Of a DNA stretch of 64,000 nucleotides, positions 1 to 64,000 are shown piece by piece (position 1 is the first letter of the stretch; each line of letters begins with the position of its first letter). Under the pieces are notes generated by a model that was not told where the DNA came from, made no database searches, and saw nothing but the letters and a program-made list of their open reading frames with translations. Both the position numbers and the translations under genes were made by a program. The DNA comes from Cliona cf. orientalis (lineage: Eukaryota > Porifera > Demospongiae > Clionaida > Clionaidae). Where the stretch lies: assembly GCA_963930775.1 (NCBI GenBank), contig OZ005689.1, positions 16,522,760 through 16,586,759 on the forward strand, read 5' to 3'.

Positions 1-638
1 TTTATCAGATAATAGATCTTGTAAGGTACAGTTTAGTGACCCAACAATTGGACACTTCCTCATTTGTTAGTATGGATGACCCATAATACATGCTGACTCA
101 TAATAGAAGCATCCACTCTATACTGATCAAGTAAGATACATACAGTTTGTATTAAATTTACCCGTCCTCAAATTATAATAGGCTTATCATACTAAAGTAT
201 AGTGTCCCAAGTTTAATATAATCACGCTGCTGTTGAGATCAAATGCTGGTCATTTGGCTGCAGCAAGCTAGCTTGTACTTTCAACATATAATATTATGCT
301 ACTTTTGTGCCAAGCTGCCCCCCAAATAGGATGTAGTAGGAACAGCTAATAAGTTTTGTCTAACATACTCCCACCCACCCCCTAGTCCCATGCAGATGTG
401 GCTCTTGACAGGCTAGGATGTTTTTTAGGGACAAATCAAATGTGGTTCACTTCAGAGATATGCATAATTATAGTCACTGTCAAACTGCCTGTGGTATTCG
501 AGTATGTGTATGTAGTATCAAGAAATTGGATACAGTCCTAGGCAGTTTTATTGTCGAACACATACATAGTTGAGGCTTTTTATAAATGTACTTTCATATG
601 AACAAGGTGTAATTGGTATAGGTACATGCGAAGAGAGC
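1..638. other. Upstream intergenic region, no gene seen
   Basis: AT-rich DNA with no open frame of note and no repeat that I can match elsewhere in the window. It would hold the promoter of the EXTL3-like gene that follows, but I see no clear TATA box or initiator. Confidence 0.4.
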
Positions 639-2222
639 ATGGCTGCTGGAGATGGACAGAGAAGTCGTCTCAGATTGGTGATTGTAATAACTGTTCTTTC
701 GCTTCTGCTGCTTGCACCCTTTACCATCTACTATTTATGGAGGTCTCCATACTTGTATACAAAGGGCCTTGTATTTACACCAAGTCCCACACTGGACTTG
801 AACTGTATAAATAATAAATGTAATTGCCCAGTGATGAATGGAATCATTGATTACACAAGATGTCCATTGGAGCAGGTATTTGCAGTGTATGTGTATAGAC
901 AAAATGATGTAACCCTGCAATACCCTAGTGACATAAGTGACATTGAGTCTGTCCTGAAAGAAACTAATTCTTGGACAGACACTCCCAGCAAAGCGTGTTT
1001 ATTTGTGTGTATTGTTGGTCCATCGCCCTCTAAAGAGAACTTGCAACTTAACTCCCTACCTCACTGGAATGGTGGCATCAACCATGTTTTAATAGACATC
1101 CCTGAAGTTGGACAAATGTCATCCCCAATTGCCACTATTGGCTCCAGTCTTGTAGCAAGTGGTCAGGCAGTGAGACAAAATCATTTGCATATGCTTACTC
1201 CCCCAGTGTCTCAGAAATACCAATAGCACCTCCGTCACTATATGAAACCCTTTGTACTCACACTTTATACTTTGAAGGTGTGTCCTCACAGAGTGTTTCA
1301 ACTGATTGGTCAAACTCTGCTATGATGAAAGAGTTAAGTTTCAATGTCAAGTTTACCTGTGAACGAACAGGAGCTGTGATTTGTGGTACTGATGAGGAAT
1401 GGGCTCTGTGTACATCTCAAGAGCAACGACTAAGAAGTTGCGCAAATTCAACATTTGCTCTTGTCCTGGGAGTGCCAGATACCAGTGCTATCACATATAC
1501 ACGACTCAGTGAGGCATTGAGATGTGGTGCAGTGCCAGTAGTTGTTGGAGTACGACAACTGCCATTTGATAGTGTGATTAACTGGAACAAGGCAGCAATT
1601 CTCCTGCCATTCCTAACATCACCTCATGATCTGAGTGGCTTACTAACCAGCCTTCAACCAGAAACCTTGGCACTAATGGGTTATCGAAGCCAAGGAAGAT
1701 TCCTTCATGAGACATACTTTTCCAGTCGTAAGGCTGTGCTGCATACCATAATTGCTATATTGAGGTCAAGGTTCATGCATCCTCCGCCGGCAGCTACGGA
1801 TTTCAATGGCAAAATATTTAAAGTTAGCTAATGACGATAATTCTAGAATTTCTCCTTCTCCGAGATTCCTCAACAATTATACAATTTATTCCGAAGAATT
1901 ATTGAACAACCCACCAGGACCTTTTTTCATGTACCCAGTTACTCCATACCGACAGCCATATGTTTCTTCAATGTTTTATGAGCCCAGTAATAATTCACTA
2001 AGTTACACTAAACCTCCAGTTCTTAAGGGTGCTCCATTCCGCTCAACGTTGCATGGCATTCATCCTCCTGAAGGACTCACTGTTGTTGCACTGACCTACC
2101 ATCGATCTCAGCACCTTGCACAGTTTGTGAAAGGATTCCAAGGATGTTCTTTCCTGGCCAAGATTGTGATTGTGTGGAATGACGAAAAAGAAGCAGCAGT
2201 GCCAAAAAGTACACAAACAAGG
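639..2222 (+). pseudogene. EXTL3-like exostosin glycosyltransferase, frame-broken and truncated
   Basis: In animals EXTL3 is a Golgi type II membrane GlcNAc-transferase that starts heparan sulfate chains. The start at 639 gives a short cytosolic tail and a single signal-anchor (residues about 12-34, LRLVIVITVLSLLLL). A Cys-rich stretch and an exostosin (GT47-type) domain follow, with EEWALC, STFALVLG, ALRCGAVPVVVG and QGRFLHETYFS matching EXTL3 block by block. After a variable linker come PSPRFLNNYTIYSE, PGPFFMYP and the start of the GT64 domain (GLTVVALTYHR, KIVIVWND). The frame changes near 1190 (one base short in an A-run) and again near 1800. The GT64 domain stops after about 45 residues, where a MITE starts; its catalytic core is absent from the window. 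Either this is a pseudogene or assembly errors hide a living gene whose remaining exons lie elsewhere. Family assignment is firm; gene status is not. Confidence 0.75.
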
Positions 2223-2502
2223 TTTGTAGGGATAACGTATCACATCCACTATACATCCCTATGCTTGCTTTTCTCGGTAATTAACATCACACACTCCTGA
2301 TTCAGTATGTAAAGTGTCATTAAATTTTAAATTGATCCATGTATTGATTTTCCATTCCTGCATGCATGTGCCCCATATATAATACGGGTGTGCACGGCTA
2401 CTCAAAAAGCAAGTGTAGGGATGTACAGTGGATGTGATACGTTATCCCTGCAAACCTTGTTTGTGTACTTTTTGGCACTGCCATCCCTACTTCATCCTTC
2501 AA
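2196..2502. mobile_element. MITE of family C (TIR about 75 bp), left tip missing
   Basis: The left arm (from GCAGTGCCAAAAAG) and the right arm (to GGCACTGCCATCCC) are inverted copies over about 75 bp. A fuller copy lies at 41539-42168, whose ends read TTGAAGGATGAAGTAGGGAT and its complement. Here the outer 20 or so bases of the left arm are missing, and the arm abuts the broken EXTL3-like frame. No transposase is present. Confidence 0.75.
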
Positions 2503-2609
2503 TTGTTTTTTATACTTGTTATTATTCTTTTTTAGTGCCCCCAGGGTATTTCATGCATGATAGTTACTAATTTTCATCAATGCCACCTAGCTGACTAATC
2601 TCGTGGGGA

Positions 2610-3415
2610 CAGAGGCTGACACCGTGAGTTCAAACTTGAATACTCCTATAAGTGCAAATCCCAGGCAGTCTTTTGATAGCTAGCCAGTGTCCTTCGATTG
2701 AAGCCACGCCCCTCGTTATCTCGATCCTGAAGCTGGCTAGATCGCAAACTTGAAAGATTAGAAGGCTGTTTAGAACCAAGTAGTGACGAAAACCTTCCGT
2801 TTCGGGAGCGTATTTTGTAGGCCAGTAAGTGTACTGTTGGTAATAGCCACCATAATCGACAGTTCACTGAGCTGATCAGCTGAGCGCTTAAGCTCGAGCA
2901 GGTCTGTGAATGCGCGCCACTGACATCGGTCACATGACTTCACCATGGCAACACCTTATGAGCAAGCGCATTATATGGCGAAATGGCTTATCAGACACAC
3001 CCACTCGCAATATGCCCTGTACACACCCACAATTAAATCGCTGTCCTGATAACACAAAACGAGCGTGCCACAGACGTGCGCGCTCCAAAATGGAGTGGAT
3101 TTATACTCGAACTAAGGTGAGCGGTCATGGTAGTCTTGAGTTAGCCCAGGAAAACAGAAAGAAAGAAAGAAAGAAAGAAGAAAGAATGAGAAATGGCTAT
3201 TTTTTTGAACATCTGGTTGTGGCATATACAATTGAGTTGATGAATGGTCTTGGTCTTGTTAGATCGATAATTTGCTGTAGATTCTGATTTTGACACTTAG
3301 AAATCTCACAAAGTTACCTGTTTTGAGATATTTGGATGTTTGTAATGTATTATATATATGGAGTATCCGTGCCATCCCTACTTATAGAGTCTACCGACTC
3401 TATGATAATTAGTAT
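2610..3415 (-). repeat. Interspersed repeat family A, copy 1
   Basis: About 800 bp shared, in inverse orientation, with copies at 37768-38632 and 39657-40750. The right tip here carries an 8-bp stem with a 4-base loop (ATAGAGTC TACC GACTCTAT), which sits at the start of the other two copies. It is noncoding and has no long TIRs. A hairpin just inside a tip and no TIR is a Helitron/Helentron-like trait, but I cannot show a replication protein or a CTRR end. A GAAA-type simple repeat lies at about 3159-3185. Confidence 0.7.
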
Positions 3416-3476
3416 AGCTGTGGATCTGGACAGTAGCCATAGCTAGCTAGCTAGCGCAATAGATGTCACCAGCGGA

Positions 3477-4056
3477 ACATTCGACGATCTTTACCAGTCA
3501 TACACTTGGCCACCTAGTTGTGTACATGAGCACAATGGGCATGCATTATGCATTGAGTAGGCAATGCGAAAGGCATGGCTAACGTGGCCAACAAAAAGGC
3601 ACTTATTCAATTGTGATGCTCGTGGACCATATCTCTCGATTTGATGCACACTCAAGCCAGTTTTTCGCCGAATTCGATTGATTCGTTATGCTTAGGCCAT
3701 CACTTATAATAAAATAGTTTCCTGTCCCCCGCCCGCATGCTATTTTGGCACCCGCATCCTCACTTATTATTGGCAGTTTCATTGGCCACACCCCCTTAAT
3801 TTGAGACAGGTTTGGGGGTGTGGTCAGATTCTTGCATATAAGATTATGTTCGAATTAAGTTACTGAACTGTATGCTAGCTAACAGCAGCAGAACAATAAT
3901 ATTATTAATACAGTAATAAAAAATATCTGCCCGCCCGCATGGGTTGATGGCAAATCAGGGGACGGGAAACAAATAAGACATGGCCTTACAAGTCACTTAG
4001 ATGCAACAACAAGACTTACTACTTTTAAAGTTATCCCTTGCGCATGCGCACGGGGT
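3477..4056 (+). repeat. Repeat family B, 5'-truncated copy with a nested MITE
   Basis: The copy begins near ACGATCTTTACCAGTCATAC and ends at TTGCGCATGCGCACGGGGTA, as do the copies at 40899-41537 and 52878-52982. It is split at about 3690-3995 by a roughly 300-bp element whose ends (TAGGCCATCACTTAT and its diverged complement) are inverted and which contains GC-rich CCCGCCCGCATG motifs at both sides. Confidence 0.65.
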
Positions 4057-4149
4057 AATAAGCTAAACTACTCACAGTTGAAGGATGAATGGAGTGGACA
4101 TGCAATAAATTTAATTATTAGTGAGCTTAGTTCACTACTACATTCACAC

Positions 4150-5576
4150 CATGTTTCACCTCCCACACACACCAGTACTCACCAATTCATGTTATCTTTG
4201 CAGTCGCTGGTAGAGTGCCACACCCTATTAGTATAGTAGAAGGTAGGGGATGATCACATTATTCACATTCACATAATTGGAAGAGTGTAAACACATGCAG
4301 GCAATACTGATGACCTTAATTACCACACCCAGCAAGTAATCATGACTGATACAGCTAAGATGTATACTTCATCCTTTATATCTCCAGGGAATTATTGAAG
4401 CCAGCCTCTCGTGTTCACTCCCCACTGCCAGTACCTACTACCACTGTCCACTACATGGCATACACTATCTCCCACTCTCACTGACTCATGCTTCTCTCTC
4501 TTACCGACTTTGAGGCTGCCACTTGTCGTCTTAGCTCCAATATTTCCACTTGACTCTGCATTTGCTTTTGTTTTCTTCAATTTCTTAATTTCCTATAGAA
4601 AATTAACATCAGTACTGCTGAGACCACACCCACCCACTCTCACTCATGACTGGCTAGACCCTTCACTAATTTCCACACTTAAATCAAGGGCCGGTGTATT
4701 TGGGGGTGGGTCAATACAGCCTCGATTAAACACAGTACACAACATGCAGCCTCAGCACTTACACTAACTCATAACAAACTTAGGCATACCTCCTCCAATC
4801 TGTTGCACTCCTCCTGTGAACAATGAGATGATACAGGCACAATCAGGAGCACATGATAGAAGGAAGGAAAGAAAGAAGAGAGGAGGATGAGAGTGAAGTG
4901 ACCATAGGTTAAGAATTTTTTTTTACATGTATTTAATATCTATGATTTGAGTTATAATAAATTACTTAATGACTTACTATTTGGCGATTGTCCTCATCCT
5001 GCAATAAAGAGGAAGAGTCAGATCATACAGCTAAACATGCATGTACATGTAGCCTCCTCTCCAGCTTACAAGCACATGATGAAACTCCCTACTACTATTT
5101 TTAGAACTAGACAGAAGGAACCTGGAGATGAGGCTAACACAAACATTGCTCTACTTTCTGCCATGAAGCAGCAGTCACTCATGCTCTTAGTGGCCTATGC
5201 TATGACTGACTTTGCTCTATGACAGTTGGTATATTCTTGACATCATGAGGTGACAGTGTATATGACAACTTACAGCAAACTGGTTCCACTATGGATCTCC
5301 CTCACATGCTGCCTGCAAAAGTGCAAACAAGAAACACAGCTCATGTTTACATGGTCCATATGGTACATGGAACTGGTATGTATAAACTACACAATCCCCG
5401 GACCTCCTCACAAACACTCTCTTCCCATATCCATATGCAGTCTTAAGGAGAAACATGCCAGTACACATGCATAAACATCTCAACTTCTACTCAATAGCTA
5501 TTCTGATATCAAACACATACACCTGACACTCACCCTCAGTCTATAGTCTTTCAGCCATGACAAATGCTTTTCTCTA
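4150..5576 (-). other. Possible minus-strand gene of very short exons
   Basis: Read on the minus strand, several small open pieces are bounded by good splice sites. At 5576-5534 there is an AG before and GTGAGT after, reading REKHLSWLKDYRLR. At 5312-5274, CTTTTGCAG precedes and GTAAGT follows, reading QHVREIHSGTSL. At 4814-4791, TGTTCACAG precedes and GTATGC follows, possibly EECNRLEE. At about 4600-4510, CTATAG precedes and GTAAGA follows, Lys/Glu-rich. At about 4230-4190 a further piece ends in GTGAGT. The charged content would suit a coiled coil. I could not chain the phases into one continuous protein, so this may be chance. No homology is recognised. Confidence 0.2.
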
Positions 5577-5579
5577 CTA

Positions 5580-6686
5580 TACACTGTCAAACGTCTACTC
5601 ATGTTGTATTTCCCAGTGGTCCCTGTAGTTGTGCACATTCCAAAAGTTAATTAGTAATTAGCTATAATACTGACACCATAATCTGATGACACCCTCTCCC
5701 AACGTCATTGCAGGGATGCCACAGTTCACTCTGACACTCACACTCACCATCATACACTCACTTCAGCTCACTACTACATTGGGGAATACACAGCCCTGGC
5801 CAACAGCTGGGTTTATTAATTCAGAATTCTAACCCACACATACTCTGACTAAAGGCACACTAAAATGGTCCACTACATGCAGGTAATGAAGGTAGAGCTC
5901 TGCTCAGGAACACTCGTGCAGTTCCCCCAGTAGAAGCAATCAGGTACAATCACCCCTCCCCACCAAGACTGGAGGCAGCAACCCCACAAGACAGAGTTGA
6001 TAAAATGAGGGGGAGGGAGGAAACACTCCCATAAGCGGCACTGTGTCCAGAGCCACAACCGTGGTCAAAATACATGCAGTCCACAGAATTTGCACATAAT
6101 AATATTATGCAGTTCATCGACAGTCAACCTAAGGGTTAAGGGCAAAGCTCGGTGTGATCAGCTGTCAAGTTGACACAGCACTTCATCATAAAAGTGCCCC
6201 CCTCATGATTTTACCCACAAAACATTAAAATCGCCTCTTCACTACATCTACAAATTGCATACTAACTTTACCATTGGGGTTAATAGTGATAGTCCCTCAT
6301 GGAAGAGCCACAACTTGTTCCGAGGGATCAGAGTTTATGCCATTTTAATAAATTTTTGTTGGGTAAAAAAATAGATTAAATTCTGTAGATGGGTATTAAA
6401 GTCTAAAATCTAGATGGTATATACAGTGAATATGATATTAATGAACTGTGGGGGCAAATTATGTCTCAGCATCTTATTGCGAATCTTGGAGGGTTCAAAT
6501 CCTCTCTTTAAAATTCAATTCTGTGAAACTAATCAGCAAACCAGCTGCAGCTAGGCTAATAAAACCACAAAGAATGTGAGGTATAAGTTGTAGTTGCTAG
6601 GCAAAACCACCATGAACGCACAGTAGCTATAAGTTGTAGTTGCTGAGCCACACCACAAAGCATGCACTGTATAAGTAGCGGTTAAT
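5580..6686. other. Noncoding stretch, nothing assigned
   Basis: No convincing coding exon, tRNA or TIR element is seen. The tRNA-B-box-like word GGTTCAAATCC at about 6493 has no matching A box or cloverleaf. Confidence 0.4.
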
Positions 6687-6884
6687 TACTGTATAGTGGG
6701 AAAGTTTTGAGGGAGAATTTCGCGATTTTTCAGCCATCTGCGAAAGTTTTCTCCACGAGATTTTAGGCATGCCACACCCATTATGCGACCAGTTTTTACA
6801 TTCCACGAAAGTTTTCTCTGCAAAATGCTCCTATCCTACCGATCCGTGAAAGTTTTCTCCCTCGAAAATTCCCGCTATACGGTA
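6687..6884. mobile_element. MITE with 30-bp inverted ends
   Basis: The left end TACTGTATAGTGGGAAAGTT and right end AATTCCCGCTATACGGTA are inverted copies, and GAAAGTTTTCTCC is repeated inside. About 198 bp, noncoding. The TACCGTATAGCGGGAA type of end is common in marine invertebrates; I do not assign a superfamily. Confidence 0.7.
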
Positions 6885-8816
6885 CATCCCTATGGTAGCA
6901 ATTTACTTTTCTGAAACAGTAAAGGTATTGAATCGTAAGGGTATTGGAACTTCAAATTTGGCACAGATACAGGTGAATATGGAAAATGAATATTTTTAAG
7001 TTTGTCATCTGTTTTCATTTTCTGCGGTTATTAGGTAATGATGACGTAATCTATGAATTGCCAGAAAATTCAGGGCCTCCGGTGGAGCCTTTCTGAGACT
7101 TGAAAATTGGTATACATGTAGAGTATCTGACGCATGTATCCAGCGAATACATTACAAGCTGAGTGATACTTTCTCTGACAAGTACCGCTGGCCGAATATC
7201 ACGCGTTCTCTTAGCTGACGTAATCCTGTGGATAAATAAAGCTAGCCTTGTGCTACAGCTATAGCACGCACGCTGTTGCCATGCCGCGACCAACCTGATG
7301 TTCAGAAGCTGTATGGTGCTGTCGAGTTCTTCACCTGTGATTGAAACTTGTGTCGAGGTCGAGAGTCGGTCTCAGTCTCCACCTCTGCGATGCAGCTACT
7401 GGGCATGTGGAATAATATTATGTCTAAAACTTAAACTGATCACCAAGCACTAATGGTGCCAGATCCAATAATTGCAGCTACACTTGCAAATCAGATTCTA
7501 AGACCACCAGATAGATATAGCTTAAACATTGTTATGACAGTTTAATTGAAATTGTTATATCACTGTGAAAGTTGTTATGAAACCCAGTTTGGGTTACCCC
7601 AGTTGCATGCAAAAGTAACCTAGCAATTTGAACCTCAACTACAGCTATGTTGGGGATACCCGAAGCCTGTGCAGTTTATGGCTCTAGAAATTCACAGCAA
7701 AAACAAGTGGATCACTAATCTAATGTGGGTTGCCTGAATTCGTACATTAATTCCTATCATAGTTCTTGTAATCCAATTAATTATAGATACTATCTCAAAT
7801 TTGCCAGTTTAGGAGATACAGTTACTACATGAATTTACTACAAAGTCATGAATTTGATAACACTCATGGGACTATGCCTATTTGTTATTCCCAAACTGGC
7901 TTTGACATAGTTTAGTAGTATCATGAGAACTATAATGTGGAGGTATAGTGTGTGCAGTAACCCATGTTAGTTTAATATGATCCACTTGTTTTTACTGTTA
8001 AGTTGGAATACTGCAAGCTTACGTAGACGCACTAGGCACTACTGGTATCATGGTAATGTTATCACCTGCATGCCAGCCCTACTATTAATTTTGGTGGTGA
8101 TGTACATGTGTTAGTTCAAACAAAGTTTATATTGTGTGCCAGGTGGCCAAGCTTGTGTGTAAAATTATCATCACAAAAGGTGTATAAGCTATCAGAATGA
8201 TTGTGTGCATGAGCATGCAATGACACATGATGAACTTATCAATCAATCACTAGAGAAGTTCTGCATGATGAAATATTTGCTCATAATACTATACCAAAAA
8301 TGATGTAGCTCATCATCCCGTACACATGCATGGGATGGCTGGATGTATTCATACAAGTACCTATTTAGGTACAGGAAGTGTATATAGCAGTAAACCAATT
8401 CAGGTACATATTTCGTTACCAACAACATGAATTGAGGTCTCAGGGTCATTCATTAGACCATGCATGACATACAACCAACCCTCAGAGCTAGCAAGGAAAT
8501 GTTTAAGGTCACTACATCCAGGAAATTATTGGTTGTATGAATTGACACATTTAGGGTGAGAAATGCTGAACACTATTCCAAACTGGAACTTTTAGTCTAA
8601 GAGGAAAGCAATAAACAAACAGGAAGAGGAGGAGTTAATACTTCATGACTTAGTACTCCAAGCAGAGAGTATTACACACAAAAAAGGAAGCAGAGGACTA
8701 AATATTTTGTGAGATAATATGATCTGCACAATAAGAATGTAAGGGCGTATACCTCATAATTATGTACTTCCTGTCTGCTCGTGTCCAAATGCGACCATCT
8801 TGGGCCTCAGTGTGAC
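6885..8816. other. Intergenic region with a small foldback
   Basis: The stretch 7689-7735 (AAAACAAGTGGATCA) recurs inverted at about 7945-7998, giving a foldback of about 310 bp with AT-rich, imperfectly paired interior arms. I see no coding exon; the region upstream of 8820 should contain the promoter of the KDEL protein gene. Confidence 0.45.
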
Positions 8817-8819
8817 TTG

Positions 8820-8827
8820 CTATAAAA
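8820..8827 (+). promoter_or_regulatory. TATA box candidate of the KDEL protein gene
   Basis: CTATAAAA lies 59 bp before the start codon at 8887, in a spacing that fits a short 5' untranslated region. Based on the motif alone. Confidence 0.4.
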
Positions 8828-8886
8828 TGTGTTGGTCAAGTGGTAGCTAGCACTCATCATAATTTTTAGAAGAATATAACCTGAAA

Positions 8887-10857
8887 ATGAAGCTCAGTAT
8901 CAGATCCATCTCTTTTGCTGCACTTATTTTGGCTGCTACAACCTTTTGTAGTGAATCAGCTGGAAATTTCAAACAAGTAATGGACTTGATTGACGAGAAG
9001 AGTGAAATACTCTCGCAGCATCATTTTTTCCAGTACCTGGCCAATAAATCGATTCCAGCTGGCAAAAGGTTACAATTCATGCCTTACTGGACATTCTTCT
9101 CCATGGGGGCATCTGATATACTCGATAATTGGATTCGTGTTCGAAACCCCCAAACTGAACTTGAGCACCGAATCAATGCCTTCATTGCTGAAGATAACTG
9201 GCACTACAACTTCTTCATTCATGACATGGATAACATCCTTAACTACACAATCAATGACTTTGGTTCTTACGGAGCTATTCTGCGTCATATATGGGGAGAC
9301 GAGAGCAAAGCAGTGCGTATGCTCGTGTACACAACTGCTGAAGTAACCAGGAGCAAGGATCCCTTAGTTACTCTGGCCAGTTTTGAAGCCATGGAATCAG
9401 GCTTAAACTTCCTCTTTGATTCAATTTATGATAACATATTTATGGAGGAGGAAGAATTCAAACACATGCAGTACTTTGGTGCCATGCATATTGACCTGGA
9501 GAGGAGCCATACCATCACTGGAGACGTTCTCGGCGACTACAATGCTTCTGAAGAAACTATACAGCTCTCCCAGGAAATCATTCAAGAGATTTTCTATTGG
9601 TAAGTTAACATACTCGAGGTGCACATAATTATTAATGGGTTTGGTATAAATGTTTATACAGTGTTGGTGTGCATATTACAAGTATAACTGCCGCAGTCCA
9701 TATATACTGTCAGATATTTGCCAACGCTTTTGGCTATATACAATGTTCAATTTATAACACTGTAGGTACAGCATACTATAAATTATTTACATATACAATG
9801 GTCCTATATTTGGCAGGCTGATCGGTTCATTAATTGGGGTTGATCGCAAATCCTGATCTTAGAGGCTTGAGAACTAAACTAGCATCAATTTGCACTGGTG
9901 TACACGCATACTTCCCAGGCTGTAACCTATTAAGCAGTGAATATTAGCAACATAAATTATGTTTCCTGTGGACCTAGGATAATATTATGGTATAACTTCC
10001 TCTGTATACTGAATGTGTTCTTATGATGCAATTTCCATACCAGTTACTGTGAAGTATGGTAGCAAGTGGTGTAAGGGCTGAGTGTAGTTAGGTTTCATGC
10101 ACTTTTGAAGTCACAGCACTTTCACTAAGTCTTGTAGCTAAGGATGTCTAGAAACCGAGTCAAAAGATCGAATCGCTTGTACACTGAGCGTTAAGAACCT
10201 TTGTTGTTTCTATGCAGTTTCTTTTGTAACATCTAAAACTATAGCTATAAGGTGTACTTGAACTCCCGGGCCTGTTTATGCAAGACTACATTGTGATTTC
10301 TGATAAGCTTTACAGACTCTGAGGTACATAGGTCGTTGAACATAACAGAGGTGTGGCTTACAAATTTGAACCTTGAACATGCAAACATACTAAAAGTTAG
10401 AGAGCATAATATACCCTTGTACTGCATCATCTTTTGAGTTTAGCCATGACACAGTGACACTATAATAATTATATCCTCTCAAGATCAGGAGGCAGTAAGT
10501 TCTCTGTGTCATCTCTCACCAAATGACACTGCATCACCCACTCAACTGCACTGCAGTAGAAGTCCTGGTGTTGGGCATGAACTCACTATCATTGTATCAA
10601 TGCTCTAATCCATACTATACACTAGCCCTTGAGTGTTATTCAAGTGTGTTCAGGTATGTATCACATTCTTCCTTTGCAGGTTTGATAAAGTGTATGACTC
10701 TCTCTATAATATCTGCATTGCTGAAGATAGCATTCGTCCTGAAAAGTATGCTATAGACGGCTATCCACCCATGAATGGATTTCCAGCTAATCATCCCAAT
10801 AGAGGTCTGCAGCTCAATATAGACCCAATTCCAATTCCAATTAAGGATGAACTGTAG
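8887..10857 (+). CDS. ER-lumen heme-oxygenase-like (TenA/PqqC/HDO fold) protein with KDEL tail
   Basis: There are two exons, 8887-9599 and 10680-10857 (GTAAGT donor, CCTTTGCAG acceptor), in phase, giving 296 residues. Residues 1-24 form a signal peptide and the last four are KDEL, so a soluble protein retained in the endoplasmic reticulum is predicted. The body is all-helical in character and looks like the heme-oxygenase-like superfamily that includes TenA, PqqC and diiron oxidases. Candidate metal ligands are E102/H106 (AEDNWH), E167/E170 (FEAMES) and H201/D203/H208 (HIDLERSH). The C-terminal 59 residues in exon 2 are Pro/Asn-rich. The reaction is unknown; oxidation of a small metabolite by a metal centre is inference from the fold. 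The exon structure and KDEL are seen directly; fold assignment is pattern-based. Such proteins are more familiar in bacteria, so ancient transfer is possible. Confidence 0.8.
9600..10679 (+). other. Intron 1 of the KDEL protein gene
   Basis: A 1,080-bp GT-AG intron. I see no repeat or RNA gene in it; several short open frames here are not coding. Confidence 0.75.
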
Positions 10858-11503
10858 CGATAAAAGAATCAGGCTCATAATCTTTCATTATTACCACATT
10901 TAAATTTTATGTAGAATGAGTAGCTATACAGTAGTCTTCTTTTATATTCTATACCATAATAATATTATGTTTATTATTACCAGCTGGACAATGTTACAGT
11001 AGTAAACATGTACGTGGCTAACCAGTAGAGTATATAGTTATCTGCTGTAAGACACTGGAGTGCAAAATCCTCACTGCTGCATGACTCCGGGTATCATATA
11101 GCAGCATGGTCGATGTGGCTACATAGCTAGATTGTGTGATTGTGAAGAGTGTGATCATATCCCTCAGTCTCACTGTGCATGGATGTACTATACTGATCAG
11201 GAGATAGGAGTATTGTACTCTATAAATGATGTAATCAGTGTAATGTAAACACAGATAGGACACAGCTGCAGCAGCAGAGAGTGCTGCACAGCAGGGGAAT
11301 CAGTCAATTTACACCACACAACTGGGCAGGACCACTCTTCATTAATTTTGTACTACCACTGGGCAGGTCATAACAATGACCACTATTAAAATTTTATGCT
11401 GGTGTTTGTGACATCATCCTTTTGGTAGCTACAAGCTACATTGAATGTATACTTTCTCTCAGACGACCCCTTACCCTACCTAATGGCCCTCAAGAGTGAA
11501 CAC
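10858..11503. other. Intergenic region
   Basis: AT-rich sequence after the KDEL gene containing the recurrent palindrome ATAATATTAT (near 10960). No gene or full element is seen. Confidence 0.4.
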
Positions 11504-12758
11504 CAGGGGTGGCCAAGGTATTGAAGGTTATGGGCCAACATTTCAACATCAAAACTCGAGTCGGGGCCATTTCAGTACATCACAAAATGTAATAATATAC
11601 GGTATGGTAGCAATGCATGCTGTGACCCACCTGACTGTAGCTACATTGATTAAAGATTGAGACGGTGCGGTTGAAGTTATTATCTATAGAGACCACTTCG
11701 TTTGGATAGGTAATGGTCGTTAACACTACCGATAGTGTGGTAAAGGTTGTCAAAGAACTCGTATGCTCCATAATTTTGAACAGACGGTTGTCCAGACCTA
11801 GCTTCTCCCATGTTCTCCCGACTTCACTAAGGTATCATTATCTTCTGGCCCTAGTGCAAATGTATTTTAAGTCTTTTAAGCTCATGTACTGGTATTAAAG
11901 TGAGCCACATACATGCCGTGGGATCACAGTCACAGGCTAAGTTTGCCACTAGTAGCTAGCTACCCCCAGTATCTGTGGCGGAATGTACAACTCATCTGAG
12001 TGCCTTCTATTCCACTACTTGCCTACAGAAAACAAGGAATTAGCTGTAAATTACTGAACTTTGGATATCTTGTGAAGCTAAAGTGCCAGGGTGCCTGTTA
12101 AAATTGGACTCGGAAGCTACCAGAAGCAGTCTCTGAGACTGTAAATTTCAAAAATTTCCGGGGGAAGCATGCCCCCAGACCCCGCTAGTTCAAGTGTGCT
12201 TACGCACGCCACTATCCAGCATGACGCATTGCCTGACCACATTAAAATTGCTTCCTCTGGCCCTGCAGTATATGATCATGGATATGCCAGTGCAGTCCAC
12301 ATCGTTTCAGGTAGAAGTACCTCAAGTACTAGCGATTCTGGACGATCGACCTAGGCGCATAAAAGCAGTTATAACTCAGCAACGGTCCGGGAGGGGATTG
12401 GCAACAAAAAACAAAAATCACAAGATAGCTTAGGAAATTGTCTTTTATTTAAGCCTTGAAACAAGCAAATCGGTTGAGTACACGCCTTGCAGAAAAATGT
12501 ATGGAAAAACAATAATCGGCGTGTAGCTAAATCAGGCACACTTCAACCTTTCAACAAGAAACACATATCGCTGAATAGGCCTCACCGAGTGGAAGCTATC
12601 GACACCTTAATCATGTAAATTGCTATTGCCACCAGTTTGCACCATCGAGCCGAAAAATTAGGCGTCCGGAATTGCTACAAGTACATAATGTCATGCATAG
12701 CATAACTACTGTCAGAGGCCATCAAAAAATGGTCAGGGGCCACATTTGGCCATTCCTG
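11504..12758. mobile_element. hAT-like non-autonomous element (candidate)
   Basis: The left end CAGGGGTGGCCAA and the right end TTGGCCATTCCTG are inverted with 11 of 13 matches; CAGGGGTGGCCAA is a typical hAT tip. No transposase frame survives inside. At about 12055-12190 lies sequence related to the poly-G/poly-C element at 17443-17839 (GGGGGAAGCATGCCCCCAGA), in inverse orientation. I do not see a clean 8-bp target duplication, so the outer limits are tentative. Confidence 0.35.
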
Positions 12759-12974
12759 AATACAGTGCAGTGTGGATGGACGAGCAGACACACGGATGGA
12801 TAGAAATATCCAAGTGCCTCAGGCAGTAACCACTTTGTGATGAAGGTTAGCAACTTTTTGTTATCGAGATATGGAGAGTATTTAGGTCCACACAATAAAT
12901 TATAAACCACATATACACACTATAGGTTTCTAAGACAGATTTTCAGTAAAGGTTAGGTCATTATCATGGTTAGC

Positions 12975-13916
12975 TTAGCTTGCCCATTGACCCAGGTTGA
13001 ACCATATTTTGACAGTAAGTAATCTGCCTTGACTGTCCATCTTTCCGTCTATGCCGCCGAATCCTCTCTTGTGAAGCTGCTGAAGGACTTCGAATGAGCT
13101 AGCAGAAGTATCAACAAGAATGATCATTCTCGCTTTTTGTTTAAGAATGTCCCAGTTTCTCAAGAAATCGTCAATCTCCCTGATGTACCTACGAGGTTTA
13201 ACTGGCTCTGAGAATCCTGCATTGTGGGCGAAATAACTGAGAATTAGGATATCCACTGGATCCATTTTCTCCACAAACTTTTGATCAACACGCTGATGAT
13301 GAAATGTGTAACCAAGTGTCTCAGAGTACGCTCTCCATCCTTCGGCACCATCAAAGCCTGTTACTGTTTCTAATTTTGCTCCTTGAATTGCCTGGAGAAT
13401 GTTTGAATACCTAGCATAATCAATACATCTCATGTTCGATGCTTGAAGACTTCTTATATGCCTCACTTTCAAATCTGAAAAGTAGGCCTCAAGTCCAGCT
13501 AGCTCACCTGCAGGCCCACAACCTAAACTAGCCACCTTAAGTGATCGTGGTGTCCCACTCATGTTGTACAGTAAATTCGGTAACCACATTTGAAACTCAT
13601 AAATATGTAATACATCAAAGATAATTTCAGCCCTTGTGATAAATAGTTTTTGGCAATATATAGCCCTGAAGCCATTGTGATCATAATCCTCTTGATTCCA
13701 CCTGAAGCCATTGTCAGCAAACCTCTTAAAACGGCTCTTGCCCTCCTGTAGATCTACCAAGCATACACAGTTGACCACATCTTGACAAAGCTTGGAATAT
13801 TTTGTTAAAAGTTCAGTATAAAAGTAGCTTTGATGACACCTAAACATGTCTGGCACTACTGCCACTCCAGGACAAAATCTCAATGGGACTGGCACTGCCA
13901 TAACATAAATTATCAC
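12975..13916 (-). CDS. SAM-dependent methyltransferase-like protein, single exon
   Basis: An open frame of 313 residues. Around residues 127-140, VASLGCGPAGELAGLEAYF matches motif I of class I methyltransferases (the SAM-binding glycine loop). VTGFDGAEGWRAYSETLG follows as a motif II/III region, and DILILSYFAHNAGF resembles motif IV. About 125 residues before the loop (Cys/Tyr-rich, FNGFRWNQEDYDHNGF-like) are unrecognised. There is no signal peptide or intron, and the start may be the second Met (residue 6). The substrate cannot be told from the sequence. It stands alone on the minus strand with no obvious partner. Its long intact frame, unlike the noncoding flanks, supports a real gene. Confidence 0.7.
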   Translation of the reverse strand: MIIYVMAVPVPLRFCPGVAVVPDMFRCHQSYFYTELLTKYSKLCQDVVNCVCLVDLQEGKSRFKRFADNGFRWNQEDYDHNGFRAIYCQKLFITRAEIIFDVLHIYEFQMWLPNLLYNMSGTPRSLKVASLGCGPAGELAGLEAYFSDLKVRHIRSLQASNMRCIDYARYSNILQAIQGAKLETVTGFDGAEGWRAYSETLGYTFHHQRVDQKFVEKMDPVDILILSYFAHNAGFSEPVKPRRYIREIDDFLRNWDILKQKARMIILVDTSASSFEVLQQLHKRGFGGIDGKMDSQGRLLTVKIWFNLGQWAS

Positions 13917-15239
13917 TCAGATCTAGCTACACTGTACATGTGGTTACTCGAGCGGTTGGTAGGATGTTGATAGTTTGGCTATCCCACCATAATAAGATTA
14001 TGACGTAATTGTGTACTATTTATAGATAGGTTGCTGTTATCATATGCATCATGTGATATCTAGGTACTCTCCCATGTAGATTGTATGTGTTGTGTATAGA
14101 CACCATAAGAGAGCACACAAACCAGCACCCAGGGACTTTCCCTGGGAGTTTCCCCGGATGCACTATATTATGTATTGAGGCAAGGGAGTAACAATTATGG
14201 GTACGGATGTCTCAGTGGCTCCTGTATCACACCCATGTGTACGTGGTTGTTACAGTACTACAGTGAAGTCCATGCACTTAATTCAAACTTAAAATAATTC
14301 AAAATCTAATACTTAATAAATAATATTTGAACTGATCTTTTCACTTAATTAGAGAAAAAAAGCAGCCCGCTTCAGCATACTAAAGTACACATATTAATTT
14401 TATACAGAACATAGATCATATGCAGATACTACAAGTGTACTATCTTTATAACACTATGTGGGTAGCAGTTAGCTAGAACACTCTCAGAAGAATTCTAAAG
14501 CTTCATATGTAGTAGAATGGTCCACAAAGAAGCATGACAGGGTCTCAATACTACTCTTTTCCAGTGGTTTATAGGGATCATTGTAATTCAAATATTTTTC
14601 ATGGATTACGATTCGATTTATGTGGACTACACTGTACTAGTATGTGGTGTTCATAGATTACATAGTGAGGAGATATAATTAACTTTTATGTTTGTAGCTA
14701 GCTATAAGCATAGCACTAATTTTATGCCAGATATTAACATTGGCTGGGTCAAAGGTGCACTCATTGGATTGTGAGGGGGTGACAATAGAATAACCTCCCT
14801 CTGTGTGCAATGATCAATAGCTATAATAATAATTATGTAGATGCATTTTAAGTTATTATTATTACTATTATTATTATTATGAAGTTTAAAGGCATCTATA
14901 GCTACTAGGGGGTCAGTCTTGCGGTATTTCAAAGTTGACTACATATGGGTTGCCTACTCACGGTATGCAGCTGGGTTAGCAAGGAATTAAACTTGTATGG
15001 TATTATCAAAATTGCAATACTATATTGCATCATCCATCATGTGTATGCACACAGTCACTGTTATGCACTACTATGGCAATAACAACGATAGTATGGCTGC
15101 AGCATTGCCTGCATGGGGCTAACCCCATTGCAATATTTGGAATCAGTACAATGACACTGATATAGGTATAACAACGGTGTTGAATAAATGTTCACCCACT
15201 TTTACAAATCAGATTTCATCAATGACATGCATCAAGATC
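13917..15239. other. Intergenic region between methyltransferase and DED gene 1
   Basis: AT-rich, with an (ATT)n-type simple repeat near 14850-14880. It is shared 5' flank for two divergently transcribed genes. No RNA gene or element ends are recognised. Confidence 0.4.
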
Positions 15240-16967
15240 ATGGAAAGTGAATATTACTGCCTTCTATTAGAGCTGTCCCAGAGACTCTCCAGAGACGACC
15301 TGCACAACTTGGTGTTCTCCTGTGAAAGCATTGTGCCACCTTCAAGTGCAGAGAAGATCACTGCAGGCATACATCTCTTTCGAGAATTGAAAAATCGTGG
15401 GTATCTAGGACCAGCTAACTATGACTACCTAGGAAAGCAGCTAGTACTGGTGGGCAGGCATGATCTTGCCTCCATGCTGCCAGATCAGTTTGACGTTCTC
15501 TTTGGAAGATCAATGATTCGAGATAAGGGATATTTTGGCTGCTTCATTAGTCCCACTGTTCCTTGTTCAACTTTTGAGAATGTTGCATTGCTAAAGTCTT
15601 TCCATCCTAATACAGAATCGAGAATGTTACTGATGCATCTATCACAGCAATTGACCTCCGAAGATGCCAAGAAGCTATCCTTTCTGATGTATCCTTCTCA
15701 TGACTCAGTCACTCCACTTGATTTTGTGGAGAGCTTAGAGAAAGAAGGAGGTTTGAATTCTAGTGAGTTAGTAACCCGACTTTCATCATGCCTAGAGATT
15801 GTAGGGAGGGTTGATTTAGCTCAATTGTTCCGATCTTTGAAAGTACCTCAAGTTGTTGCTTCAATGTCCACTTCACAGCAGCAGCTCACTCTTAAGATGA
15901 GGCTGTTTTTGCACTCAAAACAACAGTCCTATGACTTCCATGTGAAAGCATTGAAGAAGGTTGAAACTGACGATGTAGTAAGGATGAAATTGCTTGGTCC
16001 AATTATTGAGCGTCTTTGCCCGTCGTTTATGGAATCCAATATTCAACAGTTGGCAAGAAGTCTTGAAGCAGCAACACTGGTGAGCCACCAACAAAATCTA
16101 GATTCACTAATAAAAACGTCCCTTGTAGAAGTTTCAAAAATCGACAAAGCTTTCGTAAAGGCCATACGACTAACATGTATTGCCAACATTGAAGATATTC
16201 CTATAGACGTCATTTGCGATATAATCGAACAGCTTCATGAATCATATAGGTCTTTCAATTCCATAATGGATATCTTAAACTGGAATTCGTCTATGAGAGG
16301 TGAGTTAAAGGAGACAATAGAGCAACGTAAATCACCCTTTGGGACATCTGCTGAGGCTGCTGCTCAGTATCTCTTTGACTTAACTAAGGAGATCAGTCGA
16401 GGTGATAAACTCTGTCAAGAAAAAGAGAAGCTCGACCATTACCTGCAAGCAATACGTGGTGTTTACTACAGTGCTTGCTATTACATTATAATAATTCAAT
16501 GGCTTGCCTCTCTTTATTGCTTCATTAATTCTACTACTCCTCATGTTTATGAATATAAAGAAACACTAGAACACATTATTCAGCGTAAAAATGATGATAT
16601 CATTCAGTCATACAAATTTATATCTGAGGTGATTGGACACGATATTCTACAAAATCTTAACATACCTTTGCCAGAGAGTGCCTGTAAGGATATGAATGTC
16701 CCAAAGCCGTCTTCATGTGCTCATCCACTTATAACTTATTTCGATGTGCTTCTGATAAAGATTCTAGCTGTGGCTACACTTGGCCCAGGACATACAGCTC
16801 TTGCTAGTCCTTGCTCAGTGGACATAGGTGAAGCTACCAGTTGTGGCTCAGAGTTGATAATGGTGAGTGCATCAGCCATGAATATGCAACTGGAGGCATT
16901 TCGAAAGAGAGTGCTATCAAGTGATCCTTTGACTAGTCAAGTAATTGCTGCATTAACTGATAGCTAG
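15240..16967 (+). CDS. Tandem death-effector-domain protein 1 (intronless)
   Basis: 575 residues from the Met at 15240, chosen because paralogues start at the same point (MESEYYCLLLELSQ against MTSEYHSTLTELSQ). DED1 spans residues about 4-80 with the RxDL motif as GRHDLASML. DED2 spans about 125-200 with GRVDLAQLF. DEDs form helical bundles that assemble FADD/caspase-8-like platforms. After residue 210 comes a region of about 365 residues that I do not recognise. It has conserved blocks LKMRLFLHSKQQSYDF, DILNWNSSMRGE and SPFGTSAEAAAQYL, a hydrophobic stretch (YYSACYYIIIIQWLASLYCF), a second one (YFDVLLIKILAVATLG) and VSASAMNMQLEAFRKR. No caspase, kinase or NACHT domain is present. One exon, no intron. 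A scaffold or regulator in cell death or immunity is inference. Confidence 0.85.
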   Translation: MESEYYCLLLELSQRLSRDDLHNLVFSCESIVPPSSAEKITAGIHLFRELKNRGYLGPANYDYLGKQLVLVGRHDLASMLPDQFDVLFGRSMIRDKGYFGCFISPTVPCSTFENVALLKSFHPNTESRMLLMHLSQQLTSEDAKKLSFLMYPSHDSVTPLDFVESLEKEGGLNSSELVTRLSSCLEIVGRVDLAQLFRSLKVPQVVASMSTSQQQLTLKMRLFLHSKQQSYDFHVKALKKVETDDVVRMKLLGPIIERLCPSFMESNIQQLARSLEAATLVSHQQNLDSLIKTSLVEVSKIDKAFVKAIRLTCIANIEDIPIDVICDIIEQLHESYRSFNSIMDILNWNSSMRGELKETIEQRKSPFGTSAEAAAQYLFDLTKEISRGDKLCQEKEKLDHYLQAIRGVYYSACYYIIIIQWLASLYCFINSTTPHVYEYKETLEHIIQRKNDDIIQSYKFISEVIGHDILQNLNIPLPESACKDMNVPKPSSCAHPLITYFDVLLIKILAVATLGPGHTALASPCSVDIGEATSCGSELIMVSASAMNMQLEAFRKRVLSSDPLTSQVIAALTDS

Positions 16968-17319
16968 TTAGCCATAGCTACATAATATAATGTATATTAA
17001 TGACTTACTAAGGCAGCTACAAAAACGTTAATGTCATCATGCATTCTATGACGTATTATGGTAGCATCTAGACTTAATGACTATTGATTTTTTCTTTTTT
17101 GTACACTATTATAGTAGCTATAATATATATGTCGTGAAGTGCAGTAGCTATGTATCCATGCAAAAATGAATGATATTATGACATCATTCAGTATTGTTAT
17201 TGTAGCCTATACACAGAAGCCAGAAGTGGTAAACCATTGCAATTATTATTGCATCACTCAAGTCAACAACACTACTGCATGGTGAGCTATCCATCAATAA
17301 AGTTTAATCAAATTCAGCT
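16968..17319. other. 3' flank of DED gene 1
   Basis: AT-rich with an AATAAA-type polyadenylation word at about 17295. No gene is seen. Confidence 0.35.
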
Positions 17320-17905
17320 GTAGAAATTGACAAAGCTTCACGAAGGGCATGTGAGTAACATGTGTTGCTAACCGTCGCTTGAAGATATTCCAATAAACAA
17401 GGTTTGTCATGAAACATACCCGTCATTCAATTCTATAATGGAAGGGTGGAGAACAGGTAGCAAAAGAGTGGGGGGGGGGGGGGGGGGCTCAGACCTTTGA
17501 CTATGTACTGTGACAACAATTTGGCTGTGGGCACATGCCCACAGCAAACCTAGGGGGTCTGGGGGCATGCTCCCCCAGAATTTTTTGAAAATTTTGACTC
17601 TCTGAGAGTGTTTCTGATGCAATCTGGCAGCAGTTTTTGGACTGATTTAGTAGCAATTCTTACTCGAGCACTTTTGCAAACACCTAAATGTAGAATTATT
17701 ATGACAGAACTATATATTATTATCGCTATAATTTTGCAGTATGAGCATGTGATAAAATGGGGGTTCAGCCCCCCCCCCCCCCCCCCCCCCCGTTTAATTT
17801 CCAGAGTGGGGCAGCCCCCCTCCCATTTCTGCGCCCCTGTAATGGATATCTTAAATTGGAATTTATCAACCTATCAGAGTTGAAGTAAAGGAGATAATAG
17901 AGTAG
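17320..17905 (+). pseudogene. Fragment of a fifth tandem-DED gene, split by a transposon
   Basis: Bases 17320-17442 and 17840-17905 align with positions about 16135-16330 of DED gene 1 (for example GAAGATATTCC, CATTCAATTCTATAATGGA and TAATGGATATCTTAAATTGG). The frame carries stops and indels. The two pieces are contiguous in the intact genes; here they are separated by the 397-bp element at 17443-17839. Confidence 0.75.
17443..17839. mobile_element. Small hAT-like element with long G and C runs
   Basis: Inserted into the DED pseudogene with the 7-bp duplication TAATGGA at 17436-17442 and 17840-17846 (8 bp if one mismatch is allowed, the hAT length). The right end reads GCGCCCCTG, and the left end (GGGTGGAGAACAGG) is a degenerate inverted partner. 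A G-run of about 18 near the left end faces a C-run of about 20 near the right end, so the two could pair. Related sequence lies inverted at 12055-12190 and in part at 27425-27480. Confidence 0.7.
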
Positions 17906-19392
17906 CCTACCATACACTTGATTATTAAGTCCATGTGATTATAAGTCTGAGCAGTAGGGAAATATGCACTTGTGGAAAAGTGTATGCTATTTAAAGGGCA
18001 ATTTATAGCACCACCCATATTTCATAGCTGATCACCATAAAAGGTAGGTACATACAGTCAATGTAGCTAATCCACATCATGCGTTTGAGGGCACAAAATA
18101 TCTGGTAGCCTATAAACCAAGAATTTGAGAAAATTATTGGAAGAGTAGAGAGAGCAGCCAGCAGAACAAGCTCGAGCTTGCATCTTACTGCTCAGATACA
18201 GACACCTGTACAATCTTTGGCCATGCACAGAGAAGCTTCCATACTCAAGAGTGTTCTATCATAAAAATAGTGTCACAGTTGGTACCTGTTCCATGTGTCA
18301 TACTATATAGCTAGCATGCAGAACACAAACATGTTTTTATGGCACGTGTTGTTAATAGTGATCAACAAAACCAGGAAGAAAGTATACATTTAGCTAGCTA
18401 TATAAGAAAAGTGCACTTAACAACCTGAGTCTACAATACTGTAATATAATATTGATATGCATAATTAACCCTCGCCGCAAAGCGTAGGCGGAGGGTTACT
18501 GCAATCGTTTGGCGATTTTTGTCCGTCCGTCCGTCCGTCCGTATGGTAAGGGTCGTCATAGACCAAGTACGCATCTGAGGATTACCAGGCATCAAGGAAG
18601 AGTGGTCACGTTCCAGTGGTATAATAGTGTGCAGCTGTGGTTGCCATTCTGGGCCTTGCTGGTCAGTTGTCAATGCAGTGACAGTGTAAACAGGCAGTGG
18701 CTCTCAAGTGCATAATTGAGTTTAAGTAGTCACAGAAGCTTTTAGTTATTATAGTGACATAGGCAGGTGTCTCCCCCTAGCCTATATCATAACTGGAGTA
18801 CCTCAGGTGCAGGGTATGTATAATATAATATTGAACTAGATACATACTACCATATTATGGTAGTATGTATCTAGTTTAATACTCCTTATATTGAGCAGGC
18901 ATATATACACACTGAGATATGCTAGCTACTATAGATCTACATGTGCATGAGTTATGCATGCGTGTAGCGGTGAGGGTTTTGCACTCCTGTGCATTCATTA
19001 TGCATAGCAGTTGCCGTTGTGCATATTATTATATATCCGAATACACCACAGAGAGCTAGTAGTAAAATCATAATATTATTCAAGTGTGCAAAAGTCTAAT
19101 TTCTGAGGGTGTAGACAGTATATAGCTAATTTATACTTGGTAGGCTTGGGGGCCCTATATTTTGAACAGGTTACGCTGGGACCCTAGATTCACAACTGGA
19201 CAGCAGTGTAGCAACAAGAATTAATGACTGAATCAGTGACCCCGAGATCAGTGGAGGAGTCCTAGCTGTGTCAGTTATAAATAAATATGATCACAGCTAT
19301 CATGGCACTTAGACAATGCTGGACCACCATTAGCTATCAATTGAGTTACTCGGATGTTTTGCAAGGTCTTCACACTAGTTGCAGAGAACGAA
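17906..19392. other. Intergenic repeats, including a CCGT repeat element end and a perfect palindrome
   Basis: At 18466-18545 is the tip of another repeat: AACCCTCGCCGC paired with GGCGGAGGGTT, then about five GTCC units. A perfect hairpin with 21-bp arms and a 1-base loop spans 18834-18876. No coding sequence is seen. Confidence 0.5.
18834..18876. repeat. Near-perfect short palindrome
   Basis: Two 21-bp arms (beginning AACTAGATACATACTACC) separated by one T, with no mismatch. It could form a cruciform. No relation to a known element end is seen. Confidence 0.85.
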
Positions 19393-19467
19393 TAATATAT
19401 ACACTGTGTCTACCGTATCGGCACCGGTACCCAAGATTTAGTGCTTGGAGTACCGGCAACTATATTA

Positions 19468-19516
19468 TATAGCTATAGATCCCAGCCCCCGAAGGGGGCT
19501 GGGATCTATAGCTATA
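19468..19516. repeat. Perfect hairpin, 23-bp arms, GAA loop
   Basis: The arms are perfect complements around GAA (…CCCAGCCCCC GAA GGGGGCTGGG…). Stable enough to hamper sequencing; it lies in the left part of the MULE-like element. Confidence 0.85.
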
Positions 19517-19529
19517 CTAATAGCCACTA

Positions 19530-20546
19530 TTAAGGTACCATTAAATTGCGTGGGCGTGAGGTGGGGGATATGACACCTAAACCACATCAAAGTCATTAGT
19601 GAGGTGCATGTTGTGTAACCACGCCCTTTTAATTGCACAGGTCTCAGGGGTGTGGCTGTTAGAGCCGGAAGTGTTCATTTAATATCCTCCATGGACCGGA
19701 AGCCGAGCCGGAAGGGAGGGGCCAGGCCACGCCCAAAACAGCCCCACCCTGTTCCCCAAGGACCACCATTCTCAATCAAGTGCCTACTAACCACCGGATG
19801 TCCACCGGAAGCCCACAATCAATCCCAATTAAAACACACAGCTTCCTCAAGGCCAAAACACACACAAACACTTGGAGGCCGTTCTGCCACACCGCCCACA
19901 CAAGAGCTCACCTCATTTCCTGTGTGGGCGGAGTAACAACACGTCATCGCAACCACATCCGCTTCAAACCATCGTCAGCTTCCGTCCAGCCGTACAGGCC
20001 CCTCGATCGCACCGGCGTACAGTGCCTCATTAACTGACATGGCCTCACCTTTGACCTCCTGCCACGCCCCCAAAGCCTCCTCGCGGGGTTCAAAGGTCAC
20101 CACCGCTTCCGGGACACGCCCACCTATCGCCGAGGCCAAGTCCCAGGCGCCGATATCCAAGCACTGGCCCGTGAAGCCACGCCCAATCGGAAGCAATAAA
20201 ACCTGCATTAACACACACGCACACACTCCACACAGTGCCAGGAACACGCCCACATGCTTAATTAGGCCTAATAAGGCTTTTTTTTGTTTTTTTTTTTTTT
20301 GTCGTTGCGGTTAAGTTAAGCAAGAATGCTTTGATCTTGCTTTGATGTGGGCAATTACCGGCCTTTTCTTTAGGGGCCACTTCCGGTCGCTAATTACACG
20401 CGCATAATCATCCCTGGCCGATTCTGGACACGCCCACCTTCGACCAAAAGCACTCGTATGGCCTCTTCGGCCACGCCCCTTCACGATTCGCTAATTGAAT
20501 TAGCCATTCCTGACGCTCACGCCCACGCAATTAAATGGTACCTTAA
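19530..20546. mobile_element. Inner TTAA-bounded inverted-repeat element (piggyBac-like candidate)
   Basis: TTAA at 19530-19533 is followed by GGTACCATTAAATTGCGTGG. The mirror copy ends in GGTACC before TTAA at 20543-20546. The inverted ends are about 30 bp with one mismatch. TTAA at both sides is the piggyBac target duplication, although the tips are not CCC/CCT as in classic piggyBac. The interior is GC-richer than its surroundings (repeated CACGCCC) and has a T-run at about 20279-20300. Confidence 0.55.
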
Positions 20547-20694
20547 ATACTGAGCGCTAGACGGCTAGTGAGGCTAGTAGCGCGTGGTTGGGTTTCGGTA
20601 ATCGGTAGGAGACGAGGGGGGTTTGGTTTTAGGGTATGGTTGTTGACCAAGGGTTAGTATTATAGTGACAAGGTGTATAAAGGCAAAAAACGGT

Positions 20695-20812
20695 ATCCAG
20701 CAGCGGCGAGCCGGGTTGGTACAGTGGGCTAGGGCTGGGACTGGTGGAGCGGTGGAGCGGTGGTCGTGGGTTCGAATCCCGCTTGGATCTTTGGATTTTT
20801 TTTTTTTCTTCC
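20695..20812 (+). repeat. tRNA-derived SINE segment
   Basis: A-box TGGTACAGTGG at 20717-20727 and B-box GGTTCGAATCC at 20769-20779. The T-arm is perfect (GTGGG, TTCGAAT loop, CCCGC) and is followed by a T-run. No acceptor stem pairs with the 5' side, so it is a SINE-like relic rather than a working tRNA. Confidence 0.55.
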
Positions 20813-20916
20813 ACTTTCGAAAATTTTCTAAGTTTTTTGGCGGGCTATTATGCCGGTACTCGAAGCGCTAAATTATCAGTACCGGTGCCGGTACGGTAGA
20901 CACAGCCTAATATATA

Positions 20917-21203
20917 ATACTATAGACTGCATACCCATCTTATATCAACGCTGTGAGGCACAAAATTAGCCATAATAATATTATTATACGATTATACGAG
21001 ACAATAGTACTTGGTGATAGCCTGGTGCTTTGGATCTATATGGACATTATGATGAGGTGAATGGTGTGGTAGTGGTCGTCAGAAATATAAACGCTGTACA
21101 TGATGGCATAGTAAGTATCTGATATTCTCAGATTCTGCGCATGCGCGTGCGGGTGAATTATACCACAACGATGTTGCGCGCGAGACCTATATTGTTATAG
21201 GAC
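20917..21203. other. Upstream region of the kinase gene
   Basis: Contains the recurrent ATAATATTAT word and a GC-richer stretch (GCGCATGCGCGTGCG near 21137) just before the start codon, which may be the promoter. No TATA box stands out. Confidence 0.4.
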
Positions 21204-24200
21204 ATGGCTACTTTGAGAGGTCACTTTCGAGGTCTTGCAAACGACAGGAACCTGCGACGATTCGTAGTGCAGGCGAGACCCACTGGTAGACAGCTGGGTA
21301 CTGGGTCCTACGGAACAGTGGAGGAGGTAATAAATGAAGGTTAATATTATCTGTGCTATTAGCAGCTAAGATGGCGATGCCCTTTTTCAGGTTGAGGTGA
21401 ATGGGCTAGTGTGTGCTGGAAAGAAGATCCACGAGATTCTATTGGACGTTGGAAATATTGGAGTGAGAGATATTACTGCCAAGTATGTGCAGGAGTGCCA
21501 GCTGATGTCTGATCTTCGTCACCCGAACATCACCCAGTTCCTGGGTCTGTGTTTCCTTCCCAACCGTCAACTCCCAGTGTTGGTTATGGAGAGACTAGAT
21601 AGTAGCCTGGACGATCTACTTGAGAGTGTCCCCAGTATCCCTCTACCCCTAAAGCGCTCCATGCTCGAGGACATAGCCAGGGGCCTGCTCTATCTACACA
21701 ACCATGACCCTCAGATCATCCACAGGGACCTGACGGCAAAGAATGTGCTTTTGACTCCCTCTCTTGTTGCCAAAATCACCGACTTTGGGAATTCTCGTAT
21801 TGTGAATATCCAGCCGGGTCAACTAGCTCAGACATTGTCTCAAAATCCAGGGACACTAGTGTACATGCCTCCTGAAGCACTCACTGATACAGCTCGATAC
21901 GGCCCCAGCCTGGACATCTTTTCATTTGGGCATCTTGGAATTTTTATTGGATTACAGGTTATTTTAATACTTAACTTATGGATTAATAAACACCATCTAT
22001 GATTTATCTACCTATGAAATAATTAATAATATCAAATCTTACTGATTTCTTTGGGAATGACTAAAATTTGTCAATATTCAACTAGAATCTCTAGTTGAAT
22101 ATTCATAGTTATTCCCCAAAGAATTGAAGCTTACAATCACAATAATAAATCGAAAATATATTATGATTGGATTTTTTACACAGATTTTTCCTGGAAAGCT
22201 TTTGGAGCCCACATATCCTGATCCTGATAATCAAGAAAACCTCTTGGCACGTTCTGAGGTTGAGCGACGTCAAACATACATTGATCAGTTGGATCGAAAA
22301 TTACCAGAGTATGGACACCACCCTATTGCACAGCTGGTGAAAGAGTGCATGAAAAACGCAGCTGCACAAAGACCCACAACTGAAGATGTGCTAAAATCTC
22401 TGGAAGAAATGAAGCCAGCTATCGATGGTCCTTGTGGAGAAGTAGCCAGAGCTGATGCTGTGAGACAGGTGGTGATGATGAGAGCTATACTTGGAAGAGA
22501 GACAGAGGTGAGGAGAAAGACTGATGAGTTAGCAGCTAAGGATGAGGAGATTCACCACCTGCAACAGGAGCTGGAACAGGAACAAGTAGGACAATATATA
22601 ATCAGCGTGAATGATTCATTGAAGTACATGATTATGTATATAATAATATATTATTTGCCACTCATTCAGGCTGAGCGAGCTAGGATTGAGGAACAACTTC
22701 AACATACTAATGCAGAGCTTCATCAACAAACTGCCAATTTACAACATGAAAAGGACCTGGTTTGTGTAATTATGAGTACTAATAAGCTTTAATTATCATT
22801 GAATAGGCTGTGAGCGAGGAGGAACTTCGTGCACAACTTCAGCAGACAACCACTGAACTACAGCAGAAAGATATCCAAATACAACAGAATGAGGAAGAAC
22901 TTAGACAAACAACACTTGAGCTCCAGCAAAAAGGTGCTGAATTGAGCAGCGTCCAACATATCCTGCAGGTAATAATTATGCACATTCAAGCACACTAGTC
23001 TTGTGTTGTAGCTAGTCAATAAACTGTGCACAATAATAATATTATTTTAATGCATCAAACATGCAGGACAGAGAGGCTCGGTTGAGGGCACAAGAGGAAG
23101 AGATAAAAGAGAGAGATGCTGAAATCAACAGACTACTGAGAGAGCTAAGGATATGTCATATCCAGCTACTGGGATCGCAGGTACAGAATGACATAAAACG
23201 CTATTAGAGAGTCCCAGATACACATATTCACAATAATAATAATAACTGTTATTTGTCTGTTACCAAGCTAGGTGCCACATACCGTTGAAAACAAAGTGCT
23301 AGGCTTTTAAGGAATTTTCAAAATGGATTTTATTGAAAATGTTTTGTTTAAACTTCTGGCGACATTTGCCAATAATTATTGCCTTTTTCACTTTTTGACT
23401 AGTTAAGCTTCAAAATAGTTCATCTGATTCAGTAGATAACTAGAGCTCTATAGAGCACATACCCCTGCGCACTGCAGCGTCGATGTCAGAGCATATCTGT
23501 AGTCAGAGTGCTCGGCCGTTGACGACCTTTACCTACACATAGTGCCAGGTTTTGCACATGAGCAGAGAGCACATAGTGGGCGGTGTCCATAGGCGTGGCC
23601 AAAAAAATGCTCTATTTGCAATGCTCGTGGGCCTCATCAAACAATTCAAAGCATACTGAAGCCAGTTTTTCGGCGATATTGACGGATACGTTGTATTTAC
23701 GAGTCGCTCAGAAGCTTAGATCTCCAGATCTGGCAATTTTTGTGCTAACGACAGACAAACCAATTACATTACCCCTTATGCATGTGCGCAGGATAAAAAT
23801 AATAATAATGTGCTTCATTAGCTATTATCATGTATATGTGTAGGAGGACATTTCACAATGGACAGCTTTAAAACAGGTAAACTTAGTCTTGGTATCAAAC
23901 GGTTGCACAATACAGACACTGAAAATTCTTGCAGTCACCATCAAAAGCTACTCTAAAATTGAAGTGGAGGCGAGGAAAGGATATGCCAAATGGTATGTCA
24001 ACCACCATACAAGCTATAGTGATTGGTGATAATGTCTATGTTGGTGGAGGATCCACTCTATCTGTTGATTCTCGGAAATGTTTTGTTGTGATGGTGTACT
24101 CTCTTGCTAGTGGATCATGGAACAAGCTACCACCTCATAAGACGCAGTGGTTTGGCATGGTTGCAGTGAATAACCAACTTGTTCTAGTTGGTGGTAACAC

Positions 24201-24867
24201 TTCACTGTTATTTAATGGAGCAACTGGTATTCTGGCAATGTGGGATGAAGGATCACGAACTTGGACACACCCCTTTCCTGAGATGCCAACACCGCGGCAT
24301 TCACCATCCGTTATCGCTTATCAAAAGTGGCTAGTTGTTGCTGGTGGTAAAACTGGACGCAATTTTCGTTCAAACAAGGTAGAGATATTAGACACACATT
24401 CAGGACAGTGGTATGAAGGATCACCGATACCTAGTGGATGTTCAGAAACATCTTCAGCCATCAATGGTAACATGTGGTATCTGTCAAGTGGATTTACTTC
24501 TCAAGGAAGAAACGAGTATGTATTCAGTGTGAGTTTGGATGAGCTCATCCCTCAAGCTCTTTCGCATTCTGCTGGAAATACTTCACCGCCTCAACCATCA
24601 CCATGGCAGATTCTAACTGAAACTCCACTGATGAACTCCACTGTCTTAATTTTCAATGGAGATCTAATGACAGTTGGAGGAAATGGAAGCTCAGCCATTC
24701 ATAACTATCAACCTAGCACCAGGAGCTGGATCAAGGCTGGCGACTTGCCAATTAAACGATGGCAGTGTGCTTGCACAGTTCTCCCTAACGGAGAGATATT
24801 TGTAGTTGGTGGCCGCACCAAAATAGGAGACTCTGTACGTGTAGACTTTGGAGTAGTTTTGATTTAA
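21204..24867 (+). CDS. Protein kinase (tyrosine-kinase-like) with coiled coil and Kelch repeats
   Basis: Eight exons: 21204-21326, 21391-21957, 22184-22585, 22670-22759, 22807-22968, 23067-23180, 23844-23876 and 23935-24867. All are phase 0 with GT-AG borders, giving about 807 residues. The kinase domain (about 28-300) has glycine loop LGTGSYGTV, lysine at VCAGKK, E76 in helix C, HRDLTAKN (152-159), DFG (172-174) and MPPEAL. All catalytic residues are present. HRDLTAKN is nearer to tyrosine kinases (HRDLAAKN) than to Ser/Thr kinases (HRDLKPEN). Residues about 330-490 are Gln/Glu-rich heptads, likely a dimerising coiled coil. The rest is a Kelch beta-propeller (VYVGGGS, LVLVGGN, LVVAGGK, LMTVGGN, IFVVGGR). 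There is no signal peptide or membrane segment, so it is cytosolic. Signalling through a propeller-bound partner is inference. It may belong to a sponge-expanded kinase family. Confidence 0.9.
23181..23843 (+). other. Intron 6 of the kinase gene, holding repeat family B
   Basis: Most of this intron is repeat. 23440-23798 is a family B copy with both tips (CTAGAGCTCTATAGAGCACA at the left, TGCATGTGCGCAGGATAAAA at the right). Before it, CTGTTACCAAGCTA recurs near 61545 inside the receptor gene intron. Confidence 0.7.
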
Positions 24868-25174
24868 ATTTTCAGCATGCAATACTTAAACATGATATAC
24901 AATAATATTATATAGCTAAGTATGAAAATTAAAGGATGAAGTAGGGATGCTAGGGATACACGCCCAATTAATTCGGGCTGCCATCACGCCACTGAGTCAG
25001 ATGGTGGAGGCCGGGATACTGCTAATTACCCCCGCGAACCTTTTTTCAGGGAACTGGTACGTTCTCTGAGTTGTTTGAGCATTTTAAGGCGATGGCAGCC
25101 ATTAAATAGGACGATACTGCAAAATTGTTCTTCTTGTGTGTACAATTGGTGGGAGGAGCCCAGACTGTGTATAT
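24868..25174. other. 3' flank of the kinase gene with a family C fragment
   Basis: AAAGGATGAAGTAGGGATG near 24932 matches the left tip of MITE family C, but the partner end is not seen here. No gene is seen. Confidence 0.45.
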
Positions 25175-25183
25175 ATGGTTGCC

Positions 25184-25867
25184 CAGAGGAGGTAGGACAG
25201 GCTTGACCCTTGGCTAATAGTTCACTAATTAAATCGCTAGTATAGGTTTTCTTGAAGGTTTTTAGAGAATATCGTTGCTATTTTCGAACTCAGCGCTATT
25301 TAGTAGGAAGCCAGTGGCGGATCTAGAATTTCCTGAAGGGGAGTTCTGTTTTAGGCAAAATTTTAGAAGCCACGCCCACTTTCGGCTAAAAACCACGCCC
25401 ATTTTTGGTCGTTTGAGAGCAACTACCACTGGTACCAGCCCAACCGATCCGGATTTTTGAACGAATTTTCTGCTGAGGCATGCTACGGTGAGCCACAACA
25501 GCAGTTTTCTTAGTTCTGTAGCCAGAGAGGGGGGTTCCAGTTAGCCTATCATCACAATTAGGTGCAGCCCAAAGGGGGGTTCGGTCGAAACCTCCGAAAC
25601 CCCCCTAAATCCGCCACTGGAAGCCCCTCTTAGTTGGCACTGTAGAGCAATTCTTAGGTCTTTGGAATATTAAATAAAGTGGCTAATTGACATTCCAAAG
25701 ACCTAAAAATTGTTCTCCAGTGCTAACTAAGAGGGGCTCCCAACTAAATCAATAGCGTTGAGTTCGAAAATCGCAACGATATCCTTTAAAAATCTTCACG
25801 AAAGCCTATACTAACGATTTAATTGGTGAACTATTAGCCAAAGGTCAAGCCTGTCCTACCTCCTGTG
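25184..25867. mobile_element. Foldback MITE with 9-bp target duplication, interrupted
   Basis: Arms of about 170 bp and a loop of about 22 bp, flanked by ATGGTTGCC at 25175-25183 and 25868-25876. The left arm is split by the element at 25312-25619. Without that insert the element is about 371 bp. Nine-base duplications point to a Mutator-like origin. No transposase is present. Confidence 0.8.
25312..25619. mobile_element. CAGTGGCGGA-type MITE nested in the foldback
   Basis: Tips CAGTGGCGGAT and TCCGCCACTG are inverted, flanked by the 5-bp duplication GAAGC (25307-25311 and 25620-25624). 308 bp. The interior carries three copies of a CCACGCCC-type word. A sister with the same tip style and a 5-bp duplication lies at 41659-41992. 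Confidence 0.8.
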
Positions 25868-25876
25868 ATGGTTGCC

Positions 25877-26105
25877 TACCCACTAGTGAAAGAGAGTTAT
25901 GCCAAGCTGAAGAAATTAAAGCTTTGAAAGGGCACTTCAGGAATGCATCTAGTTCAGTAATATGAGTTAGGGCAGTCTCCAACATTCATAAGATCTAGCT
26001 ATATAACAGTTCAGCTGAGGCATTTAATATTATAATATTATTACAGTGTGTATAGACATTGCTCCTTGCTGGTTGGGGGGGGGGGGGACACTAACGGAAT
26101 CGTCA
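25877..26105. other. Intergenic spacer
   Basis: Short noncoding spacer with ATAATATTAT at about 26030 and a G-run at 26077-26090. Confidence 0.4.
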
Positions 26106-27405
26106 CCCTGTTTGAAATGGTAACATCATTGGGTCCCATCCGCTTCACGCAGCGCAGCACATATCGTTGGTCCGCTAGCCGCGTGCTACGTGCTAGGTAC
26201 TAGGTAGCTGTTGCCACCGCCAGGTACCTTGCACATCAACATCCAGCTCTTCCTGTGTACACATCTTCACTGTACGGAAGTATGGAACTTACTTTCCTTT
26301 GAAAACACTAAATTTAGTTGGTTGGATAGGTAGTTACTGTATCAAGGGACTTCAAAGGAATGGTACCTGCTATGAAGGATAGGATACCTTGCTCTTGTCA
26401 CATGCAAAGGCAACTGTGACTAGCTATGGTACACGTGTACAATAGATCATCAAAATCCGGGTCTGGATATAGTCACTTTGATGTTCACTCTTTTCCATAT
26501 CCTGCATAAAGGGGGAATTTTTCCTCTAATTCACTGACTGATTACGGAAGGTGCGTTAAACTACGACATCATTGTTTATAATAGGATCCGTGAAAAAACA
26601 TTCTGAATACCCATGTTCAACAAAGTCAAGGCACGTGTATACACACACACGTACATTTACACAAGTACATACATACAATAATCATCCAATTACAGAGTAC
26701 CTACAGTGGTCAGCAATGGTACTGTCAGCTGATCAAATAAACTGTTACTGTTCCAGTAGATATGTGAAGGTCTATGAGAGGGGAGTCGTACTTGTACATG
26801 TACGTGTAACCCATGTACTTAACGTTTTTCATAACTTGGATACGTACATTTTCCTTAAATTAAATGCAGCTGGGACCAGAAAGAAGAGTGGGTGTGGTGA
26901 CTGCCAAGGCTACCGAGCAACAAGACTGTGGCACCTACATCAAATTATTTGGAAAGTGCATACTTAATACTATAAATCTTTGATGTCCAAGTATTAAAGA
27001 CACCCTGTCACCGTTGATTCATGTTCGACTAGGCATACACTTGACTAAGAGAGCAAGCTGCTACAGTAACTGTAGGAATCTGCACCTCCAACTTCTACGA
27101 GTACCCTCACCATTATTTTTAATATAAGAGTACACGTACATTTGCAGTAAGTCTACTATTAGGAACAATCCAAGCTCTTCCAGGCATGATCATCCCTGCT
27201 GTACAACTACCTGTTCTTCAAGCCATGGCACAAATAGATAGAACGAGGCCGTCAACCTTTTCTAGCTCTAGAACTAACTCTGACTTCCTTTGTTGATGCT
27301 GTCCTTTAGTGTTACGGGTGGTTCAGACTGCATATACTAGCAGTATGGCCAATGATGTACTGAGCTGCGTGAAGTGGGTGGGACCAATGACGTAACTGTT
27401 TCAAA
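26106..27405. mobile_element. TIR element, about 1.3 kb, non-autonomous
   Basis: The left arm near 26106-26165 (CCTGTTTGAAATGGTAACAT, CTTCACGCAGC) recurs inverted at about 27352-27415. Pairing is imperfect but continues for about 65 bp. A G-run lies outside each end (26077 and 27427). Short open frames inside have no recognisable domain. The exact tips and target duplication are not settled. Confidence 0.5.
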
Positions 27406-27539
27406 CAGGATGAACTTAGTCGATCCGGGGGGGGGGGGGGGACACATGCCCCCAGTGTCTCTCCCCGCCCCTGTATACGCCTATAGAGTCGTGATCAGAA
27501 TAATATGTTCTGGAGGATAATATAGGCAACATTATTATA

Positions 27540-28015
27540 CAGTGGAACCCCTCTAAAGCGGACACCACTGGGACCAAATATTTTGTCCGCTATAGCGAGG
27601 TGTCCTTAGCTCAGGGGTTAGTGGTTGACCACGCCCCTCCTGCAATCGTGGCCAGCTATGATAAAGCACTACTGTGGACGACAAAAAAGACCGTATTAAT
27701 GAGAGATCTGTCAACTGACAGCTCCTAAGCAAGAATATGAAACATATTTAGGCTTTATTGTAGTTACTGGTCGCTGAAACCGACCGATTTTGATGGTGGG
27801 TGTGGCCTAATTGTCCGTTAAGCGAGGTTGTTCACTATTGCGCAGGCTCGAACGGGACCAAAATAAGTGTCCGTTATACGGAATAGCGGGGTGTCCGCTG
27901 TTGAGGGGGTTTGAATGTATTGAACTCTACGGAAATACAATCCGGACATTCAGAATTGTCCGTTATATCGCAGGTGTCCGCCGTTGAGGGGTGTCCATTA
28001 AGCGGGGTTCCACTG
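27540..28015. mobile_element. Tigger/pogo-like MITE, 476 bp
   Basis: TA at 27538-27539 and 28016-28017 flanks inverted ends of about 25 bp (left CAGTGGAACCCCTCTAAAGC, right its close complement). CAGTGGAACC tips with a TA duplication are typical of the Tc1/mariner pogo-Tigger group. The words GTCCG and GGTGTCC are repeated inside. No transposase. Confidence 0.85.
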
Positions 28016-28017
28016 TA

Positions 28018-28879
28018 TACGTGCTCATTATACAACAGCAATTGCACACAACAAAAATTAAATACATCAGTGTACGGTAAAGTTAGCACAGCATGTAGAT
28101 CCATATACTACAGATGCACCATACACAATTAATCCAAAAGAATGTTTTGGCGATGCTATAATTATTGGACCACGGACATGTATGAGTACAAGCTCCTTAT
28201 TTGGCAATGGCATGTGCATTCATGCAGCTGCACTGACATCAATTGAGTGAGTGCAGTACTATCTGAAGTGCCCATAGCTACTGTATATACTTGCACACAC
28301 ACACAGATTCAGGAAGCAAATACTCGAGCTACACCTACTCATGGCATGACCCCTATAGAGAAGGGTACCATTAATTTCACTCTGGACCATCCCTACTTAC
28401 AGTGTTACTGCTAAGGTGCTTATAGCCACATCCCATTTGCACAGCTGCAGCCCAGAGGATAGTATATGGATCATCTGACAGCCAACTGGAACTAATTCAG
28501 CACAATATGTCACATACAGAAGCCACACCTGGTATCATGTACAGAGGAAATCTATACATTCAGGTTTCCTTTCACACAAAGACTCCCACATATTCTGTGT
28601 AATGAGGGTGTTATATCATTTCGATGGATTCACATGTTTTGGCTTACAGCCTGAACCGAACCACCAAATATGGAAAAAGTGTGTTCACCCCAAGTATAGT
28701 TGACTATTATTAGCTACAGAAGATCACGTATGTGACCATGCAATAGTGCTATTATGGAAATTTCAGAGGAAGATGATTATGTCAGTGTGAGCTACATCCA
28801 TGCACTCTTGTCATCAAGTGAAATAAAAGTGTGCAAACCAACCTATTGAAATTAATGATAAATCTATCAACTAGCTATC
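28018..28879. other. Intergenic, upstream of DED gene 2
   Basis: AT-rich, no element ends found. It should contain the promoter of DED gene 2. Confidence 0.4.
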
Positions 28880-30643
28880 ATGGCTACTGACTACTACTCT
28901 CTTCTTACGGATATATCGCAAAGGCTCTCAAGTGATGATATTGGCAACTTAGTGTTCTCTTGTGGATACGTTATTCCCAAATCTGTTGCTAAAACCATAA
29001 CTACAGGTATTCATCTCTTTCAAGAATTGAAACAAAGAGGTCATCTTGGGCCAGAAAATTATGAGTTCCTAAGAAAGCAATTACTACTGGTTGGTAGGCA
29101 TGATCTGGCAGCCATGTTGCCAGATCAGACCGACGTTCTCTTTGGACAAACGAGTGTTCGAGACAAGGGATATTTTGGCTGCTGTGTTAGCCCTGTTTTA
29201 CCAGATGAATTCTGCTTAGTAAATCCCTCAGTATTGCAGTTTTCCAATCCAAAAAATGAATCCAGAGTGTTGCTCTTGCATTTATGTGAGCAATTGGATG
29301 CTGACGATGTAGAAAAAGTAGCTTTCTTGATGTTTCCTTCTCAGTATGACAGTTGCCATACGGCAATGGAGTTGGCAAAACTAATAGAGGAACGAGGAGG
29401 TTTGAAATCAATTGACACAATTACTCATCTGTCATCATCTCTAGAGGCTGCGGGGAGAGCGGATTTAGGTAACCTTCTCAATTCACTAAAAGCATCTCAA
29501 ACCGTTTTATCTTTGAATTCATTGTCAACTTCACATCAGCAGCTCAACTTGAAGATGAGCCTGTTTATAAACTCAAAACTCCGATCATATGATTTCCATA
29601 TGAGAGCCCTTACTGAAGTGGAAACTGATGATAAGGTGAGGGCAAGACTATTGAGTCCCTTAGCCAAGAAAGCCCAAAAATTCTTTGATCCCCAAACGAT
29701 TTCCTGTTTTGCTGAAAGCATCAAAGCAGCTTTGCAGAATAGGCATGATAGTGATGATTATGACTCACTGATCAGAACCTCCCTTCTGGAGGCAACAAAT
29801 GCTAACCAATCATATGTCAGGCGATTAGGAGCATTAGATGAAAGTAAAGCACCTTGCTTAGACAAGCTCTGTAGCTTACGAAAAGATGGTTATGATTCTT
29901 ATAAATCATTCAATTGGGTTATGGACATGCTAGACTGGAATTCATCAATAAGACGAGAATTTGAGGAGGACATTAAGCTACGTAAGTCACCCTTTGGAAC
30001 ACCAGCAGAGCATGCTTGTCAGTACATTGTTGAATTGTGTAAGGAAATCAGTCAATTTGGTGATGATTTCTTTCAGGAAACTGATCAACATCTTCTTGCA
30101 CTCAATAGCGATTACTTCTGTTGCTGCTATCATGTCATTACTTTACAGTGGCTTGCAAGTCTTCTTTGCGTGTCTAATTCTTCAGATGGCACACTGCTTG
30201 ACTTGAGCAAATACAGAGATGTACTTTGCCATATTGTTGAGCAAAAAAGGGATGAAATAGTCAAACAGTACAGTCAAATAGCTGATATAGTTGGGCTGGG
30301 TACATTACAACAGCTAGTCAAGCAGATGCACAGTTCTGAAATCGGTAAAACTGATGCTCAGCTGTCACTAAATCCATTCCTGCTTCTCTTCAACGTATTA
30401 ACAATTAAATTGCTTGCTATTGCTACTTTGGGATCAGATGGTTCAACCACGCAAGATCTTGAACTAAGTTTCATGCAAATGGGCCAAACATTCTGCAGTG
30501 AAGTTGTCGGTGTAGCTTCAAACATGATTAGAGTGAGTGCAGCAGCTATGAAGAAGGAAGTGGAAGCTTTCCGAAAGAAAGTACTAGCTGAAGATCAACT
30601 GTGTAGCCGAGTTATTGCAGCGTTAACAATTGATTCAAGCTAG
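28880..30643 (+). CDS. Tandem death-effector-domain protein 2 (intronless)
   Basis: 587 residues in one exon, and the most diverged of the four copies. DED1 is at about 4-80 (GRHDLAAML) and DED2 at about 128-205 (GRADLGNLL). The C-terminal region keeps the family blocks LKMSLFINSKLRSYDF, MDMLDWNSSIRREF and SPFGTPAEHACQYI, the hydrophobic stretch YFCCCYHVITLQWLASLLCV, the second one FLLLFNVLTIKLLAIATLG, and VSAAAMKKEVEAFRKK. It is longer than its sisters because of small insertions (an Asp-rich loop near residue 290 and an extra segment near residue 505). The two RxDL motifs and the hydrophobic segments are kept although silent and replacement changes are many, which argues for selection. Function is as inferred for DED gene 1. 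Confidence 0.85.
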   Translation: MATDYYSLLTDISQRLSSDDIGNLVFSCGYVIPKSVAKTITTGIHLFQELKQRGHLGPENYEFLRKQLLLVGRHDLAAMLPDQTDVLFGQTSVRDKGYFGCCVSPVLPDEFCLVNPSVLQFSNPKNESRVLLLHLCEQLDADDVEKVAFLMFPSQYDSCHTAMELAKLIEERGGLKSIDTITHLSSSLEAAGRADLGNLLNSLKASQTVLSLNSLSTSHQQLNLKMSLFINSKLRSYDFHMRALTEVETDDKVRARLLSPLAKKAQKFFDPQTISCFAESIKAALQNRHDSDDYDSLIRTSLLEATNANQSYVRRLGALDESKAPCLDKLCSLRKDGYDSYKSFNWVMDMLDWNSSIRREFEEDIKLRKSPFGTPAEHACQYIVELCKEISQFGDDFFQETDQHLLALNSDYFCCCYHVITLQWLASLLCVSNSSDGTLLDLSKYRDVLCHIVEQKRDEIVKQYSQIADIVGLGTLQQLVKQMHSSEIGKTDAQLSLNPFLLLFNVLTIKLLAIATLGSDGSTTQDLELSFMQMGQTFCSEVVGVASNMIRVSAAAMKKEVEAFRKKVLAEDQLCSRVIAALTIDSS

Positions 30644-31359
30644 ACCTTAATTTCTATGTCATTAATTCCTTATCTTATTTAATAACTAGCACCACACACT
30701 TCAGACAATCATTAGAATTAACTTCATTCGATCATTATTATAGCTATTGTTAATGCACTTACATGTATTTGTGTTGTTGATGCACATTGCCAACTACAGA
30801 TTTCTGCTGATGTGGACGTACAGTCTGAACAGACAGGATCACATCAAAACACATTGATTCTCATGAAATTGCACACTAAGATAAAAGAATTTCAGATGTG
30901 TACGTAACATTAACAGGTTAGGGGATAGTAATACCTTCATATCAAGAGTACGCGGTGTATCAAGAAGGCGGATATATACATGTAAGTTTTCTGAAAGCAC
31001 TATGATCGTATAAGGCTGTTTCTTATTGCTTACAGCAAATCAGCTCAAGCTGTTTGAATAATTTGATGAGGGATATAGTTTGTGTTATGATACTAAGTAC
31101 ATGCACTGGCTCAAGCTCTATCACCGAGAAGCAGTGACCAGCTCTGATTCTCGCTCCTTTAGCATTTCAACACTGTAGAAAACCTTTACGACACCAAAAC
31201 CCCACAGCCCAACAGACTCTTTTGACTCCCCTCGGAGATAATATAAACTTGCTTCAGCTTATAGCTAGTTGTATAATATCATAATATCTATCTACTTGAC
31301 TACACCTCACTCAAGTAGTGCCTTCACAAAGCCAGCTCCTATATCTTGGTTGCTAACTA
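30644..31359. other. 3' flank of DED gene 2
   Basis: Noncoding, AT-rich. Nothing assigned. Confidence 0.4.
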
Positions 31360-31712
31360 GTGCAGATGCTCTCGCCATTCTTAAGAGATAGAAAAAGGAA
31401 GCTGAATGAAATGAGAGGTGGAATAAGGAATGGGAAGAGACGAAAAGGAAAATATAGAGGAGAGAGTCAAAAAACAAGAAGGGAACAAGAAAGGATAAAT
31501 CTCTACAACACTATTTTGAAATCAATTGAAGACATACCAAAACAGCCTTCAAAAGCAAAAATTCCCATTACACCAAGGCCCATAACATCCAAGAAAGCTA
31601 ATTTAAAAGCCACTACACAATCATGAGCCGATGAACGCATTGATTCCAATGTGTTCTGTGCCTGCTTTGGGAGCTATGAGGATGACATTCTGGATGGATC
31701 TGGTGCTGTTTG
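31360..31712 (+). pseudogene. C-terminal remnant of a DNA-transposon transposase
   Basis: An open stretch (31360-31623) encodes a very basic Lys/Arg-rich segment (DRKRKLNEMRGGIRNGKRRK). After a stop the frame resumes as ERIDSNVFCACFGSYEDDI and then LDGSGAV. A basic tail followed by a Cys-containing CxCFGxYEDD motif resembles the C-terminal zinc-finger end of Tigger/Jerky-type transposases. The catalytic domain is absent. A shorter diverged copy lies in the right duplicate at about 48130-48330, so the remnant predates the duplication. Confidence 0.45.
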
Positions 31713-33430
31713 ACATGCTTACTTCATAGTAATGTGTTGCGTATAATATAGCCTTAGAGTGTGTACTTGCTGTAGGCAATATTCTTGCGGTATGAGTATA
31801 TAGTTAGTCTGTTACTGTGTGAGCACCGCGTGTGTATGTATGGTTACAGTCTATGATGTTATGTGTTACTTAAATAACTCTTTTGACCTCATAGTGCATG
31901 TATTGCATACCAGTATAGTGCAGTATGCTTGGGAGGAAGCCACTACTGTAACCTTCCAGGAAGGGAACAAAAAAACCAAGATAAACATCATAATGGGAAT
32001 TAAGCATACAAACGAGAGGTTGATAACTGGTTGTTAGCTGCTGACTTGTTTATTGAGCAACACCGCTCATATAAGGAAAAGAATTCTGACTTTTGCTAGG
32101 TTCTATCAGTACTGTAAAAAGAATAAACAGTCATTTCAACCTAATAATTGGTTATCTCATTTCAACATAACAAAGTTCATTGGAGACTCACTGGTTACTG
32201 TTTATTTTCTCTCAGTAAGCAGAGCGATTCAATACATGTAGAGGAGAGTAAATTATTCATAATGGCTGGTTAAACCTTTAAGGTACTCATTTTTTTATGT
32301 TATAGTCTATGATTATTTCTGACTTCTCTGCATGATTAACTAATGCTCCAGAAAATGCAAATTAAGTTGTTTACAATTAGGAATTTGGAACATTCAGACA
32401 ATGAGATTTTCCCATGCTACATTAAAATTAATGGTTCATGATCTAGAAAGGAGGCATGAAACCGAGATAACCACATAATTATGGTCAAAATAACGATTAA
32501 TTTCTTACAGTGAGCTAGCTAGCTGCTAGTATCATGAGGTGAACTGTGACTCTCGATGGTTGAATTTCTGTCCTGCAGCTGTGATCCAACCTCCAAAGCA
32601 GGGTAAACCAGTGTACAAATCTAGTTGATAATTTGCTGTTTACAATAATACATTGATACTAAAGTAGTGTCAAGATCTAGTGCAGCTTAAAGTGTAATCA
32701 CAAACTATATTATGCTACAGGTGCCAAACCCTCAGTGCTGTGAGATTTTTGTCATAATAATTATTGCAATAGTAGTGACATAATTATACCCCAACCCCAC
32801 CCCTACTGGTTCTGAAATATTTGCAGGAAGTATGGCTAGTACTAGTGTTGTGAATTTGTAAGCAAAGCCAGTACGTAGCACAGTTGCTGTTAGCAGTGTT
32901 ATAGAAAACCTCAAGAATGCACTATAATACTGATTTTATGGTATTACACGGTAGTACCACATGCATGCCAGATCAGCAGATCTAGTACAATGTAAAGCCA
33001 GGAAGCGTAGTTAACATTGATAGCCTACTGCAATGATGTACATGTACACACTAATTTTCTCGAAATGAAGTGATCGCTGTCTCTTTCATCTATTAAGAGC
33101 TTGTCAAGAAGCGGAGAAGGAGGAAGTGGTCAGCAATATTAATGTTGCTAAAACTTGTGCTTTCATCAAAATCCACACAATACATATTATGTTGAAAATA
33201 TCATAAAAGCCTAACAGCACCTTATTACATTGTTTTCAACATAAATGTAATAACCTAAAACTAGGTACGCGGCAGACACACAGAGAATGACTGCAGTACC
33301 CCTCACGCATGTGTAGAGGCTTAATAGTGGAGCTGCACCTTATTTCCAACTATAATATAATCACTGACTTAACTAGCAAGCACCTTCTGGAATGCTAGTT
33401 AATGCAAAAGAGTCAGATATATAAAAATTA
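31713..33430 (+). other. Duplicated 5' region of DED gene 3
   Basis: Noncoding. From about 32160 onward it is highly similar to 48380-49670. No exon with splice borders is convincing. The strong similarity reflects recent duplication and need not mean function. Confidence 0.55.
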
Positions 33431-33469
33431 TGGTGGCCGAGAAGGACACTGTCCGTGGTACACATTTAT

Positions 33470-33622
33470 CCCGATGCGTGAACCCCTCCTGACATTCGTT
33501 TTCCCGACGCGTTAACTTGCCCCGACGTACGTTTCCCGACGCGTGAACCTTTCCCGATATTTGTTTACCTGACACGTGAACCCCTCTCCCGACATGCGAC
33601 TTCCGACGCGCGAAACTGTTTC
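33470..33622. repeat. CpG-rich 33-bp tandem repeat, about 4.5 units
   Basis: Units read like CCCGACGCGTGAACC followed by a CCCGACATTCGTTT-like half, each about 33 bp. The CpG density is far above that of the surroundings. On the minus strand the frame stays open through all units and gives an 11-residue periodic peptide, a result of the length being a multiple of three. Confidence 0.75.
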
Positions 33623-34131
33623 GATATGTAGCTTGTTGCATGTGTAAAGTACTGTGTGTAGTCATAGTATTCCACTCTGTGTTTGTACATTAATTTTGTA
33701 GGGATATTAGCTAATGTGTACTAGTTCTTGAAGTGCATGAACTTTACTGGGAAACTCATCTCATGTAGATACGCATGACATAATATACTACATAAGCTTG
33801 CACACAAAGATTGTGTAGCGTACTCCAATTCCTGGTAGTATACTATATGCATAACAAAAGCAGTGCATGCATGCTGTAATAATGAATTCTATAAAAATCG
33901 GATGTAGATATAGCCAGTACAACCATTCCTCTAAGTTGATAAACTGCTCACAATTATCTTGAGCAGTACCCATTAATTTTTCAGCTCCAGCATCCTAAAA
34001 AGCATAAATATTGGCATTAGAAAATCACCATGGCTTGCTTTGGTCTCTTGACTATAATAATATTATGTAAATCAAGCAGCTAGTAGTGTTGTAGAGAGTA
34101 ACCACAAGAATGCACTAATACTGATTGCATG

Positions 34132-34334
34132 GTATTTCTTCTAAAAATTCGGCATGAAAAATAATAATATTGCTTTAGCTTCGCCAAATTTTTAGAGGTT
34201 AATATTCAACATTCTGTCTGCGTGCGCATTCCATTCCCGTTTATAGCATTATACACATGACGACCTTTGCCAAAAATTAGAGACTAAAGGGTGCCGAATA
34301 ATTAGAAGGGCTGAATTTTTAGAAGAAATACGGT
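34132..34334. mobile_element. Small MITE inside the foldback
   Basis: Ends TATTTCTTCTAAAAATTC and GAATTTTTAGAAGAAATA are inverted. About 200 bp, noncoding. A related internal word (CAAATTTTTAGAGGTTAATA) lies between. Confidence 0.6.
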
Positions 34335-35267
34335 ATTACATATTAATATTATTATGTAGCTAGCTATCCGCCAAACATTATAGTTGGACACTCACAGTGT
34401 AATAATATGTTATAGTTATAGCACGGGGCCAGGGATTTATGGCAGTAAACCGATCCGAGTCCGAGGGCGTACCACGTGCATGCCAGATCAGTACAAAAAT
34501 TATGTAGCTAGGTAGTATACATATTATGATGCAGAGACAAATCAATATCTTGAGAATAGTAAGACAAGAAATATACACATGGTTCATTAACTACTTAAAT
34601 CTTTGTATCCTATTACATTAATTTCATATACATAGAACAAAGAAGCAATTTTAATTAGTGTTAATACTTTGAAGATATCAAATCACATCTTTTTATTACT
34701 GACTCATAAACATAATAATATTATGGTGTGCAACAATCAAACTGCTTCATTTACTTTACCATGAACTCAAATTCTATGACCCCCGGTAGGGTAGGAGGTC
34801 TGTGTCTATCACTTGATCATAATCTGTATCATCTGATGCTGCCTGACCACGAGGCTTGGACAACTCCACTACAGAGTAGCTGGTGGGGTGGGCCTGAGGA
34901 GCGGCAGTGTGTTGTAGTAATCAGGGCAGTCCAACTCATCCAGTAGTTTATCAACATGATGCATGCACTGCTTTTGTTATGCATACAGTATACTACCAGA
35001 AATTGGAGTACGCTACACATGATTGTGTGCAAGCTTATGTGGTGTACTTTGTCATGCGTATCTACATGACATGAGTTTCCCAGTAAAGTTCATGTACTTC
35101 ACATTACACATTAGCTGATATTCCTTCAAAATTAATGCACAAACACAGAGTAGATTACTACAATTACGCTACAGTACTTTACTCTATACATACAACAAGC
35201 TACATATCGAAACAACGGATCAATGTGTACCACGGAGAGTGTCCTTCTTGGCCACCATAAAAAATTA

Positions 35268-35729
35268 ATAATAGTAACTGTACTTGAAAAATGCATGCCT
35301 TAAACCAGTGCTTTGTACCTGTAAATTTAAACGTTATAAACAAAGCTTTGAAGATTGATGATTTGATACATATAAATGAACCAATAATGAGGTTGAAATG
35401 ACAAGTGTAGGATTCCCAGAATTAATTTGTCCCACATTGAACTTTTTGCTGAATCTGATAGTGATATAACAATGCTATTTTGTGTAGCTTGATTGTCAAG
35501 ACAAAAAGCACATGACTGACATACAAGATCATCATGCATACCCGTACATGTAATTTTGCAACAGGAAATTCCTACAATGCTTTCCAGGAATACATTATGC
35601 CATGGCTGCATGTCATTGCATCGAAAAAAAACTATTTGGCAGCTCAGATACAAATGCAGATAGCTGAACTAAGCTGAAATTATTGACTTGAATTCTCCTA
35701 GCTGGAGCTTAGCCTGAACATTTGTCATC
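35268..35729 (+). other. Proximal 5' flank of DED gene 3
   Basis: Shared with the right copy (about 49680-50151) with small indels. The likely promoter lies here; no TATA box is evident close to the start. Confidence 0.45.
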
Positions 35730-37454
35730 ATGACAAGTGAATACCACTCTACTCTAACAGAGTTATCACAGAAACTCTCCGAGGATGACCTCAACAATTT
35801 GGTTTACTCTTGTGAAAGTGTTTTACCACTATCAACTGCTGAAAAAATCACTGCGGGTATTCATCTCTTTCGAGAATTGAAGCATCGGGGATATCTTGGA
35901 CCAACTAACTATGACTACCTAAGAAAGCAGCTAGTACTGGTGGGCAGGCATGATCTTGCCTCCATGCTGCCAGATCAGTTTGAGGTTCTCTTTGGACGAT
36001 CGAATGTTCGAGATACGGAGTACTTCGGTTGCTTTGTCAGCCCTACTTCTCCAGATACATCATCTATTGTGATTAATGCCTCACTGCTTGACCATAGTCA
36101 GCCTAGCTCAGAATCGAGAATACTGCTTATGCAGCTATCTCAGCAGCTAAGCTCTGAGGATACAAAAAAACTCATGTACCTGATGTATCCCACTCAAAGC
36201 AAAACCACTGCACTAGACTTTGCAGAGCTACTGGAGAGAGAAGGAGGACTACATTCATGTAGCATAATCAATCGACTCTCATCATGTCTGAATGCTGTAG
36301 GGAGGGCTGACTTAGCCCAGCAACTTACCCACCTGAAAATGCCTCACTTACCTGTGCCCTCAAGTTCACTGTCCACGTTACAACTGCAGCTGAATTTGAA
36401 GATGAGGCTACTGTTGCACTCAAAACAACAATCGTTTGATTTCTATATGAGAGCATTAAATGAAGTAGAGCACAGTGTTGATGTTAGAATGAAGTTGCTT
36501 GGTCCGGTATATGCTCGCATACAAATATCATTCAGCAGCTCAAATATTACTCAACTCGTCAAAAGCCTTCAAAAGAATCCTATAGCAATCGACAGTGGAG
36601 TTGACTTGGATTCAGTTGTCAACAACTCCATCTTGGAAGGGCTAAAACTTGACCAAGCATATTCCATGCGAAATACATTATTGGGCAGCAAAGATATTCC
36701 ATTAACAAAGCTGAGGGAGGTGACTAAGCAAGTTCATGATTCATATATCATATTCGATTCCTTAATGGACATCATAAATTGGAACGCAAGTGTCAGAGGT
36801 GAGATAAAAAGTGACATAAAGCAACGTATATCACCTTTTGGAACACCAGCTGAGTTCGCTTGCAAATACATCCTCGAATTATCTCAAGAGATAGGTTGTG
36901 GCAGAAGTCAAGAAGCGCATGCCATAATAGATAGTCACATACAGGCACTCAACAGTAACTATTACTGTTGTTGTTACCATGTCATAGTCTTACAGTGGCT
37001 AGCCAGTCTTCATTACTTCTTTACCTCATTTGGCTTTGGTCAACTTGACATATGCAAATTCAAAGAAACACTCCAGCATATTCTCCAGCAGAAGAAAGAT
37101 GAGATAGCACGGACATACGGATACATATCAGACATAGTTGGGCACGCTGTGCTTCAGAAACTCATTCCTTTATCAGAGGTTAAAGTCCATGAGAATCACT
37201 TGCCACCAAATCCATTCGTGCTTTTTTTTAATATACTAGTGATCAAACTTTTAGCTACTGCTACGCTAGGAGTAGATCAGCCTCTCAGTCAGTACTTCCT
37301 GATCAATATCAATGAGGCTATGCATAGTAGTTCACAAGTAATAATGATCAGTGCATCAGCTATGAAGAAACAAGTTAAGGCATTTCGGGAAAAGGTACTA
37401 TTGAATGATTTCTTATGTAGGCATGTAACTGCAGCTCTAACTGAGTGTGATTAA
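35730..37454 (+). CDS. Tandem death-effector-domain protein 3 (intronless)
   Basis: 574 residues, one exon. DED1 is at about 4-80 with R73/D75/L76 in GRHDLASML. DED2 is at about 128-202 with R192/D194/L195 in GRADLAQQL. The C-terminal region has LKMRLLLHSKQQSFDF (about 222-237), MDIINWNASVRGE (about 347), SPFGTPAEFACKYI, the hydrophobic stretch NYYCCCYHVIVLQWLASLHYFF (about 411-432) and PFVLFFNILVIKLLATATLG (about 495-514). It ends in VKAFREKVLLND. It is the left member of the segmental duplication; DED gene 4 differs at about 32 residues by my count. In this copy RDTEYFG replaces the RDKGYFG found in the other three. The hydrophobic segments could be membrane helices or buried core; no signal peptide is present. 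Confidence 0.87.
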   Translation: MTSEYHSTLTELSQKLSEDDLNNLVYSCESVLPLSTAEKITAGIHLFRELKHRGYLGPTNYDYLRKQLVLVGRHDLASMLPDQFEVLFGRSNVRDTEYFGCFVSPTSPDTSSIVINASLLDHSQPSSESRILLMQLSQQLSSEDTKKLMYLMYPTQSKTTALDFAELLEREGGLHSCSIINRLSSCLNAVGRADLAQQLTHLKMPHLPVPSSSLSTLQLQLNLKMRLLLHSKQQSFDFYMRALNEVEHSVDVRMKLLGPVYARIQISFSSSNITQLVKSLQKNPIAIDSGVDLDSVVNNSILEGLKLDQAYSMRNTLLGSKDIPLTKLREVTKQVHDSYIIFDSLMDIINWNASVRGEIKSDIKQRISPFGTPAEFACKYILELSQEIGCGRSQEAHAIIDSHIQALNSNYYCCCYHVIVLQWLASLHYFFTSFGFGQLDICKFKETLQHILQQKKDEIARTYGYISDIVGHAVLQKLIPLSEVKVHENHLPPNPFVLFFNILVIKLLATATLGVDQPLSQYFLININEAMHSSSQVIMISASAMKKQVKAFREKVLLNDFLCRHVTAALTECD

Positions 37455-37767
37455 TTGTCAAAATGATAACTCATTCAATAACAGTATGATGTGCACAGTG
37501 ACTTGTATAAGTTGTGAGCAATCTAGTTTTGTACCACTAAGTTATGCACTATAATTTCATTACATGATATTATTATTTTCCATTCTTATGATTAAATTTA
37601 ATTAATACCCACAGAGCATTATTGAATAGCTACGACTGTTGACTGCACGATCACTATTGGTTATGCATGCATATGCATGCCAGAATAATAGTCATGCAGC
37701 ATAACGCATATTAATGAATAGTGTGGGAGGATACTAGCTTGGATATTTTAGTACATAATTGGCAGAG

Positions 37768-38632
37768 ATATCATAGAGTCGGTAGACTCTATAAGTAGGG
37801 ATGGCACAGATACTCCATATATTATGTAATACATTACAAATATCCAAATATCTCAAAACTATATAGTAATTTTGTGAGATTTCTAAGTGTCAAAATCAGA
37901 ATCTACAGCAAATTGTGCATCTAGCAAGATCAAGATCATTCATCAAAACTATTGTATACGTCAGAACTAGACGTTAAAAAATAGGTCATCTATCAATCTT
38001 TCTTTCTTCTTTCTTTCTTTCTGTTTTCTTGGCATGCCCATATGGTGTTGCAATGGTGAAGTCATGTGACCTGCTCAAGCGCTCAGCTGATCGATCAGCT
38101 CAGTGAACTAAAGATTATGGTAGCTACTACCAACAGTAAACTTATTGGCCTATAAAATACATTCCTGAAACAGAAGATTTTCGTCACTAGCTACTTGGTT
38201 CTAAACAGCCTTTTTCAAGTTCGCCGGTCAGCCAGCTTCAGGATCGAGATAACGAGGGGCGTGGCTAGTCTTGCAGGTCTGGCTTCATTCGCAGGTCAAT
38301 TTAGACGTGAACTGTCCGAGAATCACACTGATGTATGTTCAATAGTGTGCAATACAAAAGAAGACGTCCTAGCTAGCTATCAAAAGACTGCCTGGGATTT
38401 GCACTTACAGGAGTATTCAAATTTGAAATCACGGTGTGTTGCAGTACCATAGCTCAGGCCTGACCCAAAGGCTAGGATCGCACAAACATGCTGAATCAGT
38501 GATCCAGGTTTACCTACTGTACTTCCCTATAATATTGTATTATTGTTGGAGCACAGTTGGATGTAGCTAGATATAGAAAAAAGAAGTTGTAGCTAGTTCT
38601 ATGCATTGAATAGGCAAACCATAATATCGGTA
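37768..38632 (+). repeat. Interspersed repeat family A, copy 2
   Basis: Starts with the hairpin tip ATAGAGTCGGTAGACTCTAT and runs to GCAAACCATAATATC. The right duplicate lacks it, so it was inserted after the duplication or was lost there. Contains TTTCTTTC simple sequence and CGAGGGGCGTGGCT, both shared with copies 1 and 3. Confidence 0.75.
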
Positions 38633-39656
38633 TGTATAGACACATTGCAAGCATAAGAAAAATCCATAAGACTCTGTAAATTATCCTCCAACGGCTGCCA
38701 TGTTGGTACAGTGGCCCAGAAGGAAGTGCACTTGTTTCGGTCCTCAACTCAATCCTGATTCTAATTTCTCTGACTTGATTTTGATTTTGATTCTGATTCT
38801 CCAACTTGATTTTGATTTTTAATTTTGATTCTGATTCTCTGACTTGATTCTTGTTTTAATAGATCCTTTGTAAGTGGATTCTGATTTTCCAACTTGATTC
38901 TGATTTATGATTTTGATTCTGATTCTCTGACTTGATTCTTGTTTGTAAGTGGATTTTGATTCTCTAACTTGATTCTTATTCTACGTACAAGCTAGTCACG
39001 GGTGACTCAAAATAATAGCTATCTATCCTTTCAGAATGGCAGCTGGATTAGGGCCACAAGCAGCGTAAGGGTGCATCTCCCCCAAAACTGCCCCCCCCCT
39101 CCTCAGCCCTCCCCTTCAGTCAGTAGCCAACTTTGGGTTACTAGTGGTGATGAAAATCATCTGTGTGGGGCGAGCCTTCATGCAAGTCGAAAGATTCATT
39201 CGAGGATTCATCATGCTCATGGTATAGACTACAATCATGATCACATACATGCCATTGGCGGCACGGGGCTAGCTAGTGCAGTGGTGTCTCTAGGTAGTTT
39301 CTACCTGGGTGCAAGTATAAACAAAGAAAGTGAATGCACAAGGACAACAGATATTTACAACAGCATAACATTTCCTACTGCAGTAATATATATATACTAT
39401 AGCATAAGAGGAACTATTCCATGTAGACAGTCTTGTTACTGTCTACGGCAGTGGGGAAGATTCTTCATATAAGCTTCCGTGTGATTGTGTTATGCTTAAA
39501 TACATAGCTAATAGTGCATAATAATATTCTTATAGTGTGCATATGTTCTTATTTGTGAATCAGTGACATGCAGTGTGTCCAATGACAGTAGTGTCTCCTG
39601 TGACAGCAGTGTCCCCAGTATAATATATTACATGTATATAGTATGACAATATTGTA
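38633..39656. repeat. Spacer with a TTGATTCTGATT minisatellite
   Basis: At about 38757-38985 GATTCT/GATTTT hexamers alternate with CTCTGACTTGATT blocks of about 30-50 bp. A C-run lies at about 39089-39100. No coding exon is recognised in the rest. Confidence 0.65.
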
Positions 39657-40750
39657 TCATAGAGTCGGTAGACTCTATAAGTAGGGATGGCACGGATACT
39701 CCATATATGTAATACATTACAAATATCAAAATATCTCAAAACAGGTAATTTTGTGAGATTTCTAAGTGTCAAAATCAGAATCTACAGCAAATTATTGATC
39801 TAACAAGACCAAGATCATTCATCAACTCCATTGTATATGCCAGAACCAGATCTTCAAAAATAGCCATTTTCTCAATCTTTCTTTCGTTCTTTCTGTTTTC
39901 CTGGGCTATAACTCAAGACTACCATGACCGCTCGCTCACCTTATAAATCCACTCCATTTTGGAGTGTGCACGTCTGTGGCATGCTCGTTTTGTGTTATCA
40001 GGACAGTGATTTAATTGTGGGTGTGTACAGCGCATTTTACTAGTGGGTGTATCTGATTAGCCATTTTGCCATATAATGCACATGCTCATACAGTGCTACC
40101 ATGGTGAAGTCATGTGACCGATGTCAGTGGTGCGCATGCGCCGAGACCTGCTCGAGCGTTCAAGCGCTCAGCCATAGATATTGTAGACTACATAGTCTAT
40201 AGTATCTATGGCTCAGCTCAGAGCTGATCGATCAGTTCAGTGAACTAAAGATTATGGTGGCTACTACCAACAGTAAACTTACTGGCCTATAAGATACGCT
40301 CCCGAAACAGAAGATTTTCGTCGCTACTTGGTTCTAAACGACCTTCTTTCAAGTTCACGGTCAGCCAGCTTCAGGATCAAGATAACGAGGGGCGTGGCTT
40401 CATTCGCAGGTCAGTTTAGCTGGTTACCTCGAGAATCCCACTGATGTATGTTCAATAGTGTGTTGATGCAAAAGAAGACGTCCTATCTAGCTATCAAATG
40501 ACTGCCTGAGATTTGCTCTTACAGGAATATTCAAGTTTGAAATCACTGTGTGTTGCAGTACCATAGCCGCGTCAGGCCTGACACAAAGGCTAGGATCACA
40601 CAAACATGCTGAATCAGTGGTCCAGGTGTACTTACTTCCCTATAATATTGTATTATTGTTGGAGCACAGTTGGATGTAGCTTGGTCCAGAAAAAAAATCT
40701 AGTTCTAAGCATTTATAAGTAACAATGAATACGCAAACCATAATATCAGG
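39657..40750 (+). repeat. Interspersed repeat family A, copy 3 (longest)
   Basis: Same tip hairpin as copy 2, about 1.09 kb, including a middle part (GGAGTGTGCACGTCTGTGGC) that copy 2 lacks but copy 1 has. A small inverted pair lies at 40184-40211 (GATATTGTAGACTAC against GTAGTCTATAGTATC-like). Confidence 0.75.
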
Positions 40751-40898
40751 TCACCATATAGAGTGTAGAATTTTAATGCCCGGCCTCTGTCCCCATAAAT
40801 TAGTCAGCTAAGTGGCATTGATGAAATTAATGACAATCATGAGCTACACCGAGGGCTCTAAAAAAAGAATAGTAACAAGTATAAAAAACAATTGAATA

Positions 40899-41537
40899 CT
40901 AGAGCTCTGTAGAGCACATACCCCGCGCGCACATTGTGCAATCTATAGATTTACTTTCGGTGCATGGCTACAACTTTGTAAATTTCAGAGAAATACATGT
41001 AGAAATGCTGCTTAGCCTACTGGGGGTTTCGGTGACACTTGAAAAAGCGCTCTCTGCACCTACACCTAGCCCAGACTAGGAAGATATGAATTTCTACCTG
41101 TAACAATAGTAGTATAGCTGTCTTACATTATGATTGGTTCCAGATTTCAGTCACTAGCACTTATTAATTATAGACATCACGAGCATTATTTACAACATCG
41201 ACGATCTTTACCAGTCATATGCTTGGCCACTGCACTTAGTTGTGCGCATGAGCAGAAAGTACAACTGGTATGTATATGCATTATGGGCACTATCGATAGG
41301 CGTGGCTACGGTGGCCAACAAAAAGGCACTATTTGTGATGCTCGTGGACCGTATCCCTCGATTTGACGCACACTGAAGCCAGTTTTTCGCCGAATTCGAT
41401 TGATTCGTTGTGATTTCGAGTCACTTAGACGCCTTTATCTCGAGATATGGCGATTTTTGTGCTAACGACAACAACGACGACGACAACGACGACACAACCG
41501 ATTACTTTACCCCTTGCGCATGCGCGCGGGGTAAAAA
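40899..41537 (+). repeat. Repeat family B, most complete copy
   Basis: Left tip AGAGCTCTGTAGAGCACATA, right tip CCTTGCGCATGCGCGCGGGG followed by TAAAAA. Each tip is self-complementary rather than inverted to the other, which again recalls Helentron-like ends. An ACGACAACGACG simple repeat lies near 41465-41500. It directly abuts the next MITE. Confidence 0.75.
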
Positions 41538-41538
41538 T

Positions 41539-42168
41539 TGAAGGATGAAGTAGGGATGGCAGTGCCAAAAAATACACAAACAATTAAAATTTTTGAGTAG
41601 CCATGCACACACATAATATTCTATATGGGGCACATGCAGGAATGGAAAATCAATACCGCAGTGGCGTAGCCAGGGCGGTGCTCAGGGTGCTCGAGCACCC
41701 CCTTCAGCTCTTGGACTAGTTGACATAGTATATAGAACAGCCTCATCCAGCACCCCCTCAGCTACTCCAAACCGTCATCTACTACAAAATAACAGCTTAG
41801 AAGACACTTAGAAACTTATCTTATCCCAAGATTTGGCTGAAAACCTTGAGCTAGTTCGCTAGCTTCATTCAGAAGGCGTTTTTCTGTGATAATTTTAACT
41901 TTGACCTTACCTATTAATAGGTGGGCGTGGCTTAAATTTTTGTGCGCGCGCAGTCCAGCACCCCCTTATCCAAAATCCTGGCTACGCCCCTGTACCGTAT
42001 ACCCATGGATCAATATCAAAATATAGCGATACTTGAATCAGAATTGTATGATATTAATTATCAAGAAAAGCAAGCGTAGGGATGTATAGTGGGTGTGATA
42101 CGTTATCCCTACAAATCTTGTTCGTGTATTTTTTGGTCTACTGCCATCCCTACTTCATCCTTCAATTT
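41539..42168. mobile_element. MITE family C, full copy with nested insert
   Basis: Left tip TTGAAGGATGAAGTAGGGAT and right tip ATCCCTACTTCATCCTTCAA are perfect inverted ends, and longer homologous arms follow. The 334-bp element at 41659-41992 lies inside. It matches the copy next to the EXTL3-like gene. Confidence 0.85.
41659..41992. mobile_element. CAGTGGCGTAGCC-type MITE with 5-bp duplication
   Basis: Tips CAGTGGCGTAGCCAGG and CCTGGCTACGCCCCTG are inverted, flanked by TACCG at 41654-41658 and 41993-41997. 334 bp, no coding capacity. It shares length class and duplication size with the element at 25312-25619. Confidence 0.85.
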
Positions 42169-43316
42169 TATTAAATTATTTTTTATACTTGTCAATACAA
42201 ATGCATGGTGATAAAAATCATCTGTGCGGTGCAAGCCTTCACAAAATTTATGGAGTGTCGTTTGTGTCAAAATTCATTACTGATGGAAACTTAGAAAACA
42301 CTGGGGATTTACAAAAGCAGTGAATATGATATAAATTGTAGTGTAAACTGCACCCAATAGGTCATAGTGGAGATTTATGTAATGTAAATCTCAAAAGACA
42401 TTAATTTTGGCAATTTATGAAAGTAGTGGATATTGCTTCATAATGAAAATCTTAGATGAGATTTATAGATACTGTGAGGATTTAAGGTGCATTGGCAGAG
42501 GTCCAAATTATTAGCTAATGAAGGGGTATAACACGCTCACCCCAAATTATTTCATCCAGGGGATTTCTGGTTCAAATATGAACGACAAATTTCTTAAACT
42601 GCGCAAATCTCCAATAAACCACACCCATTTTGGATGATCTGCATAGATATGATCTCAATATCTATGTTTATTGAGGAAGGAGATTCCAAAGAGCCTCTTT
42701 TAATCCTCGTTGAAGGAGTATTAATATTTCTCAAATTCTTGATACGAATTTCTCTTATATACTGACATAAAAGTGCTGAGCACTGCACTCATGCAGCAAC
42801 TAGCTAGAGGCAGGGCTATGTGAGAACCTGCCATTTTATGCTAGGTATTGGTGCCCCTCATGCATAGTACGGGCATATCTGACCCTGCTCCACCATTATG
42901 ATAATATCGGCCAGTATTACTAGAAGCATAGATAATAGATACTTGAAGCGATTTTTACAAACACGGCCAGCCAACCATTATCATGACGAATGAGGAGAAT
43001 AGTGTACATGCATCTAGAGCCGCCACCATCTCGCTGGGCACAGCAATGAGCACTTTAGGTCGGGATAAGAAAAACTCATTTCGAGAATTTCATACCGTAA
43101 TTCATGAATATTTCGTGTCTAAAATATTTCATGCGATAAATGATTTTCAGACAAACGACCCCGTACCGCATTATCGTTAATATTGCACATGTATTTCCGT
43201 GCGTTAATTTTCGTACAAGCCAGGCTGTCTGAAATATTCACGATTTAATTAGAAATACTAATAATTGGAAACAACCATGGGCCAAAGTGCTGAGCCCTTC
43301 TTGGCCATCACAGCTA

Positions 43317-44149
43317 GCGTAAGCCGCCATTTATCGGCATGCAAATTTTCCCGATTTGTAACTCCCGCCAGGAATGACGTATGAACTTGGTTCTTGCACT
43401 GAAAGAAAGCCCTTGACGTAGGCTTTCATTAGCTAGAATCCAGAGAGGTAGGCCCTAGTAATCAATGAGCTATAAGCGCTAATGCGCAGACATCACAATA
43501 CCATTTATCGGCAACTGGTACGTATTATCGGCACACCTATCTTTTTCCATAATGGCGAATGCGCCATTTATCGGCACCTGGGCCTTCTTGAGCCTTTTAC
43601 TGCTGCCTTACTTGCCAGAAAATTATAGAAAAAATATCCCCAGATACTTCAGGATGTCCTCTCACTATATCTCTCTTCTCATATCGATCGCTTGCATCGT
43701 CTTCGAACGGCAGCCGTGAATGTGTTGATACTACACATAAAATCGATACTAGAGCCGTTTCAACGGTACAATAAATTCATGATGGACTTGGATGTGTTCT
43801 AGGCATCAGCCTCCACCTTAAGAGCAACTATGACGGAATAATAATCTTTCTAGCTCTTGCTAGGCCATGGTAAAGCCGTCATGAGCTGTTTCTCCCTGTA
43901 GACGCCAGATACTTCATCCGATTTTGATCAAACTTGGTAAAGAGCTTCTTCGCCACGCCTTCTTGCCAGTAATATCATCCTTTTCTTCCTGTTTACTTTC
44001 CTTGATATGCAATGGCCATTGAAAGTTTCAGGTCCGTAAACGCTTCAGTGATGTCCGTATAATCCCGTAAAATACGTCGTAAACTAGGTGCCGATGATTG
44101 GCACGGGCGGTGCCGGTATTACGTACATGCCGATATATGGTGGCTTACG
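43317..44149. mobile_element. TIR element (GCGTAAGCC tips), 833 bp, absent from the right duplicate
   Basis: The tips GCGTAAGCCGCCATTTATCG and its diverged complement ending in GGCTTACG are inverted, with CTA repeated at 43314-43316 and 44150-44152. At the matching place in the right copy (near 57025) the sequence runs straight through. The word CATTTATCGGCA occurs several times inside. A 3-bp duplication of CTA would fit PIF/Harbinger (TWA), but the tip is not decisive. Confidence 0.75.
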
Positions 44150-44567
44150 CTACTTCCTGCTTGATTTCACAAGCATAATGACATTATCTACGCATACCTC
44201 TTTTAATATTATTATAATGTAGCTATGTTATTAATTATTGGTCTCACTCATATTCAGAGATCATGCCGTCATGAATGGACTGAAAAGTTAGCTGGTGATG
44301 ACGGTGATGATGCAAGAACCTAGAGGAGGCGGTATGTCAGAAAAATAAAATATATAACTATGGCTCACTTGTGCATTGTGCAAATAATCAAGACTCTGAC
44401 ACTCACAGTAGCCTGATTCTGCTTCCGGACTTGTGGTTGGTAATGATCGTCACATGCACATAATTCGGCGGTAATGATCGTCACAGCATGTGCTACATGT
44501 GCTGTCATTGGCTATCTATGCTGCTGAGCACAAGCATGACAAATCGTTCCTGGATCGGGTTGTAAAA

Positions 44568-44985
44568 ATGATTCTCTCTTTCAATTGGGTGATCGGCTTT
44601 CTTTTCTGCTGCATATCCTTAGCAGGTGAGCTCTTGGAGCGTGTTCTGATACGTCTATTTGAATACATTTGTCGTCTACTTGGCTTGTAGATTGGTATAG
44701 TTCTAAGTTGTCACCCCGGATAGAAACCAGACCATCCCTTTCACTTTCTGACGAGAATGTGACGGTACCTACAGCTGCTACAAGCTCAGGCTAGTATGTT
44801 TGCAGACAGTGGTTTCCGTTCGTGGAGGGTTTAGGGGCCGGCGGCCAGCACCTCTGTCATCAGGATATCTGGAGAGGCGAAGAGGAATGCCACGCTCAAG
44901 GACCCTCCTGAAATCAACCTGCTCTGTGTTGCTCCGGAGCGTTTGACTGGCACCCCTGGGAGAAAGTACTTCATTATCACTTACG
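44568..44985 (+). pseudogene. Ig/FN3 receptor pseudogene, exons 1-2 only
   Basis: Exon 1 (44568-44625) still reads MILSFNWVIGFLFCCISLAG with a GTGAGC donor, two residues away from the intact copy at 59087. Exon 2 (about 44691-44985) is recognisable (GATAGAAACCAGACCATCCC, TCATCAGGATATCTGGAGAG). It has a one-base insertion early, lacks about 60 bp that include the first Ig cysteine region, and has a 9-base GC insertion. Everything downstream of exon 2 is missing. It is the left partner in the duplication, so the right copy is the likely parent or sister. Confidence 0.85.
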
Positions 44986-44999
44986 GTGGGTGTAGTGCA

Positions 45000-45330
45000 C
45001 ATATGTTACTTGTTACTCCTGCTACATGCAACGTGTATGCTACCGTACTTACTGTATAATTTAGGCGCCACTGTAATAGAAGCGCTGTCTGACCATTTAT
45101 GGTATTTTTCCAATATAGCGCCAAACGTCGACGGAATTATTTTTAGGTGGCGCCTAGTAATTACAATGCGGTACCATGTATCACACGCCACTGTTATTAC
45201 TATAAGCGCCACTCTAATATAAGCGCCATTTGCCATCGAAGTGAGTTTTAATGCTTAAATGTAAGCGACAAGCGAGGTCGGAATTATTTTTTCCTGGCAC
45301 TTAAATTGCAGTAAATACGGTACTCTTATT
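45000..45330. repeat. Degenerate GGCGC-tipped repeat
   Basis: The word AGCGCCACT or its complement occurs about six times (for example TTTAGGCGCCACTGTAATAG and TATAAGCGCCACTCTAATAT) in both orientations. It looks like a decayed inverted-repeat MITE, replacing the receptor intron at the broken left copy. Confidence 0.45.
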
Positions 45331-45711
45331 TTGACATGCACTACACATGAGTATAATGTTTATATTACAAGCATTTTTGGGTCAACATACATTCACATGC
45401 ATGTAGCTAAGTGCAAGTATCATGCATGTTACATGCATAAAATTTTGCATAGGGTATAATAATTGTGTTGGCTTAGTGTACTTTCTGTGCATGTATCCTG
45501 TAAATCCTTGCTCCTTTGTGGAACATGGGAATAAATTATGTCAACTTCACCTAATTACAGAGGCACCTCACAGCATAAATTCTTCCATAATAATTAATTT
45601 TGTTAGATGTGTGTCTATACATTGGGAGGATTTACTCATTTCTCGTTAAATACCAGTCAGATGGGGTTTTACTCTTTAATGAAAAGTAGGTGAATCATTC
45701 AACTTAGAGAC
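45331..45711. other. Noncoding spacer
   Basis: AT-rich, no element ends or exons found. Confidence 0.35.
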
Positions 45712-46896
45712 TACATCCCGAGTCCCTCATAAGTATTGCACCACGCTTATACTGTACGCCGCCATAATTCGAACTAGGACACATCAACATACTGCGCATG
45801 CTCCGTATACGCATATATTGGGGCGCGCGGCTTTGGCCGGTTGACCCGGACGTGACCTCCACCTGCCATGTGCTAGACTGAATAGGGAAATGCCCCCGAG
45901 TGCGAACTCGCCAAAGAAAGCGAACTGGGAAAATCGCCATATCTCATCAATAGTCCACGATGTCTTCTACGCTAGGTTCGAATTCTGGGTCCCAACAACC
46001 TTTCATGCGCGCTAAACATTTTGAAACAGTTTCACAGCAATTACATCATAGGTTTCATCATAAATTTACTTTCGTCATCATTTCATCATTACTTTCGTCA
46101 ACAATTACATGAGGTTTTAATGGTGACATTTAAAGCAGGTTAATTGCGCAGGAAGTCCCCGCCCTGCGCGAGCGGGCGAATTACGCATGCGCGCGCAGGG
46201 CCAATGCATGAAGCGCCACGCACCTACGTGTAATTAGCGGGCGTCAAAACATACACGGTGGTATCAATAAACATCGTACTGTTCATCAATAATAACAATA
46301 ATAGTACAAGCATAGACACCCCTGAAACCGGTGACAGGGCTGCAAAGATCCCAGGGTATTTAAGCTGCCGCAAGCGTAACTGGAGAGTGCGTTAAGTTGA
46401 GTAAGAACTCAGTGTTGCTGTGGCAAGAAGGACTGCGGAACTGCATTCTTCGTCGCCCACCCTCCCTCCACGAACTTATTATGTGTATCTTGTTTGTGTG
46501 TGTTGTTTGTCCGTTTGTTTGTTTGTCCCTATTTGTCCTCTTCGCCGACTCGCTCGGCGTGATTAGCCCTTTGCAGTTGTGCTGGATGCGGGGGTAGTGA
46601 CGCCACTCCCCCTGGTGTTATGGACCCCAAGCCTTCAGCGTTAGGAGGCGCCTCCTGCCACACCGGGATCGTGGGGACTGGAGAACTCCTCTTGTCCCCC
46701 CGTCTGGTGGCTAAGCGGCAGGGTGGAGGTCCTGCAGACAGCTCACTGCTCAGGGGCTTCCACCAACACTTAACTCTGGTCACAGACCAGCGGGCTCAGT
46801 CATGGAAGTAGTATACCAGGGAGTTACCCTGCAATTAATCATCAATTACTCATCGCGCTGCCGAATTGTTTTTTTGGAATTGGGACTCGGGATATA
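45712..46896. mobile_element. TIR element family F, copy 1, with a large insert
   Basis: Ends TACATCCCGAGTCCC and GGGACTCGGGATATA (14 of 15 paired). The first 330 bp (to about 46035) match copy 2 at 46914-47311, including GGGTCCCAACAACCTTTCAT. Then about 0.7 kb (about 46140-46830) absent from copy 2 is inserted before the right tip. The insert is GC-richer and has a GTTTGTTTGTCC-like run and a TATTTAAG word; I cannot classify it. Confidence 0.6.
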
Positions 46897-46913
46897 ATGA
46901 AAAACTTTGAGAC

Positions 46914-47311
46914 TACGTCCAGAGTCCCTCATGAATACGCCGCCATAAATTCGAACTAGGACACATTGACAAACTGCGCATGCTCTGTATGCGCGTACAA
47001 TATTGGGGCGCGCGGCTTGAGCCGGTTAACCTTCACTTGCCATGTGCTCGACTGAATAGGGAAATCCCCCTGCTCTGAAAGTGAGCTCACTAGAGAAAGC
47101 GAACTGAGAGAGACGCCATAAGGATATCATCGGATAGTCCACGATCTCTTCTACGCTATAGGTTCGAATTCTGGGTCCCAACAACCTTTCATGCGCGCTA
47201 AACATTTTGAAACAGATTTCATCATCATTAATCATAATTACTCATCATTACTCATAATTACCTCATCAGTCGGCCAATTTGTTTTTTTTTCTAATTGGGA
47301 CTCTGGACGTA
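46914..47311. mobile_element. TIR element family F, copy 2
   Basis: Perfect 15-bp inverted ends (TACGTCCAGAGTCCC and complement), about 398 bp, in direct orientation to copy 1. It contains TAGGTTCGAATTCTG, close to a pol III B-box, but no A box was found. Confidence 0.75.
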
Positions 47312-48129
47312 ATTATTACCACACCCTTTTTTCCATAAGACAATCATGCATTGTACAATAATTATCATGTTATTTTATGTACATGTATTAACACTCCTCA
47401 GAGTTGCTCAACTGGCTACTATCCATACAGTGGATTCAAATGAACTTGCGCAATCTGTCGGGTACAATACATATTATGCACTCATTGTTTCTTGTGGTCA
47501 GTTTTAGCAATGATGGTCAAACTGGTGTACGTCATATACAATCATGTATCAAAATTAATTGAGTTGCTGAGTTTGTGCATAGCTGTACAGATGTATTATA
47601 ATCTTAAGGTTACAACATGCAAGCTAGAACATCTCTGAAGTTTGCAAGATTAATATGCAGCCACTACTCTTGATATCAATGGCATTTAAGGTACGAACAC
47701 AACATCCATTGCATTCTGTCCTACAAATCACCAAAATTAATAATTTGTTTTCTAGCTACATTTGTAGCTACTACCAGTGGTCGAGCCATGTGAAGTTTGC
47801 GAATTATTATCATGAAAATTGTTGTTGCACTTGTTTGATTCTCCAAGCATTAAGACTAAACTCGGCTCATCTGTGGTTCCCTGCTGCTCAGTTTCAAGTA
47901 AGGACTGGTGCCTCTTGATCCAGGTATTATAATAATAATTATTCGTCACTAATTTAATCCTATGACACCATATGTCTCCATGTCTGTAGGTATGACTTCA
48001 TGTAGCGGCTGATGCATGCTGTTCAACGATGGCGACTGTTGGAGGTGTATGCATGGAGTGGCAGGATTAAAAAAAAGAACAGTGACTCAATAACATTGAT
48101 ATATCATAAATCAACAATACCTTTTTGAA
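47312..48129. other. Junction region between the two duplicated blocks
   Basis: Noncoding, unique in the window as far as I can see. The duplication similarity starts near 48120-48130. The breakpoint of the tandem duplication should lie between about 45000 and 48130, now overlaid by transposons. Confidence 0.5.
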
Positions 48130-51100
48130 ATCAATTTAAGATATACCAAGACATCCTTCAAAACAAGAATTCCCAACACTCTAAGGCCACAACCTCCAAG
48201 AAATCTAAAGCCACTACACAATCATGAGCCGATGAACATATTGATTCTATATAATGTGTTCTGTGCCTGCATGCTTTGGGAGCTATGAGGATGACATTCT
48301 AGATGCATGGATCTGGTGCTGTTTGACCGCATGTGCCCCCCTATGTTTGACATAATATCTTAATATTTCATTTCGACATAACAAAGTTCATTGGAGACTC
48401 ACTGGTTATTGTTTATTATTCTTCAGTAAGCAGAGCGATTCAATACATGCAGAGGAGGGTAAATTATTCATAGTGACCAGTTAAACCTAAGGTACTCATT
48501 TTTGTATTATTACTTATAGTGTATGATTGTATCTGACTTCTCTGCATAATTATTAACTAATGTTCCAGAAAATGCAATAATTAAGTTGTTTACAATTAGG
48601 AATTTGGAATATTCAGACAATAAGATTTCCCCATGCTACATTAAAATTATGGTTCATGATCTAGAAAGGAGGCATGAAACCGAGATAACCACATAATTAC
48701 GGTCAAAATAATGATGAATTTCTTATAGTGAGCTAGCTAGCTAGCTGGCTGCTAGTATCATGAGGTGAACTGTGACTCTCAATGGTTGAATTTCTGTCCT
48801 GTGATCCAACCTCCAAAGCAGGGTAAACCAGTGCATGTACAAAACTGGTCGATAATTGGCTGTTTATGATAATGTTATTATTCTTTAATACATTGATACC
48901 GGTACTAAAGTAGTGTCAAGATCTAGTGCAGCTTAAAGTGTAATCACAAACTATATGCTACAGGTGCCAAACCCTCAGTGCTGTGAGATTTTTGTCATAA
49001 TAATTTTTTAGTAGTAGTGACATGATACCCCAACCCCACCTCTACTGGTTCTGCAGAAAGTATGGCTAGTGTTGTGAATTTACAAGCAAAGCCAGTAGCA
49101 CAGTTGCTGTTAGCAGTGTTGTAGAAAGCCTCAAGAATGCACTACAATACCGATTGTATGGTATTACACGGTAGTACCACATGCATGCCAGATCAGTAGA
49201 TCTAGTACGATATGTAAAGCCAAGAAGCGTAGTTAACATTGATAGCCTACTGAAATGATAAGTCAGTCTAGTAGCAAAAGCTATCGCTAAACCTACATGT
49301 ACACACTAAATTTCTTGAAATGAAGTGATCGCTATCTCTTTCATCTATTAAGAGCTTATCAAGAAGCGGAGAGGGAGGAAAGTGGAATTAATTTTGCTAA
49401 AATTTGTGCTTTCATCAAAATCCACACAATGCATACGTTGAAAATACCATAAAAGCCTAATAGCACCTTGTTACCTTGTTTTCAACATACTTAAAACTAG
49501 GTATACGTGGCAGACACACACAGAATTACTCTACAGAAGCTACCCCTCACACATGTGTAGAGGCTTAATAGTGGAACTGCACCTTTTATCCAACTGTATA
49601 ATCACTGACTTGACTAGCATGCACGCGCACCTTCTGGAATGCTAGTTAATGCAAAAGAGTCAGATATATAAAATAATAGGTAACTGTACCTGAAAAATGC
49701 GTGCCTTAAACCAATGCTTTATACCTGTTACGATAATTTAATGGGCTAAAACATTATGAATTGAAGCTTTGAAGCTTTGTTACATAGGTTAAAATGACCA
49801 GCGTAGGATTCCCAGAATTAATTTGTCCCACACTGAACTTTTTGCTGAATCTGATAGTGATAATTATAACAATGCTATTTCGTGTAGCTTGATTGTCGAG
49901 ATTAAAAGCACATGACTGACATACAAATCATCATGCGTATACCCGTGCATGTACTGATTATAAATGCATTACTATCAAAATTATCTGGGGTATTTTTGCA
50001 ACAGGAAATTCCAACAATTATTAATGCTTTCCAGGAATGCATTATGCCATGGCTGTATGTCATTGCAGCTCAGATATAAATTTAGATAGATGAACCAAGC
50101 TAAAAGTATCAACTTGAATTCTCCTGGAGCTTAGCCTGAACATTTGCTATCATGACAAGTGAATACCACTCTACTCTAACAGAGTTATCCATGAGGCTCT
50201 CCAAGGATGACCTCAACAATTTGGTTTACTCTTGTGAAAATGTTTTACCACTATCAACTGCTGAAAAAATCACTGCGGGTATTCATCTCTTTCGAGAATT
50301 GAATCATCGGGGATATCTTGGACCAACTAACTATGACTACCTAAGAAAGCAGCTAGTACTAGTGGGCAGGCATGATCTTGCCTCCATGCTGCCAGATCAG
50401 TTTGAGGTTCTCTTTGGACGATCGACCGTTCGAGATAAGGGGTACTTCGGTTGCTTTGTCAGCCCTACTTCTCCAGATACATCATCTATTGTGATTAATG
50501 CCTCACTGCTTGACCATAGTCAGCCCAGCTCAGAATCAAGAATACTGCTCATGCAGCTATCTCAGCAGCTAAGCTCTGAGGATACAAAAAACCTCATGTA
50601 CCTGATGTATCCCACTCAACGCAAAACTACTGCACTAGACTTCGCAGAGCTATTGGAGAGAGAAGGAGGGCTACATTCATGTAGTATAATCAATCGACTC
50701 TCATCATGTCTGAATGCTGTAGGGAGGGCTGACTTAGCCCACCAACTTACCCACCTGAAAATGCCTCACCTACCTGTGCCCTCAAGTTCTCTGTCCACAT
50801 TACAACTGCAGCTGAATTTGAAGATGAGGCTACTGTTGCACTCAAAACAACAATCATTTGATTTCTACATGAGAGCATTAAATGCAGTAGAGCACAGTGT
50901 TGATGTTAGAATAAAATTGCTCGGTCCGGTATATGCTCGCGTACAGGCATCATTCAGCAGCTCAAATATTACTCAACTCGTCAAAAGCCTTCAAAAGAAT
51001 CCTATAGCAATCGACAGTGGAGTTGACTTGGATTCACTTGTCAACAACTCCATTTTGGAAGGACTAAAACTTGACCAAGCATATTCCATGCGAAATACGT

Positions 51101-52190
51101 TATTGGGCAGCAAAGATATTCCATTAACAAAGCTGAGGGAGGTGACTAAGCAAGTTCATGATTCATATATCACATTTGATTCCTTAATGGACATCATAAA
51201 TTGGAACTCAAGTGTCAGAAATGAGATAAAAAGTGACATGAAGCAACGTATATCACCTTTTGGAACACCAGCTGAGTTCGCTTGCAAATACATCCTCGAA
51301 TTATCTCAAGAGATAGGTTGTGGCAGAAGTCAAGAAGCGCATGCCATAATAGATAGTCACATACAGGCACTCAACAGTAACTATTACTGTTGTTGTTACC
51401 ATGTCATAGTCTTACAGTGGCTAGCCAGTCTTCATTACTTCTTTACCTCATTTGGCTTTGGTCAACTTGACATATGCAAATTCAAAGAAACACTCCAGCA
51501 TATTCTCCAGCAGAAGAAAGATGAGATAGCACAGACCTATGGATACATATCAGACATAGTTGGGCATGCTGTGCTTCAGAAACTCGTTCCTTTATCAGAG
51601 GTTAAGGTCTATGAGAATCACTTGCCACCAAATCTATTCGTGCTTTTATTCAATGTACTAGTGATCAAACTTTTAGCTACCGCTACGCTAGGAGTAGATC
51701 AGCCTCTCAGCCAGTACTTCCTGATCGACATCAATGAGGCTATGCACTGGGGTTTACAGGCAATAATGATCAGTGCATCAGCTATGAAGAAACAAGTTAA
51801 GGCATTTCGGGAAAAGGTACTATTGAATGATTTCTTATGTAGGCATGCAACTGCAGCTCTAACTGAGTGTGATTAATTGTCAAAATGATAACTTATTCAA
51901 TAACAGTATGATGTGCACAGTGACTTGTGTAAGTTGTGAGCAATCTAGTTTTGTACCACTAAGTTATGCACTATAATTTCATTACATGATATTATTATTT
52001 TCCATTCTTATGATTAAATTTAATTAATACCCACATTATTGAATAACTATGATTGTTGACTGCACGATCACTATTGGTTATGCATGCATATGCATGCCAG
52101 AATAATAGTCATGCAGCATAGCGTATATTAATGAATAGTGTGGGAGGATACTAACTTGGATGTTCTAGTACATAATTGGCAGAGATATAC
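48130..52190 (+). repeat. Segmental duplication, right copy, DED part
   Basis: Partner of 31500-37767. It lacks the foldback element and repeat A, so it is the compact version. At about 49672-49680 it shows the unoccupied insertion point of the foldback. Confidence 0.9.
50152..51876 (+). CDS. Tandem death-effector-domain protein 4 (intronless)
   Basis: 574 residues, one exon, no gap against DED protein 3 and about 32 differences (about 94% identity by hand count). The changes are spread thinly but cluster in two places. One is the start (QKLSEDD to MRLSKDD in DED1 helix 1-2). The other is near the C-terminus (EAMHSSSQV to EAMHWGLQA). The RxDL motifs (GRHDLASML, GRADLAHQL), both hydrophobic segments and the SPFGTPAE block are unchanged. 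All frames stay open after duplication, so both copies are probably expressed or the event is very recent. Confidence 0.87.
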   Translation: MTSEYHSTLTELSMRLSKDDLNNLVYSCENVLPLSTAEKITAGIHLFRELNHRGYLGPTNYDYLRKQLVLVGRHDLASMLPDQFEVLFGRSTVRDKGYFGCFVSPTSPDTSSIVINASLLDHSQPSSESRILLMQLSQQLSSEDTKNLMYLMYPTQRKTTALDFAELLEREGGLHSCSIINRLSSCLNAVGRADLAHQLTHLKMPHLPVPSSSLSTLQLQLNLKMRLLLHSKQQSFDFYMRALNAVEHSVDVRIKLLGPVYARVQASFSSSNITQLVKSLQKNPIAIDSGVDLDSLVNNSILEGLKLDQAYSMRNTLLGSKDIPLTKLREVTKQVHDSYITFDSLMDIINWNSSVRNEIKSDMKQRISPFGTPAEFACKYILELSQEIGCGRSQEAHAIIDSHIQALNSNYYCCCYHVIVLQWLASLHYFFTSFGFGQLDICKFKETLQHILQQKKDEIAQTYGYISDIVGHAVLQKLVPLSEVKVYENHLPPNLFVLLFNVLVIKLLATATLGVDQPLSQYFLIDINEAMHWGLQAIMISASAMKKQVKAFREKVLLNDFLCRHATAALTECD

Positions 52191-52337
52191 AATAATACTA
52201 GTGCATGGTAATGAAAATCATCTGTGCGGTGTGAGCCCCATGCAGCAACTAGAGGGAGGGCCGGGCTATGTGAGAACCTGCCATTTTATGCTAGGTGCTT
52301 GCGCCCCTCATGCATAGTACGGGCATATCTGACCCTG
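51877..52337 (+). other. 3' flank of DED gene 4 and direct junction to the receptor block
   Basis: The first 310 bp match the flank of DED gene 3. From about 52200 it matches 42204 onward, without the 4.4 kb of repeats that separate the two parts in the left copy. It represents the older arrangement. Confidence 0.75.
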
Positions 52338-52373
52338 CACTACTGGAGAGTGTAGTCTTAAAGTATGGCAATC

Positions 52374-53386
52374 CAAATGTGACAAAAATATCAAACTAAA
52401 AATATCAAGTTCAAATACTCAATTTCAAACTCAAAGTTTCAAAAGTACAAAGGTCTGACCAACTCAACATTTCAAAAGTGTGAAGTGTGTTGCAAAAGTA
52501 CAAAGGTCGTGCAAACTCAAAGTTTCAAAAGTGCAAAGGTCATGCAAACTCAAAGTTTCAAAAGCGCAAAAATCATACCATTTGAAAGTTTCAAAATTCA
52601 AAAAATATTGTGGTTTTAAAATATACCATTAATTAAGCAGTTTATGCCACAAAACACCATACACAAAAATGATTAATATTTTAGTATTGTGAAAAGTCAT
52701 AATAATCGCGCATTTGGCCGGCTGCGATCCGGCCGGTTAACCCCTCTGATTCTGTGACCCTGCCCTGGAAAGGGGGCGGGGTCCGCTGGCCGGCCTCTGC
52801 ATTTCCTGTATCGCACCACGTTCATCTCGGTGTCCACGTTCATCTCAGTCTAGTCTGTCTGCTATGATCTGCTATAATATACGTTGTATTTACGAGTCGC
52901 TCGGATGCCTAGATCTCCAGATCTGGCGATTTTTGTGCTAAACGACAGACACATTACCCATTGCGCATGCGCACGGGGTAAAGATAATATAGCGAGCCAT
53001 AGGTAAGGTTCGGCAGGCAATCGCTGGCGCCGGCGCGCTGAGCTGGCTCGCGCGCCATGCGCTGCGCCGTGTGTTTTTATTAATGCGAATTAATCAATCA
53101 ATTATTTAATGAAATAATAACTACAAACCACAAAGATGACTTACAAACTAGCAACTCTACACTTTTGAAACTTTCAAATTTGATACTTTTGAAATCTTGA
53201 GTTTGCATGACCTTTGCACTTTTGAAACTTTGAGTTTGCACGACCTTTGTACTTTTGCAACACACTTCACACTTTTGAAATGTTGAGTTGGTCAGACCTT
53301 TGTACTTTTGAAACTTTGAGTTTGAAAATTGAGTATTTGAACTTGATATTTTTAGTTTGATATTTTTGTCACATTTGGAATGCCAT
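52374..53386. mobile_element. Foldback element nested in the CACTA left end
   Basis: The arms start TGGCAATCCAAATGTGACAA and are inverted near 53150-53386, flanked by TTAAAGTA on both sides. The arms consist of about 33-bp tandem units (CTCAAAGTTTCAAAAGTGCA and like). The GC-rich core has CGGCCGG words, and a 3' end of repeat family B lies at 52878-52982. Confidence 0.75.
52878..52982 (+). repeat. Repeat family B, 3' fragment
   Basis: Shares GTATTTACGAGTCGCTC, TCTCCAGATCTGGCGATTTT and the right tip TTGCGCATGCGCACGGGGTA with the other copies. Only the last 105 bp are present. Confidence 0.75.
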
Positions 53387-54315
53387 ATTAAAGTAGTCTT
53401 AAAATAGTCTGGATAGTGTCTCTGAAAAACTACACTACTGGAGAGTGTAGTCTTAAAATAGTCTGGATAGTGTCTAAAAACTATCTGACATAAAAAGTCT
53501 GAAACGTTTCTGAATAGTATTTGAAAATGGTATGAAATTGGTCTAAAAGTTGGGCCCAATTTTGACTTAAAAGGGTATGAAAACAGACTGATCAAAAGTC
53601 TAAAAAGTTCATGAGAAGGTACTGAAACTGGTCTTACGTATTGACATGCACAAATACTAGAGGTATCTTAAAACAATCTGATATTGGTCTAAAAAGATTA
53701 TTAATTATTTGTGCCACATGAATGGAATGTGCAATTAATTACAAATTATTGTAAGAATGAAGAATAAAGAAAAGCAGTTGGAATAAATAATAAGGATTAA
53801 CATTAAAGTTAAGGATAAAACCACAAAATTAAACAAAATACTAAAGTCAGCACTATAATCATAATATACATATACATTATTAAACTTAATTCTAAGAACA
53901 TTTCTTACTAGAGTCTCATTGTTTGTGTTTTCTCTCAAATTTCTTCTTTTCTTTATTTTTCAATTTTCCAATCTGTTAGCCAAAGATAGAATCCAATAAG
54001 TTCCACAGTAAATTTACAGAGGAAGTTATATGAACATTCAATGTGTAGCTACCTAGCCTCGTACCCAGGCCCGGAAGGAGGAGGAAAAAGGTATTGCACG
54101 CACATGTGCTAACTACCCCAGGAAAACGTGGGAGGCCACAAATGATTGTACACTTTTTGCCCTCCTCCTGCAGCCCAGAGTACGAGGCTGCACCGATATG
54201 ACATTGCCTTGTACCCTTGCCCACGGGAGGAGGGTGAAAAAGCATACAGTTGTTTGCAGCAACCCAGGTTTTCTTGGGGTAGTTGGTGCATATGCGTGCA
54301 ATCATACATGTAGAT

Positions 54316-55028
54316 ATTATAGACTACGTAAACGGGATTGGAAACTGCTCACGGTCGCCATTTTCAGCCAAAAATGGCTGAAAATAGTGACCGCAGTGCA
54401 CTTATCGACTAATAGCAGTGAAGTAACAGTAGTTTTGAACTTGAACTAGGCTTATTCCAGGAAGGAGTCCCTACTCTAAATGTGGCTAGCAAAGTTGAAT
54501 TTCTGAAGTCCCTCTGGTCTATGCTACAGTCCCACAAATTCCAAGAAGAAAAATGGCTGATCAAAAACAGTTGAAAACAGTTTATTTCAGTATATCGGTG
54601 CAGTGGCTTTGCCCTTGCCACCATTTCGGGATGTGGTGTCTAATTTATGACAGTTTTGACACTGATTTCGCTGTCTTCTATGAGTAAGCACGCCGTGAAA
54701 AGGGCCAAAAATCGGCCATTCTTGTTTCTTGGACTTTGTGGGACTGTAGCGTAGAGCAGAGAGACTTCAGAAACTCAAACTTGCTGGCCACGTTTACAGT
54801 AAGGACTCCTTCACTGAAATAAGCCTTATTTAAGTTCAAAACTGCTTTTTGTTTCGCTGCTATTAGTCGATAAATGCACTGCAGTCGCCATTTTCGGCCA
54901 TCTTTTTGCTCAAATTGTCATAGCAACAGGTCTATCCAAGAATGCAAACCATAACTGTGACACAGAGTGCGTGTACGCGTTCTATTGCTCATGTGAGCGG
55001 TTTCCAATCCCGTTTACGTAGTCTATAA
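54316..55028. mobile_element. Foldback element in the CACTA interior
   Basis: GACTACGTAAACGGGATTGG opens the left arm and its complement closes the right arm. The arms pair imperfectly for about 250 bp (for example GCCATTTTCAGCCAAAAATG against CATTTTCGGCCATC). About 713 bp, noncoding. Confidence 0.75.
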
Positions 55029-56195
55029 TATCCATGGTGCAATAGGTACCAGGCCCTATCTCCTTCCCTCAAAGGGCCTAGGTATATGTGAGGCTAGTAG
55101 CTACCAGACCCTTCTCTTTCCCCATCCACTTAGATGATAATACAGTATGCAATTTACCTTCAGTTGGTATCGCCTTCCTCATCAAATCATTGTCGTCACA
55201 TCATAATCAGTGCAACTGCAACACATTTTCCCAGCAGACATGCCTTCATTCCCTACAAGATAAAAAAAATTAGTCAGAGAACCAACTTAGCCTTGTATCC
55301 AGATCCTTTGAAGAAAGGGCCTGGTACACACTGTACGTGCATGTGAAAAATTTACAGAGGATTTCCTAGTACAATTTGCTGTATATTATCACTACCATGC
55401 GGTCAGACACGTACGGACAAGGTATACTAAGCATCCAAAGTCGGTGAAGTCTAGACATGTCCTTCTCGTAGCTAGCTACTTTATTGTTCTTTTGTCGATA
55501 TTGCTCACTTACATTGTATGATAGGTAAATTGGTCATAACAGCCTAAAACACCGACAACAAATGATTTTTAGGCTTATTTCTTAGGTCAAGGACAAAAAT
55601 ACGAATTCACAGCTTTACTGCCGGAAAATAACGCATGCGCACACAGTACTTATGAACAGGCCCTTTCTCCTCCTTCTCCTCAAAAGGCCTGGGTGGTATT
55701 CCATCACAAGAATTAAAGCCAAGGAAAGCACACCGGGGAAAAGAGAGAGAGGGAGCAAGGGAGGGAGGGAGAGGGGGAGGGGGCATTAATTAGAAAAAGA
55801 GGACAAAGTATAACAAATTCGGAGCTGACTGAGGATTGTTAGCGTATTTACGTTACTTACTTATTTGTTGGCTTGTGATTGATGATCTCAACGTTGATTT
55901 CAGTCCAGAGCCTTCTTATCACCCAGCTAAATCAACCTCCTAGAAGCTGAGCAGTGACCGTCGACTGTACTTTTTATCTGTATCGGCTGGGCAGTTTAAT
56001 GAAAATCTTGAGGCTCTCGACGCTTATTAGCGTCCATTTCTTCACAGCCTTCTTCAAATAGTCCGTCATAATAGCTACCCAACCATAATAGACCGTTCCA
56101 TGGATCCAATTCAAAACTTTCCTCCTCACGTGATACTGGCGCCGCGCCGCGCACTATACTGACGTTTAGATACTTTTCAGATGCTTGCCATTCAG
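55029..56195. other. CACTA interior, remaining part
   Basis: Contains several CAGGCCCT(T/A)TCTCC-like words (near 55050, 55310 and 55660) and a purine run of about 50 bp (55735-55785). No transposase motif is seen in any frame. Confidence 0.4.
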
Positions 56196-57199
56196 ACTTC
56201 TTCAGATTGGCTAAGACTCTTTTAAGACTATATCTTAAATTAGCATTAATTTCTAACAATTTCAGGTCTTATTCAGATTGCTATGATTTTCTATCCTTTT
56301 TCAAATTCAAGCTTTTTTCAGATTGCTAAGACTCTTTTAAGACTACATCTTAAAATACCATTTCAACTTTAGACTTTTTTCAGATTCCTAAGACTCTTTT
56401 AAGACTACATCTTAAAGTAACTCAAGACCATGCAGAATTTTAAGACTCTTTCCAGAGTCCTAGTCAGAGACCTTCATACTCATTTTAGACACTTTTCAGT
56501 AAGATCATTTTCACAGACACATTTTAAGACACATTTAACACACTATCAAGATACTTTTCAGACTATTCTAGTCCAGTAGTGCTGCTCCACCATTATGATA
56601 ATATCGGCATTACTGGAAGCATAGATAATAGATACTTGAAGTGATTTTTACAAACATAGCCTGGGAACCAGAATAAATTATCATGATGAATGAGGAGAAT
56701 AGTATTAGTGTACATGCATCTAGAGCCACCACCATCTCGCTGGGCACAGCAATGAGCACTTTAGGTCGGGACAAGAAAACTCAATTCGAGAACTTCATAC
56801 CGTAGTTCATGAATATTTCGTGTCTAAAATATTTTATGCGATAAATGATTTCAGATAAACGACCCCGTACTGCATTATCGTTAATATTTCCGTGCGTTTA
56901 ATTTTCGTACAAGCCAGGCTGTCCGAAAATATTTTAACAGCGAAATATTCACGATTTAATGAGAAATACTAATGATTGGAAACAATCATGGGCCAAAGTG
57001 CTGAGCCCTTCTTGGCCATCATAGCTACTTCCTGCTTGATTTCACAAGCATAATGACATTATCTACGCATACCTCTTTTAATATTGTAATGCAGCTATGT
57101 TATTGGTCTCACTCATATTCAGAGATCATCTCTGATGCCATCATGAATGGAAGAGGTAGCTGGTGATGATGCAAGAACCTAGAGGAGGATATATGTTAG

Positions 57200-58714
57200 A
57201 TACATCCATCTATTCTGAAAACTTGTGCTACAACCTTACTTGAACCAATTTTCCACCTGTTTACCCTATGCCTTCGCACCAGCTCCATTCCTTTGGAATG
57301 GAAGCTGCACAAAATTAAACCCATACCGAAAAAGGGCAACCTCCTAGCAGTCAACAACTACAGACCAATATCTCTACTATGTATTTTATCCAAGATGCTC
57401 GAATCTATCATCTTTAAGAAGATCATTAACTTTATACAACCTCAACTCTCCAAAAGCCAGTTTGGTTTCCTCAGAAATCGATCGTGTCTTTCTCAACTAC
57501 TCACTTCTCTCGCCTTAATCTACGAAGCAGTTGACAATAGAAACCAAGTTGACGTTCTGTATTTAGACTTCAGAAAGGCGTTTGATTCAGTTCCTCACCA
57601 GGAGCTGTTATACAAGTTGTGGCAAATGGGTATCACCGGTCCTTTATGGTCCTGGTTCAAATGCTACCTGTCCTCTCGCTCTCACTATGTATGTATTGAT
57701 GGTATAAACTCGTCATCCCTTCCAGTCCGGTCCGGAGTCCCACAGGGTAGTATTTTAGGTCCCCTACTTTTTCTCATCTACATAAATGATTTACCTAATG
57801 TAATAACCAACACTGCCTGCTACATGTTTGCTGACGATACCAAATTCATCAAAACAATTTCTTGTTCTAACGACCATCTACAGTTCCAGCAAGACATAAT
57901 CTCTGTCGAAACCTGGTGTCAAACATGGAAACTTCCGTTAAACTTTTCCAAATGTAATTCACTAAGATTCACTTTAGCACAGCACCAATCCGACGATTTC
58001 AAATATACTCTTAATAATGAACTTGTTCAGCTTGCACAATCTCAGCGTGACTTGGGAATCACCACCACTGTTAATCTCACTTGGGCCGACCACTACAACC
58101 ACATATGCTCAAAGGCTTACGGTTCACTAAACTTAATTCGCAGGACTATTTCCACCAATTCTCCTGTCAACTTGAAAAAGCAACTATACATATCACTAGT
58201 AAGATCCCACCTCTGCTACTGTTCTCAGATTTGGAGACCAAACCTCATTAAGGACATCACTAACATAGAGCGTATTCAAAGAAAGGCCACCAAGTTTATT
58301 CTAAATGATTACGCCAGCGACTACAAGTCAAGGCTTGAAGCCCTTCAGATGCTTCCGCTAACCCTATGGTTCGAATTTCATGACATCATGTTTCTGGTAA
58401 AATGCCTTCAAGATCAAACAGACACACTAAACATTAAGAGATACATCACTTTCGCTGCATCCAATACAAGAGCAGGTTCATCTAGCAAGCTCCATCATCA
58501 CCTCAGTCGAACCACCACAGCAAGGCATTTTTATTTCAGTCGCATAGCCAGGCTATGGAATGCTCTCCCCAACCACCTAATTGATCTAACTCTATCATTC
58601 TCTACTATCAAAGTGCATGTTCGTATCTTTCTTTGGGAACATTTCAAATTTCATTTTGTCTCTAACAATATCCATTCATTCCACCTAAAATGCCCTTGTT
58701 CCCAATGTTATTAG
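57200..58714 (+). CDS. LINE reverse transcriptase, N-truncated
   Basis: The frame is open from the insertion point (IHPSILKTCATTLLEPIF) to the stop, about 504 residues. RT motifs in order are NYRPISLL, QFGFLRNRS, YLDFRKAFDSV (catalytic Asp), SGVPQGSILGPLLF and YMFADDT (catalytic Asp pair). A thumb region and a C-terminal part with RIARLWNALP follow. This fits the CR1/L2/Jockey group. It has no own start codon in place and no endonuclease, so it is a dead-on-arrival copy. No stop or frameshift has accumulated, which speaks for a young insertion. Confidence 0.9.
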   Translation: MHPSILKTCATTLLEPIFHLFTLCLRTSSIPLEWKLHKIKPIPKKGNLLAVNNYRPISLLCILSKMLESIIFKKIINFIQPQLSKSQFGFLRNRSCLSQLLTSLALIYEAVDNRNQVDVLYLDFRKAFDSVPHQELLYKLWQMGITGPLWSWFKCYLSSRSHYVCIDGINSSSLPVRSGVPQGSILGPLLFLIYINDLPNVITNTACYMFADDTKFIKTISCSNDHLQFQQDIISVETWCQTWKLPLNFSKCNSLRFTLAQHQSDDFKYTLNNELVQLAQSQRDLGITTTVNLTWADHYNHICSKAYGSLNLIRRTISTNSPVNLKKQLYISLVRSHLCYCSQIWRPNLIKDITNIERIQRKATKFILNDYASDYKSRLEALQMLPLTLWFEFHDIMFLVKCLQDQTDTLNIKRYITFAASNTRAGSSSKLHHHLSRTTTARHFYFSRIARLWNALPNHLIDLTLSFSTIKVHVRIFLWEHFKFHFVSNNIHSFHLKCPCSQCY

Positions 58715-58877
58715 CTTTAATCTCTGAGTCCTGTCATTCCAGCTACTCCTTCAATGGAGATAGCTAGACTGTCAGCAGTTTTTCTTGCTTTAATATTTCC
58801 CACTGACCTCATATCATTTCACCTTCGTATTTCTGACTGCTGTAAAGCTAATCATAATAATAATAATAATAATAATA
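57200..58877 (+). mobile_element. 5'-truncated non-LTR retrotransposon (LINE)
   Basis: The insertion is bounded by sequence that is continuous in the left duplicate (around 44338-44360). It starts inside the reverse transcriptase and ends, after a 3' UTR of about 140 bp, in an (ATA)n tail, as LINE 3' ends often do. The endonuclease and ORF1 are missing because of 5' truncation. Confidence 0.9.
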
Positions 58878-59086
58878 AAAATATCAACCATGGCTCACTT
58901 TTGCAAATAATCAGGACTCACTCAACAGTAGCCCTCGGTAAGATTCTGCTTCCGGACTTGTGGTTGGTAATGATCGTCACATGCACATACTTCGGAGGTA
59001 ATGATCGTCACAGCGTTGCTGCTGAAATGATATACGACTATCTATGCTGCTGAGCACAAACTTCGTTCCTGGATCGGGTTGTAAAA

Positions 59087-62000
59087 ATGATTCTCTCTTT
59101 CAATTGGGTGATCGGCTTTCTTCTCTGCTGCTTATCCTTAGTAGGTGAGCTCTTGAAGCGTGTTCTGATACGTCTAAGACTTCGGTATTAAAGATCGCTA
59201 TTTGAATACATTTATCATCCACTTGTAGGACAGAGCCAGTTGGATATCGGTATTGTTGTCACCCCGGATAGAAACCAGACCATCCCTTTCACTTCTGACG
59301 AGAATGTGACCTACAGCTGCTCGGTAGACGGTGGGCGAACTGCCATCTGGGAAGTGAGGGGGAGGCAGATCATCGGAGAAGCTCAGGCTAGTATGTTTGC
59401 AGACAGTGGTTTCTTCGTGGAGGGTCTAGGGGCTAGCACCTCTGTCATCAGGATATCTGGAGAGGCGCGGAGGAACGCCACGCTGAAGGACCCTCCTGAA
59501 ATCAACCTGCTCTGTGTTGCTCTGGAGGGCTTGACTGGCACCCCTGGGAGAAAGTACTTCATCATCACTTATGGTGGGTGTAGTATGAGTTTTCATGCAA
59601 GTTCATTGTATGTCTGTCCATTGTCTGTAGGGCGTACAACTAGCTATTGTCATAGTAACTTTGCCCCTCCCATTAATCCCACTACCTATTCCAATCGGTT
59701 GCCTGTCTGCTTACAGATTTTCTATTCAAACCTATTGTCACACCCTTCATCTCCCCCCCCCCCCCCCCCCCCCCACCCCCCACTCCCTCCAACATGATTC
59801 TGAGCCACCCACATGTACCTCGTTACATATGAAATCTAGTGCAAATTCAACATTATTGAGTACAATTGTAAATGTTTTACCTCAGGTTGTCCAAGTGTAG
59901 ATCTAATTACTTGTAAGGAGACCTATGTACACCTACATGTACAAGATTTCTATTCCAAGCAAACTCAAGTGCCCTAATTGCTGGTGATCGTCTAAACAGA
60001 TTGTGGTAGTTACTGGTACGCTTGCGGTGGTTTGCCAGCTGGGCTTTGTGCTTCAGTGAGCAAATAAATGGTGTGTGTGGTACTACAATGTATGTTCATT
60101 TAGTGCTAGTTGTAGTGTGTGCCAAGCTAGTGGTAATTACATGTACGTGCTGCATGCAATCATTAACCACCGTATAGCCAAAAAATATTTTTTTGCAAGA
60201 CACAAGTTTTACCACACCCAGCTACTTTTGCGTTGCTGACTGGTATATAGTGAGTAAAGATTACCATTGCTAATGAGAGCAGGTGATAAAAATATTCTCC
60301 TGGTGAAAATTTTCCTGTTATACAATATCTGCTACAGTGTGAATGCACCCGGACCCCTGAAGTCTGTTTACTTAGCGCTTTAGCAGTTATTCTTTTGAAG
60401 GAAGAGAGTTCATGTTGGACTTAGAACCTCACAGGGCTATGAATAGGTGACCCTTCCTGTGTGTTTTATAAAATATACATGTACCAACCCAAGAGTAGGG
60501 GAAGATGTGATTGACCCTACATGTATATCTTGTTTCTAGCCGACTCAGCATAATATTGTGTTACAGTGTAAATCATGATTAAGGATAATTATGATGATGA
60601 TGTAATCGCTAGGTTTGCAGACATTCCCATATTCATAGCCCCTTCTGGTTTTTTCTTGTTTTGTGTACATGGCTACCAGAAGAGTGTTGGTGTATGATTG
60701 TAGTGAAGGCTGTTAAAAGTTGTTATTTCCTATGCAAGCTAGTTAAGGCACCATAACCATAGTCTAACCATAAAGGAGTTCCTTGTATTGTACCTGATTT
60801 ATGTTGAATCAGTTTATGTATTTTAGCACACAGCTTGCTACATCCCAATAAGTAAGAATTTTGAGGTAATTGTTGAAACATCGTGATAATGTGATATCGT
60901 GTAGATCACTGCCTATTCACTCAATGATGTGCCGTCTTCCTATAATGCTTAGCAAGGCAGTAGTATAGTTACAGTAGCTGCGTGCGCCTGTACTAAGTAG
61001 TCCTGTAATTATGCCTGGTGTAGTGTGGCAGTTAATGTACTTGCGTAAACATGTTTATAGATAGCCACTGTATCCTCTCTTTGAGTCTGATTATCCATTG
61101 TACATGTATATTTGACCTGTATGTGTACATGCACTGCATGACATCATGTTTGTCAAACTGTGCTAAGGTTCCTACTACTGGAATCACCCCTGGCTATCCA
61201 TGCAACTACACTAGTGACCCTTTCCTGTGCACTGTGTACCTCAAAGACTTGTTTATTATTCATTACCTACACCTTACTAATGTATGTGTATACAATATGG
61301 AGGGTACACTGTCGAGAGTGCAATTGGAGTGCAATGCATGGTGGGGTTTATGTAATGTTTTCTGTTTGTCTATGACATTCTGTTGATCTGTGACAGCCTG
61401 TTTGTCAATATTGCTGGTTATATCAACATCAACCCTATAGACATGCAGCAGTTGCCACATATGCACCAGTTCAGTCTGTTATTAATACTCTAACCCTCTT
61501 GGTGCATGTGCAAGGGCTATGGTAGTCGTTCTGTGTGTCTGTCTGTTACCAAGCTAGCTGCTACATGCCCAGGGAAGTCACTAGAATAGAATAGAAGAGC
61601 AGTGCTGTGGTTAAACATCAAAGGGGATTTATCGTTTAGAAAACCACATCAAATGTAAATAATAGCAGAGCTGCACCACTGCTACTCTACTGCTCGTTAG
61701 TGACTCCCCTGCATATCTGATTATACGTTGAAAGCAAGGTACATGTACATGTACCATTGTGCTTTTTATGGCATTGGCAAATATACAGTGTCAGTAAAAA
61801 TGCTAAATTGATTAACAATTCTGGTGGCATATGTTGACCACCACTGCCTTCTTCGTTTCTTGACAAGCTGTCGATGGATGAAAGAGATAGAGTCAGCTTC
61901 ATTTCAAGAATACTAGTGTATTGGTCTAGTGATAATTGTTATAACTTGAATGGCTGATCAATTACTGATAACATTAGGCTATCAAATATGCTTTATTGAT

Positions 62001-63663
62001 TTTCTTTTGCATGCACTAGATCTGCTGATCTGGCATGCACATCTATTGCGTAATCGCAAGCAATCAACATTTATTTAGTATTATCAGCATTATCGTGATT
62101 GCTCTAGATCTATAGGCAATAGCGCCTATAGCTGGCATTGTTAGGCTAGTTACGGCTATTACCACGAATGCCGTACTGAAAACTAAACACCAAGCCAAAG
62201 CACAGCACTCTCACTGGCTCCTTTTACATATGTTTATTAGGTGAATGTACAGCTTCTTTAGTTGGTTCTTTGTGTCCATATTATTTTGATTGAACTGTGT
62301 AATTAGTACATGTATATCTTTCTCTCCCTCTCTTCTATTTGCAGACCCTCCCATTTCTCCCCGTGGTTTGGATCTTGTAATCATTACAAGTCCCAGCCCC
62401 ACCTTGCGGCTAGTCTGGGAGCGGCCGCTCAATGTCGATCCTCAAGTAGACATAGTGTACACTGTCGAGATCAACAGCACTTTGCCTGATGGAATCAACT
62501 ATGGCCCATTTGAGAATATTTCACAAACTTATCTCCCTATTGATTTTCCTGAAGCTCTCCACTCCAACAGGAGCTGTCAGATGTACAGGTTTTTTGTGAG
62601 TGCAAGGAATGGAGCTGGTCCCAGTCTGCCTTCCAGCTATATAGAGACTCTACCCATTAGTAAGTCACTTATGTACATGTCATAATGAGCGGCCATAGGC
62701 ATAATAATATTATACTACAAGTTTGCTGGCTCTTACCCGGGAAAAAAATTGCACCCATTTAAGTTTATTAAGAAGCTGATCTAGTTTGAGCTGTATAGAA
62801 GTAAATGTGAAGTTTTCTGCCCCTGAGGTTAATACCCCTTCCTAAAACTGTACATACTGGAGCATATCTGGTTTCTTTCTCCTTAATTGATAATCATTAT
62901 TCTCTGGTGTGTATGCATAACTGGTGTGCATCTACACATGTACATGTACAACACATGTATAATTCATGATTCCCACTCATCATGTATAGCTACTGATGTG
63001 ACTAATATCAGCCAAACTCTCCGAGTGGATTCAGTTGATCTCCAAGATGGCAGACAAGTGGAAGTTACCATGTCTTTTAAGGTACACACACGTACTCATT
63101 AATTTTAGTCATGTGCTGTTGGCTGTTGCCTGGCAACCTGGGTAAATTGTTGGCTACTGAAAGAGTGTGGGTGATTATTGGGTGGGCCAGTGACAAGGGT
63201 CTTGGGGTAGCAAAAGTTAATAGATTTGGACCTTAATTTCTGTGCATTTGACCATGCATGACAACCAATGTCATGTAACACTGTGTCCTATTCGGGGCAA
63301 GTATTTTATTTCATAGCATTATTGATACCTACCTAAAGAGCATAGCACTGCACCTGGTTACATTTGATGTGGTTTTAAGTGTGGCCTTTAAATATCCTTT
63401 AATGTGTAAATGCTATATGTATTGCTACACTGTTTCTGTGCAGAGTCTGAGGCCATGCAGTGAGAACTTCCCAATTGAAAACTACACCATCAACATCAAC
63501 AACTTGTGGGAATTCCCCATCCCTTCCTCTGACCTACCCCAACCTGGCAATGCTATCACTCAGAAGATCAGTGACAGTGGCATTCAACCAGACATGGTCT
63601 ACTCCCTCAGTGTCACCGCTTGCAGCAACTTCAGTTGTAAACAGTCAGACCCAATCCCTTTCT
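59087..63663 (+). CDS. Ig/fibronectin-III cell-surface receptor, 5' part (continues past the window)
   Basis: Exons are 59087-59144 (signal peptide MILSFNWVIGFLLCCLSLVG), 59229-59573, 62345-62659, 62990-63081 and 63444-63663, each with GT-AG borders and matching phases. Exon 2 encodes an Ig-like domain (ENVTYSCSVDGGRTAIWEVR … INLLCVALEGL, the two cysteines of the fold). Exon 3 encodes an FN3 domain (PRGLDLV, LRLVWERP, YRFFVSARNGAGPS). Exons 4 and 5 together form a second FN3 (VTMSFK…YSLSVTACSNFSCKQSD). Several N-x-S/T sites suit an extracellular protein. Nothing intracellular is reached, so whether it is a receptor kinase, phosphatase or adhesion molecule cannot be told. Its first two exons are duplicated as a pseudogene at 44568. 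Confidence 0.85.
59574..62344 (+). other. Intron 2 of the Ig/FN3 gene
   Basis: 2.8 kb. Contains a C-run at 59752-59774 and a stretch near 61540-61730 sharing CTGTTACCAAGCTA with the kinase intron. Exon 2 and exon 3 phases join directly, so no further exon is required here. Confidence 0.65.
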
Positions 63664-64000
63664 GTGAGTCAACACATACGTGTAGTCTTGTACTGGCCTG
63701 GAAAGCATTTACTACGTATGACTTTCTTGTGATGTTTTTGTGAGAGCACATGTACTCCATGTAATACACGTACTGCATGTGTGTTACATGTATCTACCAT
63801 AATATTATGCATGAATGGTTTCACTCATGTGGGATAGATACACTGTAAATGTACAAGTACATTGTCACAAGCTACACCTGTAGCTAGTCTCTGTAGTTGC
63901 AGGTTATGTGGAGTTAGGAGGTTCATTGAAAGTACATGTAATTGAACTATAAATACCGTACTTAATCTAATATTACGTATGGAAAAAAAATAATTTCAAT
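63664..64000 (+). other. Intron 5 of the Ig/FN3 gene, cut by the window end
   Basis: Starts with the GTGAGT donor at 63664. No acceptor-bounded exon is seen before the window ends. Confidence 0.6.

What the first reader, a model, noticed from the sequence alone, without database searches (positions are those of the whole stretch)
15240..51876. Amplified family of intronless tandem-DED proteins with an unrecognised C-terminal region
Four intact genes and one fragment in about 36 kb encode two N-terminal DEDs (RxDL motif in each) followed by about 370 conserved residues that I cannot place. These include two long hydrophobic stretches and the blocks NWNSS, SPFGT(P/S)AE and VSA(S/A)AM. No caspase or FADD-type partner domain is attached. 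This is the best candidate for an undescribed system: a tandem-DED scaffold or FLIP-like regulator, possibly membrane-associated.
Basis: partly seen in the sequence, partly recalled or inferred. Interest (0 to 1): 0.88.

Follow-up and report, generated by a model that had tools for sequence, protein, structure and literature searches.

The report
Tandem-DED genes with orphan helical tail
Four neighbouring single-exon genes in what appears to be an animal genome make a protein that joins two cell-death signalling modules to a large, probably helical region matching nothing we could search, a plausible but untested new branch of the death-signalling adaptor proteins.

Summary
Four uninterrupted plus-strand ORFs (574-587 codons) encode proteins 46-94% identical to one another, each with two death effector domains (DEDs) and a ~360-residue C-terminal region. 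A decayed remnant of a fifth copy lies at 17324-17902. DED1 passes Pfam's cut-off in 4 of 4; DED2 alone passes in 1 of 4, but its profile finds cFLIP's second DED. All six gene pairs show purifying selection, Ka/Ks 0.23-0.30, in DEDs and C-terminal region alike. C and D arose by segmental duplication.

The C-terminal region gave no acceptable match in Pfam, NCBIfam, PHROGs, PADLOC, the PDB by sequence, or pattern scans of viral and genome contigs. Models are helical but poor (pLDDT 48 and 55), so a new fold is not shown. The hydrophobic stretches score above zero for membrane insertion in 4 of 4 proteins.

Best reading: a lineage-expanded tandem-DED adaptor or regulator whose helical region stands where the caspase would be. 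Death-fold proteins with varied C-termini are already reported expanded in sponges, so I file it as a new variant of a known kind. Function and species are untested.

The parts
15240..16967 (+). Gene A: tandem-DED protein (ORF open from an upstream ATG at 15222; DED starts at the ATG at 15240)
15240..15500 (+). Gene A DED1 (Pfam DED 57.9 bits; RHDL motif)
15612..15866 (+). Gene A DED2 (Pfam DED 37.1 bits; RVDL motif)
15867..16964 (+). Gene A C-terminal orphan region, predicted helical at low confidence
16455..16523 (+). First hydrophobic stretch of gene A (residues 412-434 counted from 15222); estimated insertion energy +0.5 kcal/mol
16728..16784 (+). Second hydrophobic stretch of gene A (residues 503-521 counted from 15222), with invariant Lys; best overlapping segment estimated at +1.33 kcal/mol
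17324..17398 (+). Decayed fragment, piece 1, matching gene A 16138-16208
17840..17902 (+). Decayed fragment, piece 2, matching gene A 16264-16322; between the pieces lies sequence with long G and C runs
28880..30643 (+). Gene B: tandem-DED protein (DED1 28880-29140, DED2 29246-29518, C-terminal region 29519-30640)
35730..37454 (+). Gene C: tandem-DED protein (DED1 35730-35990, DED2 36105-36368, C-terminal region 36369-37451)
50152..51876 (+). Gene D: tandem-DED protein, 94% identical to C (DED1 50152-50412, DED2 50527-50790, C-terminal region 50791-51873)
31495..37771 (.). Segment holding gene C; three blocks of it recur in order around gene D
48106..52188 (.). Segment holding gene D, counterpart of 31495-37771
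33428..35260 (.). Element with long inverted terminal repeats upstream of C; absent at the matching place upstream of D

Best explanation
A tandemly amplified, selectively maintained family of tandem-DED adaptor or regulator proteins. Inferred mechanism: the two N-terminal DEDs join or cap DED filaments built by a FADD/caspase-8-type signalling complex; the helical C-terminal region, standing where caspase-8 has its protease, either clusters the protein or binds a partner, and so sets the threshold or the output of that complex. Shown here: four intact single-exon genes, two DEDs each, a constrained orphan C-terminal region, purifying selection, segmental duplication of C and D. Inferred: filament co-assembly, the caspase-8 pathway as target, the role of the C-terminal region.
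For: In a profile search of the PDB, DED1 matches PEA-15, FADD and caspase-8 DEDs, and the DED2 region matches cFLIP residues 81-177, its second DED (E 0.006); the DED2 profile alone finds the same part of cFLIP at E 4.6e-4. In the full-length model DED1 superposes on a FADD DED at 1.2 A over 76 columns (9l5w) and on three of four listed PEA-15 chains at 2.0-2.6 A; tandem caspase-8 and cFLIP DEDs are the top fold hits. RxDL is kept in both DEDs of 4 of 4 proteins. DED1 lies in the best conserved windows (48% and 68% of columns identical in A, B and C). Ka/Ks is 0.23-0.30 in all six pairs, 0.18-0.32 for the C-terminal region alone. No enzyme domain was found in the four proteins. A. queenslandica FADD, CASP8 and a receptor have been assayed as a basal DISC (PMC13012725, passages).
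Against: Nothing here shows expression, assembly or a partner. The tandem-DED fold matches have E 6.2e-3 or worse and rmsd 10.5 A or more over about 200 columns, so the predicted arrangement of the two DEDs is not that of caspase-8 or cFLIP, or is mispredicted. DED2 is below Pfam's curated cut-off in 3 of 4 proteins, and with gene A alone the cFLIP match fell on DED1, weakly (E 0.35). No caspase or FADD gene was recognised beside the array, but I scanned only 10 of the 57 other ORFs of 85 residues or more and short exons would be missed, so the pathway link rests on the DEDs alone. The best single PDB match is PEA-15, whose recalled main role is in ERK signalling. The C-terminal region could be a sensor or an executioner instead.
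Confidence: 0.42

Rival explanations
1. Sensor or receptor: the C-terminal region recognises a microbial or damage signal, and the DEDs recruit caspase-8 or FADD directly, as proposed for other invertebrate proteins that join a DED to a sensing part.
For: In Amphimedon 357 TRADD-N proteins are reported, and the majority of their architectural types have 1-3 N-terminal death-fold domains and a variable C-terminus (PMC8195603, section read); DED-NACHT receptors are described in amphioxus (PMC2575513, passages). So an N-terminal death fold plus another module is a common plan. Tandem amplification fits immune gene turnover. Alignment columns 281-340 in the C-terminal region are the least conserved (12% identical in A, B and C; uncorrected pn/ps 0.67-0.89).
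Against: Ka/Ks over the whole C-terminal region is 0.18-0.32, not the fast-evolving pattern of a recognition surface; no LRR, ankyrin, NACHT or other named domain matched above cut-off.
Confidence: 0.22
2. Executioner: DED clustering triggers the helical C-terminal region to insert into membranes and kill the cell, as MLKL or helical pore-forming proteins do.
For: Predicted helical, with two hydrophobic stretches in 4 of 4 proteins; the lowest estimated insertion energies are near zero (0.15 in D, 0.5 in A, 0.55 in C), which leaves conditional insertion open.
Against: All eight insertion energies are positive; an invariant Lys and an Asp/Asn lie within the second stretch; no match to MLKL or a pore-former by sequence in Pfam or PDB at E up to 10; the fold search on the poor model gave only generic, insignificant matches, best E 0.4, though Vip3Aa protoxin is among them at E 0.91.
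Confidence: 0.15
3. FLIP-like decoy: the protein acts through its tandem DEDs as a dominant inhibitor, and the C-terminal region is a passive stabilising tail.
For: Tandem DEDs without protease; the DED2 profile finds cFLIP; weak fold hits to viral FLIPs, among them MC160L, whose 372 residues also exceed two DEDs.
Against: A passive tail should not be under the same constraint as the DEDs (Ka/Ks C-terminal region 0.18-0.32, DEDs 0.19-0.33). The viral matches are weak (best E 0.035, an unnamed entry; MC160L 0.21).
Confidence: 0.15
4. Dispensable duplicates: copies on the way to decay with no shared function.
For: One copy has already decayed, and the locus is rich in repeats.
Against: Four open frames; whole-gene Ks is 1.38 or more between the old copies with Ka/Ks 0.23-0.30; the young C/D pair has Ka 0.027 and Ks 0.095.
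Confidence: 0.04

Closest known systems
Caspase-8 / cFLIP tandem-DED proteins
   Same: Two consecutive N-terminal DEDs; the DED2 profile finds cFLIP's second DED; tandem-DED structures are the top fold hits.
   Different: No active or dead caspase domain; an unrelated, predicted helical region of about 360 residues stands in its place. A linker of some 35-40 residues separates the DEDs, and the modelled arrangement of the two differs (rmsd 10.5 A or more).
Viral FLIPs (MC160L, gammaherpesvirus v-FLIP)
   Same: Tandem DEDs without protease; weak fold matches, mostly over about 200 columns, the tandem-DED part.
   Different: Long constrained C-terminal region; a gene array amid eukaryotic genes and repeats.
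Sponge death-fold plus TRADD-N expansion proteins (PMC8195603)
   Same: Amplification, with 1-3 N-terminal death-fold domains and another C-terminal part (section read).
   Different: No TRADD-N or other named domain match; C-terminal region predicted helical, whereas TRADD-N is described as an alpha+beta RRM-like fold (passage; models).
PEA-15 and FADD (DED adaptors)
   Same: DED1 has its best PDB sequence matches here and superposes on both.
   Different: One DED, not two; no such C-terminal region.

Membership tests
DED superfamily (Pfam PF01335) | Match above Pfam's curated cut-off | tested here: met
   Whole proteins 78-86 bits against 35.9, 4 of 4; DED1 alone 4 of 4, DED2 alone 1 of 4
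DED superfamily (Pfam PF01335) | Six-helix death-fold bundle, DED1 | tested here: met
   Six helices modelled at block pLDDT 63-81; 1.2 A over 76 columns to a FADD DED
DED superfamily (Pfam PF01335) | Six-helix death-fold bundle, DED2 | tested here: inconclusive
   Five helices modelled, block pLDDT 67-85 except 46 at its start; not superposed on its own
Tandem-DED proteins (caspase-8/cFLIP) | Two consecutive DEDs with RxDL in each | tested here: met
   profile comparison of DED1 with DED2, probability 84.5%, E 6.9e-6
Caspase-8 / cFLIP proper | C-terminal caspase or caspase-like domain | tested here: not met
   No peptidase C14 match in any of the four, at E up to 1 for whole proteins and up to 10 for the C-terminal region
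Caspase-8 / cFLIP proper | Assembly into DED filaments with FADD | not testable with these tools
   Needs protein
TRADD-N expansion proteins | TRADD-N domain after the death-fold unit | tested here: inconclusive
   No Pfam match in the C-terminal region at E up to 10 and predicted helical, but models are poor and I did not check how well Pfam covers the sponge TRADD-N versions
MLKL / helical pore-formers | Recognisable executioner domain or clear membrane-inserting helices | tested here: inconclusive
   No sequence match; insertion energies positive but small for some segments; model too poor to exclude the fold
Sponge-specific family | Present only in sponges | not testable with these tools
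   No collection of animal genomes on hand; the window's genome is not held

The most novel reading that the evidence does not exclude
The C-terminal region is a new, all-helical effector or signalling domain that some early-branching animals put in place of a caspase behind tandem DEDs, so that DED filaments drive a protease-free output such as membrane permeabilisation or higher-order clustering.
Probability: 0.2. Interest if true: 0.75.

Novelty: new variant of a known kind. Interest (0 to 1): 0.5.

Why it matters
DED signalling is understood mainly from vertebrate FADD, caspase-8 and cFLIP (general knowledge). A maintained gene array that keeps tandem DEDs but has an unknown region where the protease would be offers a direct test of whether DED filaments can drive outputs other than caspase activation.

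Tried and rejected
C-terminal region against known families. Pfam at E up to 10 gave only matches below cut-off, none in more than 2 of 4 members (CFAP300 E 0.0048, 16.7 bits against 27, 1 of 4; TMTC_DUF1736 0.014, 2 of 4; NAAA-beta 0.056, 2 of 4; DNA_ligase_IV 0.055, 1 of 4). PADLOC: ZorA 0.002 in 1 of 4, PDC-M72B 0.023 in 2 of 4. PHROGs: phrog_27638 0.0045 in 2 of 4, four weaker families in 1 of 4 each. NCBIfam: none. PDB profile search at E up to 10: only a steroid hydroxylase, three distinct sequences at 0.29. I treat all of these as chance or generic helical similarity; the C/D pair, being 94% identical, counts as little more than one member.

DED profile hits set aside. Pentatricopeptide-repeat chains in the DED2 search (six sequences, whole-sequence E 7.7e-13 to 1.8e-6, ranked above cFLIP): in the three chains printed they are sums over 7-9 designed repeats, each stretch with its own E of 4.8 or worse. 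Viral RNA polymerases (E 0.033 or worse), a transposase (0.19) and a protease (0.6), and CDC4_D on the N-terminal part (E 0.019 or worse, below cut-off) are taken as chance.

Relatives elsewhere. None confirmed in viral contigs (45 and 124 pattern matches) or genome contigs (44 and 322 pattern matches); no match in phages or plasmids with gene C. The two patterns came from DED1 only. These are not animal collections, and the scans need a shared short pattern, so they say little about animal relatives.

Structure. Two predictions with four sequences each (effectively three, as C and D are near-identical) gave mean pLDDT 48.3, pTM 0.30, and 54.9, pTM 0.45. Fold search with the C-terminal model: 0 matches at E up to 0.001, best 0.4. 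I draw no fold from this.

Internal repeat in the C-terminal region: the two halves compared, probability 0.1%, E 0.53, rejected. Further members in the window: profiles of the whole protein, DED1, DED2 and C-terminal region against all ORFs of 20 residues or more found only the four genes at E up to 10; this did not pick up the broken fragment.

Correction: the upstream in-frame stops printed were computed one base out of frame and are not used; (and 13 for A and B) gives the right ones.
Full report
Observation. The window holds four long plus-strand ORFs at 15222-16967, 28880-30643, 35730-37454 and 50152-51876, called A, B, C and D here. In-frame stops lie 39, 6, 4 and 4 codons upstream of that ATG in A, B, C and D (limits of the stop-to-stop ORFs), and all four end within two codons of one another in the alignment, so the coding part is a single exon in each. 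An AATAAA or ATTAAA lies at +329 and +425 after A, at +137 after C and D, and none within 800 bases after B.

The fragment is a remnant: 17324-17398 and 17840-17902 align to A 16138-16208 and 16264-16322 (scores 58 and 67; maxima of 200 single-base shuffles 32 and 27). A translated match extends the first piece to about 17443. Between the pieces lies sequence with long G and C runs that looks like a small inserted element (inference).

Selection. Nei-Gojobori Ka/Ks is 0.23-0.30 for the six pairs; for the DEDs alone 0.19-0.33 and for the C-terminal region alone 0.18-0.32. Ks between the old copies is 1.38 or more for the whole gene and so near saturation; C/D has Ka 0.027 and Ks 0.095. Uncorrected pn/ps in 60-column windows runs from 0.22 to 0.89 (14 windows, three pairs). 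The least constrained window is alignment columns 281-340; in the C-terminal region the best conserved window is columns 361-420, which hold SPFGT(P/S)AE. C and D are 95.9% identical in the coding part, 96.8% downstream, 89.9% just upstream and 93.6% in the further upstream block, so identity alone does not single out the coding part; the codon pattern does.

Origin of the array. A DNA self-comparison shows 31495-31714 matching 48106-48327, 32153-33426 matching 48364-49673, and 35267-37771 matching 49672-52188, so C and D arose by segmental duplication. In the C copy the last two blocks are separated by an element at 33428-35260 with long inverted terminal repeats, which D lacks. For A and B only coding sequence matched the other copies at E 1e-10. 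Whether the ancestral gene lost its introns by retroposition cannot be told.

The DEDs. Pfam DED is found in two stretches of each protein. DED1 alone scores 57.9-62.7 bits and DED2 alone 37.1, 24.2, 31.8 and 30.6 bits against a cut-off of 35.9. DED2 is also supported by its profile finding the second DED of cFLIP at E 4.6e-4 and by a DED1-DED2 profile comparison at E 6.9e-6, probability 84.5%. AlphaFold with the four sequences models DED1 with six helices (block pLDDT 63-81) and DED2 with five (67-85, but 46 at its start). Foldseek ranks tandem caspase-8 and cFLIP DEDs first, but none at E up to 0.001 (best 6.2e-3) and at rmsd 10.5 A or more over about 200 columns, so the relative placement of the two DEDs is not reproduced; DED1 by itself superposes on a FADD DED at 1.2 A over 76 columns.

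The C-terminal region. No acceptable match was found by sequence or by contig scans with its own patterns. The elements predicted are all helices but the models are poor: pLDDT 48.3 full length, 54.9 alone, the latter with pTM 0.45. The fold search gave no significant match (best E 0.4, mostly long-helix and membrane proteins). So 'unrecognised' holds and 'new fold' is open. The two hydrophobic stretches are real, with mean Kyte-Doolittle values of 1.35-2.32, but the estimated insertion energies are positive in all eight cases (0.15-2.04 kcal/mol; scale and formula typed from recall, an approximation of the published one). The second stretch carries an invariant Lys and an Asp or Asn. Buried helices of a bundle are the simpler reading; conditional insertion is not excluded.

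Literature. PMC8195603 (one section read; passages) reports 357 TRADD-N proteins in the sponge Amphimedon, the majority of whose architectural types have 1-3 death-fold domains, TRADD-N and a varied C-terminus. PMC4704026 (one section read; passages) reports many DED proteins in two haplosclerid sponges. PMC13012725 (passages) tested A. queenslandica FADD, CASP8 and a receptor as a basal death-signalling complex. PMC12909245 (passages) lists 7 for DED in its table for Dysidea avara. PMC2575513 (passages) describes DED-NACHT proteins in amphioxus. My ten literature searches listed no paper that I recognised, from titles and abstract openings, as describing tandem DEDs fused to this C-terminal region; two listings were cut (25 of 225, 20 of 36), only open-licence papers are held, and protein databases of sponges could not be searched, so absence from print is not shown.

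Interpretation. The most economical reading is a lineage-expanded tandem-DED adaptor or regulator with a helical region in place of a protease. It resembles caspase-8/cFLIP in the N-terminal architecture but is not a member of that family, because the caspase domain is absent. Constraint across the C-terminal region argues against a passive tail and against a hypervariable recognition surface.

Source organism. I did not verify that this is a sponge.

Noticed in passing
33428-35260: Element with long inverted terminal arms (35-79 nt blocks, 86-94% complementary), upstream of gene C and missing upstream of gene D; looks like a foldback-type transposon.
   Followed up: partly
21370-22789: Protein kinase domain (Pfam 6.4e-27) followed by an open frame with long charged, heptad-like helices (by eye), and Kelch repeats at 23923-24864; possibly one multi-exon kinase-coiled-coil-Kelch gene.
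   Followed up: partly
57395-58714: Uninterrupted 439-aa reverse-transcriptase-like ORF of a LINE-type element (identified by eye, not scanned).
   Followed up: no
1106-2297: Probable exons of an exostosin-type glycosyltransferase gene (GT47 and GT64 Pfam matches).
   Followed up: partly
8863-9600: 246-codon open frame (ATG at 8887) with a signal-peptide-like start and no Pfam match at E up to 0.001; by eye it recalls TENA-type proteins.
   Followed up: no
12978-13916: Minus-strand open frame of 313 codons with a methyltransferase-like glycine-rich motif (by eye) and no Pfam match at E up to 0.001.
   Followed up: no
17470-17830: Stretch of about 360 bases with long G and C runs within the decayed DED fragment, probably an inserted element.
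   Followed up: no
37769-42190 and 2196-3693: Dispersed repeats shared between the region downstream of gene C and the 2.2-3.7 kb region, 80-96% identical.
   Followed up: no
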